Shown here: one piece after another, positions 1-64,000 of the stretch
Layout of the letters: every line of letters begins with the position of its first letter
Position numbering within the stretch: position 1 is the stretch's first letter
NCBI RefSeq assembly: GCF_025369935.1
Contig: NZ_CP104467.1
Coordinates: 4,657,001-4,721,000, forward strand
Direction: 5' to 3'
From: Paenibacillus andongensis
GTDB lineage: Bacteria > Bacillota > Bacilli > Paenibacillales > NBRC-103111
DNA: 64,000 nt
Made by a program: the position numbers and the translations under genes
Notes under the pieces: generated by a model
What the model was told of the DNA's origin: nothing
The model's database searches: none
The model's input: the letters and a program-made list of their open reading frames with translations, nothing else

Positions 1-347
1 TCGCCAAAGTGACCAGCCATTTGTCTTCCACCGCTGTTGACATCTTCTGCTTTACAAAAAACCGCAAGCATTAAATCCTTCACTGTCATGCCTACAGATA
101 GTACAAATGCATAGTCACGATAATACGGCAAGAAATAATCTTTTTGCGCTTGCATAGCAAAAGCCATCCCAACCTGGCCGGCATATTGTCCCATTCCAGA
201 CACATGAAATGGTATTTTACCTGCTCGCTGCAGCATGAAAGCTCGCTCATCATATTTAGCAGCAAGATTCATGACTGTATACATACGAACGGCTTCGTCG
301 TCAGACAAACCTAGACTTCTATGTTTATATAATTGACCAATAGACAT
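1..347 (-). CDS. bkdAA: 2-oxoisovalerate dehydrogenase E1 alpha subunit (5' part)
   Basis: This is the N-terminal ~115 residues of the alpha subunit of the E1 component of branched-chain 2-oxoacid dehydrogenase; the gene runs off the window edge. The reading frame begins MSIGQLYKHRSLG and contains the family's typical 'FHVSGMGQYA' and 'YYRDYAF' segments that precede the thiamine diphosphate site, which lies outside the window. The ATG is preceded by AAAGGAGG at good spacing. It lies 109 bp downstream of the dihydrolipoyl dehydrogenase gene in the same direction, as in the bkd operons of Bacillus, where the complex makes branched acyl-CoA primers for anteiso/iso fatty acids. The pyruvate or acetoin E1 is less likely given the neighbour and the sequence. 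Confidence 0.85.
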   Translation of the reverse strand, partial: MSIGQLYKHRSLGLSDDEAVRMYTVMNLAAKYDERAFMLQRAGKIPFHVSGMGQYAGQVGMAFAMQAQKDYFLPYYRDYAFVLSVGMTVKDLMLAVFCKAEDVNSGGRQMAGHFG

Positions 348-456
348 GGAGGTTGCCTCCTTTAGTAATTTTAGGTACCACGTGAAATTTATTACCTGGT
401 CCTAGTACTTGACTCTATATGCTTATTATAAACGCAAATGTTTATGATTACAATTT

Positions 457-1881
457 TTATCCGCTAATTGCAATCCCATCGACAGCCAGCATCGCCTCTC
501 CTAATGCTTCCGACAAAGTTGGATGCGGATGAATGGTTTGGCCCACTTCCCAAGGTGTCGCATTCAGTACCTGTGCAAGTGCTGCTTCGGATATACTGTT
601 AGTCACATGCGGTCCAATCATGTGCACACCTAGAATGTCATTCGTTTCGCTATCAGCAATAACCTTTACGAAGCCATCAGTATCTCCGTATACGAGTGCT
701 TTTCCGATCCCTTTGAAGCTGAATTTGCCTATTTTCACTTTGTGCCCTTGGTCCACAGCCTGCTGTTCGGTCCAACCAACACTAGCTATCTCGGGTCTTG
801 TATATGTACATCTTGAAACGAGATGCGCTTGCAGCTCATGCGGAGTTTGACCAGCCAGATGTTCAGCTGCCAATATCCCTTCATGACCGGCCATATGCGC
901 GAGCATGAGCCCTCCAATAACATCGCCAACCGCATAGATATGTGATTCCGTCGTTTGCATAAAGCGATTCACACGAACGACACCTTTATCGATTTTTATA
1001 TCTGTATTTTCAAGTCCGATTCCCTCAATATTGGCGATACGCCCAACAGAAACAAGCACCTTATCAGCTGTTAGTTCAACGATCTCCCCTTGCTTGTCCG
1101 CTTGCAAAGAAACACCGCCTTCCGTTACCTTCACGGAATCAGGTAGTACTTTTGCTCCAGTAACCAAGTTAATTCCGCGTTTCTTAAACAAGCGCTCCAA
1201 TTCTTTGGAGATATCCGCATCTTCTAAGCTAACCAATCGTTTATCCAGCTCAACTATGGTAACCGCTACGCCAAAATCGCTCAGCATCGAAGCCCATTCT
1301 ACCCCAATCACACCGCCACCGACAATAAGGATGGACTTCGGAAGGCTCTCCATACGCAAAGCGTCTTCACTTGTTAAAATATGGGTACCATCGATCTCTA
1401 AGCCTGGTAAAGTACGCGGTCTGGAACCTGTAGCAATGATTAAATTACTCGATAAAAGCGTTTCGATATCCCCGTCTTCTTTCTCTACAGAGACGGCACC
1501 ACTCCGTGGTGAAAAGATAGAAGGCCCAATAATGCGACCATTGCCGTAATGTACCGTGATTTTATTTTTCTTCATCAGGAATTGCAATCCTTGATGCAGT
1601 TGATCAACAATTCGTTGTTTACGGTTAAGCACACTGTCAAACTTCACTTCAATGGACTCTGCAGCAATGCCATATTCCTCACTTTTCTTCATTGTTGCAT
1701 ACACTTCAGCACTCCGAAGAAGAGATTTACTTGGAATACAGCCTTGATGTAGACAAGTGCCTCCGAGCTTGTCCCTTTCCACGACAGCCACCGTTTTTCC
1801 TAATTGTGCAGCCCGTATAGCAGCGGTATAACCTCCAATACCACCACCAAGAACGACGACATCATATCTATGTTCACTCAT
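457..1881 (-). CDS. lpdA: dihydrolipoyl dehydrogenase (E3)
   Basis: This flavoprotein reoxidises dihydrolipoamide on the E2 subunit using NAD+. At 474 residues it has family length. Visible motifs are the N-terminal FAD Rossmann loop GGGIGGYTAA (about residues 12-21), the redox-active disulfide GGTCLHQGCIPSK (about 40-52), a second NAD-binding loop GGGVIGVEWA (about 187), the FAD motif YAVGDV (about 315), and the C-terminal active-site HPHPTLSE that supplies the His-Glu dyad. It is transcribed ahead of bkdAA, so it is probably the E3 dedicated to the branched-chain complex (LpdV type) rather than that of pyruvate dehydrogenase; the choice of complex is inferred from context only. Confidence 0.93.
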   Translation of the reverse strand: MSEHRYDVVVLGGGIGGYTAAIRAAQLGKTVAVVERDKLGGTCLHQGCIPSKSLLRSAEVYATMKKSEEYGIAAESIEVKFDSVLNRKQRIVDQLHQGLQFLMKKNKITVHYGNGRIIGPSIFSPRSGAVSVEKEDGDIETLLSSNLIIATGSRPRTLPGLEIDGTHILTSEDALRMESLPKSILIVGGGVIGVEWASMLSDFGVAVTIVELDKRLVSLEDADISKELERLFKKRGINLVTGAKVLPDSVKVTEGGVSLQADKQGEIVELTADKVLVSVGRIANIEGIGLENTDIKIDKGVVRVNRFMQTTESHIYAVGDVIGGLMLAHMAGHEGILAAEHLAGQTPHELQAHLVSRCTYTRPEIASVGWTEQQAVDQGHKVKIGKFSFKGIGKALVYGDTDGFVKVIADSETNDILGVHMIGPHVTNSISEAALAQVLNATPWEVGQTIHPHPTLSEALGEAMLAVDGIAISG

Positions 1882-1983
1882 TATGTATTTCCTCCCTATT
1901 AAGCGATTAATTCCTCATATGTATACACTTCTCTCTATTATATTACCCTTTTTTGGTTACCAAATCATAGTCTTATTTGTGAA

Positions 1984-2013
1984 TTAGACACACTAACAGA
2001 TTCAGAGTATGAT
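1984..2013 (+). promoter_or_regulatory. possible sigma-A promoter for the DUF2627 gene
   Basis: TTAGAC and TATGAT are separated by 18 bp and lie about 40 bp upstream of the start codon at 2051, in the divergent gap between this gene and lpdA. The match is moderate and purely by eye. Confidence 0.35.
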
Positions 2014-2050
2014 GATATAAAATAGGTATCACGCAAAGTAAGGAGCAGCT

Positions 2051-2308
2051 ATGAGAGCGCCATTTTATCGATTTATTGCCATTCTTCTTCTCGTTATCCC
2101 CGGTTTGACAGCCACCTATGGGTTCCTTGCCATGAAGGACGCCTTTTTCGCTCAATTCGATACAGACGGTCATATCCTGTGGGGAAAATTTATCCTTGGG
2201 CTTATTTTGTTTCTCCTCGGTGTTGCTTTTATTGGAGGATGGACGTTTTTCCGTGATCGGAAACGAAACTATGTGGCACCCAGATTTAAACCTAACCGCC
2301 GCAAATAG
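2051..2308 (+). CDS. DUF2627 family small membrane protein (YqzF-like)
   Basis: This 85-residue protein has two predicted membrane helices (about residues 7-27 and 46-66) joined by a short loop and ends in a very basic tail (FRDRKRN...KPNRRK), placing the C-terminus in the cytoplasm. The family is a conserved Firmicute protein of unknown function; in Bacillus the homologue lies beside the bkd operon regulator, and here it lies divergent from lpdA, so the association with branched-chain metabolism is kept. The ATG follows AAGGAG at about 7 nt. No catalytic motif is visible. Confidence 0.8.
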   Translation: MRAPFYRFIAILLLVIPGLTATYGFLAMKDAFFAQFDTDGHILWGKFILGLILFLLGVAFIGGWTFFRDRKRNYVAPRFKPNRRK

Positions 2309-2309
2309 A

Positions 2310-2327
2310 CCGAACTTTCAAGTTCGG
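2310..2327. terminator. short palindrome between convergent genes
   Basis: CCGAACTT-tc-AAGTTCGG forms a perfect short hairpin just after the DUF2627 stop and overlapping the 3' end of the convergent MraY-like gene. There is no clear T-run, so a terminator role is uncertain. Confidence 0.35.
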
Positions 2328-3217
2328 CCTAAACGATCTAACCAATGAAGGAACCGATTCTGTTCAATCATTTGCGTGATGGAACTCACCTCCGCTTGTT
2401 TATGAAGGAAGCCGATGACAGCAACAGTCACACATTGTGCCTCCCAAGGCAAGCTCAAGATGACTCCATAACCTAATGTAAAACCAAGCAGATTTGATCC
2501 GGCATCACCAAGCATCCCGAAGCCACGAATATCAAGGCTTAATAGCAGCAATCCACCTATGCAGACCGGGATCATTGGAAAAAACATTCGCATGTCCAAG
2601 TCTAAAAAATACAACCCAAAGAACAAAATCGCACAAAAACTACCCAAAAATGCTTTTAAAGAGCGACCTGGACGAACATCAAGCAAATTCAAGGTATTCG
2701 TCATCAGTATGAGCAGTATTAGCTCAACCCCCATCTGCCAGATGGGGGTTTGATCGTTTCCGACCGTTAATACAAGCCATGCGGCAATCGTTAGAGTGCC
2801 TAACGCCTTAACGGCTCCCATCGATAAAGTCTTTGACTCCATCCAATACCGGAGGTGTCCCTTAAGACCTTTTACCTCTTTACTGCCAATTAAATCATCT
2901 GTCCAACCTAATAAAAAAATAAATGTAGCAGCAAGGGTGAATACCCGATGATTCATTTCAAGGGAACTAAGTTCTTTCATTCCTGAAATTTCGCCCATCA
3001 AGCCTGAAGATTCTAACCTTGCAGCACCCTGAAGAACCAGTTCCTGCAGCCATAAGAGCAACCAAAGAACAACCCCCATCCCGCGAGGGATGGTATGGCC
3101 AAGATAGTTCGGCCCCACCTGCCCATGGGCCTCCAGAAAGCGCCTTACGTGCGGCAGCATCCACCACCCTGCCGCTCCAAGCACAATCAGATCGAAGATC
3201 GATCCGATGAGTACCAT
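2318..3217 (-). CDS. MraY/WecA-superfamily-like integral membrane protein, degenerate active site
   Basis: About 299 residues with many hydrophobic segments, resembling phospho-sugar transferases that load UDP-sugars on undecaprenyl phosphate. It keeps the 'GWTDDLIG' aspartate pair and the 'GDAGSNLLGF' motif, but the central loop, normally NxxNxxDGxDG, reads NTLNLLDVRPGR here, so catalysis is doubtful. The ATG at 3217 is chosen because GGAGAGG lies about 9 nt upstream; an upstream in-frame start at 3301 would overlap the glycosyltransferase by over 100 bp. With the chosen start the overlap is 31 bp, suggesting translational coupling. It is the third gene of a steA-glycosyltransferase-MraY-like operon; a role in envelope polymer synthesis or division is inferred from neighbours. 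Confidence 0.7.
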   Translation of the reverse strand: MVLIGSIFDLIVLGAAGWWMLPHVRRFLEAHGQVGPNYLGHTIPRGMGVVLWLLLWLQELVLQGAARLESSGLMGEISGMKELSSLEMNHRVFTLAATFIFLLGWTDDLIGSKEVKGLKGHLRYWMESKTLSMGAVKALGTLTIAAWLVLTVGNDQTPIWQMGVELILLILMTNTLNLLDVRPGRSLKAFLGSFCAILFFGLYFLDLDMRMFFPMIPVCIGGLLLLSLDIRGFGMLGDAGSNLLGFTLGYGVILSLPWEAQCVTVAVIGFLHKQAEVSSITQMIEQNRFLHWLDRLGRT

Positions 3218-3918
3218 ACCTGCTTCCTCTCCTTCCAGCGAGTTAGCAGCGTCAAACCAACCGCGGCGAACTGCCTGCCGCGGTGCATATATCCGTGCCA
3301 ATCCCGCCCCGTCTCCCGGTGCGTGATTGGCACGTCCAGCTCTACGATGCGCAGGCCATGCCTCACCGCATCGATCGTTAGCGCGACTTCCACGCCGAAG
3401 CCGCGCGCGAACCCCCCTAGCTCCCGCAGCCGATCAGCACGCACCGCGCGCTGTCCGGATAAGGGAGCTTCGGTCTTATAGCCGCTGAGCCGGTGAATAC
3501 CGCGGCGGGCTAAGCCCTTGACCAAGCCGAAGCCTGCTTTGGCGCCGGAAGGCGGCAGCTTCGCTATCGCCATGTCCGCTTCGCGCCGCAGCAGCGGCTC
3601 GATGAGGACAAGCGCCTCCCCGGCCGTAGCCTGCAGGTCGGCGTCAAGGAAGAGCAGCAGATCGCCGCGTGCCTTGGCGACACCTGATTGCAGCGCCGCT
3701 CCCTTGCCGAGGCGGCGATTATGCTTGACCAGCTTGTCCACCCAAGGCCAAGCAACCTCATATGTATTATCGACGCTGCCATCGTCGACCACAATAATTT
3801 CGTATCTCATCCCCGCCCCCCGAATGAAGTCAGCTTGATTCAAAAGATGTTCAAGAGTACTCGGAATCGTGCTTGCTTCATTCCAAGCTGGAATAATGAT
3901 GGATAGATATGGCTTCAT
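3187..3918 (-). CDS. family 2 glycosyltransferase
   Basis: The protein begins MKPYLSIIIPAWNEAS, the classic start of a GT-A fold family 2 enzyme. It carries the nucleotide-binding VVDDGSVDNT (about residues 40) and the metal-binding LFLDADLQ (about 90), as in dolichyl/undecaprenyl-phosphate glycosyltransferases. No long membrane tail is seen. The ATG at 3918 has GGAGGTG upstream and starts 4 bp after the steA stop; a longer frame back to 3960 would run into steA. The stretch 3230-3720 is visibly richer in G+C than its surroundings. The sugar and acceptor cannot be read from sequence; transfer to a lipid carrier handled by the next membrane protein is a guess. Confidence 0.85.
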   Translation of the reverse strand: MKPYLSIIIPAWNEASTIPSTLEHLLNQADFIRGAGMRYEIIVVDDGSVDNTYEVAWPWVDKLVKHNRRLGKGAALQSGVAKARGDLLLFLDADLQATAGEALVLIEPLLRREADMAIAKLPPSGAKAGFGLVKGLARRGIHRLSGYKTEAPLSGQRAVRADRLRELGGFARGFGVEVALTIDAVRHGLRIVELDVPITHRETGRDWHGYMHRGRQFAAVGLTLLTRWKERKQVWYSSDRSSI

Positions 3919-3922
3919 GGCT

Positions 3923-5077
3923 TCACCCTTCACCTCCAAGATTCCAAACCACGTGAGCAACTCGTTTCAAAATCCAGTGAAGCTGAAAAAGCCCTAAAGC
4001 AATAAAGAAAAGTGAAAGAAAAACAGTGGTGGCTGCCTCTTTCGTCCATAGATATGACTGCTTATACAGGGCTCCTATACTTTTGATATCAACCAAACGC
4101 GACCCTACCTTCATCCGAACAAGAAGTGTACTTCCCATGCCTTCCCTCCCTTTCTCCAGAAAATCAATCATGTGGGTATGCGCGCCAACCGTAACTAGCC
4201 ACTCCCCCCGCTGCTCAAAGGCAAGTAAAAGCGCCGCATCCTCACTGGTTCCGAAGCAAGGTAGTACATGCGCGAATAACCCTAATGCGTTCGTTCGAGC
4301 CATTCCCGGTGCTGTTCCATTAGGGTAGGCATGGACAATTAATTCCGCGCCGCACAAAAGTGCTCGATCTGTCACACTGTCCATATCTCCAACAATGAGA
4401 TCCGGTTGATAACCGCATTCCAGCAGTGCATCGGCTCCCCCATCAACCCCAATCATAATCGGCTTGACCTTTGAGATAAATGCTTTTGCGGCAAGCAAAT
4501 CCTTCTTATATCCCTTCCTTCTGGAAACAACCAACACGTGCTGACCCTCGCAATTCACCCTTAGGGGAAGTGGGGGCAGCGGCTCCATAACAGCTTGCTT
4601 CTCCCGAATTGCATAGTTTAATGTATTATCAATAAATTGCTCCAATAGCTTTGACGATTGATCATTCGCAAACTGCTGCAAGCTTATCCAATTCTCACGT
4701 GTAAATGCGGTACAGGGGATATGTTGATCTCCGACGATGATCCTATCCTCATAAATCGCAATTTCCTTATTCGATTGAAAAACTTCAAACGCAGACGACT
4801 CCACTTCCCAAATCGGTATATGCTGCTGCAGCAGCAACAGGGGGCCTTGGGTCGGATACGCGCCACTCATTGTTGGTTGGCAATTAATGATTGCTTTAAC
4901 TTTATGATCGATGAGTTCCTGTGCAATGACTTCATCAAGGTCACGGTGCTGTAAAACAACGATTCGGCCTGGCGGCAAATCACGCAGCAACACTTTCGTA
5001 ATCGCCCCTACGCTAATCTTCCCCTTGCAGAGCGGCAGCGGCTTCGAAGAAAACAATGACAACGAGGGCCAATTCAT
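3923..5077 (-). CDS. steA: putative cytokinetic ring protein SteA (thiamin pyrophosphokinase-like fold)
   Basis: About 384 residues. The middle shows a thiamin-pyrophosphokinase-like core, with GVDGGADALLECGYQPDLIV and GDMDSVTD (about residues 205-240), followed by a C-terminal membrane helix (about 352-372). This layout matches the SteA family, first described in corynebacteria as a divisome-associated protein controlling cell separation. In that group it is paired with SteB; here it is instead followed by a glycosyltransferase and an MraY-like protein. Start choice is open: ATG at 5077 (AAAGGAAAG upstream) or GTG at 5113. Function in a spore former is inferred from the family only. Confidence 0.75.
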   Translation of the reverse strand: MNWPSLSLFSSKPLPLCKGKISVGAITKVLLRDLPPGRIVVLQHRDLDEVIAQELIDHKVKAIINCQPTMSGAYPTQGPLLLLQQHIPIWEVESSAFEVFQSNKEIAIYEDRIIVGDQHIPCTAFTRENWISLQQFANDQSSKLLEQFIDNTLNYAIREKQAVMEPLPPLPLRVNCEGQHVLVVSRRKGYKKDLLAAKAFISKVKPIMIGVDGGADALLECGYQPDLIVGDMDSVTDRALLCGAELIVHAYPNGTAPGMARTNALGLFAHVLPCFGTSEDAALLLAFEQRGEWLVTVGAHTHMIDFLEKGREGMGSTLLVRMKVGSRLVDIKSIGALYKQSYLWTKEAATTVFLSLFFIALGLFQLHWILKRVAHVVWNLGGEG

Positions 5078-5207
5078 GATAGACACCGACTTTCCTTTCG
5101 TCTCCTGGCCCACTTATTTTATCCTTTGCCACTATATTCTATGTATATTTTCCCCATCCGATGGCAAGTATTGGGTTATATTCTTATGGAAAGGAGTTGA
5201 AACATCC

Positions 5208-5393
5208 ATGGAGCTAAACATGAGCGCAGACGAAGTGTTAGGCCACATTGTACAGCTTCACAACACCGGGGAGTCGTTAGCCAAAAAAAATGTGAAGAAG
5301 CTGCATCCTGATCTTATGAAAAACGCCCTGTATTACTACCCTAGCTGGGAACACGCCTTGCAGAAGACAGGAGTGGGCAATATCGTTCACTAA
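5208..5393 (+). CDS. small protein with homing-endonuclease-repeat-like helix motif
   Basis: 61 residues, MELNMSADEVLGH..., preceded by GGAAAGGAG at about 9 nt. The pattern of a helix, then HPDLMKNALYYYPSWEHALQKTG, resembles the small helical repeat that accompanies homing endonucleases and some DNA-binding proteins ('SW..AL...G' ending). A nucleic-acid role is plausible but unproven. It is divergent from steA and followed by a strong hairpin shared with the convergent gene. No other function recognised. Confidence 0.65.
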   Translation: MELNMSADEVLGHIVQLHNTGESLAKKNVKKLHPDLMKNALYYYPSWEHALQKTGVGNIVH

Positions 5394-5415
5394 CCATACA
5401 TAAGATTGCATACAA

Positions 5416-5451
5416 AGAGCTCCGAAGAGGATTTAACCTCTTCGGAGCTCT
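5416..5451. terminator. bidirectional hairpin terminator
   Basis: AGAGCTCCGAAGAGG-atttaa-CCTCTTCGGAGCTCT is a 15-bp perfect stem with a 6-nt loop between convergent genes. T-runs are weak on both sides (TTTG on the minus strand), but stem strength and position fit a shared terminator. Confidence 0.7.
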
Positions 5452-5476
5452 ATACGTTCAAGCGATCCTAGCTTCG

Positions 5477-5653
5477 TTATTCAAGTACTTCCCATTCAAC
5501 TTGTACCATGCGGTCTACCCATGTACGGATTTTTATTTCAATCGCACTTTCGATTTCTTCATCCGTCATTTCACCAAGTTTATATTCCGCTATTTCAAGT
5601 ACATCCTGCTTAACCAATTCGCCTGATACGGCTAGTTGAATTTGAATACGCAA
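5477..5653 (-). CDS. small acidic protein of unknown function
   Basis: 58 residues, (M)RIQIQLAVSGELVKQDV..., rich in Glu and hydrophobic residues, with a mixed strand-helix look. The start is taken as TTG at 5653 because AAAGGGTGAT lies 6 nt upstream; an ATG farther upstream (5707) has no ribosome site and would extend into an AT-rich leader. Conserved look, no recognisable domain. Confidence 0.55.
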   Translation of the reverse strand: MRIQIQLAVSGELVKQDVLEIAEYKLGEMTDEEIESAIEIKIRTWVDRMVQVEWEVLE

Positions 5654-5781
5654 ACCTATCACCCTTTTCTGATTACAGTGAAAATAATTGATAAGAAAAC
5701 TTTCCATTGCAGCTAGTCAACAGATTATTTACAATTAATAAGTACAACAATCAAATTTGCATGAGGAAAAGAGGAATCCTA

Positions 5782-5994
5782 ATGTCACGAACCCAAGCAC
5801 AAAAAAATCGCCAGCGAAGTTTACGCGAAGGCAAGCTCGATCCTGCTATCCATCGACTGCATTGGCATGGCGTCAACCCAGTAACCAAAACGACGCCTAC
5901 ACTGAAACAATTACTAGCTAAACAAAATCATAAACACAAATCAAGGAATTTGAACCATTCACATGGTGACGATTCCTTTTTTCATGCTTCCTAA
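5782..5994 (+). CDS. small basic protein, YqkK-like
   Basis: 70 residues starting MSRTQAQKNRQRSLREGKLDP and containing 'NPVTKTTPTLKQLLAKQNHKHKS', a pattern I associate with a conserved small Bacillus protein (YqkK type) of unknown role. Strongly basic with a His-rich tail. The ATG at 5782 follows AGAGGAAT at about 6 nt. It overlaps the convergent gene by 4 bp. Binding to RNA or ribosome would fit the charge but is speculation. Confidence 0.65.
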   Translation: MSRTQAQKNRQRSLREGKLDPAIHRLHWHGVNPVTKTTPTLKQLLAKQNHKHKSRNLNHSHGDDSFFHAS

Positions 5995-6236
5995 CGTTCT
6001 TGGATCGTGATTCCTTGTTCGGCTGCATAACGGACTAACGCTTCTCTTTCCGCAGGACGAAAGGTATAGTTACAGTCAAACCCGTTAAAGAACAGCTTCC
6101 ACTCCCTTACAACTCCATTATCTCCAAGCTCTAACTCAGCTACATATAAGGAATCAGGTTCATCTTCAAATTGAAGACCAATATGGAGTTGTACCTTCCC
6201 TTCCGTAATTTCTTGCTCACAATAGTCCATAATCAC
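5991..6236 (-). CDS. conserved hypothetical protein
   Basis: 81 residues beginning MIMDYCEQEI, with alternating strands (VQLHIGLQF, SLYVAELEL, EWKLFFNGF, CNYTF) and a short C-terminal helix. The likely start is GTG at 6236, 10 nt after AGGAGG; an ATG two codons in is the alternative. No known domain recognised. Convergent with the small basic protein gene. Confidence 0.6.
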   Translation of the reverse strand: MIMDYCEQEITEGKVQLHIGLQFEDEPDSLYVAELELGDNGVVREWKLFFNGFDCNYTFRPAEREALVRYAAEQGITIQER

Positions 6237-6364
6237 GAGTGTAGGTCCTCCTATTGAATTAAATCTTTTTTATTTATATAATATACTAATGCGCACAAGC
6301 TAAACAACGAGGTGACACTTTGATCACAGGTCAAAGATCCCTATACGACAATGCTAGTTTATGC

Positions 6365-6409
6365 TTAAGCTTACGTAGAAAGTTTTGCTAAAGCAAAACT
6401 CTTAGGAGG
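6365..6409 (+). repeat. SD-adjacent hairpin repeat, copy 1
   Basis: AAGCTTACGTAGAA precedes a perfect stem AGTTTTGCT-aa-AGCAAAACT (6381-6400), joined directly to CTTAGGAGG, the ribosome binding site of the gene at 6417. Near-identical arrangements precede folD, nusB, asp23 and accC (see findings). Confidence 0.75.
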
Positions 6410-6416
6410 AATTACA

Positions 6417-6683
6417 ATGGCATACGATCCGCAGGTAGTAGATGCAACAATAGTTAGTGATAACAAAAAAAATGGTCTTTTCGAAGTCGTTGTTTCCCTG
6501 AAAGACCGCAACAAATGCCGTCTTTTCTTCGAAAGAGATTCCGAAACCGGTATCGGCAAAGTGACTGATTTGAATAGATTGATGAAAGAACCTTGCCCGA
6601 TCTGTCGCAAAGATTACCTTTGCAACTGTCTTGACCGATACAAATATTCCATTGCGGATCAAGCGCTAACCTTCATAAAATAA
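6417..6683 (+). CDS. small protein with C-terminal CPIC...CNC cysteine cluster
   Basis: 88 residues, MAYDPQVVDATIVSD... The N-terminal two thirds look like a small beta domain; the C-terminal part has CPICRKDYLCNC, four or more cysteines that could hold zinc. The ATG follows CTTAGGAGG at about 7 nt, itself attached to a hairpin repeat. Followed by a strong terminator, so it is probably monocistronic. No family name recognised; conservation in Paenibacillaceae is likely but untested. Confidence 0.7.
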   Translation: MAYDPQVVDATIVSDNKKNGLFEVVVSLKDRNKCRLFFERDSETGIGKVTDLNRLMKEPCPICRKDYLCNCLDRYKYSIADQALTFIK

Positions 6684-6693
6684 TGGCATGACG

Positions 6694-6724
6694 AACCCCC
6701 CTAGCTAACTCAGCTAAGGGGTTT
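6694..6724. terminator. bidirectional rho-independent terminator
   Basis: AACCCCCCTAGCT-aactc-AGCTAAGGGGTTT is a GC-rich stem followed by TTT on the plus strand. It lies between the CxxC gene (+) and the end of the cobalamin operon (-), serving one or both. Confidence 0.75.
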
Positions 6725-6729
6725 CATTG

Positions 6730-8121
6730 TTATTTACGGCTTTGTTGATACTGCGTACAAGCTCGAATCCATTCCCTCACCATGTTCGGATTAGATGCGA
6801 AATGTAAATGTGTATAACCGGCAACAAGATTCCCGGTGAGATACCCGTCTGCTTTGGTTCCAAGCCTGCCCTTCGATTGAAAGGCAGCTTTCACATCCGC
6901 ACCCTCATTAACTTGAAAAGTTGAATAATGAAATTCATGGCCGCGAGCCTGTTCACCTTCGGACAGCAAGAAGTTTTCCTTTACACCTATAGTCTCTCGG
7001 TAACCTAAAGCTGCTAACTTCGTCTGCATGGTAACTTTTCCGGGGATCATGCCAACCATAGGAAATTCGTTTCCTGTCGTATCTACAATTTGTTCTGTGA
7101 GGAACATAAATCCACCGCATTCAGCGAGTGTTGGTATCCCTTCCTCAATTCGGCTGCGGACAGAGGCCTTGACCCCTTCTTCGGCAGCTAATCGCTCTGC
7201 GAATTCCTCGGGAAACCCTCCGCCAATGTAAAGTCCATCTGCATCAGGAGGAACCTGTTCACCTGCAAGCGGCGAAAAGAATACACATTCCGCACCTCCC
7301 GCCTCTAACAGTTCCAGATTTTCCGGATAATAAAAGTGAAATGCGGCATCTTTGGCGATCGCGATTTTAACTCGTTTAGGTACATCTAGTTGACCATTGC
7401 TTGTAAATAAAACAGGCTTACAATCTATTGGCTCTGCCGCGGCTAAATCCAACAAAAGGTCCAAATCTATATGCGCGGTCACTTTTTCAGCCAAAAGCTC
7501 AAAAAAAGGTCGGAGCTCGCCTCGCTCAATCGATGGAACCAGACCTAAGTGCCTTTCGGGAAGTTCAATGTTCGCGTCACGAGGCAGATATCCAAGAACA
7601 GGGATACCGCATTCCTGCTCGATAGCTTGCTTTACCATTTTATAATGCCCTTCGCTGCCCGCTCGATTGGCAATAACACCTACAATGTTATCGCCTTGAC
7701 CAAACTGCTGAAAGCCTTTCACGATCGCAGCGGCGCTTCTTGCCATGCTGGCAATGTTAACAATTAACACGATCGGAGCACCTAGAATACGACCTATATC
7801 CGCAGTACTGCCTTCATCGGTCAGCGGATTTTTGCCATCAAACATCCCCATAACACCTTCGATAATCGAAATATCTGACCCTTGGCTTCCTCGTTCAAAT
7901 ATTTCCTTCACCGCTTCACGCCCAGTCATCCATGAATCCAAGTTGCGTGAAGGCCTGCCCGTTACCGCCGAATGATAGGTTGGATCAATATAATCGGGAC
8001 CGCACTTAAATCCCTGAACCGATAGTCCTCGTTTCTGTAAAGCAGCCATTATACCGATGGTCAAGGTAGTCTTCCCTACACCACTGCCGGTGCCTGCAAT
8101 GACAATCCGCCGATCCATCAC
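6730..8121 (-). CDS. cbiA: cobyrinate a,c-diamide synthase
   Basis: This ATP-dependent amidotransferase amidates the a and c acetate side chains of cobyrinic acid using glutamine. The 463 residues show an N-terminal MinD-like P-loop (GTGSGVGKTTLTIG, about residues 10-23), 'FKCGPDYIDPTYH', and a C-terminal class I glutaminase domain with the nucleophile in 'TLAECGGFMFL' (about 335) and His in the last ~30 residues. It is the last gene of the cob operon and starts within the 3' end of cbiG (4-bp overlap). Later steps (adenosylation, cobyric acid synthesis, nucleotide loop) are not encoded in this window. Confidence 0.95.
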   Translation of the reverse strand: MMDRRIVIAGTGSGVGKTTLTIGIMAALQKRGLSVQGFKCGPDYIDPTYHSAVTGRPSRNLDSWMTGREAVKEIFERGSQGSDISIIEGVMGMFDGKNPLTDEGSTADIGRILGAPIVLIVNIASMARSAAAIVKGFQQFGQGDNIVGVIANRAGSEGHYKMVKQAIEQECGIPVLGYLPRDANIELPERHLGLVPSIERGELRPFFELLAEKVTAHIDLDLLLDLAAAEPIDCKPVLFTSNGQLDVPKRVKIAIAKDAAFHFYYPENLELLEAGGAECVFFSPLAGEQVPPDADGLYIGGGFPEEFAERLAAEEGVKASVRSRIEEGIPTLAECGGFMFLTEQIVDTTGNEFPMVGMIPGKVTMQTKLAALGYRETIGVKENFLLSEGEQARGHEFHYSTFQVNEGADVKAAFQSKGRLGTKADGYLTGNLVAGYTHLHFASNPNMVREWIRACTQYQQSRK

Positions 8122-9275
8122 AAGGCACCTCGCTGCAATGGAGCTCCAGCGGAAAAGTCGAGCAATCCCACAGAAATCGTGACATTTCCTGATTTTTTCT
8201 TAACTAATGCTAGTTTGTCTTGGCCCGTATACAGCTTAACAGTCGGCTCACTTACCGCATACGCTCCTGTAAACTGATAAACAGTCTCAGAGGGAGCCTC
8301 AACGGTCACCGTGTTCAATTCTTCGGGTGTGTAGGTGATGAACTCCCAGCCGTGATTACGAGTAACCTCTAGTAAGCCTGCTTCGTCTTTCTTCAAATCA
8401 ATCGTACATACTGCTTTCACACTTCGTATGGAAAATGATAATTCTTCAAGTGTTGCTTGAATGACTTGTTCAATTTCTTCAGCTGAAGTACCGCGGTTAC
8501 AGCCTATTCCGAGAATGATAACTTTCGGCCTGTACAGCACACCGTTAGTTAGAATGCTTTCCTCCTCTGGTCCCAGAAGACGATGAGTGATGAGCAGCAC
8601 CGCATTCGGCTCACTTGCTCGACCATCCGAAATCGATGTGAACCGCCTAATATTGGCGGGTATAGGTCGCTCATGCGTCCACCAATTCGGTTCACCCGAT
8701 TCCTGAATAACAGCAATTCTCTCTTCATTAACGACAGCTGCGCTGACCGGGGTCAGTTTATCTGCCGAGTCCCAAACCCAGCCGAAACGGCGGCCGAAGA
8801 GGTCGACAGGAATCGTTTTCTGAACATCCGATGCCGTCGTAATCACAGCCCTTGCATCTATTGCAGCTGCAACCTCATGAGTTAGCTCATTAGCACCACC
8901 CAAATGCCCAGAAAGCACGCTGATGACATGCTCCCCATTATCATCAATAACAACAACACCAGGATCTTTCTTCTTATCCTGAAGTAAGGGAGCGATCATT
9001 CGCACGACGGCGCCTAGGGAAATGATGATAATAAGTCCTTGGTATGCGGGAAATAGCGCAGGAAATAATAAACGAACACTACCCTCGAACATTTGTATCG
9101 AGCGCTGCTCTTCATCACCTTTGACAAACTTGCTCATGTAATAGACATCCGTGCCGCTCATTTGTTCATTCAGCTTGCGTGCAATCTCGACACCATGCTT
9201 CGTAATAGCTACGATCGCATAGTCATTTTGTTGTCGTATAACAGGAATGACTCCCTCTTGAAGACTAATCGTCAT
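8118..9275 (-). CDS. cbiG: cobalt-precorrin 5A hydrolase
   Basis: CbiG opens the delta-lactone of cobalt-precorrin-5A, releasing acetaldehyde; it is a marker of the anaerobic pathway. The 385 residues include the N-terminal glycosyl-like region with 'GAVVRMIAPLLQDKKKDPGVVVIDD' character, the central 'ISVLSGHLGGANELT' motif, and the C-terminal CbiG domain starting 'ILGIGCNRGTSAEEIE'. It overlaps cbiF upstream and cbiA downstream by 4 bp each, implying translational coupling. Confidence 0.94.
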   Translation of the reverse strand: MTISLQEGVIPVIRQQNDYAIVAITKHGVEIARKLNEQMSGTDVYYMSKFVKGDEEQRSIQMFEGSVRLLFPALFPAYQGLIIIISLGAVVRMIAPLLQDKKKDPGVVVIDDNGEHVISVLSGHLGGANELTHEVAAAIDARAVITTASDVQKTIPVDLFGRRFGWVWDSADKLTPVSAAVVNEERIAVIQESGEPNWWTHERPIPANIRRFTSISDGRASEPNAVLLITHRLLGPEEESILTNGVLYRPKVIILGIGCNRGTSAEEIEQVIQATLEELSFSIRSVKAVCTIDLKKDEAGLLEVTRNHGWEFITYTPEELNTVTVEAPSETVYQFTGAYAVSEPTVKLYTGQDKLALVKKKSGNVTISVGLLDFSAGAPLQRGAL

Positions 9276-10048
9276 GGCTTAACACCTCTGCGGAAGCGGT
9301 GTGTAAATGATTTATCGTACAACTTGGAGCGATACTCCTCTTTGCCGTGAATTTCTGGATCCAGCGCCCAGCCTGCCAAAATCATCGCGTGTGAACGGAT
9401 ACCATGGCTCCGCATATCCTCTTCCAGCTTTCCTACCGTTGTGCGAACAATGAGCTGATCCGGCCAAGTAGCACGCTGAACAACCGCAACAGGTGTCTCC
9501 TCGCTCCACCCCGCCTCGATAAACTCGCTAACGACTTTCTTGATTAAAGTCGCGCTCAGAAACAAAGCAATTGTACAATGATGTGCGGCAAGATCACGCA
9601 ATTTCTCAAGCTCCGGCACAGGTGTACGGCCTTCGGCTCGAGTTAGAATAACCGTTTGGGTAAGGTCGGGAATCGTCAATTCTGCCCCAACCGCTGCAGC
9701 AGAGGCGAAGACCGAGCTTACGCCTGGAACGATTTCGTAGCCGATCTCCTCTTTACGCAGCAAAGCGATTTGCTCCATCGTTGCACCGAACATGGCTGGA
9801 TCTCCGGTATGCACGCGCACGACCATCTTCCCTTGTTTAAGGCGATCGACGATGATGCCCACCATTTCAACCAGCTCCATGCCGGAGCTTTTCAATACTT
9901 CTGCTTCAGGCTTTGCCTTGGCAATCAATTCATCATTCACTAACGAGTCTGTATACATGACTACGTCTGCTTGCTGAAGAAGCTTCAATCCTTTCACCGT
10001 GATCAAATCCGGATCGCCTGGTCCCGCACCAATAATATAGAGTTTCAT
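9272..10048 (-). CDS. cbiF: cobalt-precorrin-4 C11-methyltransferase
   Basis: SAM-dependent tetrapyrrole methylase of 258 residues, starting MKLYIIGAGPGDPDLITVKG, the SAM-binding loop of the family, with 'VRVHTGDPAMFGATMEQ' (about 79-95) and 'EIVPGVSSVFASAAA' typical for C11 methylation (CobM/CbiF). It begins exactly at the cbiL stop and is followed by an overlapping cbiG, which acts on its product. Confidence 0.94.
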   Translation of the reverse strand: MKLYIIGAGPGDPDLITVKGLKLLQQADVVMYTDSLVNDELIAKAKPEAEVLKSSGMELVEMVGIIVDRLKQGKMVVRVHTGDPAMFGATMEQIALLRKEEIGYEIVPGVSSVFASAAAVGAELTIPDLTQTVILTRAEGRTPVPELEKLRDLAAHHCTIALFLSATLIKKVVSEFIEAGWSEETPVAVVQRATWPDQLIVRTTVGKLEEDMRSHGIRSHAMILAGWALDPEIHGKEEYRSKLYDKSFTHRFRRGVKP

Positions 10049-10762
10049 CTATTTTCTCACCACCATCAAGGTTAAATATTCCAATTTACGTCCTTGCAGC
10101 TCTTCCACATTACGCCAAACCTCTTCCTCCGAAGAAGTGACTTTGGTTAGAACGGATGCCTTATTAACAAGTCCGAGATCGCGAAGCACGGATAGCATCA
10201 AATCAATTACTTTAGCGACTTTAATGAACACGACACAATCATGTTCTTCGATGGCTTTGCGCATCTTGTCGTAGTCGTCCGTAGCCGGGACTATGGCAAT
10301 TTGCTCATCACCATCCGCTAAGGGGATGCCCAAACGGGAAGCAGACGCGTTAATCGAAGAAATCCCTGGAATAGAGACAGCCTTTACTTCAGGGTGACGT
10401 TCGTTCATAAGACGCATCAAGTGAATGTAGGTGCTGTAAATCATCGGGTCGCCTTCCGTCACGAAAGCAACATCTTTCCCTTGGACCAAATGAGCCCAGA
10501 CACTTTCAACTGTCTTCGTCCACTGCATTTCAAGCGCTTCTTTATCCCTTGTCATTGGAAAGGTGAGCCCCATCATCTCTTTTTTCTCTGTATTCACATA
10601 CAGCTCTGTAATCGCGAGCGCATAGCTCTTGGCTCCACGCTTCTTTCTAGGGTAAGCGATGACTGGACATTCTTTTAACAATCGAAAAGCCTTAACCGTA
10701 ATTAATTCCGGATCGCCTGGACCAACACCCAAACCATACAGTGTGCCGAGATTACTCATCAC
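10049..10762 (-). CDS. cbiL: cobalt-precorrin-2 C20-methyltransferase
   Basis: 237-residue SAM-dependent methylase with '[22 protein letters not shown]' character at the N-terminus, '[18 protein letters not shown]' (about 100) and '[20 protein letters not shown]', features of the CobI/CbiL group that methylates C20. Overlaps the 3' end of cbiET by 11 bp. The first residues MMSNLG offer two adjacent start codons. Confidence 0.94.
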
Positions 10763-11987
10763 CTTTTCCTCCCTCTATATCTGTCTGCTTGCGCTGCGCT
10801 GTAATGATGTAGATTGGATTCAGTGCGTCGAATCGTTTCATATGTAGGATAGGCTTGCTGCGCGATACTTGTACAAGCGAAATCTGAGCCCCGAAACCAA
10901 CCTTCTCAAACGTCTTATCAGCCTCATATAACGTCTCTATCGTCGCTGCATTCAACACAATTCTGCCATTCGGCTTCAGTCTAGCTGCACATATTTCAAG
11001 CAGCTCTTGCATCTCTCCACCGCTTCCGCCAATAAAGATCGCATCCGGATCAGCAAAAGTATCGAGACCCTTTGGTGCTCTGCCATGCACGGCCGTAAGA
11101 TCAACACGAAATTTGGCGCTGTTTTCCAGGCAATTTTGGAGATCGTCTTCGTTTTTCTCGATGGCAAATACGGCGCCTTCACGAGCTATGCGTGCCGCCT
11201 CAATGGCTATAGAGCCTGTACAAGTTCCAATATCCCATACGACACTATCCACTTGTAACGCCAATTGACTGATACTTAAAACGCGAATTTCTTTTTTCGT
11301 GATTAGCCCTTTATCCGGTTTGCGTTGGGCGAATTGATCATCTTCAATGCCAAGCGGCCATACAGGACCTTGGGCTTGTTTTTTCAAAATAACGACATTG
11401 AGTGGTGAAAATGTTTCCGTGACCAGCTGGTCCAAATCGTACCAACCACAGCGCTCCTCGGCTCCGTCCAAATTCTCAGCGACAAAGGCCCGATATTCCG
11501 TCATGCCAAAAGAAAGCAAATAAGCCGCAATCGCACTCGGTGAATTCGTTTCATCCGTGAGCAGGGCCACTTTGTCTTTCCCGTCTATTCGCTGCGCCAA
11601 GCCCTTGATGCTCCGTCCGTGAACACTTGTGATATAAGCATCGTGCCAGCTTTCTCCCATGCGGGCAAAAGCCAATTGAATCGAGCTAACTGCCGGGTAC
11701 AGTTGTACACCCTCCAGCTTCTTCACTACATAACCGCCAATCCCGTAAAAGAGCGGGTCGCCAGAAGCCAAGATAACTACGGAACGATCTTCTTTCTGAA
11801 GCTTATTCATCAGCCCTGGCAAACTGCCTTTTATGACAACCTTCTCGCCTGTATATTCAGGAAAAAGGGCAAGATTACGCTCGCCGCCAACAAGCACTTC
11901 ACTTTCATGAATCCATTTGATATATAAAGGGAGCAGGCTCCCTTGTCCGTTATCGCCAACACCAATCACTTTCACGCTTCTACTCAT
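10752..11987 (-). CDS. cbiET: fused cobalt-precorrin-7 C5-methyltransferase / cobalt-precorrin-6B C15-methyltransferase (decarboxylating)
   Basis: At 411 residues this is a fusion of CbiE (about residues 1-200, '[13 protein letters not shown]', '[16 protein letters not shown]') and CbiT (about 215-400, class I SAM fold with '[18 protein letters not shown]' and '[12 protein letters not shown]'). The two activities methylate C5 and C15 and remove the ring-C acetate carboxyl. Fusion is common (CobL in the aerobic path, CbiET in Bacillus megaterium). It overlaps the end of cbiD by 4 bp. Confidence 0.94.
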
Positions 11988-13114
11988 TCGTATGCCATCT
12001 CTCCATTCTCGCTCCGCTTCACCATCGCCGATTTCCCTAAGAGTTCGGCTTTCATTGAAATGATCACGGTTTCTATGAAATCAAACCCGTCTCTCGCAAC
12101 TTCTTCTAGTCCAGCTAGGTTGCAGCGCTCACACAATCGTTCAAAATAACGTAAATTGCCCGTAGCCGCCATTAAATCTCCAACCTGTGAGGCTGTGTTG
12201 GCGCCTCTGATATCTTCAACAAGCGCTTCGGACGCTTCCGATTCGATCGCGACCTGCGCAAGGAACCCAAAATCAACCGGAGCGCTCTTCGAGTGCACCA
12301 TCATCACACCTTGTGCCACCTTAGAGAACTTGCCCATCATGCCGACCAACGTTACCTTACGAATGCCTTGTCTTTGGGCTTGCATCAGCGCAAACCCGAC
12401 GAAATCGCCCATCTCGATAAAAGCTTCCTCCGGAAGCTCGGGATACATGTTAATCCCGAATATTTCCGTTCGGCCGCCGGTCGAGAGTACCAGATGCTTG
12501 CAGCCGCATTTCACGGCAACGCGAATCGCTTGTGCGACACTGGCCTTGTAGGCCGCACTCGAAAATGGCACCACCGTGCCACGGGTACCGAGGATTGAAA
12601 TGCCGCCGAGAATGCCAAGACGCCCATTCAGCGTCTTCTTGGCGATTTCTTCGCCGGCGGGCACAGATACGAGCACGTCTACACCGTGCACGATCTCGTA
12701 CTGGTCAAGCACCTCCTGCACGGTATCGCGGATCATTTTCCGCGGGACCGGGTTGATCGCTGCTTGACCGATCTCAACCGGCAGGCCGGGCTTCGTCACG
12801 CGCCCGACGCCAATGCCGCCATCGATGCCGACGCCAGGCTCGGCACGAAAGCTTACGCGCACGATGATCTCCGCACCGTGCGTCGCATCGGGATCATCGC
12901 CGCCGTCCTTGATGACGGCGGCCTCACCCCACAGCTGCGTGAATGCGCAGCTGTGCAGGGCAAATTCAACCGTCTCTCCAATGGGGATACGGATGTGCAC
13001 GTGCGTTTGCGGCGCTTGCTCGATGAGCGCCACTAGTGCTGCTTTGGCTCCTGCGGTTGCGCAGGAGCCGGTGGTGTAGCCGTGGCGCAGCGGCTTGCCC
13101 GGTACTTCCTCCAT
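11984..13114 (-). CDS. cbiD: cobalt-precorrin-5B C1-methyltransferase
   Basis: 376 residues beginning with the typical '[19 protein letters not shown]' motif. CbiD methylates C1 of the corrin ring in the anaerobic route and has no counterpart with the same fold in the aerobic one. The 5' half of the gene (about 12500-13110) is conspicuously GC-rich, with many long accidental frames on the other strand, while the 3' half is near the local average. Confidence 0.94.
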
Positions 13115-13119
13115 AGGCG

Positions 13120-13770
13120 CTACTCCTTGCGCGCCGCCATGATGGACAGCGCGTTGACGGCTGCGACGGCAACCGGACTTCCGCCTTTGCGGCCAATGTT
13201 CGTGATGAACGGAATGTCCAGCTTGGCCAGTTCATCCTTCGATTCCGCTGCGGAAACGAAGCCAACAGGCACACCGACGATGAGCCCCGGCTTCGCGATT
13301 CCTTCTTTGACGAGACGAATCAATTCCAGCAGAGCTGTCGGTGCATTCCCAATCGCATAGATGGCGCCATCTGCTTCCTTGATCGCTTTGCGAATGGAAA
13401 TAATCGCCCGTGTCGTGTTCAGACGCTTGGCTTCCTCCATGACATCCTTGTCCGAAATATACACTCTCACATCGCCGCCGAATTGCTCGATACGCGGTTT
13501 ACTGATACCGACTTGCACCATCTGAACGTCGGCTACAACGAGTTTACCAGCTCGAATGGCAGCAATACCCGCTTCGATTGCCCTCGGATGAAAGACAAGA
13601 CTGCGTCCTAATTCAAAGTCCGCAGAAGCATGAATCACACGCTGAACAACCGGATATTGCTCCGGTGTAAACGTATGCTCGCCTAATTCCTCTGTAATCA
13701 TCTCAAAGCTTTTCTCTTCAATTTCTTGTGGTTGTACCGTTAAAGGTTTAAAATCCGTATGAAAATCCAT
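13120..13770 (-). CDS. cbiC: cobalt-precorrin-8 methylmutase
   Basis: 216 residues. The family motifs 'RVIHASADFELGRSLVFHP' (with the catalytic His, about residue 47) and 'GNAPTALLELIRLVKEG' / 'GVPVGFVSAAESKDEL' are clear. The enzyme moves a methyl group from C11 to C12 to give cobyrinic acid. Five bp separate it from cbiD and from cbiJ on either side. Confidence 0.95.
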   Translation of the reverse strand: MDFHTDFKPLTVQPQEIEEKSFEMITEELGEHTFTPEQYPVVQRVIHASADFELGRSLVFHPRAIEAGIAAIRAGKLVVADVQMVQVGISKPRIEQFGGDVRVYISDKDVMEEAKRLNTTRAIISIRKAIKEADGAIYAIGNAPTALLELIRLVKEGIAKPGLIVGVPVGFVSAAESKDELAKLDIPFITNIGRKGGSPVAVAAVNALSIMAARKE

Positions 13771-13775
13771 CCTAT

Positions 13776-14552
13776 TTAGCCCTCCTTATGAATGCTATCG
13801 TTTATAAATTGGATAACGCCTTCAAAGTCAGAATAATGCGTACCATATTCCAGTTCCGGTCTACCGATCACAATACTCGGAATACCCATTTCCAGCGCGG
13901 CTTCGAGCTTCTCATCCACAGCACCGACTTTCCCGCTTTCTTTTGTTATCATCAAGGTCACTTTGTAATGGTCATAAAGAGCTTTATTTAACTCTTTGGA
14001 AAAAGGGCCCTGCATAGCCACTATATTTTTCTGCTCAATACCCAGTTCTTCGCATTTCTCCATATTATCTTGGCGCGGAAGCATCCGCGCAATGAGCCTC
14101 GTATCAGGAAGCCCAATGAGACGATCAGCAAAAATCTTCAACGTTTTGCTCCCGGTTGTCAGCATAATGCTGCCACGCTTCTCAGCTGCTAACTCTGCAG
14201 CCTGTTTATAATCATCAACCGTCGTAACAAGCGCACTTTGCTCGATGGACAAGCTTTGACGTTCGAAACGCACATATGGTACTGCTGCCAGCTTAGCAGC
14301 CGCTATCGCATTCTTGGACGCTTCCTCCGCAAAAGGGTGGGTCGCATCGACAACCATGCGAAAGCCTTTATCTTGAATTAGCTGGTTCATGTTTTCCGCA
14401 GTCAGGCGACCTGTGAGTACCGGAAGCCCTTCCGCTTCCATGCTCTTCGCTGCGCTTTCGGTCACAACCGTTGTGAGCACTGCATAACCTGACGCGCGAA
14501 TTCCTAACGCCAGCTCCCTCGCGTCACTCGTACCTGCAAGAACGAGAATCAT
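13776..14552 (-). CDS. cbiJ: cobalt-precorrin-6A reductase
   Basis: 258 residues, starting MILVLAGTSDARELALG, the N-terminal motif of CbiJ/CobK reductases, with 'VVDATHPFAEEASKNA' (about 87) and 'GRPELEYGTHYSDFEG' near the end. Reduces the macrocycle with a nicotinamide cofactor. Overlaps cbiX by 4 bp. Confidence 0.93.
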   Translation of the reverse strand: MILVLAGTSDARELALGIRASGYAVLTTVVTESAAKSMEAEGLPVLTGRLTAENMNQLIQDKGFRMVVDATHPFAEEASKNAIAAAKLAAVPYVRFERQSLSIEQSALVTTVDDYKQAAELAAEKRGSIMLTTGSKTLKIFADRLIGLPDTRLIARMLPRQDNMEKCEELGIEQKNIVAMQGPFSKELNKALYDHYKVTLMITKESGKVGAVDEKLEAALEMGIPSIVIGRPELEYGTHYSDFEGVIQFINDSIHKEG

Positions 14553-15481
14553 CGTTTGTCACCTCTTGAATGAGCATGGTCATGATCATGGGCGTGATGA
14601 TCGTGATGATCGTGGTCATGATCGTGATCGTGATCCTGGTGGTGATGGTCGTCATGATCATGATGGTGATGATGATCGATATGCTTCATCGCCTCAAGAC
14701 GATATTGGCACATGTCACAGTTCATCTTCACTTCATCCTGAAGCGCTTCCTGTGCGCGTCCAATCAAAATCTCTTGAAGCAGTGGATGGAAGCCAAAATA
14801 AGGAGCCATTTGGAATTGTTTATCCGGATACGTTTCCCGATATCCTTGAACCATTTGTTCCATTCGTTGAATCAAAACACCCGTGAACAGGAAATAAGGC
14901 AAAATGATGACCTTCTTTGCGCCAAGCAGCAAACAACGCTCAATCCCAGCATCCATCAGAGGTGCTGTAACTCCGATAAAAGCTGTTTCCACCCACTTCA
15001 CCTGAAGCTTCTCCCAGAATAAGCGAGAGATTTTAAACAGATCGCTATTCGCGTCTGCATCACTGCTTCCACGTCCAACAATAAGTAAAGCTGTTTCATC
15101 TAAAACCTCTTTCAATTGAACTCCGAGATCTTCTACCCTGGAGGATAAAATATCCAGAATTTGTTCATGCACCCCAATAGGCCTGCCGTATGTAAACTTC
15201 ACCAAAGGATATTTTATTTTCGCGTCATCAATAGAAGACGGGATATGAATTTTGGCATGCCCAGCCGCAAATAAAATAATCGGAATGACCACAATGTGAG
15301 TTGCCCCTAATTCTACACAGCGGTCAATTCCTTGCATAATCGTTGGTTGAACAAATTCCAGGAAACATGTTTCCACAATTTGTTCTTTCATCTTACTCGC
15401 AATTTCTGAAACAAAGAGACGAACTTCCTCATTCCCGCCTTCTTCCCGACTCCCATGACCCACAAATAAAACAGCATTCAT
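14549..15481 (-). CDS. cbiX: sirohydrochlorin cobaltochelatase with long His/Asp tail
   Basis: 310 residues made of two CbiX/SirB domains (N-terminal 'VLFVGHGSREEGGNEEV', second half 'LLIVGRGSSDADANSDLFK') that insert cobalt into sirohydrochlorin. After residue ~262 the protein ends in a run of alternating His and Asp residues (about 40 residues, almost only H and D), a likely cobalt or nickel store; similar His-rich tails are known in CbiX proteins. The DNA of the tail is a tight ATC/ATG/GTC repeat (14566-14680) prone to slippage. The C-terminal domain keeps 'LPYFLFTGVLIQRM'. Confidence 0.93.
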   Translation of the reverse strand: MNAVLFVGHGSREEGGNEEVRLFVSEIASKMKEQIVETCFLEFVQPTIMQGIDRCVELGATHIVVIPIILFAAGHAKIHIPSSIDDAKIKYPLVKFTYGRPIGVHEQILDILSSRVEDLGVQLKEVLDETALLIVGRGSSDADANSDLFKISRLFWEKLQVKWVETAFIGVTAPLMDAGIERCLLLGAKKVIILPYFLFTGVLIQRMEQMVQGYRETYPDKQFQMAPYFGFHPLLQEILIGRAQEALQDEVKMNCDMCQYRLEAMKHIDHHHHHDHDDHHHQDHDHDHDHDHHDHHAHDHDHAHSRGDKR

Positions 15482-15500
15482 CCTTTATTTCCCCCTCATT

Positions 15501-17195
15501 TTAATCGCCGCAAATGGCATTTTCGATAACGAAACCTACCATTTCTTGATGACGGTAGCCTTCAATTTCTTTGACACGCTTGAAAAATTTATGAAACCGT
15601 TCGTTCGGATGTCCTTCTTTTTGGTAACGTTCCACGATCCTGCCAACTAAATCGACAAGCTCCTCGGGTGCAATTCCTTCTGCAACGGGTTGAGCCGCAT
15701 GTGCATTTCGACCAACTGTTTTTCCGCCAAGAAAAAGATCAAATTTCTCTTTGCGGTAGACGATGCCGATATCTTGCTGAACTGCCCCATAACAAGCCAT
15801 TCCACACCCGTTGAAACCAATTTTCAACTCTTTAGGTACCTCTAGATTGCCAATACGATGGTGGATGGCTTCCGCATATGGAATAGATTCGCCTTTTTCC
15901 AAATTACAAAAGTCGCATGCTTTGATTTGGGCAACATCACCAATCGGAGATAACAATAAACCAAGCGCACTTAATTCGGATGTAATCTGGTTAGGGTTAT
16001 TGGTTTGCACACGAACAATCAGTTGATGATGCGGTGAATATTCAATATCTCCACGATCTCCAACAATCTCGCCTAACGCACACAACTGGGCAGCTGTTAA
16101 CTTTTTATTCGCGATACCGGGACTTACGGCAAACTCAAAGATAGATTGGGTCGCAGTCAGCTTATTGTCAAATTCAAAAGACACCTCTTCAGTCCCTTTG
16201 GATACTAGCTGCAAGGCTTCCATTGCAAGTTGTAAGGAGTTGCTAGGAGATAAATTAGGCGATGATTTCAGCTGGGAAGTTTCTTTATTTTCAGTTACCT
16301 CATCATCCATGAATTCATCTTCTTCATCGAACTCCTCCATGGATTCATCAAAGATCTGCTCATCCAATTGTTCCAAAGCCCACGGCTCAGCCTCGGATTT
16401 CAACCTTTGGTGTGGTTTAAGCGGCTGTGTTTCAGCCCCTAATGTGTATTTCCGCTGATAACCGCGCGGTGTAATCATGAGACCGTCATACAGCTTGGTT
16501 GCGGAATTTCCAATAATAATGGTCGTTAACATGCCAATATCATGATTCAACATATCAGCAAGCGTCGTCACAACAACATGCTCGCGATCTCGATACGCGC
16601 TTTTTACAATCCCAACGGGTGTTAAAGGAGAACGATGCTTTAGGAGAATGCGCTGCGTTTCCACGATTTGTCTGGTCCGTCTACCGCTTCGCGGGTTATA
16701 GAGAGCAATGACGAAATCAGCCATACCCGCAGCCTCAACCCGCTTCGCAATCAGCTCCCAAGGCGTCAGATGATCACTCAAGCTGATGGTGCAAGAATCA
16801 TGCATTATGGGTGCCCCCAGCAGAGAACCAGCCGAATGAACAGCTGAAATGCCAGGAATCACTTCCACTTGAACGCCTTCATGCTGAGTCCAGCCTTGTT
16901 CCATCAAAACCTCATAAACAAGACCGGCCATCCCATACACACCGGAGTCTCCACTGGAAATAACAGCAACTTTCTTACCCTGCTTGGCTTGCCGCACAGC
17001 CTCTTGCGCACGACTCACTTCTTCCGTCATGCCAGTACGAACGACTTGCTGTTCGCTTAATAGACCTGCGATAAGATCCACATAGGTGTTATATCCAATG
17101 ATAACTTCACTTTCCTGTATCGCTTCCCGTGCACGCTTCGTAATATGTTCAAAACTCCCCGGTCCAAAGCCGATTATGAGCAGTTTTCCTGACAA
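15501..17195 (-). CDS. cbiH60: CbiH60-type cobalt-factor III C17-methyltransferase fused to a ferredoxin-nitrite-reductase-like domain
   Basis: First gene of the operon, 564 residues. Residues 1-250 are a CobJ/CbiH methylase (FGPGSFEHIT, SSGDSGVYGMAG, 'PGISAVHSAGSLLGAPIMHD') that methylates C17 with ring contraction. Residues ~270-320 are a very acidic linker. Residues ~340-560 resemble the sulfite/nitrite reductase half-domain with CDFC (about 427) and GCGMAC (about 463), expected to bind an Fe-S cluster. This is the architecture named CbiH60 in Bacillus megaterium. The start is TTG with AAGGGTGAT 5 nt upstream. The cobalamin riboswitch lies directly upstream. Confidence 0.92.
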   Translation of the reverse strand: MSGKLLIIGFGPGSFEHITKRAREAIQESEVIIGYNTYVDLIAGLLSEQQVVRTGMTEEVSRAQEAVRQAKQGKKVAVISSGDSGVYGMAGLVYEVLMEQGWTQHEGVQVEVIPGISAVHSAGSLLGAPIMHDSCTISLSDHLTPWELIAKRVEAAGMADFVIALYNPRSGRRTRQIVETQRILLKHRSPLTPVGIVKSAYRDREHVVVTTLADMLNHDIGMLTTIIIGNSATKLYDGLMITPRGYQRKYTLGAETQPLKPHQRLKSEAEPWALEQLDEQIFDESMEEFDEEDEFMDDEVTENKETSQLKSSPNLSPSNSLQLAMEALQLVSKGTEEVSFEFDNKLTATQSIFEFAVSPGIANKKLTAAQLCALGEIVGDRGDIEYSPHHQLIVRVQTNNPNQITSELSALGLLLSPIGDVAQIKACDFCNLEKGESIPYAEAIHHRIGNLEVPKELKIGFNGCGMACYGAVQQDIGIVYRKEKFDLFLGGKTVGRNAHAAQPVAEGIAPEELVDLVGRIVERYQKEGHPNERFHKFFKRVKEIEGYRHQEMVGFVIENAICGD

Positions 17196-17227
17196 TTTGT
17201 ATCACCCTTCCCCAGAATTACACAAAC

Positions 17228-17266
17228 AAAAAAAGCATCCCTAACATAAGTCATGTTAGAAATGCT
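17228..17266 (-). terminator. riboswitch-controlled terminator
   Basis: Read on the minus strand: AGCAT-tt-CTAACAT-gact-TATGTTAG-gg-ATGCT followed by TTTTTTT. It lies between the cobalamin aptamer and the cbiH60 start, the expected place for ligand-dependent termination. Confidence 0.85.
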
Positions 17267-17344
17267 TGTTAAATTACAACAGTTAAAAAAACCAGAAGTA
17301 ACCGCTCTCTAACACTCCCTAATTCCTCGTAGGGTTATTGTGTT

Positions 17345-17545
17345 GTTGAATTAGGCAGGTCTCCTGACTTCATCATCCCCTTGCACCTTCCCAGGTTTGT
17401 CACCCAGTGGCATGCTGCAAGGAGTTACCGAATAAACGGCGATGTTCACAGTGGCGGGTCCGTGCCGGTATTTCACCGGTCTTCCCTTTTAACCATACAC
17501 CCGAATGGATCTATGGCACCTAATTCCTTTGATATGCAATTACGA
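17345..17545 (-). promoter_or_regulatory. cobalamin (B12) riboswitch aptamer
   Basis: The minus strand carries the B12 box AGTCAGGAGACCTGCCT (17353-17369), the core GCCACTG elements (complement at 17405-17411 and 17449-17455), an ACCGGTGAAATACCGGC hairpin and a 5' GAATTAGGTGCC segment near 17520. These are the hallmarks of the adenosyl/hydroxocobalamin aptamer. Together with the downstream terminator it should switch the whole cbi operon off when cobalamin is plentiful. Confidence 0.95.
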
Positions 17546-17580
17546 TCATCCTACCATCTATCGATAGGGTTGTCACGTAT

Positions 17581-17811
17581 TTATTCATAGATAGCCTGGT
17601 AGAGTCCTTCCATCAAACTCTGGTAACTGCTTGGATCATAGGTCACTTCAGCAAAAGAAACTTGAATGACCTTGTTGATCGTTTTAACGATAAAAAAACT
17701 ATCCTCCCCACGCTCCGGGTCAATATAAGTATAGCACTCTAAGTGATTGCTTCCCGTTTTTTGACGTAAAAATTCCGTTGCTTCCGCACTCAAATTCGCA
17801 TATTTAGGCAT
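17581..17811 (-). CDS. conserved hypothetical small protein
   Basis: 76 residues from MPKYANLSAEATEF. An N-terminal helix is followed by four strands (HLECYTYID, DSFFIVKT, KVIQVSFAEV) and a C-terminal helix. AAAGGAAG lies 6 nt before the ATG at 17811; a start six codons earlier (17829) lacks such a site. Located between the cobalamin leader and a divergent kinase-like gene; no functional clue. Confidence 0.6.
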   Translation of the reverse strand: MPKYANLSAEATEFLRQKTGSNHLECYTYIDPERGEDSFFIVKTINKVIQVSFAEVTYDPSSYQSLMEGLYQAIYE

Positions 17812-17974
17812 AGTTAGCTTCCTTTCCATTAAACGAAGTGATGCTATCTATTATAACGTATTTTTACCCTTTGATTCCTATCAAAACAAGAAAGTATTTC
17901 TTTAATTTTCAGAATTTTCGTACTATAATGAATCTATCAAGATATCGCTTTCATTATATGAAGGAGGAATTGAT

Positions 17975-18553
17975 ATGAGCAGTCATGAAACGAATGGATT
18001 GGTCTTTGTCTTTACGGGCACTAGCGGTTCTGGTCGTAAAACAATTGCCCATCACATTGCCAAAGAGCTTGGTTTCTCATCTGTCGTCTCCTACACAACT
18101 CGAACACCTAGACCCAAAGAAATCAACGGGAAGGATTATAATTTCATCTCGCGCAAAGCGTTCATTGACAGTGACATTGCAGGTGAATTTTTTCAAACTG
18201 TTGAAATTGACGGGAATTTCTATGGAATTAAGAAAGCGGACATCGATGAAGCGCTTCGCAAAGACGGACTTATCTATGTCATTGTGAATCGTTATGCAGC
18301 TAACCGTTTCAAGTATACATTTGGAGAAAGAGCGATCCGCTTGTTCATCTATGTCAATAAACAAACGATCATGGAACGCATGCTTGCTCGAAACACGCCA
18401 ACGGACGTCATTGACCACTACATGAACCACTACATAGAGGAAGTCTCCTACCGCAAGGATTGTGAGCATGTTTTTGAGAATATGAATTTACAAGAAACGA
18501 TCGGCAAAGTAAAAGCAACCATGCTCGCTCACATGCCGACTACAACTAGTTAA
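17975..18553 (+). CDS. guanylate-kinase-like protein with altered P-loop
   Basis: 192 residues with guanylate-kinase architecture: P-loop region GTSGSGRKT (about 14-22), 'SYTTRTPRPKEINGKDYNFIS' (GMP-binding, about 39-60), and a C-terminal helical region. Normal Gmk has GPSGVGKGT; here the lysine position is Arg with Lys shifted by one, so nucleotide binding may be altered. It is probably a paralogue of the housekeeping gmk, which is normally next to rpoZ and coaBC, absent here. AAGGAGG lies 8 nt before the ATG. Monocistronic with a terminator. Confidence 0.8.
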   Translation: MSSHETNGLVFVFTGTSGSGRKTIAHHIAKELGFSSVVSYTTRTPRPKEINGKDYNFISRKAFIDSDIAGEFFQTVEIDGNFYGIKKADIDEALRKDGLIYVIVNRYAANRFKYTFGERAIRLFIYVNKQTIMERMLARNTPTDVIDHYMNHYIEEVSYRKDCEHVFENMNLQETIGKVKATMLAHMPTTTS

Positions 18554-18570
18554 ATGTGCCAATAACACCA

Positions 18571-18607
18571 AGAGACCCGGTGATCGACATCACCGAGTCT
18601 CTTTTTT
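18571..18607 (+). terminator. rho-independent terminator
   Basis: AGAGACCCGGTGAT-cgac-ATCACCGAGTCTCT followed by TTTTTT, directly after the kinase-like gene. Confidence 0.9.
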
Positions 18608-18620
18608 ACGATCCAACATT

Positions 18621-19046
18621 TCATTTTAATGGGGCTTTTTTCCGCTTCAAAGCCACGAATCCGCCTAATAGTGAAACCGGTACAATGACGACAAAACCAA
18701 GCAGCTCATACCATAACGGAATGCTATGATTGGTTAACATGGAATCAAATCCGATTGCAGCGCCTATGACACCAATAATGGCCGCATTGAAATATTCGGC
18801 ACGCTTTGCAACCTTAGCGGCGATGAATCCGCCAAGAAACGACCAGAACAAACCAACTACCAGAAGCAAAAGCATCAGGCCTACATTCGAATATATAACA
18901 CTAACATCATGCTCATCCACTGGGCGATTAGCAAAATATATACCGCCAATTAACGAAGTCGATATCAAAGTCCCCAAATTATCAACCGCTATGCCAAGCA
19001 ATACACCCAGAAAATGAAATTTTCGTTCACTTTTTTGTTCAACCAT
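18621..19046 (-). CDS. four-helix membrane protein, unknown
   Basis: 141 residues from MVEQKSERKFHFLG with four hydrophobic segments (roughly 15-37, 55-80, 88-105, 115-135) rich in Gly/Ala, ending in a basic tail. The start at 19046 has GGAGAG about 13 nt upstream; an alternative start at 19070 exists. Looks like a small glycine-zipper-type membrane protein; no family recognised. Confidence 0.6.
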   Translation of the reverse strand: MVEQKSERKFHFLGVLLGIAVDNLGTLISTSLIGGIYFANRPVDEHDVSVIYSNVGLMLLLLVVGLFWSFLGGFIAAKVAKRAEYFNAAIIGVIGAAIGFDSMLTNHSIPLWYELLGFVVIVPVSLLGGFVALKRKKAPLK

Positions 19047-19124
19047 AGATTCTTCTTCTCTCCTGATCACTTCGACCTACCAACCTTATCCATAATACCA
19101 TGTGGCCGTCTTAGTATCCAGTTC

Positions 19125-19601
19125 TCACCTAGATGACCTTGCAGACTCGGCTGTCTCTTCGGCTATCATCTTCACGTAATTATTGCGCTTTTCAAGAAAT
19201 TGAGTCATATATTTTGCTAAAAACAAATGATCGACAAGCTTCCCCAATCCTCCAAATGGCGAGGTGTAATCGAACGTATCTATCATCAAAGTTCCTTGTT
19301 CTACAGTTACAAACTCATGAGTATGACGAAATCGCTTGAACGCCCCTCTTACCATTTCATCCACAAAGTAATGTGGCTTCTCCATCTCTGTAATCTGGGC
19401 AGTCAATTGCTGCTTAATACCTAAGTGATAAGCTTCCCAAGTCACTGTTTCGCCACGCTCAATCAAACCCTGAGTCCTGCCTGCTAACGCTCTTTCCTTC
19501 GTATGAGAGGTTGATTCTGCATGGATATCTATACTCCTTGCCAAATCAAAACACACTTCAATAGGTGCATGAATAAGTAACTCCTGACGTATAATCGGCA
19601 T
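19125..19601 (-). CDS. SRPBCC-fold (START/polyketide-cyclase-like) protein
   Basis: 158 residues, MPIIRQELLIHAPIEVCFDLARSIDIH..., the start typical of SRPBCC hydrophobic-ligand proteins ('I.AP.E..F.l..di..h'), with 'VTWEAYHLGIKQQLTAQI' and a final helix. Similar proteins are annotated as cyclase or cell-division-inhibitor-like. The GAGGAG ribosome site overlaps the stop of the preceding MBL-fold gene, so the two are co-translated. Confidence 0.75.
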   Translation of the reverse strand: MPIIRQELLIHAPIEVCFDLARSIDIHAESTSHTKERALAGRTQGLIERGETVTWEAYHLGIKQQLTAQITEMEKPHYFVDEMVRGAFKRFRHTHEFVTVEQGTLMIDTFDYTSPFGGLGKLVDHLFLAKYMTQFLEKRNNYVKMIAEETAESARSSR

Positions 19602-19609
19602 TGACTCCT

Positions 19610-20698
19610 CTACTTCCACCAAGTTTCTATCGGATAATCCGCAGCATCAACGGTGACCGTTTGACCTATTTTCGGTGTGACAATTGACACTTTGTTAGCA
19701 TGCGCTGCCCTTGTGGCACGCTCTACCGGATCTGTCCAATCATGTAAAGCCAGCGTGAACGCCCCCCAATGTATCGGAATCATCAGCTTACCATTCACAT
19801 CCATATGGGCTTTCACCGTTTCTTCCGGCATCATATGAATATCAGACCAGCGATCATCGTATTGACCACACTCCATCAGAGTAAGATCGAACGGACCATA
19901 TTTTAGCCCAATTTCTTTGAAATGAGGGGAATACCCACTATCACCACTGAAGAAGATCTTGGATTGTCTTCCTTTGATCACCCACGAACACCAAAGGGAT
20001 GCACCACGATCTGTCATGCTTCTCCCCGAAAAGTGTATAGCTGGCGTACAGGCCAACGCTAAACCTTCAAACGCAAACTCATCCCACCAATCATACTCTT
20101 CGATCTTCTCTGGCTGCACACCCCATCTGATCAGATGACCGCCAACCCCAAGCGGGACAAAAAACTTATTCACTTTATGCTTTATTTTCATGATCGATCC
20201 ATAATCCAAATGATCATAATGGTCATGTGACAAAATGACGGCATCAATCACGGGCAGCTGCGCAATTTCAAAAGGCAATCCACCGCTATATCTTCCCTTC
20301 CCGAACCATGGAAACGGCGAAGGAGCTTTGCCGAACATGGGATCTAATAATAGGGCTTTTCCATCGATCGTTAGCAAGGAGGCCGAATGACCAAACCAGG
20401 TCACTTTCGTTTCCATATCCTTGGTCAAATTAGGTGTTTCCATCGCTAATGGCGTCATTGGACGTCGATTAGGACTGCTTTTCGCAAAATCTAGCAAGAT
20501 CCCGACCGTATTCCCAATGCCCATATTCATCATGGTCGGGACAGGATTTTGGAATTTCCCATTCAAATACTGAGGGGATCGAGAGAAAGCCTGGGTCTTC
20601 TCCTTCGAGGGTCTCCGTCCAAATACAGGATAAACATTCATAAAAAGAACAATAAAGCACACAATGCCCACTACAATACTCGTCAAAATAAGTAACAA
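19610..20698 (-). CDS. MBL-fold metallo-hydrolase (NAPE-PLD/UlaG-like) with N-terminal membrane anchor
   Basis: 362 residues. An N-terminal helix (about 3-22) anchors the protein. The metallo-beta-lactamase core follows: 'WFGHSASLLTIDGKALLLDPMF', the metal motif SHDHYDHLD (about 158), 'GVGGHLIRWGV', 'FSGDSGYSPHF' and 'MIPIHWGAF'. This is the pattern of N-acyl-phosphatidylethanolamine phospholipase D-type hydrolases. Substrate unknown; a lipid-related role would fit the anchor and the SRPBCC partner downstream. Confidence 0.85.
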   Translation of the reverse strand: MLLILTSIVVGIVCFIVLFMNVYPVFGRRPSKEKTQAFSRSPQYLNGKFQNPVPTMMNMGIGNTVGILLDFAKSSPNRRPMTPLAMETPNLTKDMETKVTWFGHSASLLTIDGKALLLDPMFGKAPSPFPWFGKGRYSGGLPFEIAQLPVIDAVILSHDHYDHLDYGSIMKIKHKVNKFFVPLGVGGHLIRWGVQPEKIEEYDWWDEFAFEGLALACTPAIHFSGRSMTDRGASLWCSWVIKGRQSKIFFSGDSGYSPHFKEIGLKYGPFDLTLMECGQYDDRWSDIHMMPEETVKAHMDVNGKLMIPIHWGAFTLALHDWTDPVERATRAAHANKVSIVTPKIGQTVTVDAADYPIETWWK

Positions 20699-20931
20699 CT
20701 TCTCTTCCGCCTCCAGGTTAAGCTTATTGGAATAGTCTTTTTACAACTAGATGTATTAACGTAAATCCGCACCGTATGGTTCCAAGATTTGATTAACTAC
20801 CCTGATGAAAGTCGCAATTTTTTTCAAAAATAGGGACAAAAGCACAATCAGTCGATTCGCCCAAACATTCCTCCAAAATAGTCATAAGCTATCTCGAAAC
20901 ACAAACCACTTTCAGTTGGAGGTTGATTCGA

Positions 20932-21027
20932 ATGAGTTGTGGAACTGGCGTAGGTTATACTTCTTCAGCAGCAATCTTGGTACTGTTCATTTTATTGGTT
21001 ATCATCACTAGCGCTTTTGTTTGGTAA
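20932..21027 (+). CDS. YjcZ-family sporulation peptide
   Basis: A 31-residue reading frame, MSCGTGVGYTSSAA followed by a hydrophobic stretch (ILVLFILLVIITSAF) and VW. This Gly-rich head plus single membrane helix is typical of YjcZ-type small proteins made during sporulation. TTGGAGG lies 9 nt before the ATG and a hairpin follows the stop. It sits on the plus strand between two minus-strand blocks, close to spo0A. Too short for most gene finders. Confidence 0.75.
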   Translation: MSCGTGVGYTSSAAILVLFILLVIITSAFVW

Positions 21028-21041
21028 TTTGAAAACAAATA

Positions 21042-21077
21042 CAGAAAGGCTACCTATCCTCATAGGTAGTCTTTCTG
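21042..21077 (+). terminator. hairpin after the YjcZ-type gene
   Basis: CAGAAAGGCTACCTAT-cctc-ATAGGTAGTCTTTCTG is a 16-bp stem with one mismatch, 14 bp after the stop codon. T-run is poor. Confidence 0.6.
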
Positions 21078-21141
21078 ACATTCCCCTGCAACGATAAGGT
21101 CCATTTTTTATATGAAAAGTACATTGAAAGTTTGATAAAAT

Positions 21142-21172
21142 AAAAAAGAACGCTCTGGATTGGAGCGCCCTC
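21142..21172 (-). terminator. rho-independent terminator of the HTH gene
   Basis: On the minus strand GGGCGCTC-caatcca-GAGCGTTC is followed by TTTTTTA, 26 bp after the stop of the gene at 21198. Confidence 0.8.
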
Positions 21173-21197
21173 TTTTTGATATATAGTCTTACAGCCA

Positions 21198-21428
21198 TCA
21201 ATTTAACACGTTAGACTCGATCGCGACTAATTCATACAAATCATTCACATCACACCCTAAGGTGTCAGCGATTGATATAGCAGACTTAAGCGGCATGATT
21301 CTTTTGTTTTCAACAAAGTCGGTAATCCGCTCTGGCTTGTAAAGCAAAGTTCGAGCAAGATCAAAGGCAGTCATGTTGGATTCAAGTAATCGCTCACTAA
21401 GCAGGCAGCGACCGAGCTCATATTTCAT
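21198..21428 (-). CDS. Xre-type helix-turn-helix protein
   Basis: 76 residues with a Cro/CI-like helix-turn-helix ('MTAFDLARTLLYKPERITDFVENKRIMPLKSAISIADTLGC' region, about 19-60). There is no other domain, so it is a stand-alone DNA-binding or adaptor protein. It lies 39 bp downstream of spo0A in the same direction, before a terminator, and could be co-expressed with it. A link to sporulation is only positional. Confidence 0.75.
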   Translation of the reverse strand: MKYELGRCLLSERLLESNMTAFDLARTLLYKPERITDFVENKRIMPLKSAISIADTLGCDVNDLYELVAIESNVLN

Positions 21429-21467
21429 TCTGATGACCTCCGAAACATTACAAAGATTCTAACCCTC

Positions 21468-22262
21468 TCAAGAAACCTTATGCTCGATGCGGAGCTTATC
21501 AGCAACCATCGCAATAAATTCTGAATTGGTCGGTTTCGATTTCGAGATGTTGATTGTATATCCGAAGATAAACGAGATGGAGTCAATGTTGCCGCGCGTC
21601 CAAGCAACTTCAATCGCATGACGAATGGCACGCTCAACGCGGCTAGGTGTAGTCTTGTACTTCTCTGCAATAGCTGGGTACAATGTTTTGGTGATCGCAC
21701 CAAGGATTTCGATATTATTGTAAACCATCGTAATCGCTTCGCGAAGATATTGATATCCTTTAATATGCGCAGGAACGCCGATTTCATGTATGATGCTGGT
21801 GATATTAGCATCTAAGTTTTTACCTTTAGGCATATGTACGATATTTGCACGTGATGTGGAAGTGGTTGCGGATGTTTGATTGTTACCAACAAGCTGGCGA
21901 ATACGATTCGTTAATGTTTCCATATCAAAAGGCTTGAGAATGTAGTAAGAGGCTCCAAGTTGCACAGCTTTTTGAGTGATATTTTCTTGCCCAAATGCAG
22001 TTAGCATGATGATTTTCGGTTGTGTGGGAAGATTCATCTCACGCATTTTTTCAAGTACACCCAAGCCATCTAAGTGAGGCATAATAATATCTAAAATGAG
22101 TACATCCGGTAATTCACGTTGTTGTTCTAGAAACCGAAGAACTTCGTTACCGTTGTACGCCACTCCCACAATTTCCATATCCTCTTGCTCACCAATGAAC
22201 TCTGATAATAAATGGGTAAACTCACGGTTGTCATCTGCTAGTAACACTTGAATTTTTTGCAA
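21468..22262 (-). CDS. spo0A: sporulation response regulator Spo0A
   Basis: 264 residues. The receiver domain (1-125) has the acidic pair D10-D11, the phospho-acceptor D58 in [13 protein letters not shown]88 region and K108 in 'ILKPFD'. A short linker leads to the Spo0A-specific DNA-binding domain (about 150-262) with '[16 protein letters not shown]', '[27 protein letters not shown]' and '[14 protein letters not shown]'. The start is TTG with AAAGGAGG 8 nt upstream. It is the master switch for sporulation; spoIVB lies upstream as in Bacillus. Confidence 0.98.
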
Positions 22263-22319
22263 CTTAAAATCCTCCTTTAGCTACTCAACAAGTTGGTAAT
22301 TCTCTCTTAAGTAAAGGTA

Positions 22320-22438
22320 TTCGACACCCCAACTTAAATTCCTTCTGTCGAATATTATTTTTCTTTTCTTTTAATTCACTTTCTTATATAATAATATATT
22401 TATCTTCTATATCCAACATTTTTCGACAAATTCACAGA
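22320..22438 (-). promoter_or_regulatory. three 0A boxes and a possible sigma-H promoter upstream of spo0A
   Basis: Spo0A~P binds TTCGACA/TGTCGAA. Perfect copies lie at 22320-22326 (TTCGACA), 22346-22352 (TGTCGAA) and 22432-22438 (TTCGACA). On the minus strand GAAGGAATT (22337-22345) and CGAAT (22318-22322) resemble a sigma-H promoter with a 13-nt spacer instead of 11-12, overlapping the box nearest the gene. This suggests autoregulation as in Bacillus subtilis. Confidence 0.7.
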
Positions 22439-22478
22439 AAACTATGTTTTTCCTTGTAGAATGAGGTTAAAATAAAAT

Positions 22479-22516
22479 AAAGAATCAAAGGCTTCTAGCT
22501 CGCCTTTGATTCTTTG
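22479..22516 (-). terminator. terminator of spoIVB
   Basis: CAAAGAATCAAAGGC-gagctagaa-GCCTTTGATTCTTT on the minus strand, followed by ATTTTATTTTAAC. The stem overlaps the spoIVB stop codon and separates it from spo0A. Confidence 0.85.
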
Positions 22517-23835
22517 TAAGAGGCTCCTGAAGAAGGTCTAAGGATAATACCTGAGTCCTGAAGCATCCACTCGATAAAACAACCGTAACCACTTGTTGGA
22601 TCATTCACAAATACGTGAGTAACAGCTCCGATTAACTTGCCATTCTGGATAATAGGGCTGCCGCTCATCCCTTGCACAATACCGCCAGTCTTATCTAACA
22701 ATCGCGGATCCGTGATTTTGATGACCATTCCTTTGGTTCCTGGAATGTCTTGTTTAGATACATGGACTACTTGAATGTCAAATTTCTCGACCTTCTGTCC
22801 TTCCACAACTGTATAAATTTGAGCAGGGCCTTCTTTCACTTCTTCAGCGAAAGCAACAGGTATGGGTTCTTTATCCAAGCTGTGGTCAGGAGCAGCATAC
22901 ATTTTGCCAAAAATACCGAATGCCGTGTTTCTTTCGATATTACCAATGACTTTACTATCTTTGTACAAGGTAGCATGTTTCTCGCCAGGATCTCCATTAT
23001 GGCTCTTAGAAATTGAGGTCACATTAGAGTACACAATATCGCCGTCACCAACGATGATTGGCGTTTGGGTATCCATATCGGTGATCACATGTCCCAGTGC
23101 CCCGTACACGCCTTGATCCGGTGCGTAGAAGGTTAGAGTACCAACACCCGCAGCTGAGTCCCGAATGTACAAACCTAAGCGATAGGACTTATCTACGACG
23201 TCATAGACAGGCTGCAGCTTAACCATAATCTCTTCATTGTTACGAAGGATTTTTAGCTCCAGCGGTGTTTTGCTTTCTCCGGATTTGGCTACAAGATCAG
23301 CAACCTTACTAACATCCTTGGAATCTTTGCCATTGATCTTAGTAATTAAATCACCTACTTGAATTTTCGCTTCTTCACCAGGTGAAACTTTTTGGTCTTG
23401 GGCAACAGTTACTAAATGATGACCTACGACCAAAATACCGGCAGACTTAATTTTCACACCGATTGTTTGACCACCTGGGATGACTTTCAAATCCGGTACG
23501 ACATTGACTTTAACGGTCTTGATGGGGATTGCACCGAACAGCTTGAGCTTCATTTCTGTTTGCCCAGAGTGATCGGATTGCAAAGAGATGGGTTCTTTCA
23601 AATTAACTTGAAATGAGTGCTTGGCATTGCCGTTAACCTTTACAATATCCGTATCTTTTACCGTGACTTGGGCGTTGACCGGCATTGTTAGTTGGAGCTG
23701 CTTCCCCTGCCCGCTGAATAAGCGAAGTTCCTGGGGGAAGGAGGCAAAGCTTTGAAAAGGCGGAGACAAACTTACCATACAAACGAAGAAGACGAGCAGG
23801 AGTCCGAACAATCTTTTTCTTTTGCTGGATTGCAA
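22495..23835 (-). CDS. spoIVB: SpoIVB peptidase (sigma-K checkpoint protease)
   Basis: About 446 residues. An N-terminal signal/anchor helix (about 10-28) is followed by a PDZ domain ('GILVVGHHLVTVAQD...GEEAKIQVGDLITKINGKD', about 130-215) and the S55 peptidase domain with the catalytic serine in GMSGSPIIQNGKLIGA (about 400) and a His in the 'GALGHVITDMDT' region. It signals from the forespore to activate pro-sigma-K processing. A GTG at 23844 has AAGGAG only 1 nt away, so TTG at 23835 (10 nt) is preferred. Ends in its own terminator before spo0A. Confidence 0.95.
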   Translation of the reverse strand: MQSSKRKRLFGLLLVFFVCMVSLSPPFQSFASFPQELRLFSGQGKQLQLTMPVNAQVTVKDTDIVKVNGNAKHSFQVNLKEPISLQSDHSGQTEMKLKLFGAIPIKTVKVNVVPDLKVIPGGQTIGVKIKSAGILVVGHHLVTVAQDQKVSPGEEAKIQVGDLITKINGKDSKDVSKVADLVAKSGESKTPLELKILRNNEEIMVKLQPVYDVVDKSYRLGLYIRDSAAGVGTLTFYAPDQGVYGALGHVITDMDTQTPIIVGDGDIVYSNVTSISKSHNGDPGEKHATLYKDSKVIGNIERNTAFGIFGKMYAAPDHSLDKEPIPVAFAEEVKEGPAQIYTVVEGQKVEKFDIQVVHVSKQDIPGTKGMVIKITDPRLLDKTGGIVQGMSGSPIIQNGKLIGAVTHVFVNDPTSGYGCFIEWMLQDSGIILRPSSGASYKESKAS

Positions 23836-23952
23836 TATCTTCACGCTCCTTCACACTTCCTTGAGCCCTGACGATTGTCTCGTCAAATGCGTACCTTTAA
23901 GTTAACCCCACTCTCCCCGTTTTATAACTGAAAATGCTGACTATCTATACTT

Positions 23953-25680
23953 TCATGCCCTTGCTTTCTTATTTCTTGCCATGGCAAGCATTTCCCCAGC
24001 ATGATGCAGGGTGGTTTCCGTCACTTCAACACCCCCGAGCATCCTCGCTAATTCCTCAATTCGTCCAGAATCAGGCATATCTTGGACACGCGTAAATGTT
24101 CGTTCTTGATCTACTTCTTTACGAATGTAGAAATGAACATCTGCGAAACTAGCCACTTGTGGTAAATGCGTAATCGAGAAAACTTGGCAGTTTGTCGACA
24201 ATGCGGACATTTTCTCTGCAATAGCTTGCGCCGCGCGGCCACTTACACCCGTATCCACTTCGTCGAATACAAGTACAGGAATTTGATCAATCCGTGCAAA
24301 TATGGTTTTCATCGCGAGCATAATACGAGAGAGCTCTCCGCCAGAAGCAATTTTACTAAGACCGCGTAAAGGCTCTCCAGGATTGGGTGCCATGAGAAAC
24401 TCAATTTGATCGATTCCTTGCCGTGAGAAACGTACTTTGTTGCCTTCAACTAGAATGCCGCGTTCGTCAAGTATTTGTTCCACTTGCACACGGAACTGCG
24501 TGCGTTCCATCTGCAAATCGCGTAGTTCGTGCTCAATTTGACCTGCAAGCTGTACTGCAATCCCTTTGCGCAAATTGGAAAGATCCAAAGCTGCTACACC
24601 CAACTGCTTTTCTTCGGCCGCAAGCTTGTCTTCTAATTTACGAATATGCTCATCTTTATTTTCAATGGTGTCGACTTCACTTTTAATTTTATCCAAATAA
24701 ACGAGTATTTCTTTAATATTCTCTCCATATTTTCGCCGAAGAGACGTGATCAGATCTAATCTTTGTTCAATAAAATCCAAACGTGAAGGGTTAAACTCAA
24801 TGCCATCTCGGTAGTCACGCAGTTGATAGGCAGCGTCTTCCATTTGATAATAAGCGGATTGCGCCTGCTCGAGAAGAGGATTTAGCTTCGTAGGGTCAAG
24901 TTGTACGATATCCTGCAGTCTGGAAACAGCCTTTCCGGCAGCATCTAAGCCACGGTTGGTCGCATAGAGGAAATCATAAGCCTCAGAAGTGCTTTGAAAT
25001 AATTTTTCCGCGTTAGCCAGTTTTCGCTTCTCTTCGATTAAGGTCTCGTCTTCCCCCATTTTGAGCTTTGCAGCCGAAATTTCATCGATTTGAAAACGAT
25101 ATAAATCTAGCATTTGCAGCGCCTGTTTGCTAGTTTCTTGAATCTCTCGCAGCTCTTTTTGCAGCTTCATGTATTGATCATAGCTAGCTTGATAGTTTTT
25201 TTTCGCAGCCTCAACTTCAGAATCACCGAATAAATCGAGAGAATCAACATGTTCATCTACATTTAGCAGGGATTGATGCTCATGCTGACCATGAATATTA
25301 ACCAGCCACTCCCCTGTTTTGCGAAGCATCGTCAAGTTTACAAGCTGACCATTAATTCGGCTGGAGCTTTTACCCGACGCGGTGATTTCTCTACGAATGA
25401 GTAAATGTTCACTGGCATCCGCACTGATGCCGAGTTCTGTAAGCGTATGCCAAACCGGATGCGTAGGCGGTAATTCGAACATTGCTTCAATCTCTGCTTT
25501 GTCCGCACCATAGCGTACCAACTCCGAAGATCCTCTACCGCCAACAATGAGTGTTAAGGCATCGATAATGATCGATTTACCTGCACCTGTTTCTCCTGTT
25601 AGGACATGAAAACCAGCTTTAAAACGAATATGTACATGTTCAATTACAGCCAAATTACGAATCGAAAGTTCTGTAAGCAT
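23953..25680 (-). CDS. recN: DNA repair protein RecN
   Basis: 575 residues, SMC-like. The N-terminal Walker A TGETGAGKSIIIDAL (about 28-42), long coiled coil (about 160-370), then 'IASGGELSRIMLAMK' (signature) and 'VLVFDEVDTGVSGRAAQAI' (Walker B). RecN acts early at double-strand breaks. It follows argR with a 15-bp gap, the order seen in Bacillus. Confidence 0.97.
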   Translation of the reverse strand: MLTELSIRNLAVIEHVHIRFKAGFHVLTGETGAGKSIIIDALTLIVGGRGSSELVRYGADKAEIEAMFELPPTHPVWHTLTELGISADASEHLLIRREITASGKSSSRINGQLVNLTMLRKTGEWLVNIHGQHEHQSLLNVDEHVDSLDLFGDSEVEAAKKNYQASYDQYMKLQKELREIQETSKQALQMLDLYRFQIDEISAAKLKMGEDETLIEEKRKLANAEKLFQSTSEAYDFLYATNRGLDAAGKAVSRLQDIVQLDPTKLNPLLEQAQSAYYQMEDAAYQLRDYRDGIEFNPSRLDFIEQRLDLITSLRRKYGENIKEILVYLDKIKSEVDTIENKDEHIRKLEDKLAAEEKQLGVAALDLSNLRKGIAVQLAGQIEHELRDLQMERTQFRVQVEQILDERGILVEGNKVRFSRQGIDQIEFLMAPNPGEPLRGLSKIASGGELSRIMLAMKTIFARIDQIPVLVFDEVDTGVSGRAAQAIAEKMSALSTNCQVFSITHLPQVASFADVHFYIRKEVDQERTFTRVQDMPDSGRIEELARMLGGVEVTETTLHHAGEMLAMARNKKARA

Positions 25681-25695
25681 GTGCTCCCCCTGAAA

Positions 25696-26145
25696 TTAAG
25701 ATAGTAATGACATAACTTCATCCACAAAAGTAAGGCTGTTCTCTTTGCCGCGGCAAATCACAAGAATAGTATCATCTCCGCAAATCGTCCCCATAACACC
25801 GTTCCACTCCAGATTATCAATAAGTGCGCATATCGTGTTCGCGGTGCCTGGCAAACATTTCATCACGACAAGATTGTCGGTATGGTCGATGCTTACAAAA
25901 TGGTCACTCAAAGCCCTTCGCAGTCTTTGCATCGGATTAAATCGCTGATCGGCCGGCATGGAGTACTTATATCTGCCATCATCTAAGGGAACCTTAATCA
26001 AATGAAGCTCTTTGATATCGCGTGAGACTGTCGCTTGTGTGACATGAAAGCCAGCAGCTCGAAGAGTCTCTACCAATTCATCCTGCGTTTCAATCTCGTG
26101 GTTCGTAATAATCTCTCTGATTTTTACATGCCTTTGACCTTTCAT
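25696..26145 (-). CDS. argR: arginine repressor
   Basis: 149 residues: an N-terminal winged helix ('[21 protein letters not shown]', '[18 protein letters not shown]') and a C-terminal oligomerisation/arginine-binding domain ('[24 protein letters not shown]', '[14 protein letters not shown]'). Standard length (AhrC 149). Placed between tlyA and recN as in Bacillus. Confidence 0.96.
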
Positions 26146-26147
26146 CC

Positions 26148-26600
26148 TTACACCTCTATATGAAATGTGATTTTTTTTATTTTGTTTAGAGCCATATCCA
26201 CATATAGCACGCCGTCAGCTTCTGGATAAATCAAACTATAGGCTAGCAGCATATCTCGAACAGCGCTGCCTGTCATTTCAAGCGGTTTACGTTCCTTCGC
26301 TACTTTCACGAGGTAAATCTGCTCTTCTTTCTGGGCAAAATAGTCGATGAATAACCGGCTTTCCAGCTGTTCTCTTTCATTGATCGTCATCCTGATAGGG
26401 ATTTTCGTTTTACCGGCAATCACATCGAAGCCAGCTCCTTCAAGCAGTTCCACAACTTCATCCTGCGGTATTTCTGAGTGTCTAGGAAACCTTCTTCGCT
26501 TCTTATTCGGTCCGTCTAGCCACCTTTGGAATCGCCAAAAGATAATGCCTACAACTATGATCAGGATTAACAAAATGACTTTAACATCGCCTTGTTCCAT
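26148..26600 (-). CDS. membrane-anchored protein of unknown function
   Basis: About 150 residues starting [16 protein letters not shown]: one N-terminal helix (about 7-25), a basic stretch ([12 protein letters not shown]), then a soluble domain with '[25 protein letters not shown]' and '[23 protein letters not shown]', which looks like a restriction-endonuclease-type or Holliday-junction-resolvase-like mixed fold but without a clear catalytic motif. Two bp separate it from argR, so it is in the same transcript. GAGGTG precedes the ATG at 26600. Confidence 0.7.
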
Positions 26601-26667
26601 GTCCTTCACCTCGCCATAGTATTCGCGGATTTACCCGGAAAATCCTTTTTTATGAAGCAAGCGTAAG

Positions 26668-26713
26668 TGAAAAAACCCATCTCTGGGCCGCAAAGGCGTT
26701 CTCAAAGATGAGT
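26668..26713 (-). terminator. terminator after tlyA
   Basis: AACTCATCT ... AGATGGGTT on the minus strand encloses a second GC-rich stem (ACGCC/GGC) and is followed by TTTTTC. It overlaps the tlyA stop. Confidence 0.65.
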
Positions 26714-27547
26714 TTATTTGCCGTGCAATTTTTGTGCTTCTTTGACCGTCTCCGCAATCAAAACCTTCAGAGAAGAAGCGTCAGCAAGAGAAACACTGTC
26801 ATCCGTATCACTAGACCAATAGGCAAGGAATTCAATGTTCCCTTCTCCGCCTGTTATCGGTGAGAAGGTCAGCCCTTTCAAGCGAAAGCCTAACTCTTCT
26901 GCAAAAGTTAACACAGTGGTCAGCACATCCACATGCACATCGGGATCGCGTACAACACCAGATTTCCCAACTTTCTCTCTACCTGCCTCGAACTGAGGCT
27001 TAATGAGGGCAACCACTCGCCCCTGATTTAACAAGATCTCCTTCAGTGGCGGTAAAATAATACGCAATGAAATGAACGAAACATCAATGCTTGCAAAGGT
27101 AGGTCGTGGACCGTTCAAGTCCTCCATTTTCGTATAGCGGAAATTCGTTCTCTCCATAACATGAACACGTTCATCATTACGAAGCGACCAGTCCAATTGA
27201 TTATAGCCAACATCAACAGCATATACAGAAGAAGCACCATTTTGCAGAGCACAGTCTGTAAACCCGCCTGTCGATGCTCCTATATCTAGCATAACTGCTC
27301 CGTTTAAGTCGATATCAAATTGTTTCAATGCCTTCTCTAATTTAAGGCCGCCTCTACTTACATAAGGATGAATGGCCCCTTTCACTTTCAAAACAGCCTT
27401 ACGGCTGATCTTCATTCCCGCTTTATCTACAGGTTCTTCGTCAGCAAAAACAAGGCCTGCCATAATGGCGGCCTTTGCTTTCTCTCTACTTTCGAAATAA
27501 CCTTGCTCAAGAAGCAATAGATCTAATCGTTCTTTATCCGATGACAT
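26714..27547 (-). CDS. tlyA: TlyA family rRNA (cytidine-2'-O)-methyltransferase
   Basis: About 277 residues: an S4 RNA-binding domain at the N-terminus ('ERLDLLLLEQGYFESREKAKAAIMAGLV') and an FtsJ-type SAM domain ('MLDIGASTGGFTDCALQNGA', 'ALIKPQFEAGREKVGKSGVV'). Called YqxC/TlyA in this neighbourhood; the family includes 2'-O-methyltransferases of 16S/23S rRNA and haemolysin-labelled proteins. Start uncertain: ATG at 27547 (AGGAG 13 nt upstream) or ATG at 27580 close to the dxs stop. Confidence 0.92.
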   Translation of the reverse strand: MSSDKERLDLLLLEQGYFESREKAKAAIMAGLVFADEEPVDKAGMKISRKAVLKVKGAIHPYVSRGGLKLEKALKQFDIDLNGAVMLDIGASTGGFTDCALQNGASSVYAVDVGYNQLDWSLRNDERVHVMERTNFRYTKMEDLNGPRPTFASIDVSFISLRIILPPLKEILLNQGRVVALIKPQFEAGREKVGKSGVVRDPDVHVDVLTTVLTFAEELGFRLKGLTFSPITGGEGNIEFLAYWSSDTDDSVSLADASSLKVLIAETVKEAQKLHGK

Positions 27548-27584
27548 TGTGTTTGTGTTACTCCTATTCTTATCATCCATATCC

Positions 27585-29471
27585 TTATGCTCGTTGTCGT
27601 TTACGTGGCACTAGTTTCTTCACTTCAGCGATTAAGTTTTGAGCGGTAAGTCCAACTTCTTCACGTTGTTCCTTCACGCTTCCATGCTCAACGAAGTAAT
27701 CCGGGATACCCATGATTTGAACGTTTAGTCCAACGACTCCTTTGGCTGCATAGAATTCCATGACGCTGCTGCCAAGTCCGCCTTGGATTGCCCCTTCTTC
27801 CATCGTGATCATTGGAATAGACTCGCTCGCTAACTGAAGTAAGTAGGCTTCATCCAGCGGCTTAATGAATCGTGCATTGACAATGCGAAGGTTGATGCCT
27901 TCCTTAGCTAATTGTTCGGCTGCCTCTTCCGCAATCTGCACCATCGGTCCTACAGCAAGTACAGCCGCATAATCACCGTCACGTAGTGTCTCCCACGTAC
28001 CGATTGGGATTGCTTTTGGCGCGTCAACAATACTCGAACCCGTTCCACTATTTCTTGGATAGCGGTATGCGATAGGTCCATCATTGTACTCAAGAGCAGT
28101 CTGCATCATATCTCTTAACTCACGTTCGTCCTTCGGCATCATAAGCACCATGTTCGGCAGCGACCGTAAAAATGAAATGTCGTATGCGCCATGATGAGTC
28201 TCACCATCAGGACCCACAAACCCCGCACGGTCAATAGCAAATGTAACATTCAGCTTCGGACGGCAAATGTCGTGAACGACTTGGTCGTAAGCTCTCTGTA
28301 GAAAAGTGGAATAGACGGCAAATACCGGTTTCAACCCTTCACTCGCAAGTCCTGCACAAAGTGTAGCCGCATGCTGCTCCGCAATCCCGACGTCAATCAT
28401 CCGGTTAGGAAACTGCTTCGCGAACTTCAATAACCCAGAGCCTCCAGGCATAGCAGGAGTAACCGCAACAATTCTGGAGTCCTTCTCAGCAAGCTCGATT
28501 AACGTATTCCCAAAAATTTCTGTATACATAGGAGGACCTACGGATTTAAGTACTTGACCTGATTCGATCTTGTAAGGTCCTGGACCATGCCAACTATGCG
28601 AATCCTGTTCGGCTGGCGTGTATCCCTTACCTTTGGTCGTTACGACATGAACAAGCACAGGACCGCCTACTTTCTCGGCCTGTTTAAGCGTGTCGAGCAA
28701 CACCGGCAAATTATGTCCATCTACAGGCCCAATGTAAGTGAACCCTAATTCCTCAAACCAAACACCGTTTAGTACAAAATATTTGAGACTGTCCTTCAGC
28801 TTTTCCGCGGTTTTGGCCAAGGTGTCGCCGATGGCAGGAATTTTCTTTAGTAAATGTTCAACTTCTTCTTTGGCCTTCAGATAATGACGATCCGAACGAA
28901 TTTTGCTCAAATAATTATGAATAGCCCCGACATTGGGCGCAATCGACATTTCATTGTCATTCAGAATGACCATAATATTTTTCTTCTCATGACCAATGTG
29001 GTTCATTGCTTCTAACGCCATACCACCGGTAATCGCCCCATCACCGATAACGGCAACAACTTTATTGTGTTCACCTTTAAGATCGCGAGCCATCGCCATT
29101 CCCATTGCGGCAGATAGCGAAGTACTGCTATGCCCGGCTTCCCAGACGTCATGTTCACTTTCAGAACGTTTAACGAATCCACAAAGTCCCTTGTACTTGC
29201 GCAGGGTATCGAATTTATCTTTGCGACCGGTTAAAATTTTGTGTACGTAAGCTTGATGACCCACATCAAAAATAAATTTATCATACGGGCTGTGGAACAA
29301 GGTATGTAAAGCAATGGTGAGCTCAACCACACCTAAATTGGAGGACAAGTGTCCACCTGTAACGGAAAGCTTCTCAATCAGAAATTGACGAATTTCACCA
29401 GCCAATGTCTCAAGCTCCGTCAAGGATAAACGCTTCAAGTCCTCAGGCCGATTGATTTGTTCGAGCAGCAC
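27585..29471 (-). CDS. dxs: 1-deoxy-D-xylulose-5-phosphate synthase
   Basis: First enzyme of the MEP isoprenoid pathway, condensing pyruvate and glyceraldehyde 3-phosphate. 628 residues with the thiamine diphosphate motif [16 protein letters not shown] (about 151) ... '[14 protein letters not shown]', the transketolase-like pyrimidine domain ('[20 protein letters not shown]') and a C-terminal domain ending in 'RKRQRA'. It is next to ispA, which uses the products. Confidence 0.97.
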
Positions 29472-29590
29472 GCTTGTTTCCTCACTTTCAATGTGAAAAT
29501 ACTGAGATCGATTTCACCATTATATCATAATTTGGGTATTTCGTGTAAAACGACTCAACACTAGTGGAAAAGTTGATCCCAATAAAGGAT

Positions 29591-30496
29591 TTAATGATCC
29601 CTCTGCATTAAGTAATCCGCCAGTTGGAGAAGCCTCTCAGGGTGTGCAATCTGTGCACGAAGCAGTGTTTCTTTGGCATGATTCGTTAAATCCTTGACCT
29701 TCTGTTCCGAGGCTTCCAACCCAATAAAAAAGGGATAAGTTACCTTCTGCTGCTTCTCATCGCTCTTCACGGGCTTACCTAACTTCTTCTCATCACCGAT
29801 AATATCCAAAATATCATCCTGAATTTGAAAAGCAAGACCAATAGCATTGCCGAATTCACTAAGTGCACTCAGTTGCGCATCCGTTGCACCGGCAATATGA
29901 CCGCCAGCACGTAAGGAGAAAACAATGAGATCACTCGTCTTATGCATATGAATAAAGGTTAATTCTTCGAGTTTGGTCATGCCTTGCTCCCCAAGCATAT
30001 CTGCGGCTTGACCGCCAACCATCCCTCTTGCTCCCGCATATATGGCAAGTTCTTCTGTAATAGCCAGCACGCGTTCTGCTGGAATGCCATGGCTTTTATG
30101 AGCTTGCGTAACGCTGAAGAATGCTTGCGTCAGCAATGCATCGCCAGCTAGAATGGCCATGGCCTCCCCGTATACCTTATGATTCGTCAGCTTGCCACGG
30201 CGATAATCATCATTATCCATTGCTGGTAAATCGTCATGAACCAGAGAGTAGGTATGAACCATCTCAATAGCTAAAGCAACAGGCATCGCAGCTTCTAGGG
30301 AGCCCCCAAGCACTTCAGCGGCTGCGAGTACCAGAATGGGGCGCAAGCGCTTGCCTCCAGCCATTAAGGAATAGTTCATGGACTCACGTAGAGAACCAGG
30401 AACGTCCCAAGCTGTAGGCAGCGCTTGAATTAAAGCTGCTTCGACCATGTCTGCATGGGAAGCAATATATTCATGAATCGTTGACGTCTTCTTCAA
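29591..30496 (-). CDS. ispA: polyprenyl synthetase (farnesyl diphosphate synthase)
   Basis: 301 residues, with first aspartate-rich motif DDLPAMDNDDYRRGK (about 93-107) and second DDILDIIGDEKKLGK (about 232). Builds farnesyl (or geranylgeranyl) diphosphate. Chain length cannot be fixed from sequence alone, although the residues before the first DDxxD fit a farnesyl-type enzyme. One bp follows xseB, so the genes are one transcript with dxs. Confidence 0.93.
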   Translation of the reverse strand: MKKTSTIHEYIASHADMVEAALIQALPTAWDVPGSLRESMNYSLMAGGKRLRPILVLAAAEVLGGSLEAAMPVALAIEMVHTYSLVHDDLPAMDNDDYRRGKLTNHKVYGEAMAILAGDALLTQAFFSVTQAHKSHGIPAERVLAITEELAIYAGARGMVGGQAADMLGEQGMTKLEELTFIHMHKTSDLIVFSLRAGGHIAGATDAQLSALSEFGNAIGLAFQIQDDILDIIGDEKKLGKPVKSDEKQQKVTYPFFIGLEASEQKVKDLTNHAKETLLRAQIAHPERLLQLADYLMQRDH

Positions 30497-30497
30497 C

Positions 30498-30752
30498 CTA
30501 ATTCCCCTTATCTTCCAAGACAGGTTGGAAAGGCTTCCTGCTCACAGTGCCTGTTTCACCTTCAACCAGCATCTCAATTTTCTTCTCCACTTGTTCAAGC
30601 TTCACACCGCACAGATGGGAGAGCCGCACGCCTTCCTGATATAACTCAATGGCTTTCTCCAATGGCACATCGCCGCTTTCTAATTGGGCAACAATGCGCT
30701 CCAGCTGTTCAATGGCTAGTTCAAAGCTAACTTCCGTTTCACTCGTAGACAT
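30498..30752 (-). CDS. xseB: exodeoxyribonuclease VII small subunit
   Basis: 84 residues; helical hairpin with the family motif 'SFELAIEQLERIVAQLESGDVPLEKAI' and 'YQEGVRLSHLC'. Partner of XseA, whose gene overlaps by 14 bp. Confidence 0.95.
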   Translation of the reverse strand: MSTSETEVSFELAIEQLERIVAQLESGDVPLEKAIELYQEGVRLSHLCGVKLEQVEKKIEMLVEGETGTVSRKPFQPVLEDKGN

Positions 30753-32109
30753 CTCTGTTCTCCTCCATCCCCGATACCTGACAATTCAATCTACCGTCCT
30801 TCAGACGAATCTTAACGAAATCCCCAACCTTCACTTGAGAGACGGAACGAATGAGCTCCTGCTCTTGTTCGTCATACGCCAAGCTGTAGCCCCGCTGCAT
30901 GACCTTCAGCGGGCTGAGGGCGTCCAAATGACGGACGCCGGACTGCCACTCCTGCTTCTTCGTGCGCAGGAGGGTCTGCATGGCCGTGAACATCTGCCGC
31001 CCCGCTGTATCCAAGCGCCGCCTTGCGGCCACGGCCTGCTCTTTGGGATTGAAGCTGGATAAGCGGCGCTCCAGCTTCAATCGCCGTTCCGCCAGCAGCG
31101 TGATACGCTGGCGCATGCGGTAACCGAGCTGCTCCGCCAGCCGGTCGAGCCGCTCCGCAGGCTGCATCAGCAGCTGCCTGCGGGGGTTCGTCAGGAACGG
31201 GGAGCGCTTCGCGCGCTCCAGCCGTTCCTGCTTGCGGCGCAGCTGCTGGAGCAGCCCGTAGTGCAGCCGCTGCGACAGCTGCGACAGCTGCTGCTTCAGC
31301 TCGTGGTGGTGCGGCACCGCGAGCTCGGCCGCCGCCGTAGGCGTCGGCGCTCTGAGATCGGCGACGAAGTCCGCGATCGTAAAGTCCGTCTCGTGGCCGA
31401 CGGCCGAGATGACGGGAATTGCGGAAGCGGCGATACTCCGCGCAACGGCCTCCTCGTTGAATGCCCAGAGCTCCTCGAGCGAGCCGCCGCCGCGGCCAAC
31501 GATGAGCACGTCGGCTTCACCGAGCCGGTTCATCACTTCGATCGCCTTGATGATCGAAGGTGCCGCCCCAGCCCCCTGTACCAAGACCGGGTACAGGAGA
31601 ATCGGAATCGACGGAAAACGCCGTTGCAGCGTGATAATGACATCACGAATGGCGGCCCCCGTCGGTGACGTGATCACGCCGATCGCGCGCGGAAACCGAG
31701 GAATCGGTTTCTTGCGCTCCGCCGCGAACAGCCCTTCCCCTTCGAGCTTCTTCTTAAGCTGCTCGAAGGCCATATACAAACTGCCGATGCCGTCTGGCTG
31801 CATCGCCGTCACATAGAACTGATACGCTCCGTCTCTTTCATATACGGAAATATTACCGCGAGCGATCACTTTCGTTCCCTCTTTCGGAATAAAACCGAGC
31901 TTCTGGTTATGAGAAGCAAACATGATGCTTTTCAGCCTGCCATCTGCGTCTTTAATCGTAAAATACATATGGCCGCTGGAATGGTGAGTGAAATTAGAGA
32001 TTTCCCCACGAACCCAAACATCCTGCAGACGGGAATCGCTCTCTAGCATGAGTTTAATATACCGGTTCAAATCCTTGACAGATAAGATCTTCGTCTCGTT
32101 TCTCGCCAT
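30739..32109 (-). CDS. xseA: exodeoxyribonuclease VII large subunit
   Basis: 456 residues. N-terminal OB-fold ('LSVKDLNRYIKLMLESDSRLQDVWVRGEISNF' region), catalytic domain with 'GVITSPTGAAIRDV' and 'GRGGGSLEELWAFNEE', 'SAVGHETDFTIADFVADLRAPTPTAAAE', and a long C-terminal coiled coil. The coding stretch ~30900-31760 is extremely GC-rich, with long accidental frames on the opposite strand. Confidence 0.96.
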   Translation of the reverse strand: MARNETKILSVKDLNRYIKLMLESDSRLQDVWVRGEISNFTHHSSGHMYFTIKDADGRLKSIMFASHNQKLGFIPKEGTKVIARGNISVYERDGAYQFYVTAMQPDGIGSLYMAFEQLKKKLEGEGLFAAERKKPIPRFPRAIGVITSPTGAAIRDVIITLQRRFPSIPILLYPVLVQGAGAAPSIIKAIEVMNRLGEADVLIVGRGGGSLEELWAFNEEAVARSIAASAIPVISAVGHETDFTIADFVADLRAPTPTAAAELAVPHHHELKQQLSQLSQRLHYGLLQQLRRKQERLERAKRSPFLTNPRRQLLMQPAERLDRLAEQLGYRMRQRITLLAERRLKLERRLSSFNPKEQAVAARRRLDTAGRQMFTAMQTLLRTKKQEWQSGVRHLDALSPLKVMQRGYSLAYDEQEQELIRSVSQVKVGDFVKIRLKDGRLNCQVSGMEENRDVYE

Positions 32110-32117
32110 ACTCTCGA

Positions 32118-32984
32118 TTAAACGCTCACATTCGCTTTAGCTGCGCGGCTAGCAGCATCAACGGTATTGCGAAGCAGCATCGTAATCGTCATTGGACCTA
32201 CGCAACCAGGTACCGGTGTAATTGCACTTGCAACCTCTTTAACCGCTTCGAAATCAACATCCCCTGTCAGTTTACCATCAGCAGGACGATTCATCCCCAC
32301 ATCGATAACGACAGCACCAGGCTTCACGTGATGAGCTTTAATCAAATGTGCTTTACCGACCGCAACAACAAGAATATCCGCTTGTTTCGTGATTTCCTCC
32401 ATATTCGGAGTACGAGAGTGAACAACGGATACCGTCGCGTGCTCGCGCAGAAGCAGCATAGCCATTGGTTTGCCTACGATGTTGCTTCTTCCTACAACAA
32501 CAGCGTGCTTACCTGCTATTTCGACTCCTGTGCGTTTTAGAATTTCGATAACACCATGCGGTGTACATGGCTTCATACCGTCTTTGCCAATCATCAAATT
32601 ACCGACATTCATGGGGTGGAAGCAATCCACGTCCTTAAGCGGATCAATTTCATCAACAACTGCTTCTTCATTGATATGCTTAGGCAGCGGTGATTGAACA
32701 AGAATGCCGTTAATTCGGTTATCGCTATTAAATTTATGAATAAGTGCAATTAACTCTTGTTGCGTTGTATGTTCCGGTAAACGATGTACTTCGGAATAAA
32801 TTCCTACATCATCACAGGCTTTCGCTTTGTTTCTTACATAGACCTGTGAAGCCGCATCTTCTCCCACAATAACAACGACAAGACCAGGCTGGTTGCCTTG
32901 CGCAGTAAGCGCGGCCGCATCCGACCTGATCTCCTCACGGATGGAACTCACGAGTTCTTTCCCATTAATAACTTGTGCAGACAT
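32118..32984 (-). CDS. folD: methylenetetrahydrofolate dehydrogenase / cyclohydrolase
   Basis: 288 residues from MSAQVINGKELV. Contains the catalytic YVRNKAKACDDVGI lysine, 'GILVQSPLPKH', and the NADP loop 'VVGRSNIVGKPMAMLL', ending 'PGCVGPMTITMLLRNT'. Supplies one-carbon units. The start at 32984 has TTAGGGGG 7 nt upstream, part of a hairpin repeat; a start at 33065 would swallow this leader. Confidence 0.96.
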   Translation of the reverse strand: MSAQVINGKELVSSIREEIRSDAAALTAQGNQPGLVVVIVGEDAASQVYVRNKAKACDDVGIYSEVHRLPEHTTQQELIALIHKFNSDNRINGILVQSPLPKHINEEAVVDEIDPLKDVDCFHPMNVGNLMIGKDGMKPCTPHGVIEILKRTGVEIAGKHAVVVGRSNIVGKPMAMLLLREHATVSVVHSRTPNMEEITKQADILVVAVGKAHLIKAHHVKPGAVVIDVGMNRPADGKLTGDVDFEAVKEVASAITPVPGCVGPMTITMLLRNTVDAASRAAKANVSV

Positions 32985-32991
32985 GTTATTT

Positions 32992-33036
32992 CCCCCTAAG
33001 AGTTTTGTGAAAAACATTTGCTTCGGGCTTGCTAAA
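32992..33036 (-). repeat. SD-adjacent hairpin repeat, copy 2 (diverged)
   Basis: Minus strand: AAGCCCGAAGCAAATGTTTTTCACAAAACTCTTAGGGGG leads into the folD start. The stem is weaker than in other copies but the ACAAAACTCTTAGG end and AAGC..CGAAGCAA beginning match them. Confidence 0.6.
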
Positions 33037-33071
33037 GCTAAATATATAAATGGTTGAATAATCAATGCTAA

Positions 33072-33530
33072 TTAGGACGGTGTTACTTTGCCCTTCAACT
33101 CTTCAACTTCTTTAATCATTTTACCAAGTACACCGTTAACGAACTTACCTGACTCCTCCGTGCCATAATGCTTGGCCAAATCAATCGCCTCATTGACGAC
33201 AACTTTAGGTGGAACATCATCTCTGTATAGCATTTCATACGCAGCTAAACGCAGCACTTCACGATCAATCCGTGAGAGCCTGTCCATCGCCCATCCTTTT
33301 AAGTACTCTTCAAGCAGTTCATCAATTCTAACTTTGTTACTGTATGTACCCTCAACGAGTTCAATAATGTAAAGAGGGTCAATTTTATCTCCGGAAAAAT
33401 TCAACTCTGTTTCATTATCATGTTCTGCTTCATGAATCGCAATTTGGACAGCTTCCTGAGGTGTAGCCTCATTCATCTGGATTTGGTAAAGGCTTTGTAC
33501 AGCAATTTCTCGTGCAACTCTGCGTTTCAT
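33072..33530 (-). CDS. nusB: transcription antitermination protein NusB
   Basis: 152 residues, all-helical, starting MKRRVAREIAVQSLYQIQMN and with 'WAMDRLSRIDREVLRLAAYEML' and 'NEAIDLAKHYGTEESGKFVNGVLGKM'. Partner of NusE at boxA of rRNA leader transcripts. Between asp23/DUF2273 and folD as in other Firmicutes. Confidence 0.96.
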   Translation of the reverse strand: MKRRVAREIAVQSLYQIQMNEATPQEAVQIAIHEAEHDNETELNFSGDKIDPLYIIELVEGTYSNKVRIDELLEEYLKGWAMDRLSRIDREVLRLAAYEMLYRDDVPPKVVVNEAIDLAKHYGTEESGKFVNGVLGKMIKEVEELKGKVTPS

Positions 33531-33536
33531 TGTGGT

Positions 33537-33577
33537 CCTCCTAAAGTTTTCGCCAGAAAATTGACTTCGTAAGCATT
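33537..33577 (-). repeat. SD-adjacent hairpin repeat, copy 3
   Basis: Minus strand: ATGCTTACGAAGTCAATTTTCTGGCGAAAACTTTAGGAGG, immediately before nusB. Stem AATTTTC/GAAAACT (one G-T pair). The AGGAGG is the nusB ribosome site. Confidence 0.7.
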
Positions 33578-33670
33578 CGATTGTGTAATTCGTCCTAAAA
33601 TCTCTTTTTACTAGTATACGTCATATTGGAATGAATCCAAACAAAAAAATCCATGGTAGAACCAGGGATT

Positions 33671-33898
33671 TTAGCGAAACATTCTCCATTTTTGCGTGAG
33701 ATAGCGCCAAATGTCTTCAAGAATGACGAAACTCTCTTTCCGATCCAGTTTGTTCCCTACATACAAGCCGAGCAGAACAATGAATCCAAAGATCAACATA
33801 TCCCAAAAACCAAAAAATAAATAAATGAAGCCGAAGAAAACGCCTGCTGCCACTCCGATCACTTTGCCCCTATGGGACGCCCACAGCTCATTCCACAT
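33671..33898 (-). CDS. DUF2273 small membrane protein
   Basis: 75 residues from MWNELWASHRGKVIGV, two membrane helices (about 13-33 and 35-52) and a basic C-terminal part ending KWRMFR. DUF2273 proteins are regularly found beside Asp23/AmaP and thought to belong to the same membrane-bound stress complex. GAGGTG precedes the ATG at 33898; two bp beyond separate it from amaP. Confidence 0.82.
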   Translation of the reverse strand: MWNELWASHRGKVIGVAAGVFFGFIYLFFGFWDMLIFGFIVLLGLYVGNKLDRKESFVILEDIWRYLTQKWRMFR

Positions 33899-33912
33899 GA
33901 GTGGGTTCACCT

Positions 33913-34473
33913 CTATTCGACTCGGCTTTTAAAAGTTGGGGCTGATTGCACGATGTTCGCTACGAATACGGTTACGGAAGCTACAGGAATGCCAGTAATA
34001 TCTTCGATGTAACTTTTCACTGTACTTTGCATCTCTTCAGTAAGTTCAGGAATCGAACTTTCCCCATCCACAATGGTTCTGATCGTAATTTCTAGACCTG
34101 ATTGATTCACCCTTACACGGGCGCGCAGATCTTTGGATCCTTTGATTCGACCAGCAGCTTTCAAAGATAAGTTCTCAACTGTTTCTATCGAGATGCGAAT
34201 ATCTCCGAAATCCGTTCGTTGGTCGATCGATGGCGCCTGAGAACGACCACGACGCAGTGTCAAAATGAGGAAGCGAACAGAGATCAGCAGCATGATCAGG
34301 CTGATGATAATCGCCGGGTACGCAAAGCTTTTTTCGAAATAAAAATTACTTAGCATTTGACCTGCTTGTTCTAACGGGATCCAGCTCGAAGCGGTGAACA
34401 AAACAACGATAGAAGCAACTAGAATAATTAGGCTATAGAGAAGTAGCAAGAGCCTGTCCACAATTTTACCCAC
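33913..34473 (-). CDS. amaP: alkaline shock response membrane anchor protein AmaP
   Basis: About 186 residues. Two N-terminal membrane helices (about 8-32 and 50-75) followed by an Asp23-like soluble domain ('ISIETVENLSLKAAGRI...RARVRVNQSGLEITI', 'VKSYIEDITGIPVASVTVFV'). AmaP tethers Asp23 to the membrane. The GTG at 34473 has GGAAGGGG about 10 nt upstream; a longer frame would run through the intergenic hairpin. Confidence 0.85.
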   Translation of the reverse strand: MGKIVDRLLLLLYSLIILVASIVVLFTASSWIPLEQAGQMLSNFYFEKSFAYPAIIISLIMLLISVRFLILTLRRGRSQAPSIDQRTDFGDIRISIETVENLSLKAAGRIKGSKDLRARVRVNQSGLEITIRTIVDGESSIPELTEEMQSTVKSYIEDITGIPVASVTVFVANIVQSAPTFKSRVE

Positions 34474-34503
34474 GTAAGCTTGTCCCCTTCCTATAGTTAG
34501 AGG

Positions 34504-34530
34504 AAACCCCCTGCAACCTGTAGGGGGTTT
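34504..34530 (-). terminator. intra-operon hairpin between asp23 and amaP
   Basis: AAACCCCCT-acaggttgc-AGGGGGTTT on the minus strand, followed by CCTCTAAC rather than a T-run. Probably a partial terminator or RNA stabiliser that sets a higher asp23 than amaP level. Confidence 0.6.
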
Positions 34531-34560
34531 CAATTGATCCATATGGATGCAGCAATCCGC

Positions 34561-34974
34561 CTATTTCACTCGATGGGCAGCTGCTGTTTCTTCTTCAACC
34601 GGTTTATCTGCCTGTTTAAAATGAACATCATGAATATGAACGTTGACTTCAACAACGTTTAAGCCTGTCATCGATTCAATGGCGTGCTTCACATTCTGTT
34701 GAATGTCGCTTGCAACTTCTGGAATTCGATTGCCATATTCAATAATGATGGAGACGTCAATGGCTGCTTCACGTTGTCCGACTTCTACCTTTACGCCTTT
34801 GGACAAATTTTTGCGTCCAAGTAATTCAGCAATGCCGCCAGCTAATCCGCCACTCATCCCCGCTACTCCTTGCACTTCCACCGTTGCCAAACCGGCAATG
34901 ATTTCGATAACCTCGGGGGCAATTTGGATGCTGCCCATGTCTGTTTTGACGTAATCCGGAGCGATTGTGCTCAT
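34561..34974 (-). CDS. asp23: Asp23/Gls24 family envelope stress response protein
   Basis: 137 residues with the family core 'GSIQIAPEVIEIIAGLATVEVQGVAGMSGGL', 'KGVKVEVGQREAAIDVSIIIEYG' and 'NVKHAIESMTGLNVVEVNVHIHDV'. Soluble, expected to polymerise under the membrane through AmaP. The ATG is preceded by AGGGAGG from a hairpin repeat. Confidence 0.93.
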   Translation of the reverse strand: MSTIAPDYVKTDMGSIQIAPEVIEIIAGLATVEVQGVAGMSGGLAGGIAELLGRKNLSKGVKVEVGQREAAIDVSIIIEYGNRIPEVASDIQQNVKHAIESMTGLNVVEVNVHIHDVHFKQADKPVEEETAAAHRVK

Positions 34975-34980
34975 TGTGGC

Positions 34981-35021
34981 ACCTCCCTAGAGTTTGTGAA
35001 ACAAACTTTCTTCGTAAGCTT
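34981..35021 (-). repeat. SD-adjacent hairpin repeat, copy 4
   Basis: Minus strand: AAGCTTACGAAGAAAGTTTGT-ttc-ACAAACTCTAGGGAGG, ending in the asp23 ribosome site. Stem AGTTTGT/ACAAACT is perfect. Confidence 0.72.
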
Positions 35022-35102
35022 TCCCTTGCTTAATCCATGGTTTGGATAAGCCATCTTAATTTATTACTATACCATTTCACCAAAAATATGACAAATGTTT
35101 GT

Positions 35103-36461
35103 CTACGATTCTGGATCATTCACGTCATGCTCTTCCAAGAATTTAATATCATGGTCACCCTTGATAAATTTCTTGTGCTCAAGCAGCTTCAAATGGAATG
35201 GAATCGTTGTGTTCACGCCATCCACCGCAAATTCGGTGAGCGCTCTTTTCATACGGGCAATCGCTTCTTCACGCGTACTTCCCCAAACGATCAGCTTCGC
35301 GATCATAGAATCATAGTGTGGAGGGATTGTGTAGCCCGGATATACCGCGCTGTCAACACGAACGCCAAAACCACCTGGCGGCAAGTAGAATTTCACTTGA
35401 CCGGCTGAAGGCATGAAGTTCCGATTCGGATCCTCCGCATTCACACGACACTCAATGGCCCATCCATTGATGCGGACGTCCTCTTGTGCAAAAGATAATG
35501 GATTGCCTTCTGCAACACGAATCATCTCTTGGATGATATCGATTCCTGTAATCATTTCGGTTACCGGATGCTCAACCTGAATTCTCGTGTTCATTTCCAT
35601 GAAGTAGAAATTCCCATCAGGACCAAGTAGGAACTCAAGTGTTCCTGCACCTGAGTAATTAACGGCTTTCGCTGCACGAACAGCCGCTTGCCCCATTGCT
35701 GTGCGTGTTTCAGCTGTCAGAATCGGGCATGGAGCTTCCTCAACAAGCTTCTGTCTACGGCGCTGAACGGAACAGTCACGCTCACCTAAGTGAATAACAT
35801 TACCGTGTTTATCAGCTAAAATTTGAATCTCAACATGCTTCATGCCTGTTAAGTATTTCTCTAAATATATACCTGCGTTACCAAAAGCATTTTGTGCTTC
35901 TTGCTGCGCGGCAGTTATTTGCTGTACGAGTGTTTCCTCATTCTCGGCAATACGGATACCTTTACCGCCGCCGCCTGCTGTCGCTTTAATGATGATCGGG
36001 TACCCGATATCTCTGGCAATGACGATCGCGTCTTCAATGTTCTCAACCAAACCGTCTGACCCTGGAATGATCGGAACTCTAGCTTCTTTCATCGTTTGCT
36101 TGGCAACCGCTTTATCACCCATCCGGCTTATGGCATCTGGGGATGGACCGATAAAGGTAATATTGCAGCTCTCGCAAATTTCTGCGAAGTCCGCATTTTC
36201 CGCTAAGAAGCCGTATCCTGGATGGATCGCATCACATTCTGTTAGCGTAGCAACACTCATCAAGTTCGTAAAGTTCAAATAGCTGTCCTTGGAGGCAGTC
36301 GGCCCAATGCAATAAGCTTCATCGGCTAGACGCACATGCAGCGCATCACGATCAGCCTCAGAATAGACAGCTACTGTATAAATGCCAAGCTCACGACAAG
36401 CTCGGATAATACGAACAGCAATTTCTCCGCGGTTCGCTATTAGGATTTTATGAAATTTCAT
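35103..36461 (-). CDS. accC: acetyl-CoA carboxylase biotin carboxylase subunit
   Basis: 452 residues from [21 protein letters not shown]-grasp enzyme with '[18 protein letters not shown]', '[21 protein letters not shown]', and '[18 protein letters not shown]'. Carboxylates biotin on AccB for fatty acid synthesis. The start at 36461 is set by AGGAGG 8 nt upstream and by homology; a start at 36533 would run through two hairpin repeats. Confidence 0.97.
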
Positions 36462-36468
36462 TATTTTA

Positions 36469-36550
36469 CCTCCTAAGAGTTTTCCGTTAGGAAAACTTGC
36501 ATCATAAGCGTGTACTGAGTTTTGCTCAAGCAAAACTGCGTCATAAGCAT
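36469..36550 (-). repeat. SD-adjacent hairpin repeats, copies 5 and 6 in tandem
   Basis: On the minus strand copy 6 (36517-36550) reads ATGCTTATGACGC plus stem AGTTTTGCT-tg-AGCAAAACT. Copy 5 (36469-36510) reads CGCTTATGATGC plus stem AGTTTTCC-taac-GGAAAACT joined to CTTAGGAGG, the accC ribosome site. Only the copy next to the gene keeps the TTAGGAGG. Confidence 0.8.
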
Positions 36551-36565
36551 AAGCTTACTAATCGC

Positions 36566-37063
36566 TTACTCTGGTCTAACTAAAAATAAAGGTTGTCCGT
36601 ACTCAACAAGCTGACCGTTATCTACGAGCACTTCAACGATTTCACCTTTAATTTCAGCTTCGATTTCATTCATCAATTTCATAGCTTCCACAATACAGAC
36701 GACGTTTTTGTCGCCTACTTTGGAGCCAACACTTACGAAAGGAGCAGAGCCAGGAGAAGCAGACTGATAGAACGTTCCTACCATCGGTGAAACTATCTTA
36801 TGTAAAGATGAGTCCTCTTGCTTAGCATGTCCATTAGTCGTAGGGATAGAAGCTTCGAGAGCGGCAGCAGGCGCTGTGTTAGCAATGCTTGCTTGACCGA
36901 TCGGAGCATACGTTTGTTGAACGGGGGCTGTTACATAGACAGGCTCCGTTTTATTCGGCTTGCGAATAGAAAGGCGTGCACCTTCATTTTCGATTTCAAG
37001 CTCTTGTAAAGAGGATTGATCGACGAGTTTGATCAACTCTTTGATTTCACTCAATTTAAACAT
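36566..37063 (-). CDS. accB: acetyl-CoA carboxylase biotin carboxyl carrier protein
   Basis: 165 residues: an N-terminal helix region ('FKLSEIKELIKLVDQSSLQELEIE'), an Ala/Pro/Thr-rich linker (about 45-80) and the biotinyl domain with EAMKLMNEIEAE, where Lys carries biotin. First gene of the accBC pair. Confidence 0.96.
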   Translation of the reverse strand: MFKLSEIKELIKLVDQSSLQELEIENEGARLSIRKPNKTEPVYVTAPVQQTYAPIGQASIANTAPAAALEASIPTTNGHAKQEDSSLHKIVSPMVGTFYQSASPGSAPFVSVGSKVGDKNVVCIVEAMKLMNEIEAEIKGEIVEVLVDNGQLVEYGQPLFLVRPE

Positions 37064-37127
37064 TCATGTCACTCCTTCAAGGTTGGTGAACCAGTAAAAA
37101 ATGCGGTTTCATAGCCGCAACGTATGT

Positions 37128-37133
37128 ATTATA
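37128..37133 (-). promoter_or_regulatory. -10 element of the accB promoter
   Basis: On the minus strand TATAAT preceded by TTTATGGG, about 65 bp upstream of the accB start. No convincing -35 is seen at 17 bp. A small hairpin GCGGCT/ACCGC lies between it and the gene. Confidence 0.45.
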
Positions 37134-37151
37134 CCCATAAACGCAGGAAAT

Positions 37152-37182
37152 GGAAAGAGTCCAGTTTGTCAGGACCCTTTCC
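37152..37182 (-). terminator. hairpin ending the spoIIIA operon
   Basis: GGAAAGGGTCC-tgacaaact-GGACTCTTTCC on the minus strand, 38 bp after the spoIIIAH stop, with one mismatch. T-run is short (CATTTCC). Confidence 0.6.
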
Positions 37183-37219
37183 ATCGCCATCCTAGGCAGG
37201 CTAATCTCACCTCATTTTA

Positions 37220-37975
37220 CTAAGGACGAACATATTGAATCTTAATATTTTCCGGACCTGTACCAAGCTCTTTCATCACCATATCAACGATCGTTACGCC
37301 TTGGCTTTTCTCTAGTTTATCGCTTTGAACAGTTACTTTCCACTTGTTACCATCTTGATTAATAATAGCTTGCGGGAAATCTTTCATCAGCACATCTTGT
37401 AAATTTTCTACTTTTTCTTGAATATCTGTCAGCTTCGCTAAATCATTTGTCGCTTTGGCAACAGCTTCCGGCGTCTTCTTGGAATCGATAATGATTTCCA
37501 TTAAATCAGAGGAAGCTTTGCTAAAATAATCTCTTTGTTTCATTTGCTCATTCGTGAAATAATCGCTAGCAGATGTCGTTCTCGCTTGTTCTTCAACAAT
37601 CTTCAGAACTTGATCATCCGTTTTGGCTGTATTTGGTTGAGCTGCTTTGGAAGCATCTTGCGTTGTTGTTTTAGCATCCGTTTTAACATCCGTTTTAGCA
37701 TCGGTTTTCACGTCTGTTTTTGTTGGGTTCTGCGGAGTTACAGCTTTTGTGTCGACTTTTGCATCTCCGCCTGTTGTCGCTTTCACATCTGTTTTGGCCG
37801 CGTTCGCAGGGTCAACCTGACTCATATCAATCTTCACTTCTTGTGATTTATTGACCGTTTCTGTTGTTGCTAAGTCAAGCTTGTTAACATCCTCTGTGAA
37901 CAAATAATAGGCGGAAAGCACCACCATTAAACTAAGCATAGAAACGAGCCAAATTGTTTGTCTTTTCGCATTCAT
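37220..37975 (-). CDS. spoIIIAH: stage III sporulation protein AH with repetitive linker
   Basis: 251 residues. One N-terminal membrane helix (about 8-26), then a long linker (about 40-125) built of repeated T-D-V-K / T-D-A-K units, then the YscJ-like domain ('RDYFSKASSDLMEIIIDSKK', 'NGDKWKVTV'-type). SpoIIIAH of the mother cell docks with forespore SpoIIQ to form the channel/feeding tube. The repeated Lys/Thr/Asp linker is unusual and looks slippage-grown. Confidence 0.92.
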   Translation of the reverse strand: MNAKRQTIWLVSMLSLMVVLSAYYLFTEDVNKLDLATTETVNKSQEVKIDMSQVDPANAAKTDVKATTGGDAKVDTKAVTPQNPTKTDVKTDAKTDVKTDAKTTTQDASKAAQPNTAKTDDQVLKIVEEQARTTSASDYFTNEQMKQRDYFSKASSDLMEIIIDSKKTPEAVAKATNDLAKLTDIQEKVENLQDVLMKDFPQAIINQDGNKWKVTVQSDKLEKSQGVTIVDMVMKELGTGPENIKIQYVRP

Positions 37976-38010
37976 TGAAATTCCTCCTCAATTTTAATTG
38001 ACTACCACAT

Positions 38011-38649
38011 TCATCCCCCGGTTTTGCGGGGTAAAATAGAGATCCTACTCGCTTGCACATCAAGTCCTCGCTCTACAGCTTCTGTAATCATTTTTTTCAC
38101 TGTGAGATTCTCGGCGCCTTTGGCGACAACGATGACGCCTCTGATCTTAGGTTTAATGTATTTAAGCACAAGCGGTTTCTGGTCACCGGAAACTTGATAG
38201 ACAACCACTTCACCACTCCGCGTTACCTGGGATATATTCCGTGTCGCTCCACCATTGTCGCGTTCTGTCGTCATTTGCTGATTGTCATTATAATTTTTGT
38301 CGACTGTCAGTTCTTCCGTGGACTCAATTGTAACGAGCACTTCAACATCGCCTACGCCCACAATTTTCTGCAAAATCTCCTTCAACTGTGTTTGATAGGC
38401 TGCTTCATAATCGTGAAAGCTAGAATTTTCTTTAGATGTACTGTTGAGAAATGTCTCTTTGCTGGGTTGCGGAGAGGCTCTGCCCGCATTGATGGGATCA
38501 ACATCTTTTACAGTCATAAATGCATTCATAATCATCAGCGCAGCTCCCAAGAGTCCAATCATTACGACCCACAAGAGCGTGTTCTTGCGTTTGGGTCCTC
38601 CCGGACCTCCGCCGAATTTGTGCTCCATCCATTGCAGCAATGTTCCCAC
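38011..38649 (-). CDS. spoIIIAG: stage III sporulation protein AG
   Basis: About 212 residues with one membrane helix (around 30-48 of the shortened protein), then the ring-building domain with 'QLKEILQKIVGVGDVEVLVTIESTEELTVDKNYND' and 'KPKIRGVIVVAKGAENLTVKKMITEAVE', features of the large SpoIIIAG ring. GTG at 38649 is preferred because GAGGTGA, which includes the spoIIIAF stop, lies 5 nt upstream; ATG at 38673 is the alternative. Confidence 0.92.
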   Translation of the reverse strand: MGTLLQWMEHKFGGGPGGPKRKNTLLWVVMIGLLGAALMIMNAFMTVKDVDPINAGRASPQPSKETFLNSTSKENSSFHDYEAAYQTQLKEILQKIVGVGDVEVLVTIESTEELTVDKNYNDNQQMTTERDNGGATRNISQVTRSGEVVVYQVSGDQKPLVLKYIKPKIRGVIVVAKGAENLTVKKMITEAVERGLDVQASRISILPRKTGG

Positions 38650-38653
38650 CCTA

Positions 38654-39403
38654 TCACCTCGCAATCCTTCCATTCCTTTGTTTCATTTGGATATCAATCT
38701 GTGTAGGCTCCAAGGTCCAATCACGTACGATTTTTTGCTTAAGATGGTCAACCTCTTGCTCGATTCGTGACGATAACTTAGGCTGAGCAGCTGCTTCTAA
38801 GTCGCTTGGGTTACTTCCCTGCAGATTCGTTGTTGATTCGATCCGTATCGGATCAATTGGCTTGACTGGTTCCATGACCGCTATGCTTTTGGAAGCTGAC
38901 TTTGATTGTCCCTGTTTCGTCGTTTCTATATCATCAAGGGTTACCCTGACTTTCGTTATAGCGGGTTTCCCGTTATTGTCAATTTGCGCCAGCACTTGAA
39001 CATCTTGGATGATCAACTCAGTTTGCTTCTGTAAATCCTCTTTCATCAGCTCAGCCAGCTGTGTTTGAATCATTTGCTGCGATTGCTTTTGTCCTGCTTC
39101 TTGAAGCTTTTGGGCATCCTTCGTTATCACATCGAGCGATTTCATTAATGAATTTCCACCGCCGCTGCTCGCAAGCATTGTTTTCTCATTTTGCCGCTGC
39201 TCCGCTTGACCGATCAATTGATCAATGTCCCAATTCTTTTGAAACAATTGAAGTACTGGCGTTAAAAGCGTGAGCAGGATGAATAAACTCATAACTGTTT
39301 TGACATATCGCTGCATGGTATTACTAGGAAGTAGTAGATCAACAAATGTAGCCAACATAATGACCATGATGACGCTTTTTAGCCATCCCGCTAACCAATC
39401 CAT
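38654..39403 (-). CDS. spoIIIAF: stage III sporulation protein AF
   Basis: 249 residues starting MDWLAGWLKSVIMVIML; two N-terminal membrane helices (about 8-25 and 33-55), then a soluble domain with 'ELIIQDVQVLAQID' and a C-terminal helix. Longer than the ~206 residues of Bacillus subtilis SpoIIIAF because of an extended Gln/Glu-rich middle. Confidence 0.9.
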   Translation of the reverse strand: MDWLAGWLKSVIMVIMLATFVDLLLPSNTMQRYVKTVMSLFILLTLLTPVLQLFQKNWDIDQLIGQAEQRQNEKTMLASSGGGNSLMKSLDVITKDAQKLQEAGQKQSQQMIQTQLAELMKEDLQKQTELIIQDVQVLAQIDNNGKPAITKVRVTLDDIETTKQGQSKSASKSIAVMEPVKPIDPIRIESTTNLQGSNPSDLEAAAQPKLSSRIEQEVDHLKQKIVRDWTLEPTQIDIQMKQRNGRIAR

Positions 39404-39415
39404 AGCTGCCTCCTT

Positions 39416-40615
39416 TCACCGCATCATCACGGAGACATTACTGATCGCAATCATGATCGTTAGAGCTAAAAAGAACATGAGGCTGACGGCTGCCAGTGCC
39501 GCAAAAACATAAATTAAGCTCTTCCCAATCGTTTGCAAACAAGCGATTATCGGACTATCTCCCAAGGGCTGCATGATCGCTGCGGATAAGTTATAGATGA
39601 AAGCTAGCGTTAAAATTTTAATAGCTGGAAATGCACACAACATGATTAGAATGACAACGCCGACGAGTCCGATTGCATTCTTCACAAGCAGCGATGCCCC
39701 AATCACTGTCTCTGTCGCATCCGAGAATAAGCGTCCCACAACGGGGACAAAGTTTCCGGTAATGTATTTTGCCGTTCGAATCGCAACCCCATCTCTAACC
39801 GCTCCGGCAGTCCCTTGAATCGATATTACGCCAAGGAAAACAGTGACGAATACGCCCAGCATACTTAAACTTATTGTGCGCAGCAGGTTCGCTAACTGGG
39901 TGACTTTGTATTTCTCACTTAGAGAACTTACGATGTGCAGAACAGCGGAAAAGAACAACAAAGGGAATATAAACACATATATCGCTGTGCCAACTGAATG
40001 GATCATGAACACAATCAGTGGATGTAAAATCGCCACAGAAGTAACATTTCCCATAGATGCCAAAAGAGTTAACAGCAAAGGAACGATGGCAATCATGAAT
40101 TGAATCATGGATGAAATAGCCGTTTTGGCGTAACCGATTGCTACGCTGAAGCTGTTTATGGCTATAATGATCAGAACCATATAGGTAATTGAATAACCAA
40201 GCTTGCTAACCGTGTTTCTTTCAAAGGAGCTTTGCAGTGTTTCAAGAATCATACTGAAAATCGTCAGGATCACGATCGAAGCTAGCAGCTTTCCATTAAT
40301 GATGATTTCGTGGAACACATAGCTTAGTAGCCCCTTGAAAATGCTTTTCATGCTAATGCCCTTGGTCCCAAGCAGCAATTCCATGAAGGTTGGCGTCTTA
40401 CTTTCAGGGAAGTAACCGCCGTAATCCTTCATGAGCTTATCCCAATATTGCTCAACAGGTTCGGTGTTTAGATGGTTGGCCTGCTCCTTGATCATGATAT
40501 CCGTTGGCGATTCAGCGGCCATAGTACCCGTCAATCCAAGCCAAAGGCCCATTGTCATGATGAACAAAATAATCCAGCGGTTGTTCAGCTTCTGGTGCGA
40601 ATAAAGTAGATTCAT
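39416..40615 (-). CDS. spoIIIAE: stage III sporulation protein AE
   Basis: About 399 residues. A signal helix (about 12-30) and at least seven membrane segments with 'GKLLASIVILTIFSMILETLQSSFE' and 'LLSMLGVFVTVFLGVISIQG' typical of SpoIIIAE, the polytopic core of the channel. ATG at 40615 is favoured by GGAG 8 nt upstream. Confidence 0.94.
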   Translation of the reverse strand: MNLLYSHQKLNNRWIILFIMTMGLWLGLTGTMAAESPTDIMIKEQANHLNTEPVEQYWDKLMKDYGGYFPESKTPTFMELLLGTKGISMKSIFKGLLSYVFHEIIINGKLLASIVILTIFSMILETLQSSFERNTVSKLGYSITYMVLIIIAINSFSVAIGYAKTAISSMIQFMIAIVPLLLTLLASMGNVTSVAILHPLIVFMIHSVGTAIYVFIFPLLFFSAVLHIVSSLSEKYKVTQLANLLRTISLSMLGVFVTVFLGVISIQGTAGAVRDGVAIRTAKYITGNFVPVVGRLFSDATETVIGASLLVKNAIGLVGVVILIMLCAFPAIKILTLAFIYNLSAAIMQPLGDSPIIACLQTIGKSLIYVFAALAAVSLMFFLALTIMIAISNVSVMMR

Positions 40616-40638
40616 AAATGTCACTCCTCATGGATCAT

Positions 40639-41028
40639 CTAAGCAGGGAGCAGTTTAACGACGGTCTCTATGATGACGGAAATGATTGGAATAGCCATCA
40701 CCATAATGAGCACTTTCCCAGAAAGCTCGATCTTGGAGGCAATTGATTCTTGGCCGGCATCTCGCACGATTTGAGCGCCGAATTCAGCGATGTAAGCAAC
40801 GCCAATGATTTTCAGTATTGTTTTGAGAAAAACCATGTTAATACTTGACTTTTGAGCTAAGTCTTCAAGTACCTGGATGACAGAAGAAATTTTACCGATC
40901 AGGAACAAGAAAATCATGATGCCCGTAAATGCTGCCAGCAAGAAAGCGAACATTGGCTTCTGCTCTTTGATGATGAGCGTTAATATCGTAACGATGAGTC
41001 CTAAACCTACGATCTGGATGATTTCCAT
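40639..41028 (-). CDS. spoIIIAD: stage III sporulation protein AD
   Basis: 129 residues from MEIIQIVGLGLIVTILTLI, with four hydrophobic segments. Standard size for SpoIIIAD, a FliQ-like/polytopic partner of AC. The ATG at 41028 lies 11 bp after spoIIIAC; upstream in-frame starts overlap AC and are rejected. Confidence 0.94.
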   Translation of the reverse strand: MEIIQIVGLGLIVTILTLIIKEQKPMFAFLLAAFTGIMIFLFLIGKISSVIQVLEDLAQKSSINMVFLKTILKIIGVAYIAEFGAQIVRDAGQESIASKIELSGKVLIMVMAIPIISVIIETVVKLLPA

Positions 41029-41038
41029 CAGGCCCACC

Positions 41039-41242
41039 TCATTGGAATAGGAAGATCGTTTTGATTTCTTTAAATAAATGATCGAGCATACTGACGACCA
41101 TAAAGAGCACGACCACGAAGCCAATGACCGTGACCCAGTGTGCCATATCCTCTTTGCCCATCTGCTTGAGCACCGAATGGATCATCGCAATGATGATACC
41201 GATGCCGGCGATCTGGAAAATGGCATTCACATCTACGTTCAT
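41039..41242 (-). CDS. spoIIIAC: stage III sporulation protein AC
   Basis: 67 residues from MNVDVNAIFQIAGIGI with two membrane helices; GAGGTG lies 7 nt before the ATG. Matches SpoIIIAC in length and in 'HSVLKQMGKEDMAHWVTV'. Confidence 0.94.
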   Translation of the reverse strand: MNVDVNAIFQIAGIGIIIAMIHSVLKQMGKEDMAHWVTVIGFVVVLFMVVSMLDHLFKEIKTIFLFQ

Positions 41243-41304
41243 TCCAGGCACCTCACTCTGTTGACAAGGAACTCACTTGTACGGCCAAGTATCCCTTGCT
41301 ACCC

Positions 41305-41823
41305 TTAATACATCACTATCACGATCAATGCTCCGATTAAGACACCTAGGCTTTTCCACATTTTCTCGTAGCGGTTCTGCTCTTCCCTAGACTCGGTTTC
41401 TTCCGTTTGAAGTTGACTAATCGCGAGCCGTAAATGTTTGATTTGATCACTTCGATCTGTGAGCCCAAGAACAGCTCCCAGCTGCAGCACCACTTCTTGT
41501 TCCGCTTGCTTCATCGAAGTTCTTGTCCATACATCATTGACACTCCATTGCCAAATCTCGCGGGTGGATTTACCGTCACTCTTCGATAAACGCTCTGAAG
41601 TTATTCGAAATAAGGAAGATAGCGGTTCTGCAACCTGCTTGCTTAGTGAGGCGAATGCTTCAGGCAGCGGCGTGAGTGCGTACATAATTTCCGTCTCCAT
41701 TCTCCCTAACGCACTGATAAGACTACGAATTTGCTTGGGACGCCTTACATAGTGCGCAGCCTTTAGGAAGCCAAACAATGTGGCAGCGCCGATAATAAGA
41801 ACCCCACCGACAAATTTAAGCAT
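41305..41823 (-). CDS. spoIIIAB: stage III sporulation protein AB
   Basis: 172 residues, N-terminal helix ('VGGVLIIGAATLFGFLKAAHYVRRPKQIRSLISAL'), a helical soluble body and a C-terminal helix. Resembles GspF-like pieces of secretion systems, the accepted view of SpoIIIAB. Confidence 0.94.
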   Translation of the reverse strand: MLKFVGGVLIIGAATLFGFLKAAHYVRRPKQIRSLISALGRMETEIMYALTPLPEAFASLSKQVAEPLSSLFRITSERLSKSDGKSTREIWQWSVNDVWTRTSMKQAEQEVVLQLGAVLGLTDRSDQIKHLRLAISQLQTEETESREEQNRYEKMWKSLGVLIGALIVIVMY

Positions 41824-41829
41824 CTAGCA

Positions 41830-42813
41830 TCATCCTTTACGTACAGGATAGAGTTCCAAGGACTTCCCCAGAGAATCCAAGATGCGATAAGAGGCCAGTG
41901 CACCTTTTCTTCTATGCAGGATGACATATCTCGTGAATACACCCTCATCCAGCAGCTGCTTCAAAACTGGTCTCCTGCGTACATCCTCATAATCTGCACC
42001 ATGCGCAGTAGCTACGACGCGAATCCCGGTGTGTACAGCCTCATGGATGGCATTTGCATCTTCTGGACGCCCAATCTCATCCACAATCAGAACATCTGGT
42101 GATAACGATCGAATCATCATCATCATGCCTTCCGCCTTCGGACAACCATCCATGACGTCGGTACGCGGCCCCAGATCGAATCTAGGCACTCCTTTGATAC
42201 ATGCAGCCAGTTCCGATCGTTCATCTACTACTCCCACTTTCTTACCAGCCGTCGATACGTTATTCGCTCCCCACTCTCCCCTGCTAATCAATCTAGCTAG
42301 ATCGCGGATCAACGTAGTCTTCCCATGCTGCGGAGGTGAAATGATGAGCGTATGATGGATGCTTCTTAGCAAAGGATCAAATAACTGTGGTAACACCTCT
42401 CGACCGACCCCTTGGATCTCACGGGCAATCCTGATATTAAAAGAACTCACATCACGTATTTGCTTGACATGTCCCTGGTCCAAAACGGTTCGCCCTGCTA
42501 GTCCTACTCGATGACCGCCAGCAATCGTAATATAGCCTCTTCGCAGCTCTTCCTCGAAGGTATACAAGGAATGATTCGTGAGCATCTCTAACAGCGTAAG
42601 ACAGTCCTGCCGTGAAGGCTTGTATGCCTTCATTTCCTGTGTCACCATCTCCCCCCGTTCACCTACAAAGGTATAACGATCCCCCCAGCTAATCTCAAGG
42701 GGCCGTGACTCTCTCACCCTGATTTCTTCAACACTAGCTTGTACGTCTGGCGGCAATGCGGCTAAGAGAAATCGAAAGGTTTGAGGCAGCAAGTGCATAA
42801 TCGAATCGAGCAT
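41830..42813 (-). CDS. spoIIIAA: stage III sporulation ATPase AA
   Basis: About 327 residues, secretion-ATPase-like: Walker A in ISPPQHGKTTLIRDLAR (about 165), Walker B VLIVDEIGRPEDANA (about 240). Supplies energy to the SpoIIIA-SpoIIQ channel. The ATG at 42813 follows GGAGG at 10 nt; a TTG six codons upstream is embedded in that site. First gene of an eight-gene operon. Confidence 0.95.
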   Translation of the reverse strand: MLDSIMHLLPQTFRFLLAALPPDVQASVEEIRVRESRPLEISWGDRYTFVGERGEMVTQEMKAYKPSRQDCLTLLEMLTNHSLYTFEEELRRGYITIAGGHRVGLAGRTVLDQGHVKQIRDVSSFNIRIAREIQGVGREVLPQLFDPLLRSIHHTLIISPPQHGKTTLIRDLARLISRGEWGANNVSTAGKKVGVVDERSELAACIKGVPRFDLGPRTDVMDGCPKAEGMMMMIRSLSPDVLIVDEIGRPEDANAIHEAVHTGIRVVATAHGADYEDVRRRPVLKQLLDEGVFTRYVILHRRKGALASYRILDSLGKSLELYPVRKG

Positions 42814-42853
42814 AGGGAGACATCCCTCCAAGTTGTCCAGTCTTCTATACTTA

Positions 42854-42881
42854 TTTCTATGCTTAATAGAAAGAAATATGA
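42854..42881 (-). promoter_or_regulatory. sigma-E promoter of the spoIIIA operon
   Basis: Minus strand: TCATATT (42875-42881), a 13-bp spacer, then CATAGAAA (42854-42861). Compared with the sigma-E consensus KMATATT-N13/14-CATACAHT the -35 is perfect and the -10 differs at two positions. It lies about 40 bp upstream of spoIIIAA, which is mother-cell expressed in Bacillus. Confidence 0.75.
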
Positions 42882-42885
42882 CCGA

Positions 42886-43149
42886 TTACTTTTTTAAAAT
42901 ACCTATAAACAGACAGCTAACCCCAGCAATCACCCAAAGCATCTTACCCATTGATAGTTTCTCTGCGATCCCTACCAATCCAATCGTCGTTGTTGCTAGT
43001 AATACTAGAGGACCTACTAGAGCCAGCCCTGAGTTGACCAGCAGCGCTTTCTCCACCGTCGCAAGCCTCAGCATCAAGATCGCTGCAATAATTTCGATAC
43101 TCCCCGACATCATCCTCAGCGAAGCCATCGTTAGGACAATTTTGTTCAT
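42886..43149 (-). CDS. yqhV: YqhV (DUF2619) small membrane protein
   Basis: 87 residues, MNKIVLTMASLRMMSGSIEI..., three hydrophobic segments. In Bacillus yqhV lies between efp and spoIIIAA; here it keeps the spoIIIAA side but is separated from efp by about 3.8 kb of other genes. A sporulation-related role is suspected from position. Ribosome site GGGAGG is 12 nt upstream. Confidence 0.88.
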   Translation of the reverse strand: MNKIVLTMASLRMMSGSIEIIAAILMLRLATVEKALLVNSGLALVGPLVLLATTTIGLVGIAEKLSMGKMLWVIAGVSCLFIGILKK

Positions 43150-43190
43150 TTTTTTCTACTACCTCCCTGTAAAATGTTTGAGCTCTTTTG

Positions 43191-43345
43191 AACTTTGCCA
43201 AAGTTACTCCGCGGAGCGAATTTATAAAAGGCAGGAAGAGCGACTTTTGTAAAGCTGTTCCTACCAACTCAACCCAATAAAAGGAACAGCTTTACAATGG
43301 AGTCCTGGACGTTTTTATAAATTCGTGGAGCACTCGATAGTAACT
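43191..43345. repeat. nested palindromic element
   Basis: Outer arms AGTTACT...CGAATTTATAAAA (43202-43229) and TTTTATAAATTCG...AGTAACT (43313-43345) enclose a perfect 14-bp inner inverted repeat GTAAAGCTGTTCCT (43249-43262) / AGGAACAGCTTTAC (43282-43295). A further 7-1-7 palindrome AACTTTG-C-CAAAGTT (43191-43205) touches the left end. It could be a miniature inverted-repeat element or a structured RNA. It fills most of the 342-bp gap between yqhV and comA. Confidence 0.6.
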
Positions 43346-43419
43346 CCAGTAGAGCGCAACGGCAGCTCACCCTTTTTACCCTACCTTATGCAAGCTCGTC
43401 TGATTTTAGGCATGCTGGG

Positions 43420-43448
43420 CACCTCCATTTGTGAAGATGCATATGCTG
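43420..43448 (+). promoter_or_regulatory. possible sigma-K promoter of comAB
   Basis: CACC (43420-43423), 16-bp spacer, CATATGCTG (43440-43448), compared with the sigma-K pattern mACm-N16/17-CATAnnnTA: one mismatch at the last base. About 45 bp upstream of comA. Fits late mother-cell expression, in line with sulfolactate appearing in maturing spores; not tested. Confidence 0.45.
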
Positions 43449-43491
43449 AACACAGAATTGAACCTTCAAAGGACAGTGAGGAGAATTACCG

Positions 43492-44295
43492 ATGGAATTG
43501 ACCTCTCATTTGAAATGGAACCCCGTTCTAGCCGATCCTACAGGACAAAGGCAGGCTAAACCAAGAACGCTGGGCAAAACGATGGTGATGGATAAAGGAT
43601 TAGGGTTGAACGCTTATCAAGATCTGCTCAGCACGTCTAGCAGCCATCTGGATATGATCAAAATTGGCTTCGGTACCTCGCCGCTTTATCCGTTACACGT
43701 ACTTAAAAGTAAGATTAATTCAGCAAAAGAAAACGGCATATGCATTTATCCGGGGGGGACCTTTCTGGAGGTCGCTATCAGACAAAATGCAGTAAACTCT
43801 TTTTTTGACATGCTAATCGCACTTGGTTTTAATGGTGTTGAAATTTCTGACGGGACGATTGAGATGGAGCGCAGACTTCGAAATGAGCTTATTGCCAGAG
43901 GTTTGGAAGAGGGTTTCGAGGTCATTACCGAATATGGCAAGAAAGGCTGGGGTTCCTCCATTGAGTTAGAGGAATTAATAGAAACGGTCTTGATTGACAC
44001 AGAACTCGGGGCAAAAATGGTTACCATTGAAGCACGGGAATCCGGCATGGGCGTAGGTATTTTTGATCAGAACGGGAAATGTAAAGACGACGAGCTGCAA
44101 AGAGTGCTTACCGCCATTCCCGGGGAGCAGCTCTTATGGGAAGCACCGCTCAAAAGTCAGCAGGTGCATTTAATTAACATGCTAGGCCCCAACATCCACT
44201 TGGGCAATATTCCGCCGGATGAGTTGATTGCGTTGGAAGCATTACGGAGAGGACTCCGTTCCGATACGTTGTCTTTGGGTACCAGAAAGGATTAA
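43492..44295 (+). CDS. comA: phosphosulfolactate synthase
   Basis: 267 residues. The ComA barrel joins sulfite to phosphoenolpyruvate to give (2R)-phospho-3-sulfolactate. Recognisable pieces: 'KPRTLGKTMVMDKGLGLNAYQDLL', 'MIKIGFGTSPLYP', 'GICIYPGGTFLEVAI', 'FNGVEISDGTIEM', 'VTIEARESGMGVGIFD', 'LLWEAPLKSQQVHLI' and 'GPNIHLGNIPPDELIALEALR'. Homologues exist in Bacillus (YitD) where sulfolactate is a spore component; in methanogens the enzyme starts coenzyme M synthesis. GAGGAG precedes the ATG; comB follows after 3 bp. Confidence 0.92.
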   Translation: MELTSHLKWNPVLADPTGQRQAKPRTLGKTMVMDKGLGLNAYQDLLSTSSSHLDMIKIGFGTSPLYPLHVLKSKINSAKENGICIYPGGTFLEVAIRQNAVNSFFDMLIALGFNGVEISDGTIEMERRLRNELIARGLEEGFEVITEYGKKGWGSSIELEELIETVLIDTELGAKMVTIEARESGMGVGIFDQNGKCKDDELQRVLTAIPGEQLLWEAPLKSQQVHLINMLGPNIHLGNIPPDELIALEALRRGLRSDTLSLGTRKD

Positions 44296-44298
44296 ACG

Positions 44299-45018
44299 AT
44301 GCATATCGAGGTTGTCGCCAACATCGGCGAAGCTAGAAGTGACGAATTTCTCCATAAAACCGTCATAGTCGTTGATGTTTTACGTGCAACTAGCACGATC
44401 ATCACCGCATTAATGAACGATTGCAAAGCCATTGTTCCTGTCGAAACGGTTCTGAAGGCAAAAGAGTTATTTCGAGAAGGTGATTTGCTTGGAGGCGAAC
44501 GTTTTTGCAAAAAGATTCCTGGTTTCGATTTCGGTAATTCGCCACTGGAATACACAAAAGCAGCCGTCCAAGGCAAGCGAATTATTCTCACAACCACAAA
44601 TGGAACAAGAGGCATTCAGAAAGCGATGAAAGCCGATCACGTTATAGCGGGAGCTCTATTGAATAGCAGAGCCTGTGCGAAAGCCGCGATTGATTTCAAA
44701 AGGGACACCGTTATTTTGTGTGCAGGTACTCAAGATGTTTTCTCATTGGAAGATGGGCTTTGCGCAGGTCTAATCCTTGAGGAATTGTCAATTATGCTCG
44801 GTGACAAAAATATGGCAGTCAATGATTTCGGCATGGCTATGCGAGGGTGTTATCTGCAATCGAAGGATACGTTGTATGAAACCATATTAAGCTGCAATAA
44901 TGGAAAGAAAATGAATAAGTCTGGTTTCCAGGCTGATTTGGCTTTGTGCTCAAAAGCGAATACCACAGATCTTGTCCCCGTCTTGGAACGAGATCAGATG
45001 GTACTGTTCAACCACTGA
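44299..45018 (+). CDS. comB: 2-phosphosulfolactate phosphatase
   Basis: 239 residues, starting MHIEVVANIGEARSDEFLHKTVIVVDVLRATSTI, the family signature, with 'GGERFCKKIPGFDFGNSPLEYT' and 'ILTTTNGTRGIQKAM'. Removes phosphate from the ComA product to give sulfolactate. No comC/comDE genes are nearby, so the pathway likely stops at sulfolactate, as expected for a spore former. Confidence 0.92.
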   Translation: MHIEVVANIGEARSDEFLHKTVIVVDVLRATSTIITALMNDCKAIVPVETVLKAKELFREGDLLGGERFCKKIPGFDFGNSPLEYTKAAVQGKRIILTTTNGTRGIQKAMKADHVIAGALLNSRACAKAAIDFKRDTVILCAGTQDVFSLEDGLCAGLILEELSIMLGDKNMAVNDFGMAMRGCYLQSKDTLYETILSCNNGKKMNKSGFQADLALCSKANTTDLVPVLERDQMVLFNH

Positions 45019-45042
45019 CAAACTCGTCTGCGTTCTAAATAC

Positions 45043-45090
45043 AAGCCCTTCTCATAAACTAAGATTGAAGTTATGAGGACGAGGGGTTTT
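45043..45090 (+). terminator. terminator of comAB, overlapping the next gene's leader
   Basis: AAGCCC-tt-CTCATAA-actaagattgaag-TTATGAG-gacga-GGGG followed by TTTTG. The last G-rich strand is also the ribosome-site region of the DUF441 gene. Confidence 0.6.
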
Positions 45091-45096
45091 GACACT

Positions 45097-45561
45097 ATGA
45101 ATGGCGATTTGCTCTTAGTTATTCTCATTATTATTGGACTCATTGGCCGATCACCCATTATTACGACCGCTGCTTGTATTTTACTTGCGATTAAGCTTAT
45201 TGGGTTAGACCGTTTTTTCCCTACGATGGAGCGCAGAGGTTTAGAACTCGGGTTGTTGTTCTTAACGATTGGGGTGCTGGTCCCCTTTGCCAGCGAGCGC
45301 ATCTCCTTGAAGGATATCCTGTCAGTATTCACCACTTGGCCGGGCATCATCGCACTACTTGGCGGAGCTATTGCTACCTATATGAATGGAAAAGGGTTGG
45401 AACTGCTAAAATTAGACCCACAATTAATTGTGGGTCTTGTGATTGGTTCTATATTTGGCATTATATTTATGCGCGGCATTCCGGTTGGCCCCTTAATGGC
45501 AGCCGGAATAACGGCTTTTTTATTAAAGCTAGCTTATTTCATTGCGGATAAAATCGGTTAA
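45097..45561 (+). CDS. DUF441 family membrane protein
   Basis: 154 residues from [20 protein letters not shown] with four or five membrane helices; matches the DUF441 (YtwI-like) family of unknown function ('[36 protein letters not shown]', '[18 protein letters not shown]'). The codons for LDPQLIVG contain a perfect 22-bp palindrome (45415-45436). Convergent with the aspartokinase gene. Confidence 0.85.
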
Positions 45562-45569
45562 GATTTCGG

Positions 45570-46826
45570 TTATCTGCGATCTTCTGGTCCACCAACAAAC
45601 GCTTGCTCGGTAGTGTCCAAGCCATACGCTGTGTGTAAAGCACGGATAACTTCGGTTAGGTTCGTGTTGTCAACGACACACGACATTTTAATCTCGGATG
45701 TACTAACTAACGAAATAGAGATACCAAGATCAGAAATCACTTTGAACATCGTTGCAGCTACGCCCGGTGTGCTTACCATCCCAGCGCCAACAATGGATAC
45801 TTTCACAAGGTTCACTTCAGAAGTCACTTCACGATATCCGATGTCACGGCGAATTTGTTCAAGTACGGTCAATGCTTTTTCACGATCTGCAAGGCTTGTT
45901 GTGAAAGAGAAATCAGCCGAGCCGCTGATCACACCGCTTTGTACGATGATGTCGACATCAATTTGCTCTTCGGCAAGCGCAATAAACACTTTCGCCAGCT
46001 GTCCCGGTTTCTCAGGTACACCCAGAATACTAATTCTTGCCACATTTTTATCGTAAGCGATGCCTCGAACGACGATTCCTTGCTCCATCACTGCTTCCTC
46101 CTTCACGTTGGTACCTTCATTGTAAGTAAAGCTGGAACGCACCACTAAGGTAACGTTATAATTTTTGGCATATTCTACAGCTCTTGGGTGCAGAACAGCA
46201 GCCCCTAAATTAGCCAGCTCCAGCATCTCATCATAGGAAATCTCATTTAGCTTTCTCGCTACCTTCACGATACGCGGATCTGTCGAATAAATCCCGTCTA
46301 CATCGGTATAAATCTCACATAGATCTGCTTTAATTGCTGCAGCTAGCGCCACAGCTGTTGTATCTGACCCGCCGCGGCCTAGTGTGGTAATCTCACCTGC
46401 TTCGGTCATCCCTTGGAAGCCGGCTACGATGACGACATTGCCTTGTTCTAGAGCCTTCAGAACACGGTGCGGCTGAATATCCGTAATTCTTGCCTTACCA
46501 TGAACCGGTTCCGTATAAATACCACTTTGCCAACCGGTATAAGATACCGCCTGCTCTCCCAAATTATGTATCGCCATCGATAAGAGAGCTACCGATACCT
46601 GCTCTCCTGTCGTTAACAGCATATCCATTTCACGAGCCGGAGGGGCTCCATCGTAAATTTGCTTAGACAGGTCGATCAAATCATCCGTTGTATCTCCCAT
46701 CGCTGAAACGACAACAACGCAGCTATGTCCTGCTTGTTTGCGCTCAACGATTCTTTTTGCAACACGCTTCATTCGCTCTGCATCACCGACAGAGCTTCCG
46801 CCAAATTTCATCACTATAAGAGACAA
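45570..46826 (-). CDS. lysC: aspartate kinase
   Basis: 418 residues; phosphorylates aspartate at the head of lysine/threonine/methionine/diaminopimelate synthesis. N-terminal kinase with 'IVMKFGGSSVGDAERMKRVA', 'TTLGRGGSDTTAVALA', 'EIYTDVDGIYSTDPRIV' and two C-terminal ACT domains ('ARISILGVPEKPGQLAKVF', 'KVSIVGAGMVSTPGVAATMF'). Starts with TTG, ribosome site GGGAG. Length and ACT layout match the lysine-sensitive (AKII) type; no lysine riboswitch is visible upstream, so which isozyme it is remains open. Confidence 0.9.
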   Translation of the reverse strand: MSLIVMKFGGSSVGDAERMKRVAKRIVERKQAGHSCVVVVSAMGDTTDDLIDLSKQIYDGAPPAREMDMLLTTGEQVSVALLSMAIHNLGEQAVSYTGWQSGIYTEPVHGKARITDIQPHRVLKALEQGNVVIVAGFQGMTEAGEITTLGRGGSDTTAVALAAAIKADLCEIYTDVDGIYSTDPRIVKVARKLNEISYDEMLELANLGAAVLHPRAVEYAKNYNVTLVVRSSFTYNEGTNVKEEAVMEQGIVVRGIAYDKNVARISILGVPEKPGQLAKVFIALAEEQIDVDIIVQSGVISGSADFSFTTSLADREKALTVLEQIRRDIGYREVTSEVNLVKVSIVGAGMVSTPGVAATMFKVISDLGISISLVSTSEIKMSCVVDNTNLTEVIRALHTAYGLDTTEQAFVGGPEDRR

Positions 46827-46904
46827 AGCTGACCCACTCCCAACGCATCAAGTAGCATAACAATTCAACATTATAGCATATAAACGACGGACTGTGGTAA
46901 GAAA

Positions 46905-46945
46905 AGAAAAAAAGCCTTTCAGACTCACATGAGTCTGAAAGGCTT
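46905..46945 (-). terminator. terminator of efp
   Basis: AAGCCTTTCAGACTCA-tg-TGAGTCTGAAAGGCTT on the minus strand followed by TTTTTTTC; nearly perfect 16-bp stem. Confidence 0.9.
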
Positions 46946-46951
46946 GTCTTA

Positions 46952-47515
46952 TTAGTTGCTTGCGCGGGAAAGGTATTTTCCATCATCTGTATCAACGGAA
47001 AGTACATCGCCTTCGTTGATGAACAACGGTACCATTACATTAAGACCCGTTTCCACTTTCGCATTTTTCAAAGCGCCCTGAGACGTGTTACCTTTAACGC
47101 TTGGCTCAGTTTCGACTACTTTCAAATCAACGCTTTTCGGTAGGTTAATCCCAAGAATTTCACCTTGATAACTCATGATTTTAATGTTCATGTTTTCGAT
47201 CAGGAAGTTCAATTCCCATTTCAATTGCTCGTGGGAAAGAGAGATTTGGTCAAACGTTTCTGTATCCATGAATGTGTACTCGTCGCCAGCCGCATACAGG
47301 TACTGCATTTCACGGTTTTCAATGTGAGCACGACCAACGTTTTCGCCAGCACGGAATGTGCGTTCAACCGTGTTGCCGTTGCGCAGGTTTTTTAGCTTGG
47401 AGCGCACGAATGCAGCACCTTTACCTGGCTTAACGTGTTGGAAATCTAGAACTGTAAAAATGTCATGCTCAACTACAATCGTAAGACCTGTTTTAAAATC
47501 ATTAACTGATATCAC
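46952..47515 (-). CDS. efp: translation elongation factor P
   Basis: 187 residues, three beta-barrel domains: '[13 protein letters not shown]', the loop [19 protein letters not shown] containing the lysine that is post-translationally modified in other bacteria, and '[16 protein letters not shown]' at the end. Relieves stalling at polyproline. In the usual Bacillus order after the aminopeptidase gene (yqhT). Confidence 0.97.
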
Positions 47516-47530
47516 TTGTGAATCCCTCCG

Positions 47531-48604
47531 CTAGTCAATAATAAGAAAATCTTTGGTAGAATTTGTGAGTATTTTAATGCCGGTGTCAGTAATTACTGCG
47601 TCATCCTCAATTCGAACTCCGCCAAAGTTGGGGAGATAAATGCCGGGTTCAACCGTAACCACCATACCAGGTGTTAAAATCATATCCTCGGTTTTCGACA
47701 AACGCGGAGATTCATGAACCTCCATGCCTAAACCATGCCCGGTACCATGACCGAAGTAATCGCCATAGCCATGCTTTACGATAACATCACGTGCAAAAGC
47801 ATCGCCTTCTCTGCCAGTGATACCTGGTTTGAGATTGGCTAAACAGTTTAATTGAGCTTCCAGTACAATGTCATAAATTTCTTTGTGCTTGTCTGTCGGC
47901 TTACCTAGCATAACCGTTCTAGTGATATCTGAGCAATACCCTTTATAATACGCTCCAAAATCTAATTTGACAAATTCGTTTATTTGGAGCACGCGATCAC
48001 TTGCTTTGCCATGAGGAAGCGCAGATCGTTCTCCAGAGGCTACAATTGATTCAAAAGATGTAGAAGTCCCCCCATTTTTGCGAATAAACATCTCGATCTC
48101 AAGGGCAATATCAATCTCCCTAACACCCGGCTTGATGAAAGACAGAATGTGTGAGAATGTTTGATCGGCTAGATCGGCGGCCTCTTGCATGATCTGTAAT
48201 TCCGCCTCATCTTTAACCATACGAATCAACTCAACAACGCGTGATGTAGGCACCAATTCGATACCCGCTAATCCTTCTTGGTAGCTTAGGAAATCGCCAT
48301 AGGATACATCCACTTGCTCGAAACCAAGCTTCGTGATCCCTTGCTGCTGCAAGAGTTCCTTCACTGTCTCGATTGCTTTAGCTTTGTGCTCAACAACTTC
48401 AAATAACTTAGCTTGCTGAGGCGCCTGCGTCATATAACGAAAATCAGTTAACAATAAGGCACGGTCTAACGTTATAAGAACATAGCCTGAAGAACCAGTG
48501 AAACCAGATACATATGTACGGTTGTATGCATTCGTGATGAGTATTGCCGGTAAATCTTGCTGTTGCATAACCTTGCGAAGACGTTCAATACGTTTCTCCT
48601 GCAT
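47531..48604 (-). CDS. Xaa-Pro aminopeptidase family protein (YqhT)
   Basis: 357 residues, creatinase/prolidase fold. Metal ligands are visible in 'KLDFGAYYKGYCSDITRTV' (Asp pair), 'GHGTGHGLGMEVHESP' (His), 'TVEPGIYLP' (Glu) and 'GVRIEDDAVIT' (Glu). Cleaves N-terminal residues before proline; 15 bp upstream of efp. Confidence 0.93.
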   Translation of the reverse strand: MQEKRIERLRKVMQQQDLPAILITNAYNRTYVSGFTGSSGYVLITLDRALLLTDFRYMTQAPQQAKLFEVVEHKAKAIETVKELLQQQGITKLGFEQVDVSYGDFLSYQEGLAGIELVPTSRVVELIRMVKDEAELQIMQEAADLADQTFSHILSFIKPGVREIDIALEIEMFIRKNGGTSTSFESIVASGERSALPHGKASDRVLQINEFVKLDFGAYYKGYCSDITRTVMLGKPTDKHKEIYDIVLEAQLNCLANLKPGITGREGDAFARDVIVKHGYGDYFGHGTGHGLGMEVHESPRLSKTEDMILTPGMVVTVEPGIYLPNFGGVRIEDDAVITDTGIKILTNSTKDFLIID

Positions 48605-48622
48605 TCAGATCACCATTCTTTC

Positions 48623-49054
48623 TTACAGATGAGGTAATAATGCTCGTAAACCAAGTTCATAGCTTTGTGCACCGAATCCGCTGATTTGACCGATAACGAC
48701 CGGCGCAGTAACCGAATGATGACGAAACTCCTCGCGCTTATGAATATTCGAAATGTGAACCTCTACAGTTGGCAATTGAACCGCGGAAAGTGCATCGCGA
48801 ATGGCATAACTATAATGCGTGAATGCTCCTGGGTTGATCACAATACCATCTTTTGTGCCGAACGCTTCATGAATTTTGTCAATAATATCGCCTTCATGAT
48901 TCGATTGAAAGCTCTCCAGCTCGATCGACAGCGCCCCAGCTAATTCATTCAAACCTTGAATAATCGTTGAAAGCGAAAGCGTTCCGTACACGCCAGGTTC
49001 ACGTACGCCGAGCATATTTAAGTTCGGACCATTAATGACTAGAACCTTTTTCAA
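48623..49054 (-). CDS. aroQ: type II 3-dehydroquinate dehydratase
   Basis: About 143 residues from (M)[15 protein letters not shown]. Motifs: '[16 protein letters not shown]' (catalytic Tyr), '[18 protein letters not shown]', '[17 protein letters not shown]', '[18 protein letters not shown]'. Third step of the shikimate path. The TTG at 49054 has GGGAGTG 8 nt upstream and removes seven poorly conserved residues of the longer frame from 49075. Confidence 0.95.
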
Positions 49055-49134
49055 CAGGAAATCACTCCCAAGCATTTTTCATTGAAAAATGGGCCTTTCG
49101 AGCCTATTTAACCTTTGATATTTTACCATAACTT

Positions 49135-49626
49135 TCATGTCTTGTGTATAGGTCGTCTTGTTCTTACATCCGTGTATTCAATGGAAATGGAATAACCAAT
49201 AAACATCCCCCATAATAGGAACAAACAAAAATCACTTAGAACTGTATCTAGATCCAGATTATAAATCCAATAGGTCATCCCCGATAACGGCCCTATGAGC
49301 AGGTATATTGCAGCCCACCATAACGCTCCATACCCAAGCCCCCACCAAGGGCCTTGAAGCTTCCACATTGAGACCATATAGATGAACGCTGCAATGATTG
49401 AAAATACTGTGAAGAACCCCCAACCAATGAGTGTCCCTTGCCAAGTATGCAGAAAATCATGTTTGAAAAAAGGCTCCACAAGAAAACCGATTGTAATTTT
49501 CGTGAACTTCAAATAGTACTCGACAATTTTAATTGCACCCCATATGAATCCAGCGAAAAAACCGATGTAAAGGACAAACAGCCAACGATTTGTTAGAAGT
49601 TTTCCTTCCTTTTTATCTCTTTTCAT
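49135..49626 (-). CDS. yqhR: YqhR family membrane protein
   Basis: 163 residues with four membrane helices and the conserved 'FAGFIWGAIKIVEYYLKFT', 'EPFFKH', 'WWGLGYGALWWAAIY'. Function unknown; always next to aroQ/yqhQ in Bacillales. Divergent from yqhQ. Confidence 0.9.
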   Translation of the reverse strand: MKRDKKEGKLLTNRWLFVLYIGFFAGFIWGAIKIVEYYLKFTKITIGFLVEPFFKHDFLHTWQGTLIGWGFFTVFSIIAAFIYMVSMWKLQGPWWGLGYGALWWAAIYLLIGPLSGMTYWIYNLDLDTVLSDFCLFLLWGMFIGYSISIEYTDVRTRRPIHKT

Positions 49627-49776
49627 CTATTATTTTCCTCCCTCTGCAGATGTTACTTGTCTTTCCTTAGGTAAGAATAGTATGTTCTACCGCTATCGGT
49701 AGCATTCAATCTACGAATCCGTTACAATAAGAAAGTACAAATAACTGACTTTGAGAAAGATAAGAAGGTGGATCTT

Positions 49777-50721
49777 GTGGCAGAACAAAACAGTATATAC
49801 GGAGGACAAGCCGTCATTGAAGGCGTCATGTTCGCAGGAAAAAATGTGCATGTAACCGCTGTGCGCAAAAAAGACGGTTCCCTTGATTACTTAGAAGTAC
49901 CGAAGAAAGTGATTCCTTGGGTTCAAACACTCAAGAAAATTCCGTTTATTCGCGGTATTGTGGGAATCATTGAATCAAGCGCTAAAGGCGCTCAGCATTT
50001 GAATTTCTCGGCTGAATCCTTCGCTGAACAAGAAGGCGAGGATAGTAATAGTGCCAAGAAAGATGAAAAAGCAGGCTTCTTTTCTAACATTTCGATGATT
50101 CTTGGCGTAGCTGTTGTGGGTGTGCTTTCATTTCTATTCGGGAAATTCATATTCACGCTGGTTCCAGCAGTCATCGAACAGTTTTTGTTCCAAAATGTAT
50201 TTAGCAATCAATTTCTTCATAATCTTATAGAAGGTATTATTAAGATTATTTTACTTGTCGGATATATTTATTTCATATCTTTGACACCTATGATCCGTAG
50301 ATTGTTTCAATATCACGGCGCTGAGCACAAGGTCATTAGTGCTTATGAGGCTGGCGTAGAGCTTACAGTAAGTAATGTACAGAAATTCAACACGCTCCAT
50401 TATCGTTGTGGCAGCAGTTTCATCGTTTTCACCGTATTGATCGGGGTCGTCATTTACTCCTTCCTTCACTATGACGGATATGTCGAACGCATCGTGCAGC
50501 GTTTAATATTACTGCCCGTAGTCATCGGTGTTTCTTACGAGGTATTACGTTTCACTAACTCGCTTCGTGAGGTTCCTGTCCTTCGTTACTTAGGTTACCC
50601 TGGGCTATGGCTTCAACTGCTTACGACCAAGGAACCTGAAGACAGTCAAGTTGAGGTGTCGATTGCTTCTTTCAACCGCATGCGTGAAGCAGAACAACGA
50701 ATTTTGGAGGGACGGGTATGA
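49777..50721 (+). CDS. yqhQ: DUF1385 (YqhQ) membrane protein
   Basis: About 314 residues: 'IYGGQAVIEGVMFAGKNVHVTAVRKKDG' at the N-terminus, four membrane helices, and the His-rich 'FQYHGAEHKVISAYEAG', which may bind metal. Conserved in spore formers, unknown function. Start: GTG at 49777 with AAGGTGG, or GTG at 49768. The next gene starts inside its stop codon (ATGA). Confidence 0.9.
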   Translation: MAEQNSIYGGQAVIEGVMFAGKNVHVTAVRKKDGSLDYLEVPKKVIPWVQTLKKIPFIRGIVGIIESSAKGAQHLNFSAESFAEQEGEDSNSAKKDEKAGFFSNISMILGVAVVGVLSFLFGKFIFTLVPAVIEQFLFQNVFSNQFLHNLIEGIIKIILLVGYIYFISLTPMIRRLFQYHGAEHKVISAYEAGVELTVSNVQKFNTLHYRCGSSFIVFTVLIGVVIYSFLHYDGYVERIVQRLILLPVVIGVSYEVLRFTNSLREVPVLRYLGYPGLWLQLLTTKEPEDSQVEVSIASFNRMREAEQRILEGRV

Positions 50722-50975
50722 GAAGAAAATTTTCCCCGATCGAGATCGCCATTGCGATTTTGATTGCGATTGGTTTGCTGGTAAGTTTGCGAACTTTATT
50801 CATTCCTATTCTCGTGTTAGGGATTATTTTTCTTCTATACAAATTCCCACCTTCTCGTTGGAAAAAGACTTCGACGGGTCGTGGGCCTGCCAAAGGGAAA
50901 AGGAAAAACGCCAAGTTCCGTGTTATCAACGGCAGTAAAGATTCGGATCCAGATGATTATCCCAAATATCATTAA
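50718..50975 (+). CDS. small membrane protein, YqhP position
   Basis: 85 residues: two close hydrophobic segments (about 8-40) then a Lys/Gly-rich basic tail (KKTSTGRGPAKGKRKNAK). Translationally coupled to yqhQ by ATGA overlap. It takes the place of yqhP of Bacillus but is shorter and similarity is not obvious. Confidence 0.7.
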   Translation: MRRKFSPIEIAIAILIAIGLLVSLRTLFIPILVLGIIFLLYKFPPSRWKKTSTGRGPAKGKRKNAKFRVINGSKDSDPDDYPKYH

Positions 50976-50987
50976 AAACACTCAGCG

Positions 50988-51950
50988 TTATGGGCGTCGC
51001 AATACTAACTTCTCATAATTTTGTTCATAGGATTCAGCGGACCAATTATTGAAGTAATCATTGGAAGCTTTAAAGCCTGAGTCGTATAAAGACATGCTGA
51101 GTTCCTTCGATAAGTTAAACTGCGTATTTCCAACACCTAACGTAGGAATTTTGACCGTTCGGAAACGATTCTTTTGCTCAATGTAGCGCTCATCATGAGC
51201 GCTCAACATCGTTCCGAATAACGCTTCCAGCATGGTTATCGGTCCTTTAATTTTACGAGTGGGCATATCGCTCTTACCGACTAATTGGAACCCAATAACA
51301 GGGATGATATCCTCGCGATCCGTTTCCTGATCGAACACCCAAAGTGGATAGTTGCTTAACAAGCCGCCGTCCACAATATAATAAAATTGCTCTGCGAATG
51401 GCGCTGCCTTTGCAGAGCTTTTTATTTTACGCCGGATCATCACAGGATCGAAGAAATAAGGAATGCTTGTGCTCATTCGCACGGCTTTGGCGATAGAGAA
51501 TTTGCGAGGATCGATCCCATATTGCGCGATATCATTAGGTAAGATCAAAAGCTTACCTTGTGTAATATCGGATGCAATAACGCGCAGCTGATTATGTCTT
51601 AAGTCACCGAATGTACGGATTCCTTTCGCTGCTAATTGCTGATTTACCCAATCCTCCAACGCTTCTCCGGAGTACAAGCCCTTTTTGATGAACAGACGTG
51701 CGGCTGGACCAATAATTTTCGTATTAAAAATTGGGGAGCGCTGCATAAACGACCTGAAAGGTGCTCTCAGGATCATTTCTTTCATGTCTTCTCCTGTATA
51801 ACCTGCGGCCAAAAGAGCCGCGACAATGGCCCCTGAGCTTGTACCTGCGACTTCATTGAAGACATGCCCCTGCTTCATCGCCGCGCTTACTCCACCGGCC
51901 AGTGCAATCCCCTTTACGCCTCCGCCTTCAAACACGCCATTGATCTTCAA
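50988..51950 (-). CDS. yqhO: patatin-like phospholipase (YqhO)
   Basis: 320 residues. Patatin hydrolase with the oxyanion loop GVFEGGGVKGIALAGG (residues 4-19), nucleophile elbow GTSSGA (about 37-42) and the catalytic Asp in 'IVDGGLLSNYPLWVF' (DGG, about 185). Probably acts on membrane lipids. Start is TTG with AGGAGGGG 8 nt upstream. Followed by mntR upstream as in Bacillus. Confidence 0.92.
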   Translation of the reverse strand: MKINGVFEGGGVKGIALAGGVSAAMKQGHVFNEVAGTSSGAIVAALLAAGYTGEDMKEMILRAPFRSFMQRSPIFNTKIIGPAARLFIKKGLYSGEALEDWVNQQLAAKGIRTFGDLRHNQLRVIASDITQGKLLILPNDIAQYGIDPRKFSIAKAVRMSTSIPYFFDPVMIRRKIKSSAKAAPFAEQFYYIVDGGLLSNYPLWVFDQETDREDIIPVIGFQLVGKSDMPTRKIKGPITMLEALFGTMLSAHDERYIEQKNRFRTVKIPTLGVGNTQFNLSKELSMSLYDSGFKASNDYFNNWSAESYEQNYEKLVLRRP

Positions 51951-52025
51951 ATCGACACCCCTCCTAGTATATCGACGATAGGGCTTCCATTGTTATGTAT
52001 GCAGAGGCAGTTTGTTTATATACCC

Positions 52026-52064
52026 ATAAAAAAAGACAGAGCACCGCAAATAGCGGTCTCTGCC
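52026..52064 (-). terminator. terminator of mntR
   Basis: AGGCAGAGACCGC-tatt-TGCGGTGCTCTGTCT followed by TTTTTTTA on the minus strand, overlapping the mntR stop. Confidence 0.85.
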
Positions 52065-52489
52065 TAGCTTTCAGCTTCTAATTCTTTACGTACATTCATT
52101 AGATCATCCATCCGGTTCGGTTCTCTTCGAAAATATTCTAATAACGTTTCAATACAAGTAATGGAATCCCAGCTTAGATGATGCTCAATTCCTTCTACAT
52201 CCTTATATATATTGTCCTCTTGGACACCAATAGTCGTTAAGAAATTTTCTAGAAGTTGATGACGCTCCACTAAACGTTTCCCCATTTTCTTCCCTTTGGG
52301 CGTTAACATGAGTCCGCGATATTTTTCATAGATCAAGTAATTATCTTTATCCAGCTTTTGAATCATTTTAGTTACAGAAGAGGGGTGCACCTCAAGCCCT
52401 TCAGCAATGTCGGAGACACGAGCGTAACCTTTCTCGTCAATAAGCTTGTATATTCTCTCCAAATAATCTTCCATGCTTGGCGTTGCCAT
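52064..52489 (-). CDS. mntR: manganese-responsive regulator MntR
   Basis: 141 residues (142 in Bacillus). DtxR fold: winged helix ('[41 protein letters not shown]') and dimer domain with metal ligands in '[36 protein letters not shown]' (His77-type HQ, Glu/His pair). The adcABC-type transporter 1.2 kb away is a plausible target, though no clear MntR box is seen. Confidence 0.94.
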
Positions 52490-52652
52490 TGCTTTATTTC
52501 CCCCTGCTTTTCCTTTATTTCGTGCTTACTGCTTAACTATCATAATGCATCAACCCAGATGCGGTCAAATATCCCATGGTTGATTAAGTTATGACGTTGG
52601 CACACTAATGAACGACAAAGATATGAACAGATATTGGTGAAAGGAGCTTATC

Positions 52653-53714
52653 ATGTCAACTGAATTGCTCTCCAGACCCGTACCAAGCTCAGCTTTTTTC
52701 GTTCCGGAGCTTGTTTATTTTGAACCTGACGCGATGAATTATCCTAAGGGACAACACATATATGAATGGGCCAAACAGCAAGGCTTAGAGATTCATAAGA
52801 CGACCTCACACAATCAAATTCGTGATTTGCCAGGTGATTCGGAACTCAAAAAGTATCGAATTGCGAAACGCACACTTGTCGTTGGTATTCGAAAAACTCT
52901 CAAATTTGAATCTTCTAAACCTTCTGCGGAATATGCAATTCCTATTGCTACAGGCTGTATGGGACATTGCCATTACTGTTATCTCCAAACGACAATGGGA
53001 GCCAAGCCTTATATACGTATCTATGTGAATATGGACGATATCCTTGAAGCCGCTAAACATTATATTGAAGAGCGAGAACCGGAAATCACCCGCTTTGAAG
53101 CCGCTTGTACCTCTGACCCCGTTGGGCTGGAGCATATCTCAGGCTCATTAAAGCAATTAATTGAGTTTATGGGGAAGCAGGAGAACGGTCGTCTGCGTTT
53201 TGTAACCAAATACCATCACGTAGAACCTTTGTTAGATGCCAAACACAACAAACATACACGGTTTCGTTTTAGTGTGAATGCAGACTATGTCATTAAAAAC
53301 TTCGAACCTGGCACTTCCAAGTTTCATGAACGAATCGAAGCCGCAGGTAAAGTAGCACGTGCAGGTTATCCACTTGGCTTTATTATTGCACCAATCATTT
53401 GGCATGAAGGATGGGAAGAAGGCTATAGTACTTTGCTTGAACGGCTTTATAAAGAACTCCCTGTAGATGCGACGAAAGATTTATCCTTTGAAATGATACA
53501 GCATCGTTTCACGAGAACAGCCAAAAATATCATTGAAAAAAGATATCCAAAAACGAAACTGGAAATGGACGAAGAAAAACGAAAGTACAAGTGGGGGAAA
53601 TACGGGAAAGGAAAATATGTGTACAAAGATGAACAAGCAAACGCATTAAGGGAATTTATCACAGAACAAATCTTTGATAAATTCCCTGATGCGAAGATCG
53701 AATATTTCACGTAA
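52653..53714 (+). CDS. splB: spore photoproduct lyase
   Basis: 353 residues, radical SAM protein with C-MGH-C-HY-C (about residues 109-116, CX3CX2C) for the 4Fe-4S cluster, preceded by 'LKFESSKPSAEYAIPIATG'. It reverses the 5-thyminyl-5,6-dihydrothymine made in UV-irradiated spores. No splA is seen. AAAGGAG is 8 nt before the ATG. Its stop abuts the ccdA stop. Confidence 0.95.
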   Translation: MSTELLSRPVPSSAFFVPELVYFEPDAMNYPKGQHIYEWAKQQGLEIHKTTSHNQIRDLPGDSELKKYRIAKRTLVVGIRKTLKFESSKPSAEYAIPIATGCMGHCHYCYLQTTMGAKPYIRIYVNMDDILEAAKHYIEEREPEITRFEAACTSDPVGLEHISGSLKQLIEFMGKQENGRLRFVTKYHHVEPLLDAKHNKHTRFRFSVNADYVIKNFEPGTSKFHERIEAAGKVARAGYPLGFIIAPIIWHEGWEEGYSTLLERLYKELPVDATKDLSFEMIQHRFTRTAKNIIEKRYPKTKLEMDEEKRKYKWGKYGKGKYVYKDEQANALREFITEQIFDKFPDAKIEYFT

Positions 53715-54428
53715 CTAGAACTTTAACCAATCGGGGGTTATGGAGTTTAACCAAAGCGTGATTTGCGTCATTTTGCCTGTATAGAGCAGAACCGCAATGA
53801 CGATCATCAAGCCCCCTCCTATTTTCATAATCAGGTTTGAATAGCGTAATATCCATTTCGTAGATCCAATAAAAAAAGAAAGTACAAAAAATGGAATCGC
53901 AAAACCAAGGGAATAAGCTGTCGTTAATTGAAACCATGTTCCAGGTTCCGTTGTAGCCAGTGCAAGGATCGCGGACAGAATCGGTCCAACACAAGGGGAC
54001 CACCCTGCTGCAAACCCCATTCCAACAAGCACTGAACCAATATATCCAGCAGGACGAAACTTGATATTGAATTTACGTTCCTTCATTAACCATTGAGGCT
54101 GAAAAATGCCAAGCAGGAACAATCCCATGATGAAAATTAATAAAGCTGCTATTTGTCGAAGCAAATCACGATAATCGATGAAAAAATTACCTAGGAAACC
54201 CGCTGTTAAGCCTAACGCATAAAAAATGATCGAAAACCCAACGATAAAACTTAACGTATGTAGCATTGTTTGACGCCGAACGGCTGAAGAAGATTCCCCA
54301 GATTTCAATTCACTAACTGAAATGCCTGTTATGTAAGAAAGATAAGAAGGATATAAGGGCAAACAACAAGGTGATATGAAGGAAGCAATTCCCGCCCATA
54401 AAGCTATCCATAAATTAACAGAATCCAT
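53715..54428 (-). CDS. ccdA: CcdA-like thiol/disulfide transport membrane protein
   Basis: 237 residues, six hydrophobic helices with the two redox-Cys segments 'SFISPCCLPLYPSYLSY' (about 17) and 'GWSPCVGPILSAILAL' (about 140), typical of CcdA/DsbD-beta. Carries reducing power across the membrane for cytochrome c or spore thioredoxins. It is the last gene of the znu-type operon, only 1 bp after the permease. Confidence 0.92.
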   Translation of the reverse strand: MDSVNLWIALWAGIASFISPCCLPLYPSYLSYITGISVSELKSGESSSAVRRQTMLHTLSFIVGFSIIFYALGLTAGFLGNFFIDYRDLLRQIAALLIFIMGLFLLGIFQPQWLMKERKFNIKFRPAGYIGSVLVGMGFAAGWSPCVGPILSAILALATTEPGTWFQLTTAYSLGFAIPFFVLSFFIGSTKWILRYSNLIMKIGGGLMIVIAVLLYTGKMTQITLWLNSITPDWLKF

Positions 54429-54429
54429 A

Positions 54430-55230
54430 TTAAATCCTCAATCCTTTTTTCAAAATGATCCCGATCAGTATCGCTATAAGCGTGAGTACTACCGTTCCAC
54501 CCGGAGCAAGATCCCATACTCCTGCAACAACAAGCCCAATGACAACAGCAATTTCAGAAAATAATATTGCTAAAAAAACCGAGTGTTTAAAGCTCCGAGC
54601 GATCAATAAACTGCACGCTACCGGAATGGTTAATAGCGAGGAAACGAGCAATGCTCCAACAATTTTGATAGCGACTGAAATCACAAGGGCCGTCAGCATT
54701 GTAATCATCATATTATAATATTTAAGCGGAAGTCCACTTACACTCGCTGCATCTTCATCAAAGAACATCAGGAAGAACTCTTTGAAATGAGCCGCGATTA
54801 CACCAACAACGAGTACACAAACAGTAAAAACAACCCATAAATCCGTTGAATCCAATGTATAAATACTGCCGAATAAATAACTCATAACGTTCATATTAAA
54901 GCCTTTGCCAATCGTAAAAAGGAGAGTCGCCAGCGCAACGCCGCCTGACATAATAATGGCTATGGAAAGCTCTGCGTAAGTCTTGTAGGCTTTGCGCAAA
55001 CGTTCAATGGCAAACGATGCAAGCAAAGCGAACACGAGGCCAACACCCAAAGGATACACATTAATGAGAAATCCAAGAGCAACTCCTGCAATTGAAACAT
55101 GCGCAAGCGTATCGCCAATCATAGACAACCGTCGAAGGACAAGAAAAACGCCCATAAGAGGCGCTGTAAGCCCAATCAATATGCCACCAATTAAAGCTCG
55201 TTGAAAAAAGTATTCCGTAAAAATGTCCAA
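54430..55230 (-). CDS. znuB: zinc/manganese-type ABC transporter permease
   Basis: 266 residues, eight or nine membrane helices of the ABC-3 family ('RALIGGILIGLTAPLMGVFLVLRRLSMIGDTLAHVSIAGVALG'), ending 'ILIGIILKKGLRI'. Starts at TTG with AGGAGC. Metal specificity (Zn or Mn) is not visible in the permease. Confidence 0.92.
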   Translation of the reverse strand: MDIFTEYFFQRALIGGILIGLTAPLMGVFLVLRRLSMIGDTLAHVSIAGVALGFLINVYPLGVGLVFALLASFAIERLRKAYKTYAELSIAIIMSGGVALATLLFTIGKGFNMNVMSYLFGSIYTLDSTDLWVVFTVCVLVVGVIAAHFKEFFLMFFDEDAASVSGLPLKYYNMMITMLTALVISVAIKIVGALLVSSLLTIPVACSLLIARSFKHSVFLAILFSEIAVVIGLVVAGVWDLAPGGTVVLTLIAILIGIILKKGLRI

Positions 55231-55253
55231 AATGCCCGCTCCTAATATAGAGA

Positions 55254-55274
55254 ACTTTGTTCGGAGAACAAAGT
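55254..55274 (-). repeat. SD-near hairpin upstream of the permease
   Basis: ACTTTGTTC-tcc-GAACAAAGT followed by TCTCTATATTAGGAG. A perfect 9-bp stem close to the ribosome site; similar in kind to the recurrent hairpins but of different sequence. Confidence 0.5.
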
Positions 55275-55283
55275 CTCTCCTCT

Positions 55284-56069
55284 TTATTGAACTCCGATCA
55301 TCTCACGTATCTGGCCGATCGAGTGTGTTAAATTCGTCTCACGGCAATCCTCCGGATCATGGGTATGCTTAACATAAAATTTAATGCCGCCGCTAACCTT
55401 CTGCGGCTCTGTCCCTAGATAAGACTGCATCATGTCCATATCATGGGACACCATGATGAAGGTCATATGATGATGCTGGTGCATATGGCGGATCATCCGG
55501 AAAAATCCGACCTGCGTTTCAGCATCAATGCCAACCGTCGGCTCATCGAGAATGAGCAGTTCAGGGTTGTTTACGATCGCGCGTGCGAGGAAAGCACGCT
55601 GCTGCTGTCCGCCAGACAGTTGACCGATGCGTCGGTCGGCCAAATCCTCGATGCGCATTGCGAGCATCGCGTCTTCAGCCTTTTGAAGGTCGGCCTTGGT
55701 CAACCGGCGATAGATCCGCTTCTTGCTGTACATACCGGATAAAACAATTTCCCTGACTGTAGCTGGGAATAGAGGGTTGAACGCATTTTTTTGAGGAACA
55801 TAACCGATACGTTCCCAATCCTTAAATTGGCTCAGCGGGCGATCAAACAACCTGATCTCCCCTACAGTTGGCGTTAACAAACCGACAAGCATTTTAAGCA
55901 ATGTGGTTTTACCAGCGCCATTGGAACCAATGACACCCACAAAGTCACGTTCAAGAACATCGAAATGAAGCTTATCTATCACTTTCTTATTATCATAAGA
56001 GAATGAAAGGTCATCAATAGATACTATGCTCCGATGGCAAAAGTTTGTACTGTTATTCTCCATCTTCAT
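55284..56069 (-). CDS. znuC: zinc/manganese-type ABC transporter ATP-binding protein
   Basis: 261 residues: Walker A GSNGAGKTT (about 49), signature LSGGQQQR (about 152), Walker B LLILDEPTVGID. Unlike a minimal ATPase it extends at the C-terminus with 'FYVKHTHDPEDCRETNLTHS', a His/Cys-bearing tail that might sense metal. Upstream of the permease by 53 bp. Confidence 0.93.
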   Translation of the reverse strand: MKMENNSTNFCHRSIVSIDDLSFSYDNKKVIDKLHFDVLERDFVGVIGSNGAGKTTLLKMLVGLLTPTVGEIRLFDRPLSQFKDWERIGYVPQKNAFNPLFPATVREIVLSGMYSKKRIYRRLTKADLQKAEDAMLAMRIEDLADRRIGQLSGGQQQRAFLARAIVNNPELLILDEPTVGIDAETQVGFFRMIRHMHQHHHMTFIMVSHDMDMMQSYLGTEPQKVSGGIKFYVKHTHDPEDCRETNLTHSIGQIREMIGVQ

Positions 56070-56104
56070 GCTCCTGACTTATTAAGAATAAAATCAATCT
56101 TACC

Positions 56105-57031
56105 TTATTGTAAGGCAATTACTAGGTTTTTCAAATTTTCATCCATGATGGAGATATAATCTTTGCCCGCCTTCATCTGTTCATCCGTTAATCCCTCAAG
56201 CGGGTTAAGTACCATTGTGTCCACATGAGCATCTTTCGCTAACGTTTTAGCTAATTTATCGGATACCAGTTCTTCAAAAAAGATATATTTCAAGTCATGA
56301 TCTTTCAAAAACTCATTCATTTTTTTCAAATCCTGAGCAGTCGGCTCAGCATCCGGCGATAGTCCCATTATGGACATTTGTGTCAAACCATAATCCCGAC
56401 ATAAATACGCAAAAGCATGATGGGAAACCGCAATCTCTTTCTTCGATGTACGAGCAATTTCTTTTTTGTATCGCCCATCCAAATCGGTCAATTTAGCTGC
56501 ATATTTCGCATAATTTTGCTCAAAAACATCCTTATGAGCAGGATCCGCTTCAATCAGTGCTATTTTAATATTATTAGCCATTTTCACAGCGTTTAACGGG
56601 CTTAACCAAGCATGAGGGTCATATTCTTCTTTATTTTCTGTCGTTTTTATTAGCTCTGCCCCTTTACTGGCCTCAACTACCTTTAAAGTAGAGTCTGCTG
56701 ACAAACTACCGAGGAAGTCCTGTACCCAACCCTCAAATCCTGCTCCTTGATACACAAAAACCTGAGCTTGGGTCATATTTTTGATGTCTCTGCTCTTTGG
56801 CGACCAATCATGCGGTTCTACGCCAGCAGGGACCAAATTGATCGCATTCACATACTCTCCGCCAATGTTGCGGGTAAATTCATATAAGGGATAAAAACTG
56901 GTCACTACATTGACTTTGCCTTGAACTATCTTAGCTTTCGAACTTGCAGTACTTCCACAACCCGCCATGATAACAGTTAAAATAGCCAACAAGACTATGT
57001 AAAGAACTTTCTTATTTCTTAACATTATCAT
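56105..57031 (-). CDS. znuA: zinc/manganese-binding lipoprotein of the ABC transporter
   Basis: 308 residues. Lipoprotein signal with lipobox VIMAGC (Cys about 25). Cluster A-I metal-binding protein: ligands likely in 'GVEPHDWSPKSRD' (His), 'DPHAWLSP' (His), 'VSHHAFAYLCRDYGL' (His) and a C-terminal acidic site. No long His-rich loop, which would mark a ZnuA; Zn or Mn both possible. The possible Zur box upstream favours zinc. Confidence 0.92.
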   Translation of the reverse strand: MIMLRNKKVLYIVLLAILTVIMAGCGSTASSKAKIVQGKVNVVTSFYPLYEFTRNIGGEYVNAINLVPAGVEPHDWSPKSRDIKNMTQAQVFVYQGAGFEGWVQDFLGSLSADSTLKVVEASKGAELIKTTENKEEYDPHAWLSPLNAVKMANNIKIALIEADPAHKDVFEQNYAKYAAKLTDLDGRYKKEIARTSKKEIAVSHHAFAYLCRDYGLTQMSIMGLSPDAEPTAQDLKKMNEFLKDHDLKYIFFEELVSDKLAKTLAKDAHVDTMVLNPLEGLTDEQMKAGKDYISIMDENLKNLVIALQ

Positions 57032-57047
57032 CTATCCACCCATTCTA

Positions 57048-57072
57048 AATCGTAATAATTTTTATTAACGAA
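57048..57072 (-). promoter_or_regulatory. possible Zur box upstream of znuA
   Basis: AAATCGTAATAATTTTTATTAACGA: left half matches the AAATCGTAATnATTACGATTT operator of Bacillus Zur exactly, right half is degenerate. It sits about 20 bp upstream of the start codon of znuA, where it could overlap the promoter or early transcript. Confidence 0.5.
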
Positions 57073-57121
57073 TTGATTATACGAGTCCCCTTAATTGAAG
57101 TCAATACATCGAAGCGCAAAA

Positions 57122-57157
57122 AACAAAAAAGCCAGCTGTTGAATTCACAGCATGGCC
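57122..57157 (-). terminator. terminator of the lipoprotein gene
   Basis: GGCCATGCTGTG-aatt-CAACAGCTGGC followed by TTTTTTG on the minus strand. Confidence 0.8.
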
Positions 57158-57187
57158 TCATCTGTCGCAAGTAACAGTTCGTATTAA

Positions 57188-57616
57188 TTATTTCGATTGA
57201 TCTCCACTATCTTCTGTATTTTTCGAACCATCTGAACTCCCATCTTTTGAATCACCTGATTCTTCACTTTTCTTCCCACCTGAGTCCTTTTTACTTGTAT
57301 CTTTGCTTTCCTTAGAATCAGATGGTTTTTCACTTTCCTCTTTTAATTTTTTAAAATGTTCTTCTGACTGTTTGATAAGCTTTTGATCTTGTTCAATCTT
57401 ATACTGAAGAATCTCATTATAAATCTCGTATTGCTTTTTCAACTCTTGATTAATAATACTTTCTTTCCCTTTCGTACTCTGCTCTTTAGATTTCGATTGC
57501 TCCTTTTTGGCATCCTCCTTCTTCTTAGCCGAGTCGCCACCGAAAATTGAACAAGCCGATATAAGAATAACCATTCCTGTAATACCCATTATTTTCACAA
57601 GAAACCGAACTCTCAT
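57188..57616 (-). CDS. putative lipoprotein with charged, Ser/Lys/Glu-rich body
   Basis: About 142 residues from MRVRFLVKIMGITGMV; lipobox LISAC, then a Lys/Glu/Ser-rich region with a possible coiled coil ('ELKKQYEIYNEILQYKIEQDQKLIKQSEEHFKKL') and a Ser/Asp/Lys low-complexity tail (about 95-142). No domain recognised. Start chosen at 57616 (GGAGTG upstream) because the upstream extension to 57649 lacks a signal-peptide context. Confidence 0.7.
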   Translation of the reverse strand: MRVRFLVKIMGITGMVILISACSIFGGDSAKKKEDAKKEQSKSKEQSTKGKESIINQELKKQYEIYNEILQYKIEQDQKLIKQSEEHFKKLKEESEKPSDSKESKDTSKKDSGGKKSEESGDSKDGSSDGSKNTEDSGDQSK

Positions 57617-57681
57617 ATGCCTCACTCCGTGGTTAGTTTCCTTTATCATACCCCACTCACATTAAAACCACCCTTCTAACA

Positions 57682-57721
57682 CAAACACCCCATCCCGGAA
57701 AAATAAGGGATGAGGTGTTTG
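57682..57721 (-). terminator. terminator of metG
   Basis: CAAACACCTCATCCC-ttatttttcc-GGGATGGGGTGTTTG, a 15-bp stem with one mismatch, 17 bp after the metG stop; also flanked by TTGTTTTG on the plus strand. Confidence 0.7.
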
Positions 57722-57737
57722 TTGTTTTGACGCCTAT

Positions 57738-59750
<2,013 letters not shown>

Positions 59751-59764
59751 CTAGCAAATAGTAG

Positions 59765-60050
59765 AAAACACAAAAAGCCCTCATCCATCTTGGGACGAGA
59801 GCTGAACTCACGCGGTACCACCCAGGTTCCCCCGCCTTTCACAAGCTCGGGGCTCAGTAAGTCGATTACGACTTGCCCATTAACGCTGGGACACGAGGCC
59901 AGCTTACTCCCATTTTACCATTTGATACACAAATGAAATTTGGGCAGCTCGAAGGCCTATTCTCCGGGACCATATTCCAAACCTACTCCTATACCGGCTT
60001 TCACCTAACCCGGCTCTCTGTTTATAGGCATCCGTTTGTACTTATCCGTT
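59765..60050 (-). promoter_or_regulatory. methionine T-box leader
   Basis: The minus strand contains the T-box sequence GGGTGGTACCGCG (59813-59826), a terminator stem CTCTCGTCC/GGATGAGGG followed by TTTTTG (59770-59803), and an upstream stem I with AGAGAG...GGTGAAAGCC and a specifier-loop segment GGAATATGGTC that includes ATG. Uncharged tRNA-Met would favour antitermination into metG. Fills the 363-bp gap between yidD and metG. Many Firmicutes use S-box control elsewhere, but metG T-boxes are known. Confidence 0.92.
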
Positions 60051-60105
60051 CATCGAAACCATATTTACAACTTAAGGCAAATATATCGAAAATATGAGCT
60101 GCCTG

Positions 60106-60354
60106 TCAAGCAGACTGATCATTATGAGATAATTTTTCCGCTCGTGCCGGCACATGATCAATCCCCCCCGGATGAAAAGGATGGCATTTACAAATCCGTT
60201 TCACCGACAACCAGGTTCCCTTCAACGCACCGTGGACTTCAATTGCTTCTAACGCATATTGCGAACAAGAGGGATAGAATCGGCAAGTAGGCGGCTTCAA
60301 TGGAGAAATAAACTTCCGATAGAAATGAATAGGTACTTGTAAAGTTTTTTTCAA
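60106..60354 (-). CDS. yidD: YidD membrane protein insertion efficiency factor
   Basis: 82 residues from (M)[21 protein letters not shown]. The family core '[24 protein letters not shown]' and '[13 protein letters not shown]' is complete. The TTG start at 60354 has GGAGAGAGG 5 nt upstream and gives the usual length; longer starts at 60390 and 60468 run into the adjacent zinc-ribbon gene. Confidence 0.9.
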
Positions 60355-60446
60355 CCGGGCCTCTCTCCCTACTCCATCGTTTTTCAACATACGCTGCACT
60401 TCCATCATGCCTGAAAAAAAGGACTGAGTCAATTCAAGCCATTGTG

Positions 60447-61136
60447 TTACGCAGAGAGTTGATAACACTTAAGAAAAGTAGGATATAAATAGACCGATAA
60501 GAACGTCCTGATCCAATTATTAAACGTTACCCTCGATCGATTCTTAATATGCAAATATCTTTGGTATTCCTTAGGCAAAATACTCAGTATCATAAGTTTG
60601 GAATTAAGTCTATTTATTTTGGATTCTAGATAAGAACGCAGATTCCACTCATTAGGGGAGTTTTGGCTTAAATTGGTTTGAGTCATCTCTTCATTAAATT
60701 CCTTATCATTATAAATTGAAGTTTCAGAGGCTGATTCTCTTAATTTTTGAAGCAAATTAATTCTATTTTCCTTAACCAAATTTGCATACTGAATTTTCTG
60801 CAGCAACAATTTAGCACTTCTATAATTAATTTCTAGGATATGAGATAAAGAACTCTCAGTATACTCTTTGCCTTCTTGTAATAGCAGTTGAATGGCACGG
60901 AACCATTGGAGTAATGAGAGCTTGGATTTATGCATAATCGTCCCAGCAGTTATTGAGACTTGCATTCTACATTCCTTGCACTCTAGTAATCTACGTGTAC
61001 GTATTTTAAAAGCTTCATTATTATCACAGCGAGGACAACAAAACCCATTAGACCAGCGCATCTTCATTAAGAAATTCTCACATTCCTCTTCCGTTTGAAA
61101 CATATGAGATTGCACATCAGTAAATTGCAGTTCCAT
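60447..61136 (-). CDS. IS1595-transposase-like zinc-ribbon protein without DDE domain, SOS-type promoter
   Basis: 229 residues. The first ~110 resemble the N-terminus of IS1595 transposases: zinc ribbon CPRC...CKEC (about 34-37 and 53-56) followed by '[28 protein letters not shown]'. The rest (about 110-229) is helical, Asn/Leu/Lys-rich, and has no DDE catalytic residues; the transposase core is missing, yet the frame is open and ends before yidD. GAGGTGAGG precedes the ATG. The promoter has two LexA-like boxes. This looks like a domesticated transposase-derived DNA-binding protein induced by DNA damage; a decayed IS copy is the alternative. Confidence 0.75.
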
Positions 61137-61155
61137 ATCCTCACCTCTTCACTTT

Positions 61156-61205
61156 AGAACATTTGTTCTTGTTTATATTATACCAAACAAACGTTCTCTT
61201 GTGAA
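61156..61205 (-). promoter_or_regulatory. LexA-controlled sigma-A promoter
   Basis: Minus strand: TTCACA (61200-61205), 17 bp, TATAAT (61177-61182). Two operators: AGAACAAATGTTCT (61156-61169), whose core GAACAAATGTTC fits the Bacillus SOS consensus GAACRNRYGTTY fully, just downstream of the -10; and AGAACGTTTGTTTG (61184-61197) inside the spacer, with two mismatches. LexA binding here would block RNA polymerase. Confidence 0.75.
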
Positions 61206-61381
61206 GCTCTTTTATTAAAAGAACTCTCATTTTATGTATATGAATTCTTATAAAGTACAAACTTTTGGTTTCAGACTTTTCGAGCTGTGAGATATACTTT
61301 GTAAAAACGAAATTCTGTGACATATACAAAAATGCCAATTTGTTTCAAGCTCTCTGCAAGTTTGCTTTTTTTGGTATGTCT
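61206..61381. other. AT-rich intergenic spacer
   Basis: Between the SOS promoter and the minisatellite. A minus-strand frame of 65 codons (61141-61338) covers it but spans the SOS promoter and has no ribosome site, so no gene is called. Confidence 0.5.
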
Positions 61382-61738
61382 GGTAGTTCCGGCAGTTCCG
61401 GCAGTTACGGCAGTTCCGCGCAGTTCCGGCAGTTCCGGCAGTTCCGGCAGTTCCGGCAGTTCCGCGCAGTTTCGGCAGTTCCGGTAGTTCCGGCAGTTCC
61501 GCGCAGTTCCGGCAGTTCCGCGCAGTTTCGGCAGTTACGGCAGTTACGGCAGTTACGGCAGTTCCGGCAGTTCCGCGCAGTTTCGGCAGTTACGGCAGTT
61601 ACGGTAGTTCCGGCAGTTCCTCGCAGTTTCGGCAGTTCCGGTAGTTCTGGTAGTTCTGGTAGTCCTGGTAGTTCTGGCAGTTCTGGTAGTTCAGGTAGTT
61701 CAGGTAGTTCTGGTAGTTCTGCTAACTCCGCTAACTTT
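61382..61738 (+). repeat. 9/10-bp minisatellite (GGCAGTTCC units)
   Basis: About 39 tandem units. Most are 9 bp (GGCAGTTCC, GGCAGTTAC, GGTAGTTCC/T/A); six are 10 bp (GCGCAGTTCC/GCGCAGTTTC, last TCGCAGTTTC). The right third is dominated by GGTAGTTCT/A and ends in GCTAACTCC. All six frames of the repeat are free of stops. A frame from TTTGGTATG (ATG at 61376) reads Gly-Ser-Ser, then Gln-Phe-Arg, then Ala-Val-Pro/Ser as the 10-bp units shift the frame, and returns to Gly-Ser-Ser at the end. No ribosome site is seen. Confidence 0.9.
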
Positions 61739-62408
61739 GGTATTATGTTTATTTCAGGTTATTTTTTGTAGTCACTGTAGTCCATTTTGTACGAACGGTT
61801 GAGTTGAAAAATTAAGTTGATGTTGTTTAGTTGAGACCGTCGATTAATTGTTGAGAGAATTCTGACTAACAAATTTAGAGTAAAGTATCGTTCTTGAGAT
61901 CGTTTTAATCGTTTTAATCATTTTAAACAATTTTATTTTTTCAATGAGACAAACCACTTAAGAAAATCGATATAAATTGATTACCTTTACTGCAATAAAC
62001 AATGAATCGACGGTCTCTGTTTGAAATACTATTAGAAGAATTACTTTAAAATTGATTTTGTAATCAGCAATCAGCAATCAGTTGTTATTAGTTATTAGTT
62101 ATTAGTTGAAAATTTTTATTTTCTCATTCATTGTAGATACCACAGAATTTACGTTTTGTTGATGAGTAGCATGGACTAACTTATCCACTCAGTAACTGAA
62201 AGTATCTTAACTATTATTACTAATTTTAAAAGATATTTGACTACTTTAGCCATTTCAAGGCCATTTTACTAACATTTGTACACTGTTCTCATTCATTGTA
62301 GATATCACAGAATTTACGTTTTGTAGTACATTAGCCTGGCCTGACTTTTCTACTCAGTTACTGACAGGACGTTCTGTTTGTTGTTAAAGTGAAATTTCAC
62401 AAAAAAAT
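61739..62408. other. AT-rich non-coding region with short repeats
   Basis: No credible gene. Contains AT-rich runs (GTTTTAATC repeats near 61905), small tandem repeats (AATCAGC and GTTATTA, 62060-62105), and the direct repeat pair listed separately. Confidence 0.6.
62121..62370. repeat. imperfect direct repeat pair, ~85 bp
   Basis: TTCTCATTCATTGTAGATA[C/T]CACAGAATTTACGTTTTGT occurs at 62121-62159 and 62286-62324, one mismatch, followed by similar sequence (TAGC-TGG-CT-ACTT-TC-ACTCAGT-ACTGA) in both. Second copy is 165 bp downstream. Function unknown; it could be the edge of an inserted or duplicated segment. Confidence 0.7.
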
Positions 62409-62444
62409 GAAAATAACCTCTATCTTAAGACTGAGGTTATTTTC
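62409..62444 (-). terminator. terminator of the GH42 gene
   Basis: GAAAATAACCTC-agtcttaagata-GAGGTTATTTTC on the minus strand, then ATTTTTTT; 23 bp after the stop. Confidence 0.8.
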
Positions 62445-62467
62445 CGAAAAGGTATAGAAGTTTATGG

Positions 62468-64000
62468 TCAACTTATTGATAGAATAAGAACGCCTTTTGC
62501 TGAAAGAGTAACGGTATTGGTGACTGGTTGACTTTCTAATATATCCATTCCCTTTAAGGTACCTAAATCTACATTAACGGGTTGATCATTGTGATTCAGG
62601 ATAAACAGATATGTTTCACTCTCATTGGTTCTTTGTGAAATTTCAACACCAGGAACTGGGGTAATAGGTGCTATTATCCCTTTTTCTTTACACAAATTAG
62701 CTAGGAACCCCTGCAAAAAGGATGGTTCAGGACTAGAGGCTACATACCAAGCTTGACCTACCCCGAATTTATTTACGGTGAGTGCTGGCATTCCTTTATA
62801 GAAATCGCTGCCATAGACCGCTTTTATTTCGGCTCCTTCTGAATGGATTAGGTCACATAGAAGTCCACATTGGTACTCGCCGCTGAGCGCTCCCCACGGT
62901 TCATTTATCACGATTTGGTTGCTTTGGTCAGGGAAAAGCGCATCGATTTCTTCTGCCCAAATGCCGAGCACCTCGCGTAATTCCCCAGGGTAACCGCCAA
63001 GTGAGACGATATCGTTCTCATTGACTATTCCGCTAAAGAATGTCGTCAGGAAGGTTCCTCCTGAACGGACGAAGTCCTCCACTCGCTTTGCATAGCCTTT
63101 TTTCACCATGTAAAGCACAGGTGCGATAACGATGTCATAGTTTGATAGATCTGTGTCTGTACCAATTAGATCTACTTGAATATTTTGCTGAAATAGAGCG
63201 TCATAGTATTTGTGGACTTCATCTACATATTTGAGTGCAACGGTCGGTCCACTGGACAACTCAATCGCCCAGCGATTCTCCCAGTCGAAAACGATGGCAA
63301 CCCGAGCATTGATTCTAGTATCTAACAGCTTGTCTGAGAGTTTTTGCAATTCAGATCCTAGCTCCGCGCATTCGCGGAAAACACGAGTATGTTCATGTCC
63401 AACGTGCTCGATGACGGCTCCATGATATTTCTCGCATGCACCTACTGATCGGCGGAGTTGGAAAAACAACACGGTATCCGCTCCACGAGCCACAGCCTGA
63501 TAACTCCAAAGCTTCATAACTCCTGGTCGTTTGAGTGAATTGTAGGGCTGCCAGTTTTGTTGGCTCGGGGTTTGTTCCATAAGCATGAATGGCTGTCCTT
63601 GTTTCAAGCCGCGCATAAGGTCATGTGTCATAGCTGTCAAACTAATAGGTGTATTTAGGGATGGATAATTATCCCAAGAGACGACATCAAGATGCTTTGC
63701 CCATTTGAAATAGTCCAATGGTTTATATAGTCCCATTAAATTTGTTGTAATGGGTATGTCAGGTGTATGTTTTTTGATGGCGTTATATTCAAGTTTGTAA
63801 CACTCTAACAAGCTATCAGACATAAAACGGCGGTAATCGAGAGAAATTCCTTGGAAGTTGGTATTATCCACGCCCCATTCTTCGGAAAGGGCATTTGGCG
63901 GAACAATCTCTTCCCATTCATAGAAAGTATGACCCCAAAAACCCGTATTCCACGCTTTATTCAAAGTTTCGAGTGTTGTATAGCGCTCTTGGAGCCAATT
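62468..64000 (-). CDS. family 42 beta-galactosidase (C-terminal part)
   Basis: Partial: the frame is open to the window edge and begins there NWLQERYTTLETLNKAW, characteristic of the middle of the GH42 barrel. The nucleophile Glu is in 'PFMLMEQTPSQQNWQPYN' and the trimerisation domain ('RVAIVFDWENRWAIEL') and C-terminal beta-sandwich follow. About 511 residues are present of an expected ~670; the acid/base region and N-terminus lie beyond the window. Hydrolyses beta-galactosides, probably plant-derived oligosaccharides. Confidence 0.92.
   Translation of the reverse strand, partial: NWLQERYTTLETLNKAWNTGFWGHTFYEWEEIVPPNALSEEWGVDNTNFQGISLDYRRFMSDSLLECYKLEYNAIKKHTPDIPITTNLMGLYKPLDYFKWAKHLDVVSWDNYPSLNTPISLTAMTHDLMRGLKQGQPFMLMEQTPSQQNWQPYNSLKRPGVMKLWSYQAVARGADTVLFFQLRRSVGACEKYHGAVIEHVGHEHTRVFRECAELGSELQKLSDKLLDTRINARVAIVFDWENRWAIELSSGPTVALKYVDEVHKYYDALFQQNIQVDLIGTDTDLSNYDIVIAPVLYMVKKGYAKRVEDFVRSGGTFLTTFFSGIVNENDIVSLGGYPGELREVLGIWAEEIDALFPDQSNQIVINEPWGALSGEYQCGLLCDLIHSEGAEIKAVYGSDFYKGMPALTVNKFGVGQAWYVASSPEPSFLQGFLANLCKEKGIIAPITPVPGVEISQRTNESETYLFILNHNDQPVNVDLGTLKGMDILESQPVTNTVTLSAKGVLILSIS

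What the first reader, a model, noticed from the sequence alone, without database searches (positions are those of the whole stretch)
6365..36550. A recurrent hairpin fused to the ribosome binding site of unrelated genes
At five loci a similar unit precedes the start codon: [A/C]TGCTTAYGAWG-aa, then a stem AGTTTT..AAAACT, then CTTAGGAGG. Copies: 6365-6409 (CxxC gene), 32992-33036 (folD), 33537-33577 (nusB), 34981-35021 (asp23), 36469-36510 (accC), with a second tandem unit at 36517-36550. Stems vary but compensate on both arms (AGTTTTGCT/AGCAAAACT, AGTTTTCC/GGAAAACT, AGTTTGT/ACAAACT), which argues for selection on structure or for a palindromic mobile unit. The genes share no pathway. It may be a short repeat that brings its own Shine-Dalgarno, or an RNA thermometer/protein-binding leader.
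Basis: seen in the sequence. Interest (0 to 1): 0.78.

Follow-up and report, generated by a model that had tools for sequence, protein, structure and literature searches.

The report
Repeated hairpin fused to ribosome-binding sites
A short RNA hairpin unit, often in tandem copies, sits directly in front of the ribosome-binding site of many unrelated genes in this soil bacterium and recurs in most sampled genomes of its order, which suggests a portable RNA control or processing module that we did not find described.

Summary
A unit of about 42 nt (box TNATGCTTACGAWG, 2 nt, 7-9 bp stem AGTTTTNN/NNAAAACT, then C-TNA|GGAGG) occurs at least 97 times in this 7.6-Mb genome (SD-free model, E<0.01). 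The copies form 78 arrays; 75 end at a Shine-Dalgarno (SD) plus start codon. Stems covary strongly. Four of the five window loci hold; folD is a decayed relic. All 30 genomes searched in the genus have matches, as do 224 of 296 in the order, some with only one or two. Within the genus units are gained, lost, swapped and tandemly expanded, yet some genes (gltD, sigE, ruvB, trxB, hslU, asp23, rpmJ) carry one in other genera too. In some relatives units lie 3-4 nt before 5S rRNA or tRNA-Ile. No Rfam family, target duplication or intact REP-type transposase was found where tested. RNA thermometer: not supported. 'A repeat that brings its own SD': supported. Best mechanism (inferred): a portable module of single-stranded endonuclease or protein site, stabilising hairpin and SD that sets the 5' boundary of a cistron. 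A selfish repeat is the main rival.

The parts
6365..6409 (+). Unit with SD: box GCTTACGTAG 6369-6378, stem 6381-6388/6393-6400, loop 6389-6392, SD AGGAGG 6404-6409; start codon of the 88-aa gene at 6417
   Evidence: 60.1 bits
6417..6683 (+).
36469..36513 (-). Unit with SD in front of accC (stem AGTTTTCC/GGAAAACT)
   Evidence: 57.4 bits
36514..36552 (-). Second, upstream tandem unit of the accC array, without SD (stem AGTTTTGC/GCAAAACT)
   Evidence: 30.2 bits
35103..36461 (-). accC, biotin carboxylase
   Evidence: TIGR00514, E 1.9e-232
34982..35023 (-). Unit with SD in front of asp23 (stem AGTTTGT/ACAAACT)
   Evidence: 50.8 bits; a promoter-like site lies upstream at 35094-35066, in a scan whose number of sites is near chance
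33537..33578 (-). Unit with SD in front of nusB
   Evidence: 46.0 bits
33072..33530 (-). nusB
   Evidence: TIGR01951, E 5e-44
32992..33032 (-).
   Evidence: 10.8 bits; fuller units at folD in relative G016

Best explanation
It is a family of short interspersed hairpin units, spread over the order, whose 3' end is usually the Shine-Dalgarno of the next gene. Each copy is inferred to be the last 40-45 nt of an mRNA leader or intercistronic region. Most likely it works at the RNA level as a portable 5'-boundary module. The single-stranded, A/U-rich box (conserved TGCTTACGAWG) is a recognition or cleavage site for an endonuclease or RNA-binding protein, with RNase Y the leading candidate. The hairpin then protects the new 5' end, and the strong SD 3-4 nt after the stem loads ribosomes. 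Inner genes of operons would thus get their own stable, translatable message. Shown here: location, structure, covariation, tandem arrays, turnover, and presence at some of the same genes in other genera. Inferred: transcription of each copy, cleavage, protection, and the way units are copied from leader to leader.
For: 75 of 78 arrays found with the SD-free model end at SD plus start codon (65 automatic, 10 read by hand). Intercistronic or leader position: a same-strand ORF of at least 70 codons ends within 150 nt upstream for 57 of 96 arrays. Copies at pyrR, and at leuS of G037, lie downstream of what I read by eye as an attenuator terminator and a T-box, so there they are in the read-through mRNA. 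Stem covariation. In some genomes the box is lost but hairpin plus SD stay (divIVA in G013 and G024). Unit-bearing genes are shared across genera: 8 BLAST-supported pairs of 48 G105 genes and 5 of 25 G200 genes, against about 0.7 and 0.4 expected if the own genome has some 6700 genes, which is my assumption; orthology was not checked genome-wide. Units lie 4 nt before 5S rRNA at 8 of 11 places in G175 and 3 of 7 in G037, and 3 nt before tRNA-Ile at two places in G105, as expected of a processing or boundary element. In B. subtilis RNase Y prefers a G/A dinucleotide in A/U-rich unstructured RNA, and a downstream hairpin at cggR-gapA stabilises the product (PMC11780869, passages); hairpins or a ribosome-binding site near the 5' end stabilise Bacillus mRNAs (PMC3997798, passages).
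Against: No RNA-seq or 5'-end data were available. RNase Y has only a weak consensus (PMC11780869), so the conserved box is not explained by it alone. The unit raises predicted SD accessibility only slightly (0.41 against 0.36 with shuffled leaders, higher in 55 of 92, p=0.01). Wobble asymmetry (G.U over A.C), which would point to RNA on this strand, was 18:3 on the model-fitted set but only 10:5 on the unfitted set. Rapid loss between close species means the unit is dispensable at many genes. Five rrn copies in G105 are inverted at the 23S 3' end, where no 5' end is formed (23S boundary run on two of the five). Two G037 copies lie in mid-spacer.
Confidence: 0.4

Rival explanations
1. Selfish or neutral short interspersed repeat (REP/BOX/RUP-like). 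A mobile or recombination-spread palindrome tolerated at Shine-Dalgarno sites because its own 3' end regenerates the SD; the hairpin is a DNA recognition structure and the covariation is palindrome upkeep.
For: Copies appear, vanish, swap stem variants and expand in tandem among close relatives; one G105 array has 11 units, 10 of them identical; copies in rRNA spacers; stem variants GC/GC and CC/GG differ by double changes with few intermediates; by eye, the same box and hairpin sit inside larger repeated elements of other genera; unit-bearing genes shared between genera could be plain descent.
Against: 75 of 78 arrays are in sense orientation at SD plus start, whereas pneumococcal BOX and RUP are over-represented between convergent genes (PMC3049150, passages). 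Only one degenerate Y1 transposase fragment in the own genome. No target duplication in the two informative filled/empty rrn comparisons. No match in phage or plasmid collections for one 141-nt query.
Confidence: 0.35
2. Binding site of an RNA-binding regulator (protein or sRNA): a dispersed post-transcriptional regulon of about 100 genes in which tandem units give cooperative binding next to the SD.
For: Box conserved as unpaired sequence (7 of the 11 letters of TGCTTACGAWG are at 90% or more in the 74 units of A5); tandem arrays at about 40-nt period; fixed distance to the SD; conceptual precedent in the TAACTGA repeats upstream of start codons in Beggiatoaceae (PMC4679880, abstract and two sections).
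Against: The genes scanned share no pathway; 5S, tRNA and 23S neighbours in relatives do not fit translational control; no candidate regulator was looked for or identified.
Confidence: 0.15
3. RNA thermometer or SD-sequestering riboswitch.
For: Hairpin close to the SD.
Against: The conserved stem ends before the SD in the aligned units; no Rfam match at gathering cut-off at the window's units.
Confidence: 0.03

Closest known systems
TAACTGA direct repeats of Beggiatoaceae (MacGregor 2015, PMC4679880; abstract and sections 7 and 13 seen)
   Same: 169 tandem-repeat sets in one genome, most placed just upstream of start codons with no pattern in gene function; translational role proposed there.
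   Different: Heptamers; only about 10% of the repeat-bearing intergenic regions also have an SD. Here 42-nt units with a covarying stem, fused to a strong SD, in Bacillota (taxonomy from my knowledge).
REP/BIME elements with RAYT transposases (recalled)
   Same: Short palindrome with a conserved tetranucleotide at the 5' foot (here GAWG), tandem arrays, high copy number, compensatory stem changes.
   Different: Located at SDs in sense orientation, not at 3' ends; no intact RAYT found in the own genome.
BOX, RUP, SPRITE of pneumococcus (PMC3049150; passages seen)
   Same: Small interspersed structured repeats with variable module number.
   Different: Those are over-represented between convergent genes and share MITE features; here start-codon bound, with no target duplication seen.
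cggR-gapA type RNase Y processing site with stabilising hairpin (PMC11780869, passages), and STAB-SD or 5'-hairpin leaders of Bacillus (PMC3997798, passages)
   Same: Single-stranded cleavage region, downstream hairpin and SD near the new 5' end.
   Different: Those are described locus by locus; here one modular sequence is repeated about 100-fold. Cleavage here is untested.
Neisseria (Correia/NEMIS) and Yersinia (ERIC) palindromic repeats (names recalled; [quoted passage not shown]
   Same: Interspersed hairpins linked to mRNA stability.
   Different: Longer, with terminal inverted repeats; not fused to the SD as a rule (recalled).

Membership tests
REP/BIME with RAYT | Y1 (RAYT) transposase in the genome | tested here: not met
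   One PF01797 match covering positions 56-121 of 121 in the own genome, in a 124-aa ORF that I read as an IS200 remnant; relatives not tested
REP/BIME with RAYT | Conserved tetranucleotide (GTAG) at the 5' foot of the hairpin | tested here: inconclusive
   Mostly GAAG or GATG, rarely GTAG, two nt before the stem; GTAG rule recalled
REP/BIME with RAYT | Intergenic, mainly 3' location | tested here: not met
   75 of 78 arrays at SD plus start codon
MITE (including RUP/BOX) | Target-site duplication | tested here: not met
   Two rrn filled/empty pairs, G175 L285/L286 and G037 L279/L281: 4 and 6 nt replaced, no duplication; a third pair (G037 L273/L271) has flanks too different to tell; accC and nusB comparisons ambiguous, nusB with a possible partial repeat of its RBS on the left
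MITE (including RUP/BOX) | Terminal inverted repeats matching a resident transposase | not tested
   The unit's only conserved inverted repeat is its internal stem; resident IS ends were not compared
RNA thermometer | SD inside a helix that melts with heat | tested here: not met
   Conserved stem ends 3-4 nt before the SD; temperature dependence not computed
Known Rfam cis-element or riboswitch | Match at gathering score | tested here: not met
   Only a cobalamin riboswitch elsewhere in the window; four array loci gave only sub-threshold matches to eukaryotic families
uORF / leader peptide | Reading frame kept, stop at the SD | tested here: not met
   Stop near the SD in 13 of 46 units that could be scored
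RNase Y processing site with stabilising hairpin | 5' ends inside the box, dependent on RNase Y | not testable with these tools
   No 5'-end data; sequence is compatible (CG/A dinucleotide before a hairpin)
TAACTGA-type start-codon repeats | Tandem heptamer TAACTGA | tested here: not met
   Unit sequence is different

The most novel reading that the evidence does not exclude
A transplantable RNA 5'-boundary cassette: one sequence module that the cell's RNA machinery reads as 'the functional RNA starts here'. It has been copied in front of many Shine-Dalgarno sites and, in relatives, in front of tRNA-Ile and 5S rRNA, with the same junction C-TNA|G at all three. The close abutment to mature or trimmed RNA ends, and to the 23S 3' end in inverted form, would also fit spread by RNA-level copying, such as reverse-transcriptase template switching at RNA ends followed by recombination.
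Probability: 0.2. Interest if true: 0.92.

Novelty: new variant of a known kind. Interest (0 to 1): 0.75.

Why it matters
If the units act, roughly a hundred genes per genome, many of them inside operons, share one modular RNA signal that is easy to overlook because each copy is only about 42 nt and differs in its stem. It offers many natural replicates per genome, with natural presence/absence variants in sister species, to test how a hairpin and a single-stranded box next to the SD set mRNA ends, stability and translation. If they are selfish, they are a repeat with an unusual target, the ribosome-binding site. Either way they should be annotated, and they could serve as ready-made leader parts for Paenibacillus.

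Tried and rejected
Leader peptide reading ATGCTTACG...: not kept in frame (13 of 46). Alternative helix NNAG/CTNN competing with the main stem: weak excess over 86 units (23 of 5000 shuffles as high), much of it from one variant, GCC/GGC, seen nine times. RAYT-driven REP: no intact transposase in the own genome. Phage or plasmid origin: no match for one 141-nt array query in 50,697 phage and 72,556 plasmid records. Rfam: nothing. Terminator: no T run after the stem; the scan of 32900-36700 found three terminator-like sites, none at a unit. Promoter: the same scan gave 10 sites against 7.8 expected by chance; three of the ten overlap a unit or the folD relic, so a promoter inside some units is not excluded but not supported. 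SD insulation: effect small. Strand-specific wobble as proof of RNA function: present in the fitted set (18 G.U: 3 A.C), not significant in the unfitted set (10:5), so not used. Literature: six term searches on Paenibacillus repeats or leaders or on similar repeats listed nothing that describes this element, and a seventh listed no paper; I saw listings only, except for the papers named. A Paenibacillus riograndensis RNA-seq paper (PMC5670726, 12 of 39 passages) treats RBS motifs and riboswitches and does not mention this unit in the passages seen. Absence from print is claimed only for these searches in open-licence PMC.
Full report
What is in the window. The minus-strand block accC-asp23-nusB-folD and the plus-strand 88-aa gene at 6417 were read directly. 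A covariance model from 11 units scores 6365-6409, 36469-36513, 34982-35023 and 33537-33578 at 46-60 bits, and the tandem accC unit 36514-36552 at 30 bits. The folD copy is a relic (10.8 bits). The unit reads TNATGCTTACGAWG, 2 nt, stem AGTTTTNN/NNAAAACT with a short loop, then C-TNA-GGAGG, and a start codon 5-12 nt after the SD. Example: stem 6381-6388/6393-6400, SD 6404-6409, ATG 6417.

Genome-wide. The window lies at 4657001-4721000 of a 7,639,302-base genome. R1, which contains the SD, finds 139 matches at E<=10. To avoid bias towards the SD I built R2 from 48 units of equal length, cut before the SD; its seeds were R1 hits, so some bias remains. R2 gives 127 matches at E<=1, about 20 of them antisense echoes of the palindrome; the 97 at E<0.01 were taken forward. 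Only 150 of 5,697 first-look candidates were scored, so these are lower bounds. The 97 units form 78 arrays. For 65 arrays a script finds SD, start codon and an ORF of at least 60 codons right after the last unit. For 10 more the array goes on through a further unit or a short spacer to an SD and start, read by hand (among them nuoI, NAD kinase, pdhB, rpmJ, and spoVM by eye). Three are true exceptions: 208455, 3621327 and 7190849. By an ORF-length rule, without annotation, a same-strand ORF ends within 150 nt upstream in 57 of 96 R1 arrays, so many copies are intercistronic. NCBIfam models match 36 of 40 gene products scanned, of 92 with a start, some below the curated cut-off and several sequences cut short by the locus end: NuoI, TrxB, TpiA, transketolase N-half, NAD kinase, LonB, RuvB, RecJ, MltG, PdhB, RsmH, SigE, LspA, PyrR, PyrF, HslU, MiaB, LeuD, GpsA, a MecA-family protein, RibBA, NusB, AccC, threonine synthase, GltD, L36, L24, IspD and others. 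They share no pathway.

Structure. On A6 (no gaps, not fitted to the structure) 99.2% of 384 cells pair against 91.0% after shuffling. Four pairs change on both sides, and sliding the partner by 1-3 columns drops pairing to 21-56%. The model-fitted A4 (128 matches, 124 distinct) agrees. A stricter test used the pattern GCTTACGA-gap-CTNAGGAGG, which says nothing about the stem: 358 matches in 30 genomes of the genus, 0 for the reversed control. This does not by itself show RNA-level selection: a DNA palindrome kept perfect would look alike, and the G.U over A.C asymmetry seen in A4 (18:3) is not significant in the unfitted set (10:5).

Spread and turnover. R2 matches 40 of 60 relatives at E<=0.001, including all 30 of the genus (3 to 99 matches each, 108 candidates scored), and 224 of 296 genomes of the order at E<=1e-4, in 27 of 48 genera (strict filters, 21 candidates scored). 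Many f10 genomes there have one or two matches, which need not be SD-linked. An exact consensus pattern hits 48 stretches, all titled Paenibacillus, such as P. alginolyticus, P. phytorum and P. aceris. One contig, NZ_JAUSZA010000001.1, has the same length as the contig of G003, of the window's genus. At orthologous leaders in 20 relatives and across a 20-kb cell-division region in 20 genomes including the own units are gained, lost, swapped and multiplied. Examples, read by eye: an extra unit between AAACTC and TAAGGAGG at asp23 in G002, G003 and G016; only right arm plus SD left at accC in G005, G007, G010, G011 and G024; from one to at least four units at sigE. At divIVA 15 of 20 genomes keep box and hairpin; in four, G007, G011, G013 and G024, the box is gone but a right arm or altered hairpin plus SD stays; G029 has none. 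sepF and ileS show no unit in the 150 nt upstream in any of the 20. At pyrR the units lie after what I read as the attenuator terminator, and at leuS of G037 after a T-box, so there they lie in the read-through message.

Across genera. In G105 (another genus), 57 distinct arrays were examined: 48 reach SD, start and ORF by script after removing five artefacts (39 of the 48 within 12 nt of the last detected unit; nine at 39-79 nt, the spacing of one or two further units, not each read), spoVM and 4057796 do by eye, two lie at the 5' end of tRNA-Ile and five are inverted at the 3' end of 23S rRNA. One G105 array has 11 units, 10 of them identical. In G200, 25 of 27 loci examined, of 53 matches, have SD, start and ORF. 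In G045 and G058 (family f10) many units have a loop of about 30 nt and a period of about 65 nt and end at an SD in the examples of that kind seen; other f10 and g6 copies sit inside larger repeated elements. Genes with a unit in both G000 and G105: hslU, asp23, gltD, rpmJ and the 5762520, 4452557, 7267037 and 1935367 families by BLAST at 52-95% identity (8 of 48), and spoVM by eye. In both G000 and G200: ruvB, trxB, sigE, gltD and the 5644674 family at 55-90% (5 of 25). About 0.7 and 0.4 would be expected by chance if the genome has some 6,700 genes, which is my assumption. This is retention by descent or selection; the data cannot separate the two.

Stable RNAs. Units end 4 nt before the 5S boundary at 8 of 11 5S places in G175 and 3 of 7 in G037 (Rfam boundary run on five of the eleven filled ones). 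In G037 two further units lie in mid-spacer and two spacers have none; in G175 three have none next to 5S. In G105 the junctions CTCTTA|GGGCCC and GTCTGA|GGGCCC lie at the tRNA-Ile start given by ARAGORN. Two informative filled and empty rrn spacers of the same genome show no target duplication: G175 CGAAAAATCCC|GTTTGG against CGAAAAA-unit-GTTTGG; G037 GCGTAGTTTACATTC against GCGT-unit-CATTC. No copy at rRNA or tRNA was seen among the 78 arrays of the own genome.

Mechanism. The parts match what Bacillus mRNA maturation uses: an unstructured A/U-rich stretch with a G/A dinucleotide, a hairpin that protects the cleaved product, and an SD near the 5' end (PMC11780869 and PMC3997798, passages). 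I therefore favour a portable 5'-boundary or processing module, at 0.4. The selfish-repeat reading stays close, at 0.35. It explains the turnover but not the near-exclusive sense location at SDs. The predicted gain in SD accessibility is small.

Novelty. No Rfam family matches the unit, and the literature searches named in Tried and rejected found no description. The nearest precedent is the TAACTGA start-codon repeats (PMC4679880), which are heptamers and mostly lack an SD.

Noticed in passing
window 17337-17538 (-): Cobalamin riboswitch, 99.4 bits.
   Followed up: no
L155, L159, L163 (G034); L158 (G058); L165, L175, L180 (G045); L181 (G031): In other genera the same box plus hairpin sits inside what looks by eye like a larger repeated element of about 150-200 nt with its own longer-range inverted repeats, away from SDs; three of these loci (L155, L158, L165) gave no Rfam match at gathering score.
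   Followed up: partly
L251 (G105:C1:1735298-1736459): Array of 11 tandem 42-nt units, 10 of them identical, ending at TTAGGAGG and ATG: a recent tandem expansion.
   Followed up: partly
L351, L353, L356, L359, L360 (G105): Five rRNA operons carry an inverted unit abutting the 23S 3' end (23S boundary checked on L351 and L353).
   Followed up: partly
L146 (G018), nusB leader: Where the repeat unit is absent, a hairpin of different sequence, AAGTTGGG/CCCAACTT, sits directly before TAGGAGG, which may mean that a hairpin at this place matters apart from the repeat.
   Followed up: no
L182 (G000:C1:5329424-5329624): Degenerate IS200-type (Y1) transposase fragment, the only PF01797 match in the genome.
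   Followed up: yes
window 46904-46953: 24-bp imperfect inverted repeat with a 2-nt gap, possibly a terminator.
   Followed up: no
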